Shown here in pieces: positions 1-64,000 of a stretch of DNA of 64,000 nt. A model generated the notes under the pieces. That model made no database searches and was not told where the DNA came from. It was given only the letters and a program-made list of their open reading frames with translations. Source of the DNA: Membranipora membranacea (lineage: Eukaryota > Bryozoa > Gymnolaemata > Cheilostomatida > Membraniporidae); assembly GCA_914767715.1 (NCBI GenBank), contig OU612074.1, positions 10,760,062-10,824,061 of the forward strand. The letters run 5' to 3'. The position numbers and the translations under genes were made by a program. Position 1 is the stretch's first letter; each line of letters begins with the position of its first letter.

Positions 1-377
1 TTTATTTATTTCTCTTGCAGCAAGTATCCACCTTGGCAATGGCAGACTCCAAATAACAAAAGTCAATATCAAACTGAAAAATCGAGTTAATGGAGCTAGT
101 ATTGCATGGTTCATGCTACTCAAGAGCCAACCCATTGTAATTCATATAAACTATACAATATCAATGGAAACTCTTAGTCACCTAAAACAATCATCTGCGG
201 TAAAATTCTTTTACTTTTAATTCAGAAAAAAACAATGCTATCATAATATCAAGAGTGCAATGTTGTCAGACATGAGACAGTATTTTTCATAACATTCTGT
301 TATTGTGGACAAGACCCCTATATACAAAGTCAAGAAATAACTGCGTGTTGGAGAAAATAAAACACAACTATACTTAC

Positions 378-450
378 AGTTCTGAGCGCCTCTTCCTGTT
401 GGGAACCTAGTACTCAAATGGTTGTCTCTCTTCATATGCCCTTTTTTATA
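378..450 (-). promoter_or_regulatory. Orphan TATA box plus exon-1-like segment of the gene family
   Basis: On the minus strand TATAAAAAAG (450-441) is followed by TTCCCAACAGGAAGAGG and a donor ACT|GTAAGTA (exon end 378). The exon 1 of genes B-F has the same layout: TATA box, then GTTC(T/C)CAACAGGAAAAAGA or GTTCCCAACGAGAAAAGA, then a GTRAGT donor 72-82 bases after the TATA box. Here the spacing is 72. No recognisable signal-peptide exon (CAG|ATCATGCAGAG) follows in positions 1-377. It is therefore a remnant, or the first exon of a gene whose remainder lies beyond the window start. Confidence 0.45.
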
Positions 451-480
451 TTCAAATCGTTTGCAGTAACAAGGTTTCTT

Positions 481-3400
481 CATAGAGATGGAGATTTTTA
501 TAATGACTTGACCTCAAAGTGAAACTACAGCCGACCAATTGCTAAGTTTCAGAGGCAATCAATTTGACAGACACTAATCTCAGTTTAATATATCATTATC
601 CAACCGGATCATCGGTCAAACAAAAGAGAATTCAATGACATCTCAATATACTGACTACCAAAGGTTTGCGCTCTTAGCAGGTGTCTTACACTTTCAGCAT
701 AAAGGTTCTGTTTTGACACAGTTTGGAGTCCAATACTAATATCCGACGATGAACACATTTTTGTTTTGAAGGCCGATAATCCGTGATATGGAGCTAAACG
801 GTTTCATTTTGGAGGTCAATCATGAATGAATGCAAGTGACTAATAAAATTTGAATAGGGTGAATTAAAACTCAGCGATTTTATTTCTCGTCCTTTTTTTA
901 GTTGCAGCGGGTATACTGAATGTGCCGCATTATTGTAATGGCAATAATGGTTCTGATCCCATTATCAACAAAATCTAACTCCAGCCACAACTCCATCTTG
1001 GGAATGGGACCAGTAGACCACTTGATTGGATGTACATCATTGTTTGCAAGGAATAAGTTTTAAAAAGGGCATCCAGTTAACAATGATGACTTTGACGGCC
1101 ATCACTGTCTCAGGAAAAAAACAGAAAAACTTTGCCTGAATATACGATATGAGTGACATCTGAAGCTATGCTACAATCAAATAAAAAACTTGAAGGCAAA
1201 TCAAAACTTGAATGTTATAAAAAAATGAGTTTGGCTGTATGGTGGATGAAACATCAGTCTCTTACTCAACAAGGCCAGCTGACCCCTTGACAATATAATT
1301 GGTGGGAATGAATGTTGCTGAATTTACAATGGCCCAGATGTGTTATGATGATCCAATAATAAACTGTCAATGCCAATCAAAAGTCAATGAGAATGTCATA
1401 ACAATTTACAACAATAATTTGATGACGTTTGTGCAGCCATTGTGTACAGGATTTGAACATATTTTAATTCGAGCTTGCAAATTCTTGGTAAGGCAGTAAC
1501 TACATTATGACGAGGCATTGGGGCATTTACTCTGTCTAGATATCAATATTTATCCATCCTAAATTACTGTCACACCCAACTATCATCTTTGATGTGACAA
1601 TAATATCTTTCTGGTGTTGTCTATACTGATGAATCGCTGTGGATTGAAAACAAATAATGAATCAAAGTAGGATGAAATCCTCTTCAAACGTCATTTGATG
1701 GAGATAAAGTAATATGGCACTCGTCAGGGCAAAGGATCCACAAACATGGTCACAATTATTGACATGCTTAAGATTATGTTTTCTTATTCTAATGTATATT
1801 TCCAAATCCAACAGCAAACGCACGACTGTTACTATACCTACTGTGTTTAATCAGAGAAAGCTTAATTTGTTAACTGAGCTATTTTCGAAACCATGGAGAT
1901 GCTATTAAATGCTGATAAAGCAATGCCCACTAAATATTTTGCTTGGTAGTCACAAGGTTTCAACAATGACAGTAAGGTTCTAGCTTTGTGAATTCACATA
2001 CATAGATATATATTTTATACACATGTTGATTCGTACACCTTAAAAAGAACATAGACAGGAAACTGTGTGGTACTAAAAATTGAGGAACCCAGGCTCTCAG
2101 TTGTGGAGGAAATTGCAACATAGGAATGGTCTCGTGCAAAATTGATCAAATCGATGTGATGTTATGTCTTGAAAATCACATAGGTTCAATTCAAGATTGC
2201 TTTTCACCTGTTACAATCAATCCACCAGACCAATCACAAGTAGCTATTGCTGGCACTTAAAGGAATAATATTGGATACTTTAGTGAGATTGAGTATGTGT
2301 GAATATTTTGGTTTGATTGCTAATAAAAACCAGACAGTATGGGAGGGCAAACATAATATCTATCTCAAGGCAAGGATATTCTTTCTTCACTTCCTTTAAT
2401 GTACGCCACCAACCGCATTAATCAAGTACCATAAAAAATTCAATTGTCTTCGGCCTTAGCTGACATGGCCAAGCACCGTTTGCTTGTCAGCTCCCTGCCT
2501 ACTCAGCATTGAATATCATTGTGATACAGACCAAGTTAGGTCAATCTTTATTGCGATGTTCGAGACTTATTATTTGATGTGTAGAACTAGGTGAAACTAA
2601 GGGAAACTTTAAGTTCATGATTAGTGCTGTGTCCTGCTAGGAGACTTTGCTAGTTTAGGAAATGAAAGATGCAGTATAAACTCATAAAAATATGTGTCTC
2701 AACGCGTAAGGAACTAATGTATAAAACGTTTATCTATTTTAGTTACCACAACAATGGAACAATGGTCATTTTATTCTGATACGAGGTTGTTGACTATTTG
2801 AATCGTGACGTGGCAATAATTTTTGCTCGATTCAACCTCTTAACCATCCTAGGTTTAGATAATATCAGTAAAACAAACCCCTTCTGGGCTACGATGGCTT
2901 CCCTCTGATACAGAACGATAATTTTGAGATGAGAGTTTTATGAATTTTTGAAAGGTATATTTTTGGTCTGACAAAAACTTTCAGATCACATGATTTCTTG
3001 TATTGAAAGAATTTGCAATGTCATATCACGATGAGCTCACATAATTATTTTGATACTCTTGTTGATGGTGTACAGTGAGTCATGATACAAACTATAAATG
3101 TGATTATGGTATGATTTTGAGACAAAACCATAGCCTTGTTTTTTTATCAGGTGTTGCTTTCGTTGAGAGCAGGAACAAAACTGAGAAATTTTTTTGTGTA
3201 GATTAGCAAGCCCAGGCTATGTTGAAACTGTGATCTATGAAACAGCTACGTATGCAGTTGAAGTCATTACAGTCAATATCTTTCTTGGGGTCATCTTAGT
3301 TTTTTGGCGCTTGAAATTAGTGTTTGAATTCATCTCACCGATCGCTACAATTGAGTATAGCCAAAGATAAATACAATCGGTTGCTTAAAATTGGGATATA

Positions 3401-6400
3401 ATGTCGAACAGAACGTCATAAGACTGTCATATGACTTCAAAGTTAATCTTTATTGGCACATGTCAATGTTTTTGATTTCAGTGCTGGTAAGGTTCCCGAA
3501 AGAATCTAGGTTCGACCTGACTGCAGTTTTAGCCTCACTGGAACATGAATTGATTCTACACTAAATGACAGTGTTTTCCAGCCTTTCCTAGCAACACAGA
3601 CACCAAATCTAATAATACAACAAAAAAGTTGTACCTTTCATCCTGATATTTTTGAATTGATTTTAAAGCTCAAGGCTAGTGGAAGAAATACAATGCTTGG
3701 GGCTTGGGGGCATTGTAAGCTTCCCCTAGAATGAAGTGATGAAAGCCAATGTGACAGGCTGGTAGACCCATAAAAAATGAGGTCTCCTTGGACGGGCACA
3801 CAACCCGGAGTATCACTCTGCGTCGTATTCAGCTCTTGTTGTCATGTATTTCTAAACCAAATCTCGATCATTCATATTATGAAATGTGTAATTCTACCTG
3901 AGTTTACATAAAACATATTACATTATAGATATACTATAGGGGTATGAAAACATAGCTTTCCTTGCAAAGAGAAGGTTGAACAGATTTCTGGGTAGAAGGA
4001 AGCTGAAAAAAGGGAGGAAATAGGGAGATAAGGAGGGGATGGGAAAAAACTTCTAAAAACTGGGAGCCTCACTACCAGATAGGGGGACAGGTATGGATGA
4101 AAGCAAAACATTACGAGTGGATTTTGAAGTCTGTAAATATTATTTGGAACCCAAACCTAGCCATTTCTGATTCAGAAACAGTTTTTTGACCTATATATGA
4201 GAGATAGCTCCAACCTGCCTCAAGCTACAGGCTTACTTTAGAGTGCAACTTGCCAGGGCTTTTCCTCTGCCGATTTGCTGTGTTAGGGTTATTATTCACT
4301 TTCAGAGAGCAAGAGCAAACAACTCAAAGATATATTTTCGACCATATGAAAAGCACCATAACAGCATTTACAAAATCAATGTTTTACACATAGATGGGTA
4401 GATCTCATCACCAGAGTGGCAATTCTTAAATTTTGTCGATATCATGTAAACGGTATTGATGTAAGGGCTTGGAACCTGGACTCGAAATATTGTTTGACAT
4501 TTGTTTAAACATTTGACCTATCGGTGATAGAACCTTATCCATATTAGGTTGATACAGATCAAATCTGACTACAAATACGTCTAGCTATATTATTATGTAT
4601 TGATCTTGCAGCACCGGAAAATGAAAAATAGCAATGCCACAATTTTGAATACCATGAATTTGAGTACTTCTATGCAAAGTCTGTCAAACCACTTGCTCAG
4701 ATAATGTACCTGATTATTCTGTTGGGAGACAAACGCCTAATAACTCATTAGAGGGAGAATACGTTGAAAGCTTCAGGTATTATTCCATTTAGGGCAGCAG
4801 TCAAAATTTCTTCTTGTGATAGGGGATCTTCTGATAATACAGTTGTCAGCCAAGCACATTATGGAGGAACTGATAATTTCTCAAGTTTTTTTGGTGTGAA
4901 ATCTGCAATTTTTGGATGATGTCCATAGAGCCGGACATCATGAGTGGAATAATAATGTGGTAATATTCCATATGTCATGGCCTCATTAAAAATTTATTTC
5001 TGGGATACTGACACTGAGGGATGCCTGATAGTGTATTGAATGATTACTTGAATCTATTTTTAATTGGTCGAGCAAAGCTCTTATGCCCCAAGTCATGAGG
5101 CTATCGAAGTTGCTGCATCAGATGTGGTTTACCATTAACCAATCAAAACCAACCTACATGCTATGCTAAGACTTCTACGTCATTGCAACAAAATTTTGTT
5201 TACCAGCTCTTCTTTCCAGGGTCAAATGATAGAATAATGCCAATGTCCTCAATTGAGTTTACTCTTCATGTTTTTGTTCCATAGAGAGAAAGAAAGGAGC
5301 AGAGGCCAGCTTAGATTTGCAGCTGTTTCTTGCATTACTATTATTATCAACACAAGATCCTTGACAGCCAGCAAATGCATTTGAATTCAGTTGTCATCAT
5401 GGCCAGCTCTGACATGATGATTGCTACTCAACAACACAATTAAACTGCAAATTGATAATTGACAAAATGTATATTTTCTTACATTTATCATAACGTGAAT
5501 CAACTTTAGTGTCCTCTGAAACATTTTGTAATTGGATCATGAACATAGTTCAATATTCTAGTACTCCCAGATGGATCCTTGAATTTTTTAGACTTTGTCA
5601 ACAGTTTGATCAACTCAATAGTATGTGTATACTACATTATAAAACCTTTTCACATGTTGTCAGCATTGGAATTCCTTACTGAGTGCTAAACAGAGAATTC
5701 AAATTCTGCAAACACATTTTCAATTTGTAGCCTGATTATTTCTTATTTCAGGTTGAAAACAACCTGGAATTCAAACACCATCTGGAAACTGTAAGGAGCC
5801 AACTTCAAAATACCATGAGTTTTTGAATTTATTTTGTTGTTGTGAAAAACACAACCATTTTGATAATCCTTGACATGCGTAAGGTATCACCATAGACTCT
5901 GTGAGGTTGACTTGCAGTGCTGGTTGCATCTTTGAGAAATTGGTAGGAAGGGGGAGGTCATGCTTGCGGTGCTTGCTGGCTGCTATGCAGCCTATTGTAT
6001 AAGTTATATTCATCTGCCCCAAAAACTGTGTACATTGGTGCATAACCATACATAGATTTGTTGATCACACATAATGTGTCTCACAGATCTAGGTTTTCTA
6101 TTATTTTTGATTTATATATATATTTCACTGTATCCCTACCCTGATAGCTCTTGAAATATCACACTGTTATAAAAGGATATATATGCATAATTTTTGCAAA
6201 TTTTATCTTTTCTGCACTGCTTTGGTGCACTGACAAAAAGTATTTATCCAATTTTTTTCTGAAATGTAAAGATAAATGGTGTAAACTGTTTTATCTTCTG
6301 CAATATGTAAGTTGCATAGCATGTAAATGATCCAGTGGTCCAACTCTAAATGACTATGACTTGTTGCAAAGGAGTAGGAAACTTGAAAATATTTGTTGTA

Positions 6401-7400
6401 TAGCAAATATTTGGCTTTAGAATTAACTTAATCTGCGTAGGCAACCAAATATAATAGTTTTTTGAGTAGACATGATGAGGATCGTATATGATATATGATG
6501 AGACAGTTGTTAATAAATTGGTAATACATTCATCATCTGCACGCTTGCCTTGCCTACTTTTGTTTGGGAATGCAATATATTAAGATCTAAATGATTTGTC
6601 TCGAAGTTTGTATGGCAAATCTCATAAAAATTCTGAAATATTTAAGTACTTTAGTATTCAGGTACATATTTTATGTAAGCTAAAGTGGCATGAAAATACT
6701 AGTTTTACCTATAAAAAGCTCAGGACAAGGTTGTATTTTTGTTCTAAATTTAAACAGTCTTATCCCTCTAAGTCACAAAAAACGATTTTATAGAAACTTT
6801 ACCGATATTTTTGTATAATATTTAGAAATAGTTTATTTCAGCCAGGTAATAGAGAAAAACTGCTCCGTCCTTTATTTAAGAATTTTCACTTTTTGATGCC
6901 GAGTCTTTAGTGCGTAGTTGGGTTGAAAATACTGCTAACAATTTATCAAATTTGATACAAATATTCTGAATCAGTGCTACTCTTTTTGCAGAAAATCATA
7001 CATGATGCCAAAGATTAAGACAGAAAGATTTTAATGTAGTTTTATACCAGTATCAAAGTTTTAAATGGTATGCCATCACAATCACAGAGCCAGAAGATTT
7101 AAAAGTTGCAGTTACAGTTTGATCCTGAGCTTGTGGATCAAAGATCAAAGAAATCGGAAATGCCTTACAGGAACCAACTTTTACTAAACTTTACAGATAA
7201 TGTGCTCCCCAATCCATGTAACATCTTACAGGTTTGGCAATAATTGATCATTATATAGGCTGCACGTCATTGGGCATATTCCTTGGCTCAGTTCCAAAGC
7301 TGCTACAGCCAATATCAGATTACATAAACTCCATGCAAAAGACATTGTCTTTATATAACGTTCGTGCGTAGATGTTGAACCCATAAATTAGGATAAGAAC

Positions 7401-7435
<35 letters not shown>

Positions 7436-8261
7436 TCAAGTCAGAAGTCATATGACAATTATATTGCCACAACATTTCGCAAGTGCTGGAGTTTAATTTA
7501 AACACACCCTGGCTCAGCACTGGATGTTTCGCCAGAATTAACTAGAATTGTCAAAGTATATAAAAAGCCAGAGACAGCATCTACATAATATAACATTGTC
7601 AGAGTTATTTTCTCAAGGACAAAATATACTGTGAATCAACAAAGCAACAAATAATAATTATTTTTGGCAACCATTGATGATAATGATGATGATGATAAAT
7701 CTGTTATTAAAATAAGTTATAATATATCATATATTATATCGTTATTGGCTTGCTTGCCTCCTCTGCCTTAACTATGGAACACAAAACAAAGAGGTCATAG
7801 AGATCTGTTTGGGAGTATGCGATCCCCATTTGTAATGATTTGATTACACCGAAAAACTTTGCCAATGTTATGATCGCTAATTTAAGTGGTAACTTCTCAA
7901 CAATGCTCTTGCTGAATAACCTTAAATTGTCTTAAACCATTGTACTCATTTGAACAGTACTACCTGTTTCTAAAATAATCTATAATTGTCATCATTATTG
8001 TGTATTGAGGTGTATCTAGGAACAAGTTATAATCTAAAGATGACCATAAGTTGCTAGCAGAAAATTGTAACGTGAATAATTTTCGCTGGTTGGATGGAGT
8101 TTTACTCGGCAGATCAAGCCAAGTACGTACGAATGTTCTTGATTGCACCGTAACTGGATTATAATAGTGGCAGGTGTTACAAATGTCAAAGAAAATATAT
8201 GCGTTTTTGATTACATGATTTGACGATTGCTTTCAACAACTTGTCTTTCTCTTGTCACATA
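481..8261. other. Gene-poor stretch, nothing recognised
   Basis: Only short open frames (under 95 codons) without recognisable motifs, family resemblance or convincing splice structure. It contains an (AT)n microsatellite and a short GAT-rich run near 7675-7695. Confidence 0.5.
7399..7432. repeat. (AT)n microsatellite
   Basis: About 17 uninterrupted AT dinucleotides. Confidence 0.9.
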
Positions 8262-8267
8262 TTTATT
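8262..8267 (-). terminator. Candidate poly(A) signal of gene A
   Basis: AATAAA on the minus strand about 306 bases past the gene A stop. No other close AATAAA was seen. Position inferred only. Confidence 0.4.
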
Positions 8268-8572
8268 AAACCATCCAAATTCATCGAAAAATATATTTGG
8301 TAAACTGAAAAACAACAACGATAAAAACTAATAAAATCAAAGCAGACAGCGGAAAAGAAAAGCATCTCGCAATTAAGAGTAGGACAACATGAACATCTTT
8401 AATTATATGGATGTGAAAATTTAAATATGAAGATACAAATACTGAATACTGATTTGATGACTTTCATTAACCTCAAATTATTAATTATCATGTCTTACTC
8501 ACTTAAAAACACTCAAAATTAAATAGAGAATTTAAATTTACTCTGAATTTGAATGGACTTGACAGCCTTGGG

Positions 8573-10857
8573 TTAAAAATCATCATAGTCTTCCCATGTT
8601 GAACCTGTGTCCTTGTGCTGGTTGTAACCTGAATCACCCTGTTGGTTTTTCCATAAACTCTGTCTATGGTTGGAGTCATATCCATAAGATTCCAAACTTT
8701 CTCCCTGTCTATCATATTCTGAATGTCCATTCTCTTCCGCTGCTAAATCTTTGCTTGCACCATATCCCCATAGATTTATCCCTTCTCCGCCTTGACTCAT
8801 TTCTTGGCTCCGACCATTTTTCTGAGGTCTCATAACTTCTCCTGTTGGAATCACAATCACATTCACTGGATTCCTCATTCCTCGTCTTCTAGGGGTGTAT
8901 TCCGATTGTCTCACCCCTTCTCCTCTTTGACTTAATCCCCTACTGTGTCCATATCCCCATTCTCTATCTTGTTCCCTGCTTGCACCATATACCCGCTGTC
9001 TCATTTCTCTCCCCTTGCCATGTGTCAAAGGTCTCATAAGCTCTCCTGTTGGCCACAATCTTCTGTTATAGTGATATCCCCTAATTTCTCTACTGTTGTA
9101 ATATCCCCTGCTTCTGATTTCACTCCTCTGGCCATTTTCCCATGGTCTCTTCTCCTCTTCTCTTTGACCAAATCCTCTGCTGTGGCCATATCCATATCCA
9201 TATCCATATTGATCTGCCTCTCTGCTCTCACCAAATCCCCATTGTCTCATTTCTCCCTTCTGACCATACGCCCAGGGTCTCATCTCTTCTCCTCTTTGAT
9301 TTAATCCTCTGCTGTGACCATATCCCCATCTTCTCTTTCCTCCTCTGCTCTCACCATATCCCCATGGTCTAGTTTCTCTCCTGTGGTAATATCCCATGCG
9401 TCTCATCCTCTGGCCATATTCCGATGTTCTCATCCTTTGTCGTCTTTCACTTAAATCTCTCTTGCGGCCATAGCCATATTGCCTTTCTCCCTCTCTGCTC
9501 CCACCATATCCCCATTGTCTCACATCTTCCCTCTGGCCATAACCCCATTGTCTCATATCTTCCCTCTGGCCATATCCCCATCGCCTATCCCATTCTCTGC
9601 TTGCACCATATCGCCGTTGTCTTATTGCTCTCCTCTGGTCATATCCACTCACTTCATCTTCAGTGTCTGAACCATATTCCAATTGACTTTCTCCTTCTCC
9701 TTCCGGACTCAGTTGTAGTGAACTGTCAATTTCCTCTCCTCTGATATCCACTGGATCGATCTCTGAAACAAATTCTCCTCCATTCTCAATTTGAATGATG
9801 TCATCCATCGGATCAGATTGACGTGGAATAAATTCACTCTCATTTTGACCTTCACCTCTTCCGGTTTGGCTTATTTCTTCCCTCTTGTTACCTTTCTCTT
9901 CAAGCTCTTGTTGGTTGAACCCTATCGGGTTCTCTTCTACCTCTGGTGGATTTGAATGGCTACTTGTGGTCCCTTTTATGTCAACACTTTGTGTTATCTG
10001 CTCAATTGGAGCACTTCCTGCATCTGGGGGGCTTATTACTTCACTGGTTGTTTGCTTAATTTCATTTAGTCTTGGCTTCTCAGTCTCTGGATTTCCTTCT
10101 GCTTCTGGTGCACTACGAACGGTACTGGTGATTTCTTTTTGGTCATCCTTTGTTAGTTGAGGCGCTGTTGGCTTATCTTCTTCTTCACCTTCTTGGTCAA
10201 CTGTAATTTCCTCACTGACTTTCACCAGCCCATCATCTTTTGAATTGTTAGCTTCTTGATTTATTTTACCTCCTAGTATAATTAATACTTCATCATTTGT
10301 CACATTTCTGTTATCCACTTTTGGTTTGCCCTCAAGTGTTGCATTCTGTCCTTCTTGTTCTGCTTCTTGCTCTAATCCAGCAATAACATTAGCATTGTTT
10401 ACTGTCTTCACAGTTACCACCGCCAAAACTATACCTAAAGACAAAAATGCATTGTTAGGCTTAGTTAATTTGTTAATGCTCAGACACCAGTAATTGCCTT
10501 CCATGACCAACCTCATCAAATTATGATCATTATAATGGCCAAAGGGATCCCACTTAGTACACACTTTATTTGGTATAAATACAAAACAATGAAAACACAC
10601 TTACCTATTGCGATAGCAAGGAGAAGTATCAATATCAAAAACTTCTTTTCCTTCTGCAATAGGAGACAAGAACTTGTTATGCAACCAAAATTTAGTTATA
10701 TGAATGACGGTTAGCCATGCATATTGCTTGGAGGCAAGAAATGATTAGGTTTTTAACACAGACAAACTCGAAATATGTGCTGCTCTGTTGAAATGGAAAG
10801 GTTAATGAGTGTTGTACTTACTATGCATGGGGTCTTTTCTGTAAGCGAAATGCTCAT
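8573..10857 (-). CDS. Gene A: divergent secreted or signal-anchored acidic/GYR-repeat protein, three coding exons
   Basis: Not a known family to me. Exons inferred from splice sites: 10857-10822 (ATG start, donor GTAAGT), 10653-10605 (acceptor TTGCAG, donor GTAAGT) and 10434-8573 (acceptor CTTTAG, stop TAA). The three pieces join in one frame to 648 residues. Residues 17-37 (FLILILLLAIAIGIVLAVVTV) are a strong hydrophobic segment after a KEKK stretch, so a signal peptide or type II anchor. The next roughly 290 residues are Glu/Gln/Asp-rich with NAT and NVT glycosylation sequons. The C-terminal half is Arg/Gly/Tyr/Trp-rich repeats such as RQWGYGQRED and YGHSRG. It shares exon structure, exon-2 phase 1 and the GYG..RG repeat style with genes B-F but lacks the VDVILRSLKF cassette and RGD. 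Unlike B-F, exon 2 has no ATG, so translation must begin in exon 1. Exon 3 is solid; the first two exons are inferred. Confidence 0.75.
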
Positions 10858-10899
10858 TTCGGCAGCCGGATGTGTGCAAGCATATTTCTACTAGAGCAA

Positions 10900-13800
10900 A
10901 ATAGTTTTTTTACGCGAATGTCTATCAGCTTCAAATACTTGTTTATTGATTATGCCATATTATCCCCAAGATGGAGAGTGACACTAAAGCTTGTGAAACG
11001 ATCGACACATAATAATTATGCAAGATCCATCCAGATGTTTGGCAAACATCTGAACACATATTTCAACCCTGGGGTGTTTAAATGAAAAGTTGTGGCAAGT
11101 TGTACATTGAATGCCTGACCATGCCCAAATTCATGACGCCAGTATCCTAATATTATTGTTACCGATCAGAGTGCCTGGAAACCCCATATCATTTATAAAT
11201 AAACATTAGTTTTTTTGTGTCCTAGGATTGGTTGTTATTAAATTTGACATTTAATGCAAATTGGAGCACAATAGTGAGAGTTGTGATGTCTTCTATGTAA
11301 TGACGGCCAGACGGATAGTGTGTTTGTATAAATTACTATGTTTTAATATAGATATGAGACTTGCAGAAAATGGTGTTACTTATTCGGGCAACAACAGATA
11401 TGCTTTTTTGTTTTACCTAAAGCTAAAAAGCCAAACTTTCTAGCCTTAATTGTGATGCCGAGGCATTTCTTTACCATCTGTTATTTGTATAGTTTCAAGC
11501 CAACCTCTATAAATAAATAAATAAATGAAAACAAAACAAAAGGGTATAATTTGCCAACAGCTGTTTTTACTGATTCATTAATTTACTTGACTTATATGTC
11601 TCCCTACTTTCCCTGTTAGCTCAAATTTAATTTCTGTTCACTATATTTTGATACAGCGGCATCATGATAAAAGCTGTTAGCGGAGTCTTAACACGTATTT
11701 TCTGCCAATGTGTGTATGTTGCTGTCAGGGGATGCCTTTCATGAAATCAGAAATCATCTAGCTTATTACATCCCATCCATTAGATTACTCGATTATTTCC
11801 AGTGGTATTGACATGCTGCACACTCCTGATGTATCTTGGTACTGCGAGGATTAATAGAATGTGAAATAATCTGAGCTTCACAATGGAGTGTCCTTCTTGG
11901 TGTTGGGAGTTATTTAATAGTACAAGTTAAACTCCTGCACTGCGTGGAAAATACCGTAGTAATGTAGCTACACATCTCATCATTATTTTCAGCATTGTTG
12001 TGGATATAATGGATACATTTCCATGATAGTAGAATCACCCTGCAGTGAAATTGATCTATTTACTTTCCTCCTAGTTAGAATATCCATTACATGGTACATA
12101 TGATGTGCAATTGAAGTTTTAGCCTGATTGGGTCAATGAAAACTATAGAAATATTTCTCCAGTTGGTTTATGATTGTAAAGAGACAACAATTGGACCCAA
12201 CTATGAAAGAGAGTCTAAGGTCAGAACAGTATGCAAATTTTGTTAATAGGTCTTTTTTGTGTTTGTTATGACCTGTCAGTGAAACTTGTCTGTTCTGGTT
12301 ATGATTTATCTGCTATGTTGTTTTAGTTTTGGTCATGGTAGATTTTTTTTACTTCCCTAATGCAAATTTTAACTTCCAATAAACAGTGACATGGTATTGG
12401 TTCACTGAACAATAGTTTTCTCTTTAGAGTTTGAAAGATATTTTATCAAATGCCACACAATTTATATCTCGGATATGGCATTTACACCAAGCATCCATAG
12501 ATTTCAGAGCGATTACATGAGCCTGGCAAAATTGAGTGTCAAGTGTAAGCTTTGGTAGCAGATGTCGGCCAGTTGTTATTGAGTTACGATTTATTTATCA
12601 CTTTATGCCACATTGTCTCATTCCATCCATTTTTATGTCAGATAATCACTATGCTGGGGGTACTGGTCAGCTTCAGGGATTGCATTTGTTAGCGATAGCT
12701 GTGCAGCAAGCAGAATTATTAAAATCCACCTATTTGCAAGTAAAAATTTCACCTAACATAAGACACCAAGGTTGTGAAAAAATGACTGTATATAATGGTA
12801 ATTTTTTCAACTAGAATGTAATCATTTGACATCTATTGGTGCCATGATAATAAAACAGACAGATGTCAAGCTGTGTTAAAATCCCATCAAGTTACCAAGC
12901 ATGTTTCAGAACAAAAAGCAAAAAGGGTATGTGAAGAATAGAGGGGCGAACGATATTGACCAGGTAGTAAACTACCATTTATCCATAATGGGTTCACCCT
13001 TCAATGTAACTACTAGTTATATAGATATTCAGGCAGAGAGTCATGATGCTAGCTTTTTCTTTACTTTTTTCTTTGCCTAACCCTGAAAATATGTTAAGAA
13101 TAAACTTACATCTAATACATATTATCTGCAAAACGATCCCTCAATTAACGAAAGCTTTGGACCTTCATAGCAGATGGGTATACAGAACAGTTCTAAATAG
13201 CACCTGCCCATCATTGGTGTTACTGTCCTAAGATGAAATTCAACTCAAACAACTTATGATTTTGCATATTAATGTGTTTTACATAACTACAATTACATCA
13301 TCACAATATTGAGAATTCATTTAGAATTATTGTGAAAGCTCCGTTATGCAATAGTAAAAAAGTGTAAATAATATCTTTGTTCCTCCCGACCTTAGTTTAC
13401 TGAAGATGCACTCTCTAGGCATAATAAATAAACATTTGGCATTGCTCATGGAAAAAGAGGTATTCCCAATTGGTTGATGCTAATTTCATGTCGTCAAGTT
13501 TAATTATATTATACTTTTAATATCATACATAGTGTGAAAACATTCAACATACACATTTAACCAACTTTGGGCAGACAGCATATACTAACTGCCACCTCTG
13601 ATTTTTTTCTTTGTATATACGATGCTATAATAAATGTACATGCATCGGCATCAATGTGTATGCTGTAGGTTATCTAATCATGTTTAGAACAGCAGGGAAA
13701 AAACAATTTGAATCTATATCAAGCCTACTGCACTAGAAACCTCGATAAACCAAGATGAGCTAACTCCAAAATATACAGCATATACAAAAGTATGTCATTA

Positions 13801-14900
13801 CTTTATTTTAAGTATTTATGAAGTTTTTATAATAATCATTTATTTTGATTAGTCATTATCATATGACATATATACCTATATCTCGACCTGAGTATTTCTA
13901 GGTGCCTGGAGCAGTCTACTGGTAAAGGCTGAAGGTATTTGTGATCATAGGCACCAGGTTTGATTCTGGATGCCAGTTCTCAAACCTGCTCTGCCACTTG
14001 CAAGCCACTCAACATAACCAGGAAATAACCAGATTCCAACAAGAGCTGTGAAAGGAAATGGATTTGTTATATCGTGAATTCTAGATTTCTTAATCGAACT
14101 GATCATCAAAGGTTCTTGTTCCCTGACTGCCTCAGCGATTGGGATGAGAAGTATATGTGGTGCACTGGAGAGTCACTGTACAACAAGTTCCTAAAGGGAG
14201 TTGAGATGGGCTCCCAGACTTGCATGCCCACTAGTCTGGCTTTCTGAATGTGGGAGCAGTGGTAACTGCGGCTGGTGCGGGTAACCATCCCGGCCTTCAA
14301 GATTTTCTGTTGGGCTGTCTACACTCTAGCCATTGGCTATCAGACTGTCCCTTTGATTTTTCTAACTATGGTGGTTATTGATACTGATTACACCGATGTC
14401 ATGTCCATAATTCAGCTGCAAAATTGTATTGTTGGTACTCACTTATGCATCCTCACAATATGATCGATGGGTTCACAGTCTGTAAGTAGCACTTTCACAA
14501 GGTAGTGTATTCAATTCGATTTGAAGTTACACCTACCATCAGCAGCAACTTAGGGCAAGAGGTAGACAATAGTGCCTTACCAATCTGGTTCAGCATTTAT
14601 AAGTTTTGATTGAAAGAACAACATGTAGTGGCCCGAAAGCCTCTCAATTACCCATAGCATTATTTCATTTGGAAATAAAGCATGATAAGCAGCCAAGCAA
14701 ATTATTAATTTTCATGAGACGTAGACTTTCATGGAACAATTCTAGGCTTTCAGAGCTGCAAAATTGAAAACTGCATGAAAACCAACAACATTTTGGGATG
14801 GAAGACTAAGAACTTTAGCATCCATGCCTATTTGCTGCAAAGAGAATAAATGTACATTCTTGCTAGGACCTAAATCAATAAAATGCCATAGAGTGGGAGG
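10900..14900. other. Intergenic stretch with partial duplicated block
   Basis: No gene recognised. About 12895-13670 is a near-identical copy of 30825-31570, so part of the dispersed segmental duplications. A weak tRNA-like stretch lies at 13900-13980. Short ORFs in the shared part change freely between the copies and are not taken as genes. Confidence 0.5.
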
Positions 14901-14904
14901 TAGG

Positions 14905-15160
14905 AGTAGGAGGTGGCTCAGTTGGTTTGAGCGCCGTTCCTTCAGCATGCAAATGTTGAAGGTCGTGGGTTCGAATCCCACTGCAGTCTATCGACTACTG
15001 GGGTTTGGTTGGCCCCCAGATGTGCTCCGACCTGCTTGCAAACTGAGAGCAAATTGGCGCAGACATTGCAGCTTAGCCCCTAAAGCAACTGGTATTTCGC
15101 CGCCCATGCTTCGGGATGTGGCGTGTGATATGACATCTGGTTTAAATCAACCTTTTTTAA
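14905..15160 (+). mobile_element. tRNA-derived SINE
   Basis: The head has a Pol III A box TGGCTCAGTTGG (14914-14925) and B box GGTTCGAATCC (14968-14978). A D-arm (GCTC/GAGC) and a perfect T-arm (GTGGG/CCCAC) can be folded. The acceptor stem does not pair, so this is not a working tRNA. A roughly 150-base unrelated body follows and ends near a T-run. Only one copy is evident in the window. Confidence 0.7.
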
Positions 15161-16314
15161 TCATAGTAATGAGGAACCTATCATGCAATAAGAGCCTGAT
15201 GAGTTTATATAGGTATATAATGGTGCATTTTCCCTGACAAGGATTGAAAAGCCAAAAGATAATCTAAGGTCATACCTCGCAAAATTTTGGGAAGCTGATT
15301 CATAGCCAAAGCAGTTTACATAAGCGAATAGCAACTATTGATGCTTTAGAATGATCATGGAGCAAAATCGAATACAATAAACAAGCCAACACTTCTTTTC
15401 AATATTTCCCGTAAAGAAAAACATTACAAATATTGTAAGCAATGCAGTGGTTCAATTATTACTATGGCTCGAAAATCATTATTTTTTGAGCAATTTTACA
15501 AGGAACACCTTATGATTCCAATATGGGTAAGATATTATAATACAGTTGTGAGGCACCTGAGCGGAATGCTCCTATATATCAACTGTTAAAATTTTATTCA
15601 ACTTGTATATGAAATTAATATTTGAGCATTTTGTTGACTATAAAAAACATTTGAAATTAAATCTTAATCAAGGACCATCATTGTTTTCAATCTCTAGTTA
15701 ACACATCTGACAGTTGATGCACCATTTTTCATACATAGTTGTAATGACATGGTAATACTTTATATCAGGATACCGCAGATCACAGTTATACTTCATTAGA
15801 ATCTGTTCTGTAAAATTCACAATATTTACCTAGTTGTAGTGATCACATTTAGAAATGAGAATGTGTTTTACTTTTACAAAACATGTATGGGGACATAATT
15901 CCTAATCTGACGTATGCTCAACAGTGAAAGAGTGAATGGTTCAGTGTCGTTGTATCATTGGGAATGCACTATGCTTATGGCATGAAACTTGTCTGTACAA
16001 AGTTTGCAACCCAACAGGCTCCTTTCAAGGTACCTAAGTGTCTTGTCTTCCGTTTTTTGACACTTTAATCTCTCCATTAATCCAAATTTCAGCCAATGCA
16101 CACTTGTGCTACTGCCTTGCATTCTCCTTCTTGTTTTAGTCCTCAGAAGGACTACAACCGGATGGAGACCAGGAGGAGCTTTGAGAGCACAAATGATCAC
16201 ATCCTCTGCTATCAAGCAAGAGGTCCAAGGTTCGACCCCATTTCTCGTCATGAGGGATTTACCCACATACCTCAAAAACTCAAAATCGTCTTCAACCAAC
16301 AAACTCTCAGATAT
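15160..16314. other. Intergenic, nothing firm
   Basis: No gene recognised. A GGTTCGACCCC B-box-like string near 16230 may be a second decayed tRNA-derived SINE. Two overlapping ORFs around 15955-16414 lie on opposite strands and show no family features. Confidence 0.4.
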
Positions 16315-18917
16315 CACACACATCTCAAACTCAGACAACTCTATCATAGTCACAAAACTAACTGATGGAACTACTCATTCTTCTAACATCAAGGATGTGT
16401 TCTATCATAAATAATCAAAATTGTCCTGGGGTCTTCGAGCACTAAGGGTGTCAATCCTCTGTTCTCTGGAGAGTATGGTCTCATATAACTGCCTTCCCCC
16501 CACATAAGATGAGACGAGTGCGTCGAGACCAAATGGTATGTGCAGATCTATCCTACTTAATCAACCCCGTATCGTCACTGTTTTTTTATGATAGGTACTC
16601 AGTTGTAGACCTTCTCACTTCATCAGTCTGAAGCTAAACGTTTCAATAAAAAAAAGTGTACTGCTGTATTGATAATGCCAGCCAACAATCAAGTGGCAAG
16701 TTCATGGTTTCTGCAATCTAGTTCACCGTGTTGTATGGTCAAATACTGGGCTTGAGATCGCTAGGACCGGATTGCAACGACTGTGCAACCAGCAGTTGTG
16801 TCAAACACCATTATTTTCTGATAACAATAGGCACAAAATTCAACCACACCCTGCACACCCTATAGACTTACGTATATCACTGTGCTAAATGACCAATGTG
16901 CGCAATCTGAATGTAATCATTTGACAATACTATTGGTGTCATGATAATGACAATGACAGATGCCAAGCATTGTTGAATCACCACCAAAACATTAGGACAT
17001 TGTCAATGGACGGCTGGATGCCGAAAAAGAATTATTAGAAAGGCATTGTCTCGAGAAGTCTGGAAAATAGTCCACCAATGTGTTGATCAGCAGTTAACAT
17101 CCATTGACCGACATTTCTTTCTAATGACAGTCTCATATGGGTCTATGGTAGAATTCCAGGTAGCACCGGCTCATAATTAATTATTGGCGTCAGTGTTACA
17201 ATATTGATTTCAACTCAAATAAATTATCATCACTATATCATGATTCTAATGAAAGCCCAAGTTGAGCAAGCAACACATCAACAAATTGTTTTATGACTAT
17301 TATCCTATTGTTCTTGAAAAGACCCATAAAGCAATGTTACAAAAAATCTGACTTCCGCATTTATACTGCCTTATAGTTGCCTACGTGATCAAACTATAAT
17401 CAATATCAGGACAATGGAAAACACAGTATATTTTTTGTGAGGTTATTGTCAATACAAAATGCCATATAAGGCGGGTGATAAACAAATTTGTATAATGAAT
17501 GAGAATATCATATTGATTGTGATGCAAAAGACAAGATGAAGTTGTAGGTCTCATAACATGGACACAGAAAAATATGAGAGGTGACAATTTGCACTGGCGG
17601 ACTTTCTATAGTTGCTACCATACATAAATATTTAGTCATTTCTCAATTCACATTCTGTGATTTGTGAAAGTGTTAAACAAGAAGCAAATGATTTTCATTG
17701 GCGACAATAACCCTTGGCCAATAAGCATAGGTTTGTTATTGTTCTTAAAATATGAAAATCATACTATCTTGATTAGTAATAATTCATTTGAGTTAAAATT
17801 GATCTTTGGTCAGTGGCACCAATAACTACAAAGGGTCAGGAAATATTACGATTCTACTGTGAACCCTAATTCTACAATTACCGAAAGCTTAAGTAAAGGG
17901 AGAGATTCACAGGTGGAAAATTATGATTAGGAAGAAAGTTTAATCTAAACATATTTTCTTATGATAGGCAATGAGGACAAATAATTGCAATACAGTCTAG
18001 AATTGATAGAATTACATAAATAAATCAGAAAAATCTAGCAAAATCACTTTTTCCCTGAAGTCACCTATACCCAGTACCCTTGGTTTATTTTAGATAAATC
18101 AGCACATTATATATAGTTAACAGTTATACTACTGTAGAACATGTTGAGGATTTCAAGAGCCTGGACGCCATCATTGGTCAAAGGCTCGCTTTAAATACAA
18201 ACACATTATAGGTAACTAGTATTGCTCGCAAAAGACTGTGCATCATAAAGAATTGTATGCTTCGTACATCTCCTTACCCCTCAGAAGGCAATGACACTCT
18301 AACTTTTTTTGAGTGGTTGTTTTTTTACCATGTTCATTTTAAAGCATGATCGCGAGACTTTATATAAAAGGTACTAGACCTGTCCGGCTCTGTAATTGCA
18401 AGTCAGACAGCATCGAAACTGCGCCTGATAGAGGGAGGAAGACAAGATGGTTGACACCATTTAACTAAATCAGCACTGCATTGGTTTGAATAGCTTGTCG
18501 ATAAAAATCTTTCATGTACTGCATCAACTTGAGGGCAGGCAGTTTCCGAGTGTGTACATGATTCCTCAATAATTTCGTTATTTTGCTAAATGTTTACAGG
18601 TCAAGCCAAGAAACAGCATTTTAAATGTTTACACTCAAATTTGATTGCTCACATGTCAGCATATTATTACTAGCGACTGAATTAGTAAGAGGTCAGTGGA
18701 TGTGAACTGGTCGACTTGGAAGTATGTCAGTTAGCATCCTCTTCGAGACCATTCTTCTCCTATGATTTTTATTTAGTTTTACCCAGTTATCCATTCCCGA
18801 ATTATTGTGTTGCCTTGATGAGGGTTTAACACAGCTTGGCATCTGTCGCTGTCATAAGCATGGCACCAATAATTGTCAGTATCACTTTATTTATCAGTTT
18901 GATAAACATCGACAATA

Positions 18918-19006
18918 TGACTATGCAAAATGAAGTGTGTTTGTGTCTTGACATTAATAACTGTTATTAATTTCAAGACAGAAACACCATTCATTTTGCG
19001 CAGTCA
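18918..19006. repeat. Long hairpin (conserved inverted repeat), block 1 copy
   Basis: Arms of about 40 bases (TGACTATGCAAAATGAA... against ...TTCATTTTGCGCAGTCA) around the centre ATTAATAACTGTTATTAAT. Equivalent hairpins lie at 35531-35619, 44102-44190 and 54581-54665. Confidence 0.75.
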
Positions 19007-20176
19007 TAATTGTAAGGCCATAGTGTATGAAGTATGTGGTCAATTTATTTTTCTATTCTCATCAGGCACTATCAGTTCTTGATAGCTTTGTTTGTTGCAA
19101 AGTCATCACTATCTTTTCATGTTGTGAAACTTTCTAGAACCAGTCTGTGACCCAAAAGTGAATTCAATGAGACAAAATGCTAGCAAGTGGCAAATAAACA
19201 ATAAACATCCTATATGGTGGATATCTGGCAACTTGTCATCAAATTAATTTTTTTTCACTGCGTATGCATTTTATAGCAATTTTAAGTAAATGATTTCAAC
19301 TGCAATGCTACACATAACAATAAAAATTGTTGTTAGTAGTTTAGTAAAAGTGGAGAAAAACATCAGGGAATGTTTCGGGTATGTTAGACATAATGTAAAT
19401 GGTGCAATATGATCAAGTGCAAGCGTATTTGTAGTCAAATCAAATAGTCTCTGTACCCACCAATGATGCAGGATAATCATTAACTCTGTTAGTGTGCAAC
19501 AGTTTCATAACCACACCTACTCAAGAGCCAATATTTATATCCACAAATACATTTTATTTCTGTAGGTAGTTCCAATTTTAACATTAATGCCAGGCCATTC
19601 AAGTTACAGTTATAAGTATGTATGTAAATGATCCATTATACTGTTGGCTCTATGGTTTGTTATCAATCTTAGTTTTTAAGATTTCTCTTCCATGGCTAAT
19701 TAATTACATCTTGCACATCTCAGCTACGTTAGGCTATTCAACTGACATCTACCACTGTCTGTTCCCATGTCCAACATAAAAATTGTGATAATATGTGGGT
19801 CAGACAGACTGCAATCCAAATATTAATTGTTCAGCATATCAATGCCCCAAAATACATTAGGAGCTATAGCTAAAAATCAATAATAAATGGCTACATAACG
19901 TCATGAGCTAAACCTCGCAAAGCGTCCCCATTTATATTTATGAATCTAAAATGAGAATGATGAAAAAATATTAAATGAACTGCTACGAATAGCTGTTTAA
20001 TGGTTGTGTCATATGAAAAAAAGTCATCATACATTAGCAGTGGTGATCTCACAAATATTAATTTCCGTTGTGCAGTTGCAACTGATAGTGTCAAACCTCT
20101 TGTGTAAGGCCATTTGTCACAATCAAAATGTCACTGTTGATTGTCATTGAACCATGGAACATTGCTTTGATGCACC

Positions 20177-20258
20177 TATAAAAGCATTTGGATTCACAAG
20201 ACAATCACATCTGAGCCTTTGGTGACAAGTTCTCAACAGGAAAAAGAATTTCAAAGTA
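20177..20258 (+). promoter_or_regulatory. Gene B TATA box and non-coding exon 1
   Basis: TATAAAAG at 20177-20184. The probable transcript start is about 30 bases later, with the exon 1 end at 20258 before GTAAGTAAAA. The upstream 70 bases (TTGTCACAATCAAAATGTCACTG...) are conserved in genes C and D. The next acceptor is at 20461-20470 (CCTGTTACAG). Confidence 0.75.
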
Positions 20259-20473
20259 GTAAGTAAAACTTTTCTTTCAATAATCCCTTTACCATCTCCG
20301 GCAGGTTTTAATGCTTTCAAGAGTCACGTATTCACAGCCTTCTTAGAACTTCATATTCACAGCCTTAGTTTGCATTTTGTATTTTTAGAAAGAAAATTTA
20401 ATGCTTTATTGATTTGTTGTTTTTCTCTGTTTGTTTTTCATAAACACTAACTTTGTAATCCCTGTTACAGATC

Positions 20474-21830
20474 ATGCAGAGGCTGATAATCTCACTTCTC
20501 TTCACAACTGTCATTGGTAAGTTTTTTTGCACTTTTCATCCTAAATTTTGAGTTTGATGTTGGGGTTTATGTATTTGCTAGCCTCATATCCCTACTTCCA
20601 TGTTGGCAAAAATACATGGCTCGAGGGATTGCGATGGTATATGCATTGGGAAGAGAAAACTGGTGTCTGATAAAGATCCAAAGTAATAGAAAGTGCATTG
20701 CAAAATATATATACATGTGAAAGATATGTTTTGTATGTTAAGGTCTATGTTTGGCCCATGGAAGATATGATGAGGACGAAGGAATGATGCAACAGGGTTA
20801 TGGCGGAGACAAGAAAATGAGTCAAAGAGGAGAAGAAATGAGTCCAAGAAGACAAGAAAAGGAAGGATTTGGGGATGGCAAGGACCGAGAAATGAGCAAA
20901 GGGCAAAGAGGAGATGGCATGAGAGGAGACGGTCAGGATTCAGAAATGGGTCCAAGAGAACAGAGAATGGAAGGATTTGGAGATGGCCAGGGCAGAGAGA
21001 TGAGGAAAAGAGGAGATGGAATGAGACAGTATGAAAGTCCAAGCAGAGGAATGGGCTCAAGAAGACAAGAGGAAAGAAGTTCCATGAAACATGGCATGAG
21101 AGGATTTGGAAACAGCCAAGGCAGAGGAATGAGTTCCAGAGGAAAGAGCATGAGAGGATTTGGAAATGGAGGCGGAAGAATGCAGTCAAGAGGACAAGGA
21201 ATGAGAGGATTCAGAAACGGCCCTAGCAGAGGTATGAAACCACAAAGAAAACCAAAAAGACAATTAAAAAGCAGAGTAGATGTGATCCTGCGTTCTCTTA
21301 AATTTATAACAGGCAGCAGCAAGAAAAATAGATCAAGAGGACAAGGAATGAGAAGAACTGGACATGGCCAGGGAGGTATGAGTTCAAGAGGACAAGGAAT
21401 GAGATCATATGGATACGGCCCAAGTAGAGGAATGGGACAGAGAGGAAAAGGTATGAGATCATACGGATATGGCCCAAGTAGAGGAATGGGACAGAGAGGA
21501 AAAGGTATGAGATCATACGGATATGGCCCAAGTAGAGGAATGAGACAGAGAGGACAAGGTATGAGATCATATGGATATGGCCCAAGCAGAGGAATGGGTC
21601 CAAGAGGAGGCATGAATGGGTTCAGATATGGGTCAAGCAGAGGAATGCAGTCAGGCAGAAGATCACAAAAGAAATTGAAAAGCAGAGTAGATGTTATTTT
21701 GCGTTCTCTCAAATTCAAAGGTGGCCGAAGCAAGGGATATAGAACAAGAGGACACGGAATGAGAGGAAAGAAAGGAAACAAGGGACATAAGAAACAAATT
21801 CTCCGCTATGTAAAGATGGGATTGTACTAA
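20474..21830 (+). CDS. Gene B: secreted Gly/Arg/Met-rich repeat protein with RGD motifs and two VDVILRSLKF cassettes
   Basis: Family not recognised; probably novel. Coding exons are 20474-20516 (MQRLIISLLFTTVIG, donor GTAAGT) and 20743-21830 (acceptor GTTAAG), joined in phase 1, giving 376 residues. A signal peptide ends in GLCLA, followed by an acidic HGRYDEDEG mature start. Then come a Gly/Asp/Glu/Arg region with one 34-residue repeat (20910-21011) and three RGD tripeptides, and Gly-Met-Arg repeats. A first KSRVDVILRSLKF cassette (about 21270-21305) is followed by four 18-residue units built on MRSYGYGPSRGMGQR. A second cassette (about 21676-21717) leads into a Lys-rich tail ending ILRYVKMGLY. 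Arg is mostly AGA and Gly mostly GGA, so the sense strand is purine-rich. Closest relative is gene C, which has more repeat units. A secreted, strongly cationic, possibly processed effector or matrix protein is inferred. Confidence 0.85.
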
Positions 21831-22024
21831 AATGTTTAATCCCTGTTTTTTGACATAATTGAACAACAATTTTAACGACCTTAACATAACCTATTCAACA
21901 TTCACTAAAAGAACTACATTATCACAATGATTTATGTAAATGAATTATGATTGCAAGTAGATAAGTGAGTTATCAGGTAGCAAATTTTATATTTTTCTTT
22001 ATCAGATTAAATTTTAATATCTAC

Positions 22025-22030
22025 AATAAA
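22025..22030 (+). terminator. Gene B poly(A) signal
   Basis: AATAAA 195 bases past the stop; the same signal occurs at the same place in gene C (38706-38711). Confidence 0.7.
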
Positions 22031-22510
22031 TATTTTTGAGCAACCAACTATTTATATATTTTTATTGCCTATATTTAGCTCTTTGGCTACAGCGGAGGAC
22101 AAATTACAGTGTACACCATAAAGCTTGATATGGTAGCACATCTGACATCAAATTCGATTTGAAATTTTAACCAGCATCCAAGTACGACCAAAAGGCTATG
22201 AAGTGTTCCAGCTGTGATTCCTAATCTGAAAATGCAATTTCTGTGATCCTCAATCACATTTCAGTGTGTAAACATAAGTGATAGTGTAACAAAATTGAAA
22301 ACTCAGCCATCTTGGTGTATGCATAATAATTATGTGCATGTCATGCATTATATCCATGGTCCATCGTTTGGCATTACTTAGCATATTGAAGGTCCAACTT
22401 TCATCTTAACCTTAATGCATAATTGTCACTTAATGCAGAAGCAGCCAAGCTCTAAGTGCTCTAAAAAAGAATGGCACGGACAATTTTTGATTGCAGGAAA
22501 AAAACAAGTG

Positions 22511-23866
22511 TTTCTAGGGTAAAAAAGTGTGCTGAATCCAAAAATGAGGGTGTACCCGGTTGTAGCGGTCATCGTCAGCGGCAGCGTGGCAGTATATGGC
22601 AGCATATCACAAATTTTCAATAAATCGCTTTTAGTTAGTAAAGATTGTAGTGTTTGTTACAGCCAACAGAGAACAAGAATATATCTGTTTCTAGGGTAAA
22701 AAAGTGTGCTGAATCCAAAAATGTGGGTGTACCCGGTTGTATTGGTCATTGTCAGCGCCATCTTTTACAAATTCCTATTTAGTTAGTTAAAATTGTAGTG
22801 TTTGATACAGTCAACGGTCAACAGAGAACAAGAATAATATGTTTCTAGGGTAAAAAAGTGTGCTGAATCCAAAAATGAGGGTGTACTCGGTTGTAGCGGT
22901 CATCATCAGCGGCAGCGTGGCAGTATATGGCAGCATATCACAAATTTTCACTAAATCGCATTTAGTAAGTAAAGATTTTAGTGTTTGTTACAGCCAACAG
23001 AGAACAAGAATATATCTGTTTCTAGGGTAAAAAAGGGTGCTAAATTCAAAAATGAGGGTGTACCCAGTTGTATCAGTCATTGTCAATGGCAGCGTGGGCG
23101 CGAATCTGACTTTTTTTTACAAATTCGCTTCTACTTAGTGAAAATTGTGGCATTTGATACAGTCAACGGTCAACAGAGAACAAGATTAATATGTTTCTAG
23201 TGTAAAAAAGTGTGCTGAATCCAAAAATGAGGGTGTACCTGGTTGTAGGGGTCATCATCAGCGGCAGCGTGGCAGTATATGGCAGCATGTCCCAAAATTT
23301 TCAACCAAGCGCTTTTAGTTAGTGAATATTTTAGTGTTTGATACAGCCAACAGAGAACAAGAATATATATGTTTCTATGGTAAAAAAGGGTGCTGAATTC
23401 AAAAATGAGGGTGTACCCAGTTGTATCAGTCATTGTCAGCGGCAGCGTGGGAGCAAATCCGACTTTTTTTTACAAATTCACTTCTACTTAGTGAAAATTG
23501 TGGCATTTGATACAGTCCACGGTCAACAGAGAACAAGATTAATATGCTTCTAGTGTAAAAAATTGTGCTGAATCCAAAAATTAGGGTGTTCCCGGTTATA
23601 GTGGTCATCATCAGCGGCAGCGTGGCAGTATATGACAGCATATCCCAAATTATTCAATAAAGAGCTTTAAGTTAGTGAAGATTTTAGTGTTCGATACAGG
23701 CAACAGAGAACGAGAATATAAATGTTTCTAGGGTAAAAAAGGGTGCTGAATTAACAAATAAGGGTGTACCCGGTTGTATCAGTCATTGTCAGCGGCAGCA
23801 TCTCACAAATTTTTCACAAAATCACTTTTAGTTAGTGAAAATTGTAGTATTTTTTGTTACAGTCAA
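22511..23866 (+). repeat. 176-bp tandem repeat, eight units in alternating dimers
   Basis: Units begin with TTTCTAGGGTAAAAAAG-like sequence at about 22511, 22688, 22842, 23019, 23194, 23372, 23547 and 23724. Spacing is 175-178, except one unit of 154. Odd units contain GGCAGTATATGGCAGCAT; even units contain TCAGTCATTGTCA and mostly a T-run before ACAAATTC. The result is a roughly 352-base higher-order dimer. Short ORFs inside it are artefacts of the repeat. Confidence 0.85.
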
Positions 23867-23886
23867 CAAGAACTTTTATTATTTGG

Positions 23887-26387
23887 TCACTCATTTTCCT
23901 CATCCTCATCATCCTCGTCTCCGCCAGCCTCCTCCTCCTCCTCATCAAGACTGTTCTCTCTGAAAGCTGTATTTGCAGCTTGCTTCAAAGCAAGTGCTGT
24001 TTCAAGCCTAATAATTGAGTCATAGCTGCAAGAATGACCAACTCCATGAATAAGTTTGGCTAGCAATTTAGACCCAGTCATATGCCTCACTGTTAGGCCG
24101 ATGGCTAAAGACTTTGGAGTAACAGCAGCACCTTTGGAGCGTAGCTGAACAATGTCTTGGGCTAAGCTGAGAATCTTTAGGCGAACAGAGGCGTCCAAAT
24201 TATAGTAGGTGTTCCAGTCACAGACCACATCAGCATGACCTGTCGTCATAGCTAGAAAATTAAATAGTGGTGGTGGAACAAATTCGACACAGGCCTCAGC
24301 GTTAAGGTTGTCTGCAGTAGGTGGCCAGGGGATCTCAACTTTTTTGGTTTGATCTATATACAAACAGAGTGAAATTGCTGCCTGATTGAGTTGATATTGA
24401 TTGGATTGGGTTACACTATTGAAAGGGATTTCCTCATCACATGAGCTGGCAGTGTCGACCTCGCTCAAGAGGCTGGATGTGTTTGTGAGTACTGATGTAT
24501 CAGTCACTAAATCAGTCAAAACTGCATTGCTGCTCGTCACTATATCACCATGGGAGGGATCAGAGGCTTGATGAAAACTAAGGCGGCCTTTAAATTCTCT
24601 CTTCAGGCGGTAGACAAAAGCTTTGCGGCTGTAAAAAGATGATATTTTTGTCTTGAAGCACAATACATGTTAGTCCGAGGAAGAAAAAGATTTTGACATA
24701 ACTTTTCATATCTTTTTAATTAATCCTAATCTAACAAGGCCAAAGTTTGATCAATGCATTTGAGTGTTCTCAAAACCGCAGGTTGATAATGCTTGCACAA
24801 TGCAACTTCAACCTGGGAACCCCAGTCTCGCAAGATTTTATCGCCCTGATCTCACTGGGAATTCCAGGAAATTGCATTATGGGAAACTAGTATATATAAA
24901 TATATATCATAGTCTTACCTGGTCTCATATTATCTGTTATCTCTACGTAGTTTATTATATAAGCCAAGTAAATCAGATACAGTGTAAGAACCCTTCTCGC
25001 GCTCTATCTTTGAGCTAACCAGGTCCTCAAGTTGTCGCCATGATGCAGATCTCACAAAGTGAGCTTTTGATTTAGATCTAAAACAATTGGTATAACAATT
25101 TTACAGCACTTCATATGAACTCATCTCTACGCCCAAGTGAACTTGTTAACAATTTTCAAAGAGGGACAGCATAGGAATGTAACACACATAATGTTGAGCC
25201 AGACAAATGACAATGATAAGTGGCAAACAGATTTTATAGTTTTTACCTGAGCTGGTTCGTAACAGTTGCGATATAATTCTTGTGGCATGCACGATGATAT
25301 CTCATTTCACGGACAACAGGATCTCCTAACTGAAAACATGACAACAGCTTTGTGTCATTCTTGGCTTCTGCGGCAGGAAGTAAACCCCCTAAATAGAAGG
25401 ATAATATTTTTGAAAGCTGGCTCTCTCACTGATATATCATTTGTCTCCAGATAGTTATGGTTGATGCAGCTTAGATCATACAACACATGTAATTGAAAAA
25501 GTTCCCTCAATTAATCAACAATTCAACCCTACAGAGTCTGCAGAAGGCAGAATAAAACCTGAGATTATGATGTCGCAATTTATTGTACTTACCAGCATCT
25601 AAAGTCTCAGCTCTAGAGGTCGGTAGTTTCTTGCGGTTTTTGTACTTCTCCTTATTACATATGACACAGGTAGAAGAGAATGTCTGAGGCTTACTAGTAC
25701 TCGGTTCTGAAGACCTGAGTTTCTTTGGGCTCGGCAAATTGGCTCCATCCTCATTCTTAAAAGCAGGAAATTATTAGAGCAGGGTTAATGAGTAGCAATT
25801 ACAAGGGTCAATCAATCAAGACTGAAAAAAATCGAAGGCATCTCAGATTTTCCAACTATGATTTAATTCAGTGTTGTGATCATTCGATGATAAATATTAG
25901 AGTTCTATCAAGGAGCTTTTACTCCTTGATAGAACTCTCTTATTTATCACAGAATGATCTTCTTGGCCCAAACACTATCTCTGAATGAGAGCAACGTCAA
26001 ACAAAGTTTCATATCGGTTCAAACAAAGCAACACAAGGTGGTCTTCCATACAGCACCGTGGTCATCAATTAATACCTTGAGAGTAAATCCTGAATCATGA
26101 GCATGTTCTATACATACCTTTCTCTTCATTGCACTTTCCTTGGCTCCTTCTAGCTTGGATTTAGAAAATCTGAACATACAAAGACGATGGTATTTATAGG
26201 TACTACATTCATCCATTGTCATTGTCAATAGATTTTTGGCAATGAAGCATTCCGGCTCTTTCCCAGTTTTCACCCACTCTTTAGCCACATATTTGAGTTC
26301 AGCAAGCTTTGAGGCTGACAAAACAACACTCTCGGCTGCTTCATCTACTTTCTCATAGTGGATAATACACTCCATAATGTTAGTCAA
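23887..26387 (-). pseudogene. Five-exon element-encoded gene with zinc-finger-like motifs, one in-frame nonsense codon
   Basis: Exons inferred on the minus strand: 26387-26118, 25755-25593, 25388-25247, 25077-24919 and 24628-23887. All have GT-AG borders and compatible phases (0,1,2,2), giving 491 residues apart from one TAA at 24932-24930 in exon 4. Exon 1 has a YHRLCMFRF motif. Exons 2-3 carry CVICNKEKYKNRKK then YHRACHKNYI, so a CxxC...HxxC zinc-binding pattern is likely and may be duplicated. Exon 5 contains FVPPPLFNFLA and LTVRHMTGSKLLAKLIHGVGH and ends in a long Glu/Asp run. From memory, similar uncharacterised proteins are expanded in marine invertebrates, but I cannot name the family. 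It lies inside the inverted-terminus insertion, so it is probably element-encoded. A start upstream of 26387 is possible. AATAAA lies just past the stop (23880-23875). Confidence 0.65.
25879..25959. repeat. 81-base hairpin inside the element gene intron
   Basis: A perfect 17-base stem, AGAGTTCTATCAAGGAG (25899-25915) against 25922-25938, with a six-base loop. It extends imperfectly to GATCATTC/GAATGATC at the outer ends. It lies in intron 1 of the five-exon gene. Confidence 0.85.
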
Positions 26388-27087
26388 AGTGATACTGTCA
26401 TTTTGGTAGACATGTTCATGCTTCCTTGTATTATGTCATCTGCTAAAGCATGAGAGTTAAATTTAACAAAGGCTGGGCGTAAGTCAATAGCACCGTACAA
26501 AGATGCATTATTAATATTTGCTATGTCAATGCCAAATTCAAGTTGATGAGATTGAGTAATTTTTATAAATAGATTTCTTTATTATCACACTGATGATTGG
26601 TCCTCTATACAAGTAGGTCAGCTTGAGGATTTATGTTCTCTTCATTTAAATTGAAAACGAATTGCCATTTATTTTCAAAATATGACCAATACAACTGGGT
26701 ACACCCGGTGTATTTTACAGAACATATATTGATGTAGTAAAAAAAGTGATCAGAATCCTGCCATCAAATATTGTCCGTGCCATAACAGCTTAGGCTATAG
26801 CTGCTTCTGGCCTATCAAGCTCCAGTCTCAGTTTTATACCCGTCATAACACTTCGAGACAGTCGACCTATCATGTCATCATTTCTCAAATTAATGTAAAT
26901 CATAATTGTCTGGTTTTTATTGCTTTTCAGGGTTATGAACCATATAATTGCATAAAATCTATGATGTGCAACATAATATCAGAGAGTAAGGATATACAAG
27001 GGGGACACTTTAATGATTGTTATGGTGCCTGCGGTTTTTATCTAGTGGGGGAAATATTCAATCTGGATATCTGCCAAACTTTGATAA

Positions 27088-27337
27088 TACCCATACCCGT
27101 ACCCTTACCCGTACCCGTACCCGTACCCGTACCCGTACCCGTACCCGTACCCGTACCCGTACCCGTAACCGTACCCGTACCCGTACCCGTACCCGTACCC
27201 GTACCCGTACCCGTACCCGTACCCGTACCCGTACCCGTAACCGTACCCGTACCCGTACCCGTAACCGTACCCGTACCCGTACCCGTACCCGTACCCGTAC
27301 CCGTACCCGTACCCGTACCCATACCCGTACCCATACC
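27088..27337. repeat. Hexanucleotide array (CCCGTA)n
   Basis: About 42 units of CCCGTA with a few CCGTAA interruptions and CCCATA at both edges. It sits at the position equivalent to 39403-39925 in block 2. Long ORFs across it are repeat artefacts. Confidence 0.95.
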
Positions 27338-28650
27338 ATGTATTTACTATTAAGTGACCAAATATCAGCAATGAATGTTGAAATACATGAAGCAGAGAGA
27401 TGCAGCTTGCCCATCCATGTGCTAGACTATTGGTTTGAGACATCGGACAAAGAGGATTGCTATCAAGGCAATAACTATCTTATACAAATATTTCCATACA
27501 TGTTCATTGTTTAATGATCAATCAACAATGCTTTTTGTTGTTATATTTTATTGAGGTTGTGCGAGTGAAAGTGAGATTAAACTCTCCAGAAGGCGGGTGA
27601 CTGACACAATTAGTTTGTCTTTAGACCACTTATCTACTCAGACTGTGAATGATAACATGCTTTGAGAGGTTTGCATCTTGAAAAAACCCTCAAGACAAAG
27701 TGGCCTCAAGATGTGGTCGATTGTAGTTTCTCATATTTCGCTAATATATGTTTATCCTTCCTGAAGTGAACAGCTGTATAGGTTCGCAAATACCTCAACA
27801 CCATTAATAAGGTACCAAACTTGATGAGAAGGAAATGACCGTTATGAATTGTCAGACTGGAAGCTGACAAGCTTCAAAATTAGGTAACAGTGAAAAGATT
27901 GACCATGGGCAAAAAACTAACTGTACTAAGACAGCTTGATTCACACAATTTTTATGTATACATCAAGACAGCATGTTTTAGGACGCTATTATGCTGCCAA
28001 TTATATTTACACACTGGAATGTGAGAGCGACAATAAAAATTGCGTTCTCAAATGAAGTTTCCGGATTGAAACACTTTGCGGCCTTTCTGTTTTGATTAAG
28101 ACAGTATTACACTGCTAATTATACATATTTCATTGCTCTAATCTTATTATTGCTCCAAGTACAACTTTTTATAAGCAATTATGCATTCGTATTTGATTTA
28201 AACACTCAGACCATTATAACATTTTAACCAACACCAGTGTCATTTTGAGTTGCCACCCAGGCGCATCGCCAAACAAAGAATATAACTAAGTGTAAGTGAT
28301 GTTATTGTGATAGATTTGTGATATGTGATTTTATACTTTATTGCAATTTGATACACAATTCTGATGACAATGTTAATTTATGTAAAAAAAGCAGTGCCTT
28401 TTTTTCTATGTTTAATACTTATAATTGTTAATTGATATGTAGATAATAGCTATACTCAATGACAACTCAATGACCACACAACTCAAATCTGTGGTTTTAA
28501 TATAATATTACCGTTTGCTTTATACTATATGTGATTATACTTAAGCAGCTGAATAAACTATTAATTGTAAGCTTATAATTATTGCCAGTTTTTATTCCAT
28601 CCAGCATCATGGTTGTAAAAAGTATGTTTTTTTAAAGACACCAATGCCTT
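27338..28650. other. Tail of block 1, no gene recognised
   Basis: Homologous to 40460-41030 in part. A short frame from 27338 to 27514 ([11 protein letters not shown]..., ending FPYMFIV) is shared with 40470-40652, differing by a 9-base in-frame indel; status unknown. Confidence 0.4.
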
Positions 28651-28659
28651 GGAAAAACA

Positions 28660-29170
28660 GTAACAGCATTCCAAGCTGAAATTACTGCTGTCTCGAATGC
28701 TTTCACAATTTTGCAACTTTTAGAAGGCTTTTAGGCTGCAAAGTATGCGGTTAAATCACACACACCCACTTCCAAAATAGTCTTGAAATGCAGAAACAAG
28801 CTAAAATTATTTGGAAATGCCGTGGATTTTATGGTCCTGATCCAGCACTCCCTATAACCTAATCAGTCATTAAGCAGAAAATCAGAGAGTGGGTGATGGA
28901 TCAATGGATAAAAAGTACTTATTGGAGAAATTGTAAACATCGTTATCATACATACTCATTCATTAGTGAACTGAATCTTAGATTTGAAACTGAGCTCCAC
29001 TGCTAAGGGCGCACATATATCAATAACGCCATATCAGTTGTAACTGGTCACCGCCATTCATAATACATCTACGAAAACACAAGCTAACAGATGAAACAAA
29101 CTGCCCAACATGTGGTCAAGACAAAGACACATCCATTCATTCTGTGGCGAATATATAAATTGGAGAAAAA
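28660..29170 (+). mobile_element. Decayed non-LTR retrotransposon 3' part (RNase H/zinc knuckle region)
   Basis: Parallels 61198-61800: AEITAVSNA-like start, then WVMD, YWRNC and SELNLRFET, and finally a CPTCGQDKDTS..HSVA segment of the Cys/His type seen after RNase H in non-LTR elements. The WVPGH core is deleted and several frameshifts and stops are present. Confidence 0.6.
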
Positions 29171-29329
29171 GTACAATGGCATTTATCTTACAAATATTTC
29201 ATTTCATTTTATATGACAGACATTATGTGTTGAATGAATAGAACTTGATTTCCTATCAATACTCATGACAGTAAATTAGACAGTGATAACAATTAGAAGT
29301 AGAGAGAAAAGGACAAAGGGCTACATGAT

Positions 29330-32120
29330 AAAAATCGCTCTGTATTAAATTGAGAAAAACAAGTTGAAAAATCTATCAAGTATGTTTAAGATAGCTATGA
29401 TTTACAAATGCCGAGCTCATATCCCCCACCAGTGTGGATATAGTCATGAAGGAAAAAACTGGCATTGGATTGTATCAGATAGGTGTAGTGATGAGACTGG
29501 GTGTCAAGCTTGGGTAGATGCCGCTTGATATGACGATTGTTCTTCGAAATCCAGCTAGCAAAGTCAGCAAAAGAGTTTATATTTTGTGTGATATATGCCT
29601 CCAGCAGTCGAGATCACACCTGTGAGACTTCTTAGGGAATTCCCTTTGTTGGAATTTCACTGTTGCTATTTAAAGGTAATTGGAACTCAGTTTGTTGGTG
29701 AATTCTTCAAAAGAAAACTGATCATCTTCAAAAAAATGCTGCCGAAAAGAGCTGAGGTATGTCTTTGAACCATGACTGCCTATTATAAAGCTGCTGACCT
29801 GTGAATATTATAAAGTAAGAGAAGGCCAACTAGGTATCGATAATATTCATTAAAAATCGGACTAACCATTATTTTTTCAATTACAATTAATGAAAGCTAG
29901 CCCTGTCCACTTTATTCTTTTAAGCATCTCCAATTCGGAGACAGTACAGTGTGTTGGCTCCCTATGACCTTACTTCAATTCCATCAGTATTGATGAATGA
30001 ATAACGGTGCAATAATATATTCAAATATTGACCTCTTTGTCTTGAGCTGGGAAAACAAGCCCGTGGAAATCGTTCGTGTTATCAGCAACGCTTATTTGCA
30101 CTTGTGTGAGGTGAGCAAGATCTCAAAGGTGAGCTGTATATTATAAATTGAAAATTTAAATCAATCCAAAATTTCAAAGCAGTACTTTGCGGCAATTTCT
30201 GTATGCATATATGTAAGTAGCAGATTGATGGGCTTGAGATCGCTAGGACCGGATTGCAATGACTGTGCAGTTGTGTCAAACACCATTATTTTCTGATAAT
30301 AATATGCACAAAATTCAACCACACCCTGCATACCCTATGGACTTACGTATATCACTGCGCTAAATGACCAATGTGCGCAATCTGAATAATATCATCTGAC
30401 AATACTATTGGTGCCATGATAATGACAATGACAGATGTCAAGCATTGTTGAATCCCCATCAAAATATTAGGACATATTGTAAATAGACGGCTGGATGCCA
30501 TAAAAGAGTTATAAGAAAGGCATTATCTTGAGAAGTCTGGAAAATAGTCCACCAATGTGTTGATCCGCAGTTAACATCCATTGACCGACATTTCTTTGGC
30601 AGTCTCATATGGGTCTATGGTGGAATTCCAGGTAGCACCTGCCCATCATTAATTAATGGTGTCAGTGTTACAATATTGATTTGAACTCAAATAATTTATC
30701 ATCACTATATCATGATTCTAATATACTTTCGGGCCCAAGTTGAGCAAGCAACACATCAACAAATTGTTTTATCACTATTATCCTATTGTTCTTGAAAAGA
30801 CCCATAAAGCAATGTTACAAAAAGATACCAAGCACGTTTCAGAACAAAAAACAAAGATGGTATGTGAAGAATAGAGGGGCGAACGATATTGACCAGGTAG
30901 TAAACTACCATTTATCCATAATGGGTTCACCCTTCAATGTAACTACTAGTAATATGGATATTCAGGCAGAGAGTTATGATGCTAGCTTTTTCTTTACTTT
31001 TTTCTTTGCCTAACCCTGAAAATATGTTAAGAACAAACTTACATCTTATACATATTCTCTACAAAACGATCTGTCAATCATCGAAAGCTTTGGACCTTCA
31101 TAGCATATGGGTATACAGAACAGTTCTAGATAGCACCTGCCCATCAATGGTGTTACTGTCCTAAGATCAAATTCAACTCAAAGAACTTATGATTTTGCAT
31201 ATTAATGTGTTTTACATAACTACAATTACTACATCACAATATTGAGAATTCATTTAGAATATTGTGAAAGCTCCGTTATGCAATAGTAAAAAAGTGTCAA
31301 TAATATCTTTGTTACTCACGACCTTAGTTTACTGAAGCTGCACTCTTTAGGCATAATAAATAAACATTTGCCATTGCTCATGGAAAAAGAGGTATTCCCA
31401 ATTGGTTGATGCTCATTTCATGTCGTCAAGTTTAATTATATACTTATAATGTCATACATAATGTGAAAACATTTAACATACACATTTTACCAACTTTGGA
31501 CAGATAGCATATACTAACTGCCACCTCTGATTTTTTTCTTTGTATATACGATGCTATAACAAATGAAGCGCTATTGCGTATTTTTTGTGTGTCATAGATT
31601 AGATATTTATACTAACACAAATTTTATCAAATGCAATAAGACAGACAGACAGGCGGGCAGACAAAGAAAGGAAGCTCATGTGATATTCACAGACAGGCTT
31701 CTTCAAGAACCAGCAAAAGTATTAAAGAAAATTTGTTGTGGAACACTTTACTCTGGGCATTTTGGGCGTGACACATGACGTCAACAACATCAGAACCGAA
31801 TCAAACTCTAATCCATCTCAGCGCAATGGTTATCTCATAACACTTGTCCAGATTACAGTTCAATTATTCCGGAAGACAATGAATACATTTCTTACAATAA
31901 TAACAATAATATGACGTTATTGAATCAAGCTCCAATCCATCTCAGAGCAGTGACCGATTCATAATCACTTGCCCTGACAATAATCAATTCAATCTAGAAA
32001 TCCATTCCCTAAACGAGCTGTCAACTGACTGCTGGTAGATACATCAAACAAAACACCACTTTTTGTAAGATAAACATAATACGGTATGCTAAGTAGTAGT
32101 TCACTCACACTCACAAATCA
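29330..32120. repeat. Partial copies of duplicated blocks, no gene recognised
   Basis: 29380-30230 matches 47290-48180 inverted. 30230-30830 matches 32550-33150 and 46690-47280. 30825-31570 matches 12895-13670. A short frame ending WHWIVSDRCSDETGCQAWVDAA at 29408-29529 is the partner of the intact frame at 47976-48179, but here it is broken upstream by a TAA. Confidence 0.6.
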
Positions 32121-35100
32121 CACATATCTCAAACTCAGACAACTCTCACAGTCACGAAACTTACTGATGGAACTACTCATCCTTCTAACATCAAGGATGT
32201 GTTCTATCATTAATAATCAAGATTGTCCTGGGGACCTCAAGCACTAAGGGTGTCAATCCTCTGTTCTCTGGAGAGTATGGTCTCATATAACTACCCTCCC
32301 CCCACATAAGATGAGACGAGTGCGTCGAGACCAAATGGTATGTGCAGATCTATCCTACTTAATCAACCCCGTATCGTCACTGTTTTTTTATGATAGGTAC
32401 TCAGTTGTAGACCTTCTCACTTCATCAGTCTGAAGCTAAACGTTTCAATAAAAAAAAGTGTACTGCTGTATTGATAATGCCAGCCAACAATCAAGTGGCA
32501 AGTTCATGGTTTCTGCAATTTAGTTCATCGTGTTGTATGGTCAAATACTGGGCTTGAGATCACTAGGACCGGATTGCAACGACTGTGCAACCAGCAGTTG
32601 TGTCAAACACCATTATTTTCTGATAAGAATAGGCACAAAATTCAACCACACCCTGCATACCCTATGGACTTACGTATATCACTGTGCTAAATGACTAATG
32701 TGCGCAATCTGAATGTTATCATTTGACAATATTGGTGCCATGATAATGACAATGACAGATGTCAAGCATTGTTGAATCCCCATCAAAACATTAGGACATA
32801 TTGTCAATGGACGGCTGGATACCATAAAAGAATTATAAGCAAGGCATTGTCTTGAGAAGTCTGGAAAATCGTCCACCAATGTGTTGATCCGCAGTTAACA
32901 TCCATTGACCGACATTTCTTTGGCAGTCTCATATGGGTATATGGTAGAATTCCAGGTAGCACCTGCCCATCATTAATTAGTGGCGTCAGTGTTACAATAT
33001 TGATTTGAACTCAAATAAATTATCATCACTATATCATGATTCTAATATATTTTCGGGCCCAAGTTGAGCAAGCAACACATCAACAAATTGTTTTATCACT
33101 ATTATCCTATTGTTCTTGAAATGACTCATGAAGCAATGTTACAAAAATCTGATTTCCGCATTTCTACTGCCTCTGAATTCTGTTACTTTCTGATGATGCA
33201 CTCTTAAGTCATGGATGGGAATTCAACATTATTGATGTATGATAAGGGGAGAATAGGCCAATACACGTCACTCACTTAATTTCCTACTTAATCAAAGATC
33301 ATACATAGTGTGACAACAAACTACTTAACAAACAAATGGTGCCATCTGATGAAGAATTGTGGGTGCTAACTAAGATGTGTAAAAATTACACCTCTAATAT
33401 CCTAATCCTTCATCATGTATAATGTGTGTACAGAGTAGGGATATAACCCAGCTCTGGGGTGTTATTACAAAGGTGAGGCTTTTTTTGTTAATCCAGATTA
33501 CATGATCATCTTAGTTTCATTTTATATATCTCGGAATAATCAGTGGTTCAAACATGGCAATTAAGAGTAAACTTGAGCTCTGCCAACAAAGGCTAGAAGA
33601 TCGTGTCATAATCACTAGTAAGGTTTCGAATCTCCTCCCAAAACAGGCGCAAGCGAAATTGAAAATCTGTAGTAATTGAGTTTCAATTTTTGATATTTCT
33701 AATAATAAAAATATAAATTATGACACAGCATGAATTAAGTTTAGTTTGGTGTACTCATATTACAAAGGGAGCTGCCAACCTGATCAAACTATCAGGACAA
33801 TGGCAAACACAGTTTATTTTTGTGAGATTATTGTAAATACAAAATGCCATAGAAGGCGGGTGATAAACAAATTTGTATGACAAATGAGAATATCATATTG
33901 ATTGTGATGCAAAAGACAAGATGAGATTGTAGGTCTCATAACATGGGTTTTTTATTTACGCCTAACAAATGACGTATGCATTGCGATCTTAACCTTATCA
34001 ATATCTAATGAATCTCATACTGGCTTAAAATTACCATTTTGAATGGTTTCTATTCATTATCAACATGTCATAATGCCAGAATTATGTTCTATATTATAAC
34101 TGCCTCCCTGCATCCCGCCATAACCTCAACATTTCATTATAGCACAGGTCTAACCTTTATCTTGGACGCAGAAAAGTATGAGAGGTGATAATTTGCACAG
34201 GCGGTCTTTCTATAGTTGCTGCCATACATAAATATTTAGTTATTTCTCAATACACATTCTGTGATTCGTGAAAGTGTTAAACAAGAAGCACATGACATTC
34301 ATTGGCGACGATAACCCTTGGCCAATAAGCATAGGTTTGTTATTGTTCTTAAAATATGAAAATCATACTATCTTAATTAGTAATGATTCATTTGAGTTGG
34401 AGTTGATCTTTGGACAGTGGCACCAATAACTACAAAGGGTCGGGAAATATTACGATACTACTATGAGCCCAAATTCTACGATGACCGAAAGCTTAAGTAA
34501 AGGGAGAGATTCACGGGTGGGAAATTATGATTAGAAGAAAGTTTGATCTAAATATATTTTCTTATGATAGGCAATGAGGAAAAATAATTATGATACAGTC
34601 TAGACTCTAGATGGACTTGATAGAATTATATAAAATAATCAGAAAAATCTACCAAAATCACTTTCTCCCTGAAGTCACCTTTACCCAGTACCCTTAGTTT
34701 GTTTAGATCAATCAGCAAATTATAGATATTTAACAGTTATACTACTGTAGAACATGTTGAGGATTTCAAGTACCTGGACGCCATCATCGGTCAAAGGCTC
34801 GCTTTAAATACAAACACATTAAAGGTGACTAGTAATGCTCTTAAATGACTGTGCATCATAAAGAATTGTATGCTTCGTACATCTCCTTACCCCTCAGAAG
34901 GCAATGCCACTCTAACCTTTTTTGAGTGGTTGTTTTTTTACCATGTGCATTTTAAAGCATGATCGCGAGACTTTATATACAAGGTACTAGACCTGTCCGG
35001 CTCTGTAATTGAAAGTCAGACAGCATCGAAACTGCGCCTGATAGAGGGATGAAGACAAGATGGTTGCAACCATTTAACTAAATCAGCACTGCTTTGGTTT

Positions 35101-36304
35101 GAAAAGCTTGTAGATAAAAATCTTTCATGTACTGCATCAACTTGAGGGCAGGCAGTTTGCGAGTGTGTACATGATTCCTCAATAATTTCGTTACTTTGCT
35201 AATTGTTTAAAAGTCAAGCCAAGAAACAGCATTTTTAATTTTTACACTCAAATTTTATTGCTCACATGTCAGCATATTATTACTAGCGACTGAATTAGTA
35301 AGACGTCAGTGGATGTGAACCAGTCGACTTGAAACTATGTCTGCTAGCATCCTCTTCAAGACGATTCTTCTCCTATGATTTTGGTTTAGTTTTACCCAGT
35401 TATCCATTCCCAAATTAGTTTGTTGCCTTGATGAGGGTTTAACACAGCTTGGCATCTGTCGCTGTCATAAGCATGGCACCAATAATTGTCGGTATCACTT
35501 TCTCTATAAGCTTGATAAAAATCGACAATATGACCATACAAAATGAATTGTGTTTGTGTCTTGACATTAATAACTGTTATTAATTTCAAAACAGAAACAT
35601 AATTCATTTTGCACAGTCATAATTGTAAGGCCATAGTGTATGAAGTGTGTCATCGATTTATTTTTCTATTCTCATCAGGCAATATCAGTTTTTGTTAGCT
35701 TTGTTTGTTGCAAAGTCATCACTATCTTTTCATGTTGTGAAACTTTCTAGAACAGTCTGTGACCCAAAAGTGAATTCAATGGGACAAAAGCTAGCAAGTG
35801 GCAAATAAACAATAAACATCCCATCTGGTGGATATCTGGCAACTTGTCATCAAATTCTTTTTTTTTCACTGCATATGCATTTTGTAGCAATTTTAAGTAA
35901 AATAGATATCAGTGTATGAGGAATTGAATAACCATTCTTTGTTTACCTCAATTTCAACATGCAAAGATTTTAACTGCAATGCTCCACATAACAATAAACA
36001 TTGTTGTTAGTCGTTTAGTAAAAGTGGAGTAAAAGTCAGGTATGTTAGACTTAATGTAAATGGTGCAATATAATCAAGTGCAAGCGTATTTGTAGTCAAA
36101 GCAAAATAGTCTCTGTACCCACCAGGCAATTCACAGTCTACATCAACATTGCCACTTCCAATGATACAGGAAAATCATTAACTCTGTTAGTGTGCAACAC
36201 TTTCATAACCACACCTACTCAAACCTCTTGTGTAAGCTCATTTGTCACAATAAAAATGTCACTGTTCATTGTCATTGAACCATGGTACATTGCTTTGATG
36301 CACC

Positions 36305-36386
36305 TATAAAAGCATTTGAATTCACAAGACAATCACATCTGAGCCTTTGGTGAGAAGTTCTCAACAGGAAAAAGACTTTTAAAGTA
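36305..36386 (+). promoter_or_regulatory. Gene C TATA box and non-coding exon 1
   Basis: TATAAAAG at 36305-36312; exon 1 ends at 36386 before GTAAGTAAAA. The spacing from TATA to donor is the same as in gene B. Confidence 0.75.
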
Positions 36387-36651
36387 GTAAGTAAAACTTT
36401 TCTTTCAATAATCCCTTTACCATCTCCGGCAGGTTTTAATGCTTTCAAGAGTCACATATTCACAGCCTTTTTAGAACTTTATATTCACAGCCTTTGTTTA
36501 CATTTTGTATTTTTGGAAAAAAATTTTAATGCTTTATCCATTTGTTGTTTTGCTCTGTTTGTTTATTCATAATCACTAACTTTGTAATCCCTGCTCCCTT
36601 CAGAAGCTTAGCAGTTCTTGTACTACAGTTTTCTCATCTCTGTTACAGATC

Positions 36652-38539
36652 ATGCAGAGGCTGATAATCGCACTTCTCTTCACAACCGTCATTGGTAAGT
36701 TATTTTACACTTTTCGTCCTAAATTTTGAGTTTGATGTTGGGGTTTAAGTATTTGCTAGCCTCATATCCCTACTTCCATGTTGGCACAAATACATGGCTC
36801 GAGGGATTGCAATGGTATATGCATTGGGAAGAGAAAACTGGTGTCTGATAAAGATCCAAAGTAATAGAAAGTGAATTGCAAAATATATATACATGTGAAA
36901 GATATGTTCTGTATGTTAAGGTCTATGTTTGGCCAATGGAAGTCATGATGAGGACGAAGGAATGGTGCAACAGGGTTATGGCGGAGACATGAAAATGGGT
37001 CAAAGAGGAGAGGAAATGAGTCCAAGAAGACAGGAAAAGGAAGGATTTGGAGATGGCCAGGACCGAGAAATGAGCAAAGGGCAAAGAGGAGATGGCATGA
37101 GAGGAGACGGTCAGGATTCAGAAATGGGTCCAAGAGAACAGAGAATGGAAGGATTTGGAGATGGCCAGGGCAGAGAGATGAGGCAAAGAGGAGATGGCAT
37201 GAGAGAAGACGGTCAGGATTCAGATATGGGTCCGAGAGAACAGAGAATGGAAGGATTTGGAGATGGCAAGGACCGAGAAATGAAGCAAAGAGGAGATGGC
37301 ATGAGAGGAGACGGTCAGGATTCAGATATGGGTCCAAGAGAACAGAGAATGGAAGGATTTGGAGATGGCAAGGGCCGAGAAATGAAGCAAAGAGGAGATG
37401 GCATGAGAGGAGACGGTCAGGATTCAGATATGGGTCCAAGAGAACAGAGAATGGAAGGATTTGGAGATGGCCAGGGTAGAGAGATGAGGCAAAGAGGAGA
37501 TGAAATGAGACAGTATGAAAGCCCAAGCAGAGGAATGGGCTCAAGAAGACAAGAGGAAAGAAGTTCCATGAAACATGGCATGAGAGGATTTGGAAACAGC
37601 CAAGGCAGAGGAATGAGTTCCGGAGGACAGAGCATGAGAGGATTTGGAAATGGAGGGGGAAAAATGCAGTCAAGAGGACAAGGAATGAGAGGATTCAGAA
37701 ATGGCCCTAGCAGAGGTATGAAAGCACAAAGAAAACCAAAAAGACAATTAAAAAGCAGAGTAGATGTGATCCTGCGTTCTCTTAAATTTATAACAGGCAG
37801 CAGCAAGAAAAATAGATCAAGAGGACAAGGAATGAGAAGAACTGGACATGGCCAGGGAGGTATGAGTTCAAGAGGACAAGGAATGAGATCATATGGATAT
37901 GGCCCAAGTAGAGGAATGGGACAGAAAGGAAAAGGTATGAGATCATACGGATATGGCCCAAGCAGAGGAATGGGACAGAGAGGACAAGGTATGAGATCAT
38001 ATGGATATGGCCCAAGCAGAGGAATGGGTCCAAGAGGAGGCATGAATGGGTTCAGATATGGGTCAAGCAGAGGAATGCAGTCAGGCAGAAGATCACAAAA
38101 GAAATTGAAAAGCAGAGTAGATGTTATTTTGCGTTCTCTCAAATTCAAAGGTGGCCGAAGCAAGGGATATAGAACAAGAGGACAAGGAATGAGAGGGTTC
38201 GGATATGGTCAAGGTAGAGGAATGAGCACAAGGGGAGAAGAGATGAGATCATACGGATATGGCCCAAGTAAAGGAATGGGACAGAGAGGACAAGGTAGGA
38301 GATCATACGGATATGGCTCAAGCAGAGGAATGCAGTCAGGCAGAAGATCACAAAAGAAATTGAAAAGCAGAGTAGATGTCATTTTGCGTTCTCTCAAATT
38401 CAAAGGTGGCCGAAGCAAGGGATATAGAACAAGAGGACAGGGAATGAGAGGAAGAGGATATGGGCCAATGAAAGGAAAGAAAGGAAACAAGGGACATAAG
38501 AAACAAATTCTCCGCTATATAAAGATGGGATTGTACTAA
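36652..38539 (+). CDS. Gene C: secreted Gly/Arg/Met-rich protein, eight RGD motifs, three VDVILRSLKF cassettes
   Basis: Coding exons are 36652-36694 (MQRLIIALLFTTVIG) and 36921-38539, joined in phase 1, giving 553 residues. The signal peptide ends in GLCLA, then ANGSHDEDEG opens the mature protein. A 34-residue unit is repeated exactly four times (37088-37495, 102 bases each) and supplies most of eight RGD tripeptides. Next come Gly/Met/Arg repeats and three KSRVDVILRSLKF cassettes (start near 37752, 38108 and 38365). Between the cassettes lie 17-18-residue YGYGPSRGM units, with a duplicated cassette-plus-SKGYRTRG segment. The C-terminus is ILRYIKMGLY, as in gene B. The coding DNA is near-identical to B outside the repeat-number differences, so the pair is young. 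Function unknown; strongly basic and secreted. Confidence 0.87.
37088..37495 (+). repeat. Four 102-bp coding repeats in gene C
   Basis: Four exact-length units encode a 34-residue repeat starting GDGMRGDGQDS and ending in MKQR or MRQR. Gene B has one unit (20910-21011) and gene D three (42469-42774). Confidence 0.9.
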
Positions 38540-38705
38540 AATGTTTAATCCCTGTTTTTGATATAATTGCACAACAATTTTAACGACCTTAACATAACCT
38601 ATTCAATATTCACTAAAACAACTACATTATCACAATGATTTATGTAAATGCATTATGATTGCAAGTTGATAATTGAGTTATCAAGTAGTAAATTTTAATA
38701 TCTAC

Positions 38706-38711
38706 AATAAA
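38706..38711 (+). terminator. Gene C poly(A) signal
   Basis: AATAAA 167 bases past the stop, matching gene B. Confidence 0.7.
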
Positions 38712-39402
38712 TATTTTTGAGCAACCAACTATTTATAAATTTTTATTGCCTATATTCAGCTCTTTGGCTACGGCGGAGGAACAATTGGAGTGTACGCCAT
38801 AAAGCTTGATATGGTAGCACATCTGACATCAAATTTGATTTGCAATTTTAACCAACATCCAAGTACAACCAAAAGGCTATGAATTGTTCCAGCTGTGATT
38901 CCTAATCTGAAGATGCAATTTCTGTCATCGTTAATCACATTTCAGTGTGTAAACATAAGTGACAGTGTAAAAAAATTGAAAACTCAGCCATATTGGTGTA
39001 TGCATAATAATTATATGCATCAGACTGTCTTAGTACAGTTAGTTTTATGCCCATGGTCCATCGTTACGCATTACTTAGCATAATGAAGCTCCAACCTTCA
39101 ACTTAACCTTAATGCATTGTCACTCATTTTTATACCCCTCATAACACTCCAAGACAGTCGACCTATCATGTCATCATTTCTCAAATTAATGTAAAACATA
39201 ATTGTCTGGTTTTTATTGCTTTTCAGGATTATGAACCATATAATAGCATAAAATCTATGACATGCAACATAATACCAGAGAGTAAGGATATACAAGGGGG
39301 ACACTTTAATGATTGTTATGGTGCCTGCGGTTTTTATCTAGTGGGGGAAATATTCAATCTGGATATCTGCCAAATTTTGAAAATGAAGGCCAATCATATA
39401 GA

Positions 39403-39925
<523 letters not shown>

Positions 39926-41123
39926 TATGTCATTATCCTTAAGCCTGATTTCCAGCTTTTTTGAAATGTCCAACCTTCCAGCTGTACACCTTATCGTTTC
40001 ATTTTTTGCTAGGAAACATAGGCTATGAGTAATCCAGATCTTTATAATGAGTTTAACCATTTATTAAAGATTAACAACAGGCTTTGGTCAGTACAAGGAT
40101 ATCTCCTAATTTTGATGACCGTCTATCAATCGTCACATGTAAATCTATATCACAGAGTAAGGATATGCAGATGGGAAACTTCAATGATAGTTTTAGTACC
40201 TGTGGTTTTTGATTCGCTGGGGAAAATTGTGAACAGCTGGATGCCATAAACCCCTTATCTCTATATGTTATAATATCATTCTTCTTGCAGACATACCTAC
40301 ATTTGATGAGCCATAACTCATTCTGTATTTATCCTAAATACTGACTTCTAACTTTGTTTGAATGTCCAACCTTCAAGCTATAAACCATATTGTTGTCATC
40401 TTTTGCTAGGATACATAGGCTACGAGCTTTCTGTGTTTTAAAATGAGTTGTAGCATATATATTTACATGTATTTGCTATTAAGTGACCAAATATCAGCAA
40501 TAAATGTTGAAATACATGAAGCTGCCCAGGCAGAGAAAAGCAGCTTGCCCACCCATGTGCTACACTATTGGTTTGAGACATCGGACAAAGAGGATTGCTA
40601 TCAAGGCAATAACTATCTTATGCAAATATTTCCATACATGTTCATTGTTTGATGATCAATCAACAGTGTTTTTTGTTGTTTTATTTTATTGAGGTTGTGC
40701 AAGTGAAAGTGAGATTAAACTTTCCAAAAGGCGGGGACTGACACAATTACTTTGTCTTTAGACCACTAATCTACTCAGACTGTGAATGACAACATGTTTT
40801 GAGAGGTTTGCACCTTGAAAAAACCCTCAAGACAAAGTGGGGAACGCCTCAAGATGAGGTCGATTGTAGATAATAGATAATAGCTACTCGATGACAACTC
40901 AATGACCACACAGCTCAAATCTGTGGTTTTAATATAATACGATTTATACTATATGTGATCACACTTAAGCGGCTGAATAAACTATTGTTTGTAAGTTAAC
41001 AATTTATTGCCAGTTTTTAATTTCATCTGTACGATTTTATGGGACAAACTATTTATATAACGCTATCAATTTCATGTCATTTAACAAATTGACCTATATA
41101 CACGCACATGTTTTACTTATACT
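39926..41123. other. Convergent intergenic region between genes C and D
   Basis: The block 2 tail ends near 41030. No gene recognised apart from the doubtful short frame 40470-40652. AATAAA for gene D (minus) lies at 41129-41124. Confidence 0.5.
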
Positions 41124-41129
41124 TTTATT
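41124..41129 (-). terminator. Candidate gene D poly(A) signal
   Basis: AATAAA on the minus strand, 305 bases past the gene D stop. Confidence 0.45.
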
Positions 41130-41433
41130 AATACAGGATAAATAATAATCGAGAATTCAGCATTTTTGGACTTCGCTCTTGTTGCCACAATCAGTGCCAG
41201 AGCATAATCCCGTTACACTTTCAATTAATGAATGTGAGTAATGATTCTTCATGACAGACTGTGTTCACACAGCGATCTGAAGACAAAGAGAAAGATCTGC
41301 GCAGTGGAAATATGATTTGTGAAATGCAGTAGATAATCTGCATCACATATAATATGTATTGTGAATGTCAAATAGGTCACGTTGAAGTGAAATATTTGCG
41401 TTCAATTATGTCAGAAAACAGAGATTTGACATT

Positions 41434-43207
41434 TTAGTACAATATCATCTTTGTATAGATAACAGCCTTCTTTTGTTCCTTGTTTACTTTCTTTCCTTTT
41501 TTGGTCTCTTTAGGTTCTGATGACTCCTCACTTGATCCAGATGCTCCCATACCTTGTCCTCTCTGTCCCATTCCTCTGCTTGGGCCATGTCCAGATTCTC
41601 CCACTCCTTGTCCTCTTTGTCCCATTCCTCTGCTTTGGCCATGTCCATATGATCTCATACCTTGTCCTATTTGTCCCATTCCTCTACTTTGGCCATGTCC
41701 ATATTCTCCCATACTGCGTCCTCTTTGTCCCATTCCTCTGCTTGGGCCATGTCCAGACTCTCCCACTCCTTGTCCTCTTTGTCCCATTCCTCTGCTTTGG
41801 CCATGTCCATATGATCTCATACCTTGTCCTATTTGTCCCATTCCTCTACTTGGGCCATGTCCAGAGTCTCCCATACCGCGTCCCCTTTGTCCCGTTCCTC
41901 TGCTTTGGCCATGTCCATATGATCTCATACTTTTTCCTCTCTGTCCCATTCCTCTACTTGGGCCATGTCCAGATTCTCTCATATCTTGTCCTCTTTGTCC
42001 CATTCCTCTACTTGGGCCATGTCCAGATTCTCCCATACCGCGTCCTCTTTGTCCCGTTCCTCTGATTGGGCCATATCCATATGATCTCATTCCTTGTCCT
42101 CTTGAACTCATGCCTCCCTGGCCATGTCCAGTTCTTCTCATTCCGTGTCCTCTTGATCTATTTTTCTTGCTGCTGCCTGTTATAAATTTAAGAGAACGCA
42201 GGATCACATCTACTCTGCTTTTTAATTGTCTTTTTGGTTTCCTTTGTGGTTTCATACCTCTGCTAGGGCCATTTCTGAATCCTTGTCCTCTTGACTGCAT
42301 TCTTCCGCCTCCATTTCCAAATCCTCTCATGCTCTGTCCTCTGGAACTAATTTTTCTGCCTTGAATGTTTACAAATCCTCTCATGCCATGTTTCATGGAA
42401 CTTCTTTCCTCTTGTCTTCTTGAGCCCATTCCTCTGCTTGGGCTTTCATACTGTCTCATTTCATCTCCTCTTTGCCTCATCTCTCTACCCTGGCCATTTC
42501 CAAATCCTTCCATTCTCATTTCTCTTGGACCCATATCTGAATCCTGACCGTCTCCTCTCATGCCATCTCCTCTTTGCCTCGTTTCTCGGTCCTTGCCTCC
42601 TCCAAATCCTTCCATTCTCTGTTCTCTTGGACCCATATCTGAATCCTGACCGTCTCCTCTCATGCCATCTCCTCTTTGCCTCATCTCTCTGCCCTGGCCA
42701 TCTTCAAATCCTTCAATTCTCTGTTCTCTTGGACCCATTTTTGAATCCTGACCGTCTCCTCTCATGCCATCTCCTCTTTGCCCTTTGCTCATTTCTCGGT
42801 CCTGGCCTTCTCCAAAACCTTCCTTTTCCTGTCTTCTTGGACTCATTTCTTCTCCTCTTTGACCCATTCTCTTGTCTCCGCCATAACCCTGTTGCATCAT
42901 TCCTTCGTCCTCATCATGACTTCCATGGGCTAAACATAGACCTTAACATACAAAACATATCTTTCACATGTATATATTTTGCAATGCACTTTCTATTACT
43001 TTGGATCTTTATCAGACACCAGTTTTCTCTTCCCAATGCATATACCATCGCAATCCCTCGAGCCATGTATTTGTGCCAACATGGAAGTAGGGATATGAGG
43101 CTAACAAATACCTAAACCCCAACATCAAACTAAAAATTTAGGACAAAAGTGTAAAAAAACTTACCAATGACGGTTGTGAAGAGAAGTGTGATTATCAGCC
43201 TCTGCAT
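41434..43207 (-). CDS. Gene D: secreted Gly/Arg/Met-rich protein, His-containing repeats, seven RGD motifs, one cassette
   Basis: Coding exons are 43207-43165 (MQRLIITLLFTTVIG) and 42941-41434, joined in phase 1, giving 516 residues. The signal peptide ends in GLCLA and the mature start is HGSHDEDEG. Three 34-residue units (42774-42469) supply most of seven RGD tripeptides. One KSRVDVILRSLKF cassette (about 42220-42180) is followed by about ten 18-residue units in which YGYGPSRGM is replaced by SGHGPSRGM or YGHGQSRGM. This part is therefore His-rich, unlike B and C. The C-terminus is Ser/Glu/Lys-rich and ends VIYTKMILY. It is inverted relative to B and C. Its TATA box reads TATTAAAG, one base off the family form. 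Function unknown. Confidence 0.86.
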
Positions 43208-43423
43208 GATCTGTAACAGGGATTACAAAGTTAGTGTTTATGAATAAACAAACAGAGAAAAACAACAAATCAATAAAGCATTAACATTTTTTTCTAAAAA
43301 TACAAAATGCAAACTAAGGCTGTGAATATGAAGTTCTAAAAAGGCTGTGTATATGTGACTCTTGAAAGCATTAAAACCTGCCGGAGATGGTAAAGGGATT
43401 ATTGAAAGAAAAGTTTTACTTAC

Positions 43424-43505
43424 TACTTTAAAACTCTTTTTCCTGTTGAGAACCTCTCACCAAAGGCTCAGATGTGATTGTCTTGTGAATCCAAATGCTT
43501 TAATA
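43424..43505 (-). promoter_or_regulatory. Gene D variant TATA box and non-coding exon 1
   Basis: TATTAAAG at 43505-43498, where genes B and C have TATAAAAG. Exon 1 ends at 43424 before GTAAGTAAAA. The signal-peptide exon begins at 43210 after a CTGTTACAG acceptor. Confidence 0.7.
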
Positions 43506-43509
43506 GGTG

Positions 43510-46500
43510 CATCAAAGCAATGTACCATGGTTCAATGGCAATCAACAGTGACATTTTGATTGTGACAAATGAGCTTACACAAGAGGTTTGAGTAGGTGTG
43601 GTTATGAAACTGTTGCACAGTAACAGAGTTAATGATTTTCCTGTATCATTGGAAGTGGCAATGTTGATATAGACTGTGAATTGCCTGGTAGGGACAGAGA
43701 CTATTTGATTTGACTACAAATACGCTTGCACTTGATTATATTGCACCATTTACATTATGTCTAACATACCCGACACATTCCCTGATGTTTTTTCTCCACT
43801 TTTACTAAACTACTAACAACAATGTCTATTGTTATGTATACATACGCATATGCAGTGAAAAAAAAAAATTTGATGACAAGTTGCCAGATATCCACCAGAT
43901 GGGATGTTTATTGTTTATTTGCCACTTGCTAGCATTTTGTCTCATTGAATTCACTTTTGGGTCACAGATTCTAGAAAGTTTCACAACATGAAAAGATAGT
44001 GATGACTTTGCAACAAACAAAGCTGACAAAAACTGATATTGCCTGATGAGAATAGAAAAATAAATCGACCACGCACTTCATACACTATGGCCTTACAATT
44101 ATGACTGTGCAAAATGAATTGTGTTTCTGTCTTGAAATAAATGATAGTTATTAATGTCAAGACACAAACACAATTCATTTTGCATAGTCATATTGTCGAT
44201 TTTTATCAAACTGATAGATAAAGTGATACTGACAATTATTTGTGCCATGCTTATGACAGCGACAGATGCTAAGCTGTGTTTAACCCTCATCAAGGCAACA
44301 AAATGATTTGGGAATGGATAACTGGGTAAAACTAAATAAAAATCATAGGAGAAGAATGGTCTTGAAGAGGATACTATCAAGTCGACTAGTTCACACGCAC
44401 TGACCGCTGACATGTGAGCAATCAAACTTGAGTGTAAACATTAAAAATGCTGTTTCTTGGCTTGACCTGTAAACAATTAGCAAAATAACGAAATTATTGA
44501 GGAATCATGTACACACTCGGAAACTGCCTGCCCTCAAGTTGATGCAGTACATGAAAGATTTTTATCGACAAGCTATTCAAGCCAATGCAGTGCTGATTTA
44601 GTTGAATGGTTGCAACCATCTTGTCTTCATCCCTCTATCAGACACAGTTTCGATGCTGTCTGACTTGCAATTACAGAGCCTGACAGGTATAGTACCTTGT
44701 ATATAAAGTCTCGCGATCATGCTTTAAAATGAACATGGTAAATAAACAACCACTCAAAAAAAATTAGAGTGGCTGTGGCATTGCCTTCTGAGGGGAAAAT
44801 TAGAGTGGCTGTGGCATTGCCTTCTGAGGGGTAAGGAGATGTACGAAGCATACAATTCTTTATGATGCACAGTCTTTTGCGAGCATTACTAGTTACCTAT
44901 AATGGGTTTGTATTTAAAGCGAGCCTTTGACCAATGATGGCGTCCAGGTACTTGAAATCCTCAACATGTTCTACAGTAGTATAACTGTTAACTATATAAA
45001 ATGTGCTGATTTATCTAAAATGAACCATGGGTACTGGGCATAGGTGACTTCAGGGAAAAGTGATTTTGCTAGATTTATCTGATTATTTTATGTAATTCTA
45101 TCAAGTCCATCTCGACTGTATCACAATTATTTGTCCTCATTGCCTACCATAAGAAAATATGTTTAGATTATACTTTCTTCCTAATCATAATTTTCCATTT
45201 TCATTATTTTCCTGTGAATCTCTCCCTTTACTTAGGCTTTCGTCATTGTAGAATTAGCGTTCACAGTAGAATCGTAATATTTCCTGACCATTTGTAGTTA
45301 TTGGTGCCACTGTCCAAAGATCAACTTCAATTCAAATGAATTATTACTAATTAAGATAATTAAGATAGTCTGATTTTCATATTTTAAGAACAATATCAAA
45401 CCTATGCTTATTGGCCAAGGGTTATTGTCGCCAAGAGATATCTTTTGCTTCTTGTCTAACACTTTCACAAATCACAGAATGTGTATTGAGAAATAACTAA
45501 ATATTTATGTATGGCAGCAACTATAGAAAGACCGCCTGTGCAAATTGTCACCTCTCATATTTTTCTGTGTCCAAGATAAAGGTTAGACCTGTGCTATATT
45601 GAAATGTTGAAGTTATGGCGTGATGCAGGGAGGCAGCTATACTATAGAATATAATTCTGGCATTATGACATGTTTATAATGAATAAAACCATTCAAAATG
45701 GTAATTTTAAGCCAGTATGAGATTCAATAGATATCGATAAGGGTAAGATCGCAATGTGTGCGTCATTTGTTAGGCGTAAATAAAAAACCCATGTTATGAG
45801 ACCTACAATCTCATCTTGTCTTTTGCATCGCAATCAATATGATATTCTCATTCATTATACAAATTTGTTTATCACCCCGCCTTCTATGGCATTTTGTATT
45901 TACAATAATCTCACAAAAATAAACTGTGTTTGCCATTGTCCTGATATTGATTATAGTTTGATCACGTTGGCAACTATAAGGCAGTATAAATGTGGAAATC
46001 AGATTTTTGTAACATTGCTTTATGGGTCTTTTCAAGAACAATAGGATAATAGTAATATAATTGTGATATGAATACACCAAACTAAACTTAATTCGTGCTG
46101 TGACATAATCTACAATTATATTTTTAGAAATATCAAAAATTGAAATTCAATTACAGGTTTTCAATTTCACTTGCGCCTGTTTTCGGAGGAGATTCGAAAC
46201 CTTACTAGTGATTATGACATGAGCTTCTCGCCTTTGTCGGTGAAGCTCAAATTTATACTTTCAAAAATCCTACCCTTAACTCTTAATTGCCATGTTTGAA
46301 CCTCTGATTATTTCATGATATATGAAATGAGACTAAAAGGATCATGTAATATGGATTAACAAAAAAAGCCTCTCCTTCATAATAACACCCCAGAGCTGGG
46401 TTATATCCCTACTCTGTGATACACATTATACATGAAGAAGGATAAGGATATGGGAGGTGTAAATTGTACACATCTTAATTAGCACCCACAATTCTTCATC

Positions 46501-47330
46501 AGATGGCACCATTTATTTGTTAAGTAGGTTGTTGTCACACTATGTATGATATTTGATTAAGTTGAAAATTAAGTGAATGACATGTATTGGCCACATTGAA
46601 TCATCCATGACTTAAGGGTGCATCTTCAGAAAAATAACAGAATTCAGAGGCAGTGTAAATGCGGAAATCAGATTTTTGTAACATTACTTTATGGGTCTTT
46701 TCAAGAACAATAGGATAATAGTGATAAAACAATTTGTTGAAGTGTTGCTTGCTCAACTTGGGCCCGAAAGTATATTAGAATCATGATATAGTGATGATAA
46801 TTTATTTGAGTTCAAATCAATATTGTAACACTGACACCACTAATTAATGATGGGCAGGTGCTACCTGGAATTCTACCATAGACCCATATGAGACTGTCAT
46901 TAGAAAGAAATGTTGGTCAATGTATGTTAACTGCTGACCAACACATTGGTAGACTATTTTCCAGACTTCTCGAGACAATGCCTTTCTTTTGATTCTTTTT
47001 TGGCATCCAGCCGTCCACTAACAATATTTCCTAATGTTTTGATGGGGATTCAACAATGCTTGACATCTGTCATTGTCATTTTGATGGCACCAATAGTATT
47101 GTCAGATGATAACATTCAGATTGCGCACATTGGTCATTTAGCACAGTGATATACGTAAGTCCATAGGGTGTGCAGGGTGTGGTTGAATTTTGTGCCTATT
47201 GTTATCAGAAAATAATGGTGTTTGACACAACTGCTGGTTGCACAGTCATTGCAATCCGGTCCTAGCGATCTCAAGCCCATCAATCTGCTACTTACATATA
47301 TGCATACAGAAATTGCCGCAAAGTACTGCT
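43510..47330 (-). repeat. Segmental duplication block, copy 3 (inverted flank of gene D)
   Basis: Reverse complement of 32550-36300, including the hairpin (44102-44190), the extra 600-base segment and the TGGGCTTGAGATCGCTAGGACC end. It contains no gene of its own. Short ORFs shared between copies are not kept in frame consistently. Confidence 0.8.
44759..44830. repeat. 36-bp tandem duplication
   Basis: AAAATTAGAGTGGCTGTGGC... through TTCTGAGGGG occurs twice in direct succession; the other blocks have one copy. Confidence 0.85.
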
Positions 47331-47975
47331 TTAAAATTTTGAATTGATTTCAATTTACGATTTATAATATTTAGATCACCTTTGAGATCTTGCTCACCTC
47401 ACACAAGTGCAAACAAGCGTCGCTGATAACACGAACGATTTCCATGGGCTTGTTTTCCCAGCTCAAGACAAAGAAGTCAATATTGGAACCTATTATTGCA
47501 CCGTTATTCATTCATCAATACTGATGGAGTTGAAGTAAGGGCATAGGGAGCCATCACACTGTACTGTCTCCGATTTGGAGATGCTAAATAGAATTAGGTG
47601 GACAGGGCTAGCTTTCATTAATTGTTATTGAAAAAATAATGGTTAGTCCGATTTTTAACGAATATTATCGATACCTAGTTGGCCTTCTCTTACTTTATAA
47701 TATTCACAGGTCAGCAGCTTTATAGGCAGTCATGGGTTAAAGACATACCTCAGCTCTTTTCGGCAGCATTTTTTTGAAGATGATCAGTTTTCTTTTGAAG
47801 AATTCACCAACAAACTGAGTTCCAATTACCTTCAATAACAACTGTGAAATTCCAACAAAGGGTATTCCCTAAGATGTCTCAGAGGTGTGATCTCGACTGC
47901 TGGAGGCAAATATCACACAAAATATAAACTCTTTTGCTGACTTTGCTAGCTGGATTTCAAAGAACGATAGTCATA

Positions 47976-48191
47976 TCAAGCGGCATCTACCCAAGCTTGC
48001 CACCCAGTCTCATCACTACACCTATCGGATACAATCCAATGCCAATTTTTTCCTTCATGACTATATCCACACTGGTGGGGGATATGAGCTCGACATTTGT
48101 GAATCATAGCTATCTTAAACGTACTTGATAGATTTTTCAACTTGTCTTTCTCCATGTAGTACAGAGCGATTTTAATCATGTAGCCATATTG
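47976..48191 (-). CDS. Possible 3' coding exon of an unrecognised gene
   Basis: The minus-strand frame reads from about 48191 to a TGA at 47976. It ends KCRAHIPHQCGYSHEGKNWH followed by WIVSDRCSDETGWQAWVDAA and is rich in Trp, Cys and His. The partner copy at 29408-29529 differs over the last 41 codons at four bases, all at third positions, three of them silent. Upstream the partner has a stop and more replacements. No acceptor is clear and no full gene can be built. It could be a terminal exon duplicated with the block. Confidence 0.3.
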   Translation of the reverse strand, partial: QYGYMIKIALYYMEKDKLKNLSSTFKIAMIHKCRAHIPHQCGYSHEGKNWHWIVSDRCSDETGWQAWVDAA

Positions 48192-48652
48192 ATCGTCATA
48201 TTGATCAGCTGGCTTTGGTGGGTCATTTCACTATTGGGTCATTATAGACAGTTTTCTGAGCTCTGATTTAGACCTCAATTTGGAGTTGTCCTCTCTCCGC
48301 TTATCAAAGGATACAAAGTATTTTTGATTCGGAATCTGCAACATTGAAAACTGATATGGACATAGTTTGGGAAATAATTTAAATATAATTGGATAGTCAA
48401 TTATAGCATTTTCGCTCATCGGGAAAAATGGAGTAACTTCCTTACATTGAAATTGAACTAAAACTAGCTCTGCTAAGACGCTTGACCCATAAACTTTTCA
48501 TCTTCATATTGGTTGAGATTTATTGATAATTAATGATAATGATGAAGATTGCATTCTCTAATGCAGCTTGCGAAATCTTGGGAGCCTATCCTGTGCAGCA
48601 CATTGAAATTGTAATTGATATAAAATGCAGTAGTCATTGTTTGTAGTTGAAA

Positions 48653-48658
48653 TTTAAT
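48653..48658 (-). terminator. Gene E poly(A) signal (ATTAAA)
   Basis: CTACATTAAATTTC on the minus strand; the same variant signal lies at the same place in gene F (59852-59857). Confidence 0.5.
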
Positions 48659-48856
48659 GTAGATGTTAACATATAAGAAGAAGAAAAAGAGACACATCAA
48701 GTTCTCGACTTAGTAACTCTCTTGCAACACGTCAATAAAATATAGCAATATAAATCATTGCAAAAAACATTTTTACTCTGGTGTATGGTGACTCGGTTTT
48801 GTTGAAGTCATAAACATATGTGTATAATTATGCCAGTAAAATAGTGATTAGAAATT

Positions 48857-49198
48857 TTATAACAATCCCATCTTAATATAAGGGAGAACATGCTTATGTC
48901 CCTTGTTTCCTCTCATTGACCCATATCTTCCTCCTCTTGGTCTCATTCCTCTGTCTTGGCCGTATCCGTATGGTCTCCTCTCTTCTCCCCTTGTGCTCAT
49001 ACCTCTACCCTGACCATATCCGAACCCTCTCATTCCTTGTCCTCTTGTTCTATATCCCTTGCTTCGGCCACCCTTGAATTTAAGAGAACGCAAAATAACA
49101 TCTACTCTGCTTTTCAATTTCTTTTGTGATCTTCTGCCTGACTGCATTCCTCTGCTTGAGCCATATCTGAATCCTCTCATGTCTCCTCTTGGACTCAT
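48857..49198 (-). pseudogene. 3' part of gene E cut off by a frameshift
   Basis: Continues the gene E protein in another frame. It has an RGD-bearing SPRGDMRGFRYGSSRGM segment, a KSRVDVILRSLKF cassette, SKGYRTRGQGMRGFGYGQ and a tail ending HVLPYIKMGLL, matching the ends of B, C and F. The frame is lost at 49211-49217, where CAGATAATTGCCC replaces the usual CAGATATGGCCC. That is a net one-base insertion creating TAA. Confidence 0.75.
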
Positions 49199-49214
49199 TC
49201 CTCTGCTTGGGCAA

Positions 49215-50410
49215 TTATCTGAATCCTCTCATACCTCCTCTTGAACTCATTCCTCTGCTTGGGCCATATCTGAATCCTCTCATGCCCCCTCTTGAACTCA
49301 TTCCTCTGCTTGGGCCATATCTGAATCCTCTCATACCCCCTCTTAGACCCATTCCTCTGCTTGGGCCATATCTGAATCCTCCCATGCCCCCTCTTGAACT
49401 CACTCCTCTGCGTGATCTCTTGCCAGTCTTAAACTTGAGAGAGCGCAGGATCACATCTACTCTGCTTTTCAATTTCTTTTGTGATCTTCTGCCTGACTGC
49501 ATTCCTCTGCTTGAGCCATATCTGAATCCTCTCATGTCTCCTCTTGGACTCATTCCTCTGCTTGGGCCATATCTGAATCCTCTCATGTCTCCTCTTGGAC
49601 TCATTCCTCTGCTTGGGCCATATCTGAATCCTCCCATGCCCCCTCTTGAACTCACTCCTCTGCGTGATCTCTTGCCAGTCTTAAACTTGAGAGAGCGCAG
49701 GATCACATCTACTCTGCTTTTCAATTTCTTTTGTGATCTTCTGCCTGACTGCATTCCTCTGCTTGGGCCATATCTGAATCCTCTCATGTCTCCTCTTGGA
49801 CTCATTCCTCTGCTTGGGCCATATCTGAATCCTCTCATACCTCCTCTTGGACCCATTCCTCTGCTTGGGCCATATCTGAATCCTCTCATACCCCCTCTTG
49901 GACTCATTCCTCTGCTTGATCTCCTACCAGTCTTAAATTTGAGAGATCGCAGGATCAAATCTACTCTGCTTTTCAATTTTCTTTGGGGTTTTCTGCCTGA
50001 CTGCATTCCTCTGCTTGGGCCATATCTGAACCCTCTCATGCCTCCTCTTGGACTCGTTCCTCTGCTTGGGCCATATCTAGCTTCTCTCATCTCTCCTCCA
50101 CTTGGACCCCATTGCCCCATTCTTCCTTCATCATCATCATTCAGCCTTCCTCCGGCCAAACATACACCTAAATAAATAATAAAAAAGTTTATGAAAATAA
50201 AAAAATCTAAACAATCACCAAAATATTAACCATTGCTATAGCAGATTTGCTGCAACATCACAATCTGATGTCTCTTCATAGAATCACATTTGTGAAAGCA
50301 ACAACTTTGATGTTGTTATCACATATTAAATCCGATTGAGAAATATATTTGGAGAGCTGAAACTCACCGATGACGGTTGCGAAGAGAAATGTTATAGTCA
50401 GGCTCTGCAT
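49215..50410 (-). CDS. Gene E: secreted GFRYGPSRGM-repeat protein, prematurely stopped
   Basis: Coding exons are 50410-50368 (MQSLTITFLFATVIG, donor GTGAGT) and 50167-49215, joined in phase 1, giving 331 residues before TAA. The signal peptide ends in GVCLA, then GGRLNDDDEG. The body is 17-residue units of GMRGFRYGPSRGMSPR type, with three cassettes (one reads KSRVDLILRSLKF, two KSRVDVILRSLKF) and three RGD tripeptides in SPRGDMRGF. A one-base insertion at 49211-49217 ends the frame; the remainder is at 49198-48857. It could be a young pseudogene, a working truncated gene or a sequencing error. Closest relative is gene F, in the opposite arm of the palindrome. Intron 1 holds a (GT)n run. Confidence 0.8.
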
Positions 50411-50488
50411 GATCTGTAACAGAGGGAAGAAAAATGGCGTAAAAGTGAAGTTCTTAGCTTCTATTGAAATGATCGAATATAAGTATGC

Positions 50489-50490
<2 letters not shown>

Positions 50491-50527
<37 letters not shown>
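50491..50527. repeat. (GT)n microsatellite in gene E intron 1
   Basis: About 18 GT units; the matching intron of gene F has only a short, interrupted CA stretch (58691-58702). Confidence 0.9.
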
Positions 50528-50529
<2 letters not shown>

Positions 50530-50592
50530 ATTTATCAAACGCTAAAATGATTGATATACTAAGTTTTAATAGTAACACAATATTTTACTCAC

Positions 50593-50666
50593 TGTGGTCA
50601 GGGTCTTTTCTCGTTGGGAACTTCTTTCTCTGTGTCTGATAGTTAGCTGAGCAAAAGGCTTTTATA
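50593..50666 (-). promoter_or_regulatory. Gene E TATA box and non-coding exon 1
   Basis: TATAAAAG at 50666-50659; exon 1 ends at 50593 (CCACA|GTGAGT). Near-identical to gene F exon 1. Confidence 0.75.
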
Positions 50667-50669
50667 GGA

Positions 50670-51960
50670 GCAGTGGCTTGAATTAACAAGGCATTGATGA
50701 TGATTGACCGGTTCATCATGAGATGTGGCACTATATGTTTGATCTGTCAATGAAGATAGATGTAAGAGATATTAGCGTTGTGGCTATGTTCTGATGTATG
50801 AATGAGACATTGACAAACAAAAACAGCATTGTAAAATGTAAAATGGCTTCTTATCTTAAATTTTTAAAGTTTTATTGCATGATTGCTAAATTGAAGTATG
50901 ATAGCCATAATTGTCAGTTCAAAACCTCATCTTCAGAGCTTCATTCAATGTATGTAGTATAAGTTCATTCCTGGTAGTCGAACTCCTAAAGTGGTGCTTT
51001 TATGCAATATAAATCTTGTGGATCTTTCTATTTCTCAGGATCTTGTAGTACAGTACATGACAGCGTTTTGTTATATATTCAATAGAACTACATTGTCATT
51101 ACTTACATACACAGATTCACACACACAGCAATGCCTCATAGAACCTTTTCTGTTTCTGTCAAGTTTCAAATAACGTTGTTCCTTTCTGTTCCTGTTTCCT
51201 CCGCTGTACAACATTGTGCAGCAAGTCTTCCTTTCCTGACCCCTGTGCCTTTACCTCAGGGAGTTTTAAGAATTGTATCTGGATTAACCTCTGAATGTTA
51301 CTCAGAGGGGTGACATAGGTGGTCTGAAAGTTAAGGGTGAAGTGTTGTGGCAGAAAGATCTGAGTTCAGTTCCCGGTTCTGCCAGATATTCTTGATTTGG
51401 TACCAGCATACCATGTGTCCTAGTCACGCTATTGCACAACCAATATCCAGCAAAGTGACCCCCTCTGCCTCTTCAATTGGAGGAAGAGACATAATTCTGG
51501 CATGTAAGAGTATAGGGCACTGATTGAGAACCATGGATCCAAGCCAAAGTACCCGAATTGAAGGCGCTACTAGAAAATTTAGTGGACAGGATTTGCTATC
51601 AGTAAGGGTAAAGGAAAAATGTATGATTTGTCTGATTTTTAATTGATATACTTATTACTTAGTTTGCTTGCCATCACAGGTCAGCGTCTGTTCAGGCAGT
51701 CACAGTGTATGTAGGCTCAAGGCCTTTTGTGTCGCTTTATTTTTGGTGTCGAGGGTATCGCTGGAGGATGGACATTGAAAAAGAACGTTATAATCATGTG
51801 ATGGTATGATGTCATTGCCAGTGATTATTATGACAGTTTTATCGAAATTATGACAAGATATTTTAATAAATAATGTCTTTAAGTGTCAATATTAGACATG
51901 GAGTACAAATTGAGGAGAAACAGATGCTTTTATCCATTATTGACGAAATTCCTAAGCAAA
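50670..51960. other. Palindrome left arm, upstream of gene E; no gene
   Basis: Inverted copy of 56760-58540. A tRNA-like SINE remnant is possible at 51310-51400 (AGTTCAGTTCCCGG resembles a B box), with its partner at 57830-57910. Confidence 0.4.
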
Positions 51961-51977
51961 ACTTTAAAAAATAAGAT

Positions 51978-52690
51978 ATGGTATATGGAGGAGATACTTC
52001 AATGATAGTGGAGGACCTTGATACTTGTGTCTACACTGATAGCTCCTCTCATGGTCTTGGTGTGGAAACTGGTATATTCATCCAACAAACACAAAAGGAA
52101 TCATATGGCCGAGCTTATACTGAAGAGGAAATCGCAATCTCACTTAATCAAATTGTAAAAAGATCACAAGCAGAGATTACTGAAATTTCAATAGCTGCCA
52201 TTGTTCTTGAATGTTCCAGGAAAAAATACATATCACAGACAGTTTCTCTTCACTACAGTCCTTTCAAAACCCTGAAGTTAGAATGAGAACCAAACGCGAA
52301 TGCATACACAACTTAAATACGCTTGAAAAGGGTAACTCAATAACTCTTAACTGGGTCCCTGGCCACTATGGGTTCACTAGTAAGTGTGCTAATGAGCTTT
52401 CCCTCGGAGGTGCGCCCCTATTGTTCAAAGAGTCATAGAAAGCAAAAGAACTAGCTATCAGCATTTGAAGAATGGTGGTTAAACTCCAAAAAATCAATGG
52501 TCAAATATACAAGCCCGTGTGGCAACTCAAAAGGCCACTTCTGTCGTATGTTGTAAATACTATCACAATTCACTCTCACAGTTTCAATCGAATGGATATC
52601 CTTGACGAGTCATCCTGTCTTAAATGCAGAGCGATAACAGATTCAAATTATTCACTATGTTTTTGACTGCCAAAACTACACAAAAATTAG
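51978..52690 (+). mobile_element. Non-LTR retrotransposon RNase H remnant (left arm)
   Basis: VYTDSSSHGLGVETGIFI matches the first catalytic region of retroelement RNase H (TD-S-..G.G). AEITEIS.AA and LNWVPGHYGFTSKCANELS match later RNase H motifs. A trailing SCLKCRAITDSNYSLCFDC resembles the post-RNase H Cys motif. Frames are broken at about 52286 and 52437. No reverse transcriptase part is seen. Confidence 0.7.
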
Positions 52691-52699
52691 AAAAATATA

Positions 52700-53370
52700 C
52701 TCAAAACAGATGTATATTATTAAGTTTGTATGTTGGTGATGTTTTATGATATTTTATTGGGAGCATCTAGCAGAGGCATCTTACTGGTAGCATGGTTTAC
52801 ATAGTAAGGGAATGGCCACTGCATTGTCGTCATTATAAAAGAACAAAAGAATCTGACATCACGTCCTGTGACGTCTGTTAGCAGAATAATTAACTGTCAT
52901 CGTTAAGGCATGGCATATACAACACATATCAAAACCTTAAAACACAACTTCGCATTAAGACGATAGATCTGGCTGACAACCAAAATATGCTATATCGGGG
53001 CTCTGAATACAATCGGTGCCCTTTTTCGCCTGTATTCTGACTGGTTTATTCCATCATCTATCTCAGTCCCCTTCATAAGACAAGGTAAAAGTCTTATGAT
53101 TAATTAGGGGCATCATTTGGTTTTTATGATTTATCGTACCAGTCTGAGACCCTCTATATATATGAAATACTTATATTTTTGCTTCTTCAATAACACTCTT
53201 CAATGATGAAATGATATGTTTGCTTGCATAATGGCCGCAAAGCAATTAGGTAGGACAACATATTCAGTGCTGTTAAGTTGGTAGACATGACTCGATCCCA
53301 GAACCCACTGTGCTCTTAACACCTGAGCTGCCTCCAGAATTAAATAAGTAGATTATAAGCAAGATACAAG
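52700..53370. other. Inner part of left arm, no gene
   Basis: Pairs with 54850-56040. A possible decayed tRNA-SINE lies on the minus strand at 53282-53337 (GGCAGCTCAGGTGTTAAGAGC, GGATCGAGTC). Confidence 0.4.
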
Positions 53371-54829
53371 CCAATAAGCATAGGTTTGTTATTGTTCTTA
53401 AAATATAAAAACCATACTATTTTAATTAGTAATAATTCATTTGAGTTGAAGTTGATCTTTGGACAGTGGCACCAATAACTACAAAGGGTCAGGAAATATT
53501 ACGATTCTACTGTGAACCCAAATTGTACGATGACCGAAAGCTTATGTAAAGGGGGAGATTCACCGGTGGAAAATTATGATTAGGAAAAAAAAAGTTTGAT
53601 CTAAACATATTTTCTTATGATAGGCAATGAGGACAAATAATTGTGATACAGTCTAGATGAACTTGATAGAATTATATGAAATAATCAGAAAAATCTAGCG
53701 AAATCAATTTCTCCCTGAAGTCACCTATACCCAGTACCCTTAGTTTTTTTAGATAAAACATCACATTATATATAGTTAACAGTTATACTACTGTAGAACA
53801 TGTTGAGGATTTCAAGTACCTGGACGCCACCATTGGTCAAAGGCTCGCTTCAAATACAAACATATTATAGGTAACTAGTAATGCTCGCAAAAGACTGTGC
53901 ATCATAAAGAATTGTATGCTTCGTACATCTCCTTACCCCTCAGAAGGCAATGCCACTCTAACCTTTTTTGAGTGGTTGTTTTTTTACCATGTTCATTTTA
54001 CAGCATGATCGCCAGACTTTATATACAAGGTACTAGACCTGTCCGGCTTTGTGATTGAAAGTCAGACAGCATCGAAACTGTGTCTGATAGAGGGATGAAG
54101 ACAAGATGGTTGAGATCATTTAACTAAATCAGCACTGGAATGGTTTAAATAGCTTGTCGATAAAAATGTTTCATGTACTGCATCAGCTTGAGGGCAGGCA
54201 GTTTGCGAGTGTGTACATGATTCCTCAATAATATTGTTATTTTGCTAGTGGCTTACAGGTCAAGCAAAGAACCAGCATTCTAAATGTTTACACTCAAATT
54301 TTATTGCTCACATGTCAGCATATTAATACTAGTGACTGAATTAGTAAAAGGTCAGTGGATGTGAACTAGTCGACTTGATAGTATACCAGTTAGCAGCCTA
54401 TTCAAGACGATTCTTCTCCTATGATTTTTATTTAGTTTTACCCAGTTATCCATTCCCAAATTATTTTGTTGCTTTGAATAACTTTTTACACAGCTTGAGA
54501 TCTTTCACTGCCATTATCATGGCACCACTAATTGTCAGTATGACTTTATTCATCAGTATGGTAATAATCATAAATATGAATGTGCAAAATGAATTGTGTT
54601 TGGGTCTTGAAATTAATAACTGTTATTAGTTTCAAGACGCAAACACAATTCATCTTGCACAGTCATAATTGTAAGGCCATAGTGTATGAAGTGTGTGGTC
54701 GATAGTTTTTGATAGCTTTGTTTGTTGCAAGGTCATCACTATCTTTTCATGTTGTGAAACTTTCTAGAACCAGTTTGTGACCCAAAAGTGAATTCAATGA
54801 GACAAAATGCTAGCAAGCGTCAAGCGTGT
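53370..54829 (+). repeat. Palindrome spacer: gene-less fragment of the B/C/D block flank
   Basis: Matches 17720-19180 and 34320-35800 (upstream flank of genes B and C), starting CAATAAGCATAGGTTTGT and ending GACAAAATGCTAGCAAG. It includes the conserved hairpin (54581-54665). No gene-family exon is present. Confidence 0.8.
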
Positions 54830-56049
54830 CGATAAGCACCATAACATATCACAACACATTGAGCTTTCAAACTTTTAAGGTTTTACCATGTGAAGTGTGA
54901 CGTGCGAGCAATCATATCATATCATCATTGAAGAGTGTTATTGAAGAAGCAAAAATATATAAGTATTTCATATAGAGGGTCTCAGACTGGTACTATAAAT
55001 CATAAAAACCAAATGATGCCCAATTATTAGATAATTCATTTCTAGAATGATAGGATTTTGATTGCTTTGATAAGTATGGTGCACAGACGTAAGTCATTTT
55101 ATTACAGCGTAGGACAGAAAACAGTCCAAACTGCCAGATGGTAGCAAGCCTAATATTATCTGTGAATGATTGGAAGCCTATGTGTTCCAATCAACGAACC
55201 GCATTGAGAATCAGTTTCCATAATTTGTATTAAAATAATTTTGAAACATATATATAGTGGAAATATGATTTGTTCTTTTTGTAATCAAGCTTCTCAGTAA
55301 AATAAGTTTCATTTCCATGGTCTGTTGATTGCCATTGCTGGGAACAATCTGACATAAGTCAAATGGTGGTAATATCCTTAACATTGTTTTTTTTGTGTAA
55401 GCAGACACCGCATTGTTTCTTGAATTAACTACTTAGTCAAATTATTAGGATGAATATAATGTTACCTCATTTAAATTGTTTACATTTTGAATTAATGTAG
55501 ATTGTGGTCCATCCTAGGTAAATATGTCTGTAGGGAAGATGAAATTGTAAAACTTAGAGATAGTTCGATGCTTGGCCACCCCCCCATCCCCCTAATTAAT
55601 CATAAGACTTTTATCTTGTCTTATGAAGGGGACTGAGATAGATGATGGAATAAACCAGTCAGAATACAGGCGAAAAAGGGCACCGATTGTATTCAGAGCC
55701 CCGGACAAATTTGATATAGCATATTTTGGTAGCCAATTTGTCATACAATTTTAAAATGTCAGCCATATCTATCGTCTTAATGCGAAGTTGTGTTTCAAGG
55801 TTTTGATATGTGTTATATAGGCCATGCCTTAACGATGACAGTTAATTAGTCTGCTAACAGACATCACAGGACGTGATGTCAGATTCTATTGTTCTTTTAT
55901 AATGACCACAATGCAGTGGCTATTTCCTTTCTATGTAAACCATGCTACCAGTAAGATGCCTCTGCTAGATGCTCCCAATAAAATATCATAAAACATCACC
56001 AACATACAAACTTAATAGTATGCATCTGTTTTGAGAATATTCTTTCTAA

Positions 56050-56755
56050 TTTTTGAGTAGTTTTGGCAGTCAAAAACCAAGTGAATAATTTGAATCTGTT
56101 ATCGCTCTGCATTTAAGACAGATGACTCGCCAAGGATATCCATTCGATTGAAACTGTGATAGTGAACTGTGATAGTATTACGACAGAAGTGGCCTTTTGA
56201 GTTGCCACACGGGCTTGTATATTTGACCATTGATTTTTTGGAGTTTAACCACTTATCTTCACATGCTGATAGCTAGTTCTTTGGCTTTTTATGAATCTTT
56301 GAACGATAGGGGCGCACCGCCGAGGGAAAGCTCATTAGCACACATACCAGTGAAGCCATAGTGGCCAGCGACCCAGTTAAGAGTGATTGATTTACCCTTT
56401 TTAAGCGTATTTGAGTTGTGTATGCATTCGCGTTTGGTTCTCATTCTAACTTAATGCTTTTGAAAGGACTGTAGTGAAGAGAGACTGTCTGTGATATGTG
56501 TTTATTCCTGGAACATTCAAGAACCATGGCAGCTATTGAAATTTCAGTAATCTCTGCTTGTGATCTTTTTACAATTTGATTAAGTGAGATTGCGATTTCC
56601 TTCTCAATGTAAGCTCGGCCATATGATTCCTTTTGTGTTTGTTGGATGAATATACCAGTTTCAACACCAAGACCAAGAGAGGAGCTATCAGTGTAGAGAC
56701 AAGTATCAAGGTCTTCCAATATCATTGAAATGTCTCCTCTATATACCATATCTTA
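56050..56755 (-). mobile_element. Non-LTR retrotransposon RNase H remnant (right arm)
   Basis: Inverted twin of 51978-52690: LYTDSSSLGLGVETGIFI then AEITEISIAAMVLE, followed by a decayed GHYGF..KCANELS segment. Frames are broken. Confidence 0.7.
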
Positions 56756-58541
56756 TGTTCTAAAGTTTTGCTTAGGAATTTCGTCAATAATGGGTAAAAG
56801 CATCTGTTTCTCCTCAATCTGTACTCCATCTCTAACATTGACATTTAAAGACATTATTTACTAAAATATCGTGTCATAATTTCAATAAAACTGTCTTAAT
56901 AATCACTGGCAATGACATCATACGATCACATGATTATAACGTTCTTTTTAAATGTCCATCCTCCAGCGATACCCTCGATACCAAAAATTAATTGACACAA
57001 AAGGCCTTGGGCCTACATACACTGTGACTGCCTGAACAGCCGCTGACCTGTGATGGCAAGCAAACTAAGTAATAAGTATATCCACTAAAAACAGACAAAT
57101 CATACATTTTTCCTTTACCCTTACTGATAGCAAATCCTGTCCGCTGAATTTTCTAGTAGCCCCTTCAATTCGGGTACTTTGGCTTGGATCCATGGTTCTC
57201 AATCAGTGCCCTATACTCTTATATGCCAGAGTTCTGTCTCCTCTTCTGATTGAAAATGCAGAGGGGGTCACTTTGCTGGATATTGGTTGTGCAATGGCGT
57301 GACTATACTCCATCAAGGGTTAACCAGGGGATGGCAATTTCTAATTTATTCATGATCTGTACTACTCACCCTTGTAACATTTATTATTTGTCAATCTTGA
57401 ATAATCTCGGCATTGAATAAGAGTGATGACAATGATTGATGGCCAAAAGTAACTAAGCAATGCCAAGATCTTATGTAGTTGAGAATTTCTGCATTTCTGA
57501 ATATCTCCATTGTTGATCATAGTCCCAAAAAAAAGCTTGCAGGTAAAAAGCCAAATGAATTATTTTAGCAAATTGTGAGCATATAACTCCAAATTTATAC
57601 AGCCCATTGTTTTTTATATGAGTTTGAATCCTCATGAAAAGTATATAAAAGTGGTTCAATAATGTGAGTGGCACTTAGGTGAGTTGGGGGAGTCTATTTT
57701 ACACACCCATGCAGAAAACTTCATTCAGTCAAATGAATTTAAGCTTTATATATACCACTTTCCCATCCCCCTATCAATCCTTGACCCAGTATAGGACACA
57801 TGGTAGGCTGGTACCAAATCAAGAATATCTGGCAGAACCGGGAACTGGACTCAGATCTTTTTGCCACAACACTTCACCCTTAACTTTCAGACCACCTCTG
57901 TCACCCCTCTGGGTAACATTCAGAGGTTAATCCAGAAACAATTCTTAAAACTCCTTGAGGTAAAGACACAGGGGTCAGGAAAGGAAGACTTGATGTACAA
58001 TGTTATACAGCGGAGGGAACAGGAACAGAAAGGAACAACGTTATTTGAAACTTAATAGAAACAGAAAAGGTTCTATGAGGCATTGCTGTGCGCGCGAATC
58101 TGTGTATGTAAGTAATGAACATGTAGTTCTATTGAATATATAACAAAACACTGTCATGTACTGTACTACAAGATCCTGAGAAATAGAAAGATCCACAAAA
58201 TTTATATTGCATTGCACTTTAGGAGTTCGACTACGAGGAATGAACATATACTACATACATTGATTGAAGCTCTGAGTATGAGATTTTGAATTGACAATTA
58301 TGGCTATCATACTTCAATTTAGCAATCATGCAATAAAACTTTAAAAATTTAAGTTGAGAAGCCAATTTACATTTTACAACGCTGTTTTTGTTTGTCAATG
58401 TCTTATTCATACATCAGAACATAGCCACAACTCTAATCTCTCTTACATCTATCTTCATTGACAGATCAAACATACAGTGCCACATCTCATGATGAACCGA
58501 TCAATCATCATCAATGCCTTGTTAATTCAAGCCACTGCTCC

Positions 58542-58615
58542 TATAAAACCCTTTTGCTCAGCTAACTATCAGACACAGAGAAAGAAGTTCCCAACAAGAA
58601 AAGACCCTGACCACA
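58542..58615 (+). promoter_or_regulatory. Gene F TATA box and non-coding exon 1
   Basis: TATAAAAC at 58542-58549; exon 1 ends at 58615 (CCACA|GTGAGT). Confidence 0.75.
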
Positions 58616-58776
58616 GTGAGTAAAATATTGTGTTACCATTAAAACTTAGTATATTATATATCAATCATTTTAGCGTTTGATAAATCTCACATACACACAC
58701 ATACTTATATTCGATCGTTTCAATAGAAGCTAAGAACTTCACTTTTACGGCATTTTTCTTCCCTCTGTTACAGATC

Positions 58777-59653
58777 ATGCAGAGCCTGACCATAACATTT
58801 CTCTTCGCAACCGTCATCGGTGAGTTTTAGCTCTCCAAATATATTTCTCAATCGGATTTAATATGTGATAACAACATCAAATTTGTTGCTTCCACCAATG
58901 TGATTCTATGAAGAGACTTCAGATTGCAATGTTGCAGCAAATCTGCTATAGCAATGGTCTATATTTTGGTGATTGTTTATATTTTTTTATTTTCATATAA
59001 ATTTCTATTATTTGTTTTTAGGCGTATGTTTGGCCGGAGGAAGGTTGAATGATGATGATGAAGGAAGAATGGGGCAATGGGGTCCAAGTGGAGGAGAGAT
59101 GAGAGAAGCTAGATATGGCCCAAGCAGAGGAATGAGTCCAAGAGGAGGCATGAGAGGATTCAGATATGGCCCAAGCAGAGGAATGCAGTCAGGCAGAAAA
59201 CCCCAAAGAAAATTGAAGAGCAGAATTGATATGAACCTGCGCTCTCTCAAATTTAAGACTGGTGGGAGATCAAGCAGAGGAATGAGATCAAGAGGGGGTA
59301 TGAGAGGATTCAGATATGGCCCAAGCAGAGGAATGGGTCTGAGAGGAGGTATGAGAGGATTCAGATATGGCCCAAGCAGAGGAATGAGTCCAAGAGGGGG
59401 CATGAGAGGATTCAGATATGGCCCAAGCAGAGAAATGCAGTCAGGTAGAAAACCACAAAGAAAATTGAAAAGCAGAGTAGATGTTATCTTGCGTTCTCTT
59501 AAATTCAAGGGTCGCCGAAGCAGAGGATATAGCACAAGAGGATATGGATATGGCAGAGACAGAAGAATGGGACCAAGAGGAAGAAGATATGGCTCAAAGA
59601 AGGGAAACAAGGGACATAAGGATGTTCTTCGTTATATAAAGATGGGATTGTAA
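58777..59653 (+). CDS. Gene F: short secreted GFRYGPSRGM-repeat protein with two cassettes
   Basis: Coding exons are 58777-58819 (MQSLTITFLFATVIG, donor GTGAGT) and 59022-59653 (acceptor TTTTTAG), joined in phase 1, giving 224 residues. The signal peptide ends in GVCLA and GGRLNDDDEG begins the mature chain. Two to three GMRGFRYGPSRGM units precede and separate two cassettes, KSRIDMNLRSLKF (altered) and KSRVDVILRSLKF. Then comes a Tyr/Gly/Arg stretch and a tail ending VLRYIKMGL. It has no RGD, since the SPRGD of gene E is SPRGG here. It is the shortest family member and an intact counterpart of E in the palindrome. Strongly basic; function unknown. Confidence 0.87.
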
Positions 59654-59851
59654 TAAAATTTCTAAACACTGTTTTACTGGCATAATTATACACAAATGTT
59701 CATGACTTCAGCATAACCAAATCACCATACACAAGAGCAACAATGGTTTTTACAATGATTTATATTGCTATATTTTATTGACGTGTTGCAAGATAATTAC
59801 TAAGTCGAGAACTTGATGTGTCTCTTTTTCTTCTTATATGTTAATATCTAC

Positions 59852-59857
59852 ATTAAA
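59852..59857 (+). terminator. Gene F poly(A) signal (ATTAAA)
   Basis: ATTAAA 199 bases past the stop, conserved with gene E. Confidence 0.55.
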
Positions 59858-60189
59858 TTTCCACTACAAACAATGACTACTGCATTTTATGTCAAATACA
59901 ATTCCACTGTGCAGCAAAATATAGGCTAATTATCTTTCAACCAATATGAAGAAGAAAAGTATATGGATCAAGCGTCTTAGCAGAGTTAGTTTTAGTCCAA
60001 TTTCGATGTACGGAACTTACTCGATTTTTCCCGATGAACGGTCATGGTCAAACAACACCTTAAGATTAACAGGATTGTCTTGAGCATACAATATACATAT
60101 AAAACTCCATTTCTCTGCCAATAAGGACCAAATAGTGAAATGACCCACAAAAGCTAGCTGATCAATATGACGATACAGTTTCAGGTCTT

Positions 60190-60250
60190 TCAACAATGTT
60201 CTTACCCATTTTCTCATTCCCTGACCTCTTGAACCCATTTCTCTGTCTCC
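60190..60250 (-). pseudogene. Scrap of gene-family exon 3
   Basis: The minus strand reads GDREMGSRGQGMRKW, the family's repeat style in the right codons (AGA/GGA), then runs into unrelated sequence at a GTAAGA. It lies just outside the palindrome edge. Confidence 0.5.
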
Positions 60251-61197
60251 ACTACGATTTTACGATGCGTTGTCTACACTGGGTATTTCTATTTTATCGG
60301 AGGTATCCTCTCTCTGAATTCATTATAAGCCATGGTCGCATAACTCTAAAAAATACCCTTCTTTGACCCTGCATATAATTGTTGTCAGGGCTCCCAACCA
60401 CTCAGATTTATCCCGAATTACTGATATTCTTTTTGGGTTAAACTAAAGCAAATCGGGGTACTTTGGACTATGAGCTAAACACTCATCTATTCATATAAGA
60501 TGGGGAATTCCTCCCAGTGTGGTCTACTTGTATGCTTATAGAGAAAAATTTTGATGTTGCCATAAATATGAAACATAAAACTAGGATGCAGTTAATAATG
60601 ATGATGATGATCTGAACTCTGAAAAAAACCGATATAATTCATTCACAGTGCCCTAAAAATTGCTCTCTAGACATCAGCGACTGGACCTGTTATGATGGCT
60701 TACAGAGCACCCATATCCTCAGCTGTATTTGAACAGGGCATTTCCTCTAATTATATTTAAAATATTGAGTGTATGTAAAATTTGGCCAACCGTTGTGATG
60801 TTTTAATAAAGTGAACATAATCTATTATTTAAATTAAACTGCTCTGTAAGGAAGTTGTGTGAGTCGTTTAATAGTTTTCTAGCCGTATTTTGTGTCGAGC
60901 TGATAAAATGATGATACATACAATCAGGCACTTGGAGTGTGAGATGATCATAAGATGCCAACTTAAGTTGCGGGGTCACTGGTAAACATGTGCTGTTTGC
61001 CCATATAATTAGATCAGCACCAGTAAGGAGTAAGGACACTTGATGTAAGGTTAGGGATAGGTCTGATGTGTTCTATTCTTGGTACTAAATTATGGCAGTG
61101 TCTGCCAATGATATGTGGTATGCTAGTTGGATAATCAGTGGAGTTGCTCCTACCAATGTCAGAGTCAGTAATTTTAACGAAGTCATTCCATTCCAAT
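60250..61197. other. No gene recognised; local duplication
   Basis: 61010-61190 is repeated, diverged, at 62565-62745. Short minus-strand ORFs here have no recognisable features. Confidence 0.4.
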
Positions 61198-61806
61198 AAT
61201 CCAAGCTGAAATTACTGCTGTCTCTAATGCTCTCACAACTATTCAATTTTTAGAAGGTCTGAATATTGCCATTTATATTGATAGCCAGGCTGCAATACAT
61301 GTGCTTAATTAACACATACACACTTCAAAAATAGTCTTAGAAAGCCGAAACAAGCTGAAACTACTTGGACATAGAAATAATATCAAGGTCGTTTGGGTAC
61401 CAGGACACATTGGCATCTTTGGAAATGAACAAGCGGACTTACTTGCAAATACTGGTTCTGCCCGTGACTTTTATGGTCCAGAACCAGCACTCCCTGTAAG
61501 CCAATCAGTCATAAAGCAGGGAATCAAAGAGTGGGTGATGGATTCGAAAATAATTTATTGGAGAAACTGTAAATATGGTAATCATACAACATCATTCGTT
61601 AGTGAATTGAATCTAAGATTTGAAACTGGGCTCCTCTGTTTTGGACGCTCAGAGATAAGTAACCTCATATCAGTTGTAACTGGTCACAGGCCATTCAAGG
61701 TACACCTGCAAATACTCAAGCTAACAGATGAAATAGACTGTCCAAAATTTGGTCAAGACAAAGACACAGCCCTTCACTTTGTAACCTCATGCCAATTCTA
61801 CAAATA
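61198..61806 (+). mobile_element. Non-LTR retrotransposon RNase H and C-terminal region
   Basis: AEITAVSNAL, then IAIYIDSQAAIHVLN and VVWVPGHIGIFGNEQADLLA, are textbook retroelement RNase H motifs. A C-terminal part with YWRNC, SELNLRFET and a CPKFGQDKDTALHFVTSC segment follows. One stop follows HVLN. Best preserved of the four remnants. Confidence 0.85.
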
Positions 61807-61809
61807 GGC

Positions 61810-64000
61810 GAGGCAGCGAACCAGTTTCAGATTTGTTCCGATTAATTCGTATCTCGGGGCGTTTTGAACAACGATGCTAGATTAAACTTTGTTTTATGGA
61901 AGGCTTGAGTTCTATGGGTCCCTGAGACCTGAGCCCAGGTTGATCCGATTTACCTCGGTCAGCCCCTTCTCAAAGACAAGACAAGACAATGAAGTCATTT
62001 GCATCATCAACTGTCCACGTTTTTCTGTGTTTGTGTCAATTTTGTTTGTTGCCCAGTCCACTGTGCAGATGTTATAAAATACCTATTCAAAGCAAGGAGT
62101 AACTGCTGTTCCTTGTCGAAAGTGAATGTATAAACAAAAAGACTAAGTCATGGTGAGCAGATGATAATCAGGCACAGCCTATCCCATGGATTAATGGTTA
62201 GGTCTAGTCAATGTGATAGAAATGACCAAATGCATTGGCAAAACTTCTTTTGGATTATAATCTGGTACATAAATTACAGCTACCTTTGTTCAGGTGTTTT
62301 AATTGGTGTTTATCTAATTATCAGCTTAGTGAATAATGCCAAGTGGATGATAAGTGAGATATTTTATTCCGTTCTGAGATTAACAGCTGTACATCTGCTA
62401 TAGTTTTTTTTGGTATTTGTGAAACTGAATATGTATTTTTATTGTTTCTTTTTCGATTACCAGGTTTGTAAACACCATACCATACCAATTGGCCCAGATT
62501 CTCTACTGAAGTTGTGGTATAACTGGTAAACTTAGTAAACTTGGTAAACAGTGTGTGCTGTTTGCCCTAATAACTAGATCATCACCAAGTAAGGACACAC
62601 GACACAGGTGTAGGGATAGGTCTGTTGTGCTGTGTATTCTTGGTACTAAATTCTGGAGATGTCTGTCAATATTATTAGGTTTGCTTGTTGAATAATCAGG
62701 AGAGTTGTTGCTACCGATGTCAGATTATATCAACAAAGTTATTTGCATCAAATAACTGCCTAATCTAACTATGTTTTTGTCAATTTAGTTCATTGCCCAG
62801 CCTGCTCTGCTGATATTATATACTGGCTACTAAAAGTGAAAGCGTAAACAAAAAGATTTAGTCAAGATTAGTAGATCATAATCAGGCACAGCCTATTTCA
62901 TTGATTAATGCTTAATTCCTCAAAGGCCAATGCATTGACAAAAACTTGTTGTGGGTTATGATCAGGTACATAAGTTACAGCTACCAATGTGTTATTATTT
63001 TTATTGGTATTTGCGCAATTATCAGCTCAGCGAATAACATCAGGTAGATGATTAGTGAAAGATTGCTGCTACCTGCTTTACTTATTCAGTACATTTGGAA
63101 TCAAAGGGTGAAACTTTTACATAATCCTTATCCTTATTGTTTCTCACTCAATTACCAGCTACAATTAGTCCCAGGTTTCCTTCCCTTAGCATTAGCATTG
63201 GCATTAGTAGCATTGTATAGCCAAACATAGCGTATAAGCTGACAACAAAAGATTAATATGAATAGTTTTGCTGGAATTCTAAGAATTCCAGAATTTAAAA
63301 CTTCTGTTTGTATCTTTGATCCTCAAAACTTAAGGTTCTACTGATGGTATAAAGTTCCGACCAAAATATGTCCAGACACCATCTTCAACAGTGACAGCAT
63401 ACAGACATTACCACCAATCAAATAAAAATATATCTGCTGTTATTATTACGTAGATTAGGATCACTTTTTTGGACATTTAGGACTTCGGAGCGATCACCAT
63501 CATGACTGACAATGTAAGTGAAAATGACCGAGCACTCTGTGCATGTGAGTGAGTAATAGCTCATACTCACAGCTAAATCTTTGTTGTGCACTTATTTTAA
63601 AATATTTACTAAGTATATCAGTTAGCCTCAAGATCACTCAGTAGGCTAAGTAGTTTCCCTTTACAAAGTGTCATCTCTAAGTATCTGTTTGTGATTGAGT
63701 GAATTAAATTTGGATGGTTGTACAACCAAAATGATACTTGATCTTTATATCTTCAGTAATAAGTAGCACTAATAAATAGTTAAATATTTAATGATGCATA
63801 TGAGTACCAAGCAAATGCTAGCTCTGGTCCAAATTTTCATGGAATCATTGTTTGAATCAAGCTTCCTTGACATGAGTTACCAAGCCTGCATAAAGTAACG
63901 TCAGCAGTTTTGCCATGGGGAGAAAAGGTTAGGGGCAGCAAGACGATCAAGATCAATCGGGAAACCACCTGTTTTTCAAATATGCAGTGTTATTCATTAG
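61810..64000. other. No gene recognised; diverged local tandem duplication
   Basis: 61980-62345 resembles 62745-63060 (both contain AATCAGGCACAGCCTAT and AAGTGAA.G..TAAACAAAAAGA). Nothing else was identified up to the window end. Confidence 0.45.

Follow-up and report, generated by a model that had tools for sequence, protein, structure and literature searches.

The closest described counterparts of the genes reported here are the SpTrf genes of sea urchins (formerly Sp185/333). SpTrf genes have two exons, the first of which, 51 or 54 nt long, codes for the leader (PMC8634487). The published account of the family describes a histidine-rich region and flanking GA repeats, and states that searches had found Trf genes only in euechinoids (PMC5491942). 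Here, six genes, A to F, were analysed in a window of DNA, meaning the whole stretch of 64,000 nucleotides (GC content 0.372, CpG observed/expected ratio 0.415). Judged from their sequence, A–F are a real cluster of related secreted-protein genes, partly damaged in that E is frameshifted. Genes B–F contain copies of a 14-residue segment, referred to below as the cassette.

Gene layout and coding evidence

In all six genes a short 5' exon precedes a signal-peptide exon with a phase-1 end, and the remainder of the protein is coded by one further exon (Table 1). With the exons rebuilt from the window, GT-AG splice sites and phase-1 joins were found at the exon boundaries, and exon 3 was open in B, C, D and F; joining exon 2 to exon 3 gives products of 376 (B), 553 (C), 516 (D) and 224 (F) residues. 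Gene E has a normal start and a stop after 331 residues, owing to a one-base insertion near 49217, and its other frame is open from 49228 to the tail LPYIKMGLL. TATA-like elements lie 237-349 bp upstream of the ATG in 5/5 of B–F, and a poly(A) signal, AATAAA or ATTAAA, lies less than 400 bp past the stop, again in 5/5. The TATA-like element is CCTATAAAA in B, C, E and F and CCTATTAAA in D, so that D may differ in expression.

Since long antisense open reading frames (ORFs) in the window are likewise open, ORF length alone is weak evidence of coding. Between exons 3 of B and C, 6/6 indels are in frame. Across four gene pairs the count is 19/27, with the E frameshift included and with ambiguous alignment of the B–D and C–D repeats, and in the non-coding DNA of the same four pairs it is 8/41. 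A tblastn search of the window, with queries that were effectively B–F, found no further family member outside the six gene intervals at an E-value of 1e-3 or better. At 60212-60238 on the minus strand there is a 27-base match to the exon-3 repeats (88.9% identity, 36.5 bits); none of the 5244 overlapping 65-base tiles from outside the genes gave a better one. The matching bases, after which comes a splice-donor-like GTAAG, are probably a relic of another gene copy.

A preliminary description of this DNA had proposed a six-member family of secreted, repeat-built, cationic proteins with one architecture. The family itself was borne out, with the qualifications that A apparently starts in exon 1 and that E is interrupted. 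Exon 2 does code for the signal peptide and end in phase 1, its coding part in B–F being 43 nt, enough for 14 residues and one further base, and the acidic motif expected after the signal peptide is present as YDEDEG or HDEDEG in B–D and as NDDDEG in E–F. The placing of the whole mature protein in exon 3 stands for B, C, D and F, where that exon is open; in E the exon is broken by the one-base frameshift. Similarly, the KMGL-type tail attributed to B–F is diverged in D (AVIYTKMILY), and A has no such tail. The secreted (by signal peptide), repeat-built and cationic character applies to B–F, but A is acidic overall.

The model of gene A, read by eye, gives 648 residues. The ATG at 10857 is the only one found to join exon 2 in frame; another ATG, used as the start by an automatic model, was rejected, its product being only 33 residues. 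The phase-1 end of exon 2 in A cuts the signal peptide where it does in B–F (..IG|xxLA), and A also resembles B–F in its style of repeat. Mature A has a pI of 5.25 and a net charge of -21, with most 40-residue bins of its C-terminal half positive, and no RGD was seen in the translation read by eye. The last 364 residues of A matched B–F with 96.3 bits, compared with at most 60.1 bits for residue shuffles (n=40) and at most 71.2 bits for shuffles of three-residue blocks (n=40). Gene A is taken as a distant relative of B–F because this score exceeds those of all shuffles and because the intron position is common to both.

Table 1. Positions of the features of genes A–F in the window
Feature	Positions	Strand	Remarks
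Gene A exon 1, coding part	10822..10857	-	proposed start ATG at 10857; read by eye
Gene A exon 2	10605..10653	-	hydrophobic signal or anchor segment, ends phase 1; read by eye
Gene A exon 3	8573..10434	-	N-terminal half acidic, C-terminal half GYG/Arg-rich, no cassette
Gene B TATA-like element	20175..20183	+	CCTATAAAA
Gene B exon 1, non-coding	20205..20258	+	putative; start guessed ~30 bp past TATA-like element
Gene B exon 2, coding part	20474..20516	+	
Gene B exon 3	20743..21830	+	
Cassette B-1	21264..21305	+	
Cassette B-2	21675..21716	+	
Gene C exon 2, coding part	36652..36694	+	
Gene C exon 3	36921..38539	+	
Cassette C-1	37748..37789	+	
Cassette C-2	38105..38146	+	
Cassette C-3	38360..38401	+	
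Gene D TATA-like element	43499-43507	-	CCTATTAAA
Gene D exon 2, coding part	43165..43207	-	
Gene D exon 3	41434..42941	-	3' end from lineage other than B/C
Cassette D-1	42184..42225	-	sole cassette of D
Gene E exon 2, coding part	50368..50410	-	
Gene E exon 3	48857..50167	-	one-base frameshift near 49217
Cassette E-1	49935..49976	-	
Cassette E-2	49683..49724	-	
Cassette E-3	49431..49472	-	
Cassette E-4	49076..49117	-	downstream of frameshift
C-like stretch of E	48978..49207	-	219/230 positions identical to C
Gene F exon 2, coding part	58777..58819	+	
Gene F exon 3	59022..59653	+	
Cassette F-1	59213..59254	+	variant LKSRIDMNLRSLKF
Cassette F-2	59465..59506	+	

The predicted proteins and their cassette

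Mature B–F are rich in Gly (22-26%), Arg (14.5-21.5%), Met and Ser, with 19-28% Lys+Arg, a pI of 11.2-12.0 and a net charge of +43 to +72, the composition, pI and charge of E being those of the part before the frameshift. In mature B, C, D and F, and in E before the frameshift, hydrophobic residues (AVILFW) make up 6-12% and Cys is absent, although there is one Cys in the piece of E past the frameshift when it is read from the start of its own ORF. B, C, D, F and E before the frameshift have 16-36 RG and 0-8 RGG. Charge in B–D runs from a slightly negative N-terminus to strongly positive, more weakly so in D. The RGD motif occurs 3 times in B, 8 in C, 7 in D and 3 in E, with 1 more past the frameshift, and is absent from F (0); shuffle means were 0.18-1.11, shuffles of B and E reached 4, and the counts are inflated by repeat duplication. 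AlphaFold predicted low-confidence disorder for F alone (mean pLDDT 50.4), with helices of at least 4 residues at model residues 68-72 in cassette 1, at 151-158 in cassette 2 and at 196-207 in the tail. When a six-row alignment was supplied (pLDDT 46.6), only the helices at 151-158 and 202-206 were predicted, and none in cassette 1.

The cassette, LKSRVDVILRSLKF, is present in 12 copies in B–F (two in B, three in C, one in D, three in E plus one past the frameshift, and two in F). These copies comprise 8 DNA versions and only 3 protein versions: 10/12 are identical as protein, and the remaining two are LKSRVDLILRSLKF and LKSRIDMNLRSLKF. When all 14-mers of B–F were scored, the 12 copies reached 53-64 and the next best 15. 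No decayed copy was found among them, and with nothing between 15 and 53 the cassette is either whole or absent. In A it is absent, the best 14-mer scoring 8 against a shuffle 95% level of 18; a candidate decayed copy at MRNPVNVIVIPTGE was rejected, with a score of 7 that lies within the shuffle range. The proposal that the tail is half a cassette was also discarded, with scores of 14 in B, 15 in C and lower elsewhere, none above the shuffle 95% level. A clear amphipathic helix was likewise rejected, the helical moment being matched by 30% of shuffles; the strand moment was reached by 7%, a share that drops to 2% when the cassette is extended by one residue at each end.

Pooled over its copies, the cassette has a pS of 0.435 and a pN of 0.022, giving an omega of ~0.035 (0.049 over distinct DNA). 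Omega is 0.457 for the flank, i.e. the 12 residues preceding each cassette, and 0.44 for 29 spacer units (0.34 over distinct DNA); these units were chosen by pattern, so that those too diverged to match were dropped and spacer change is understated. With each distinct change counted once, the cassette has undergone 12 synonymous and 4 nonsynonymous events over 10.0 S and 32.0 N sites, a departure from neutral site counts at P = 2e-5. The corresponding events were 7 and 11 in the flank (P = 0.056) and 8 and 14 in the spacers (P = 0.062), and Fisher tests separated the cassette from the spacers (P = 0.025) and from the flank (P = 0.045). Apparent change is lowered by exchange between the copies, which are not independent of one another, though the spacers undergo the same exchange. 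Selection guards the cassette far more than the repeats, and this purifying selection is strong. That the cassette is near-unchanged in five of the six genes while the rest varies points to it as the candidate working part of the proteins. The label 'fast-evolving', given to the family earlier, is apt for repeat number and spacers, which do change, but not for the cassette, and no omega exceeds 1: whole-CDS pairs gave 0.31-0.74, and omega was <1 in every comparison. Whole-CDS dS was higher than intron divergence, probably because repeats are misaligned or exchanged, and the dS values were not relied on.

Duplication and exchange between genes

B, C and D arose by recent duplication, with D inverted, and are 94-97% identical in upstream DNA, in the stretch from promoter to intron 1 and in intron 2. 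The second pair is E and F, with 92-98% identity in the stretch from promoter through exon 1 to intron 1, in exon 2 and in intron 2, and 85% in the 3' stretch; further upstream, a gapped alignment gives 73%, though BLAST blocks there reach 92%. Between the groups, the similarity of B to F is only 43-56% upstream and in the introns; it is 63% for the 3' stretch and 80% (37/46) for exon 2. In exon 3, B, C and D share with E and F many stretches that are 75-86% alike.

E and D are read as mosaics produced by gene conversion or unequal crossing-over. Outside the C-like stretch of E (Table 1), the introns of E and C can no longer be aligned, and matches between the two genes fall to 78/145 in intron 2, 118/238 from promoter to intron 1 and 135/246 past the stop. 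Part of the stretch is also 91-93% like F, and a 75-nt window around 49042-48968 is 95% like C and 63% like F. The aligned stretch begins ~10 bases from the frameshift of E. In D, the 5' part is B/C-like, exon 3 opening with three 75-nt windows at 92-99%; past the stop, D matches B at 125/225 positions and C at 129/225, compared with 256/272 between B and C, and where BLAST finds D and C to match briefly, at the end of the gene, identity is 75%.

Other repeats are present around the genes. Hexamer arrays, (TACCCG)n at 27088-27337 and (CATACC)n at 39403-39845, lie downstream of B and C in the duplicated flanks, and at 22763-23799 there is a tandem array of 2.9 copies of a 353-base unit (91% matches), alternatively described by a 175-base unit. 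The inverted flanks of E and F carry two similar open frames of 103 residues at 51975-52283 (plus strand) and 56444-56752 (minus strand). At 23890-24669 on the minus strand lies an open frame of 260 residues whose C-terminus is acidic and which is possibly derived from a mobile element. An RNase H-like fragment at 61313-61804 on the plus strand (26.4 bits against a Pfam cut-off of 25.8) is probably derived from a retroelement.

Possible function and relation to described systems

Searches with the family in Pfam, NCBIfam, PDB and prokaryotic and viral contigs returned no confirmed match. Seven pieces covering A–F had no Pfam match at the curated cut-off (best E 0.056), F, C and A had none in NCBIfam at cut-off, and neither F nor the A1 profile had a match in PDB. 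There were 0 matches to Rfam at the gathering score and 0 genes found by ARAGORN with the bacterial code. With gene C, 13 stretches of prokaryotic genome contigs and 1 of viral contigs matched a pattern, none of which was confirmed. Peptide strings of the family had no match in the text of papers, a result of little weight since sequences are rarely given there.

What the sequence shows of the cluster is its gene layout, repeats, cassette conservation, duplication and exon mosaicism. B–F are predicted to code for secreted, largely disordered, strongly positive repeat proteins, with A as a more distant and overall acidic relative. The reading we prefer, held with just under even confidence, is that B–F may act as extracellular polycations that bind through their cassettes, recombination tuning how many of these each protein has. 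The Gly/Arg/Met/Tyr repeats would serve as flexible, charged spacers and would bind extracellular polyanions, candidates being mucins, sulphated sugars, microbial surfaces and nucleic acid. The cassette and the tail would be the specific sticky parts, gaining order once bound, and the RGD of B–E an attachment point for cells. Unequal exchange would then alter the number of cassettes per protein, which is 1 to 3 in the intact members, so that valency is tuned with the cassette unchanged. The single cassette and diverged tail of D, the lack of RGD in F and the low confidence of the structure models count against this polycation reading. A role in matrix, mucus or adhesion is somewhat likelier than one in defence, and the two may overlap. 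A more specific proposal, which we consider somewhat unlikely, is that of a lineage-specific secreted family with one 14-residue segment, unlike any described module, as the conserved active unit, present in varying numbers on a freely reshuffled cationic scaffold, recombination tuning valency and not specificity.

A rival explanation is that these proteins are immune effectors that work like sea-urchin Transformer proteins, i.e. secreted, disordered, binding microbes and membranes and diversified by recombination. Such effectors are suggested by the cluster's use of both strands, its segmental duplicates and mosaic exons, and by the Gly-rich composition and the RGD of B–E, all in keeping with the Trf features published (PMC5491942), yet the genes have three exons and no His-rich region. 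Omega stays below 1 in every comparison, and to have one segment conserved above all others is the reverse of what an arms race would be expected to leave; on balance this explanation is unlikely. It might well be, at distinctly less than an even chance, that there is nothing unusual about A–F, and that databases of the phylum already list them as a lineage-specific secreted family of uncharacterised or glycine-rich proteins, which would be compatible with any of the mechanisms discussed for secreted proteins; low-complexity secreted matrix proteins have been reported in invertebrate shell (PMC6003135). That the open frames are a by-product of purine-rich repeats, with no functional proteins, could be argued from the long open antisense frames and the broken E, but is highly improbable in view of the omega of the cassette and its departure from neutrality, the conserved splice sites, TATA-like and poly(A) elements, and the in-frame indels between B and C.

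Neuropeptide and antimicrobial-peptide precursors contain repeated identical peptides that are cut out. The cassettes might be released by cleavage in the same way, being a conserved repeated peptide amid looser spacers with a basic pair directly before it in 12/12 copies (KK in 6, RK in 3, KR-Q in 3) and GKR or GRR within 5 residues after it in 4/12. However, 8/12 copies have no GKR or GRR after them (3 of these have KK further on), basic pairs are common at this Lys+Arg content, the copies are not independent, and no R-x-[KR]-R site was found in B, C or D, which leaves a precursor quite improbable. If instead the polycation reading is true, the cluster would add to the animal gene systems that share the construction of the sea-urchin Transformer genes, with a separate leader and one recombining repeat exon, but with a single short module conserved while its copy number varies. 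It would allow a direct test of whether such repeat families evolve valency rather than sequence diversity, and the cassette could be used to look for relatives in eukaryotic data and would suit binding assays as a small, clean target.

Among described proteins, intracellular RGG/RG-rich phase-separating domains (PMC6065366) are similar in their Arg-Gly with Tyr/Phe spacing, but B–F have a signal peptide and no Pfam domain at cut-off. Low-complexity matrix proteins of mollusc shell (PMC6003135) include disordered, secreted, tandem-repeat and Gly-rich ones, in one case Gly- and Met-rich; the comparison is by description only, and the passages on these proteins describe no such cassette. The 185/333-like layout suggested at the outset stands in part. 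Compared with the published description of SpTrf, there are three exons in place of two, the second with 43 coding nt in B–F, and His content is 1.4, 0.7, 2.8, 0.0 and 0.5% in B, C, D, E (before the frameshift) and F, as opposed to a histidine-rich region. The short-unit arrays (score at least 50) consist of TA, GT, TACCCG, CATACC and units of at least 12 bases, and include no flanking GA repeats. The near-invariant 14-residue cassette and the KMGL-type tail are further points of difference, and the passages on 185/333 mention no cassette of this sort. Because of the exon number and the lack of a His-rich region and of GA repeats, the cluster is not filed under SpTrf, a separation that is drawn from published descriptions. 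Nevertheless, A–F resemble the Trf genes, and may work like them, in that both form clusters on both strands with segmental duplicates and a leader apart from a single repeat-built exon, and both have disorder (predicted here), mosaic exons, Gly-rich sequence (22-26% Gly in B–F) and the RGD of most SpTrf members, which is found here in B–E (PMC5491942).
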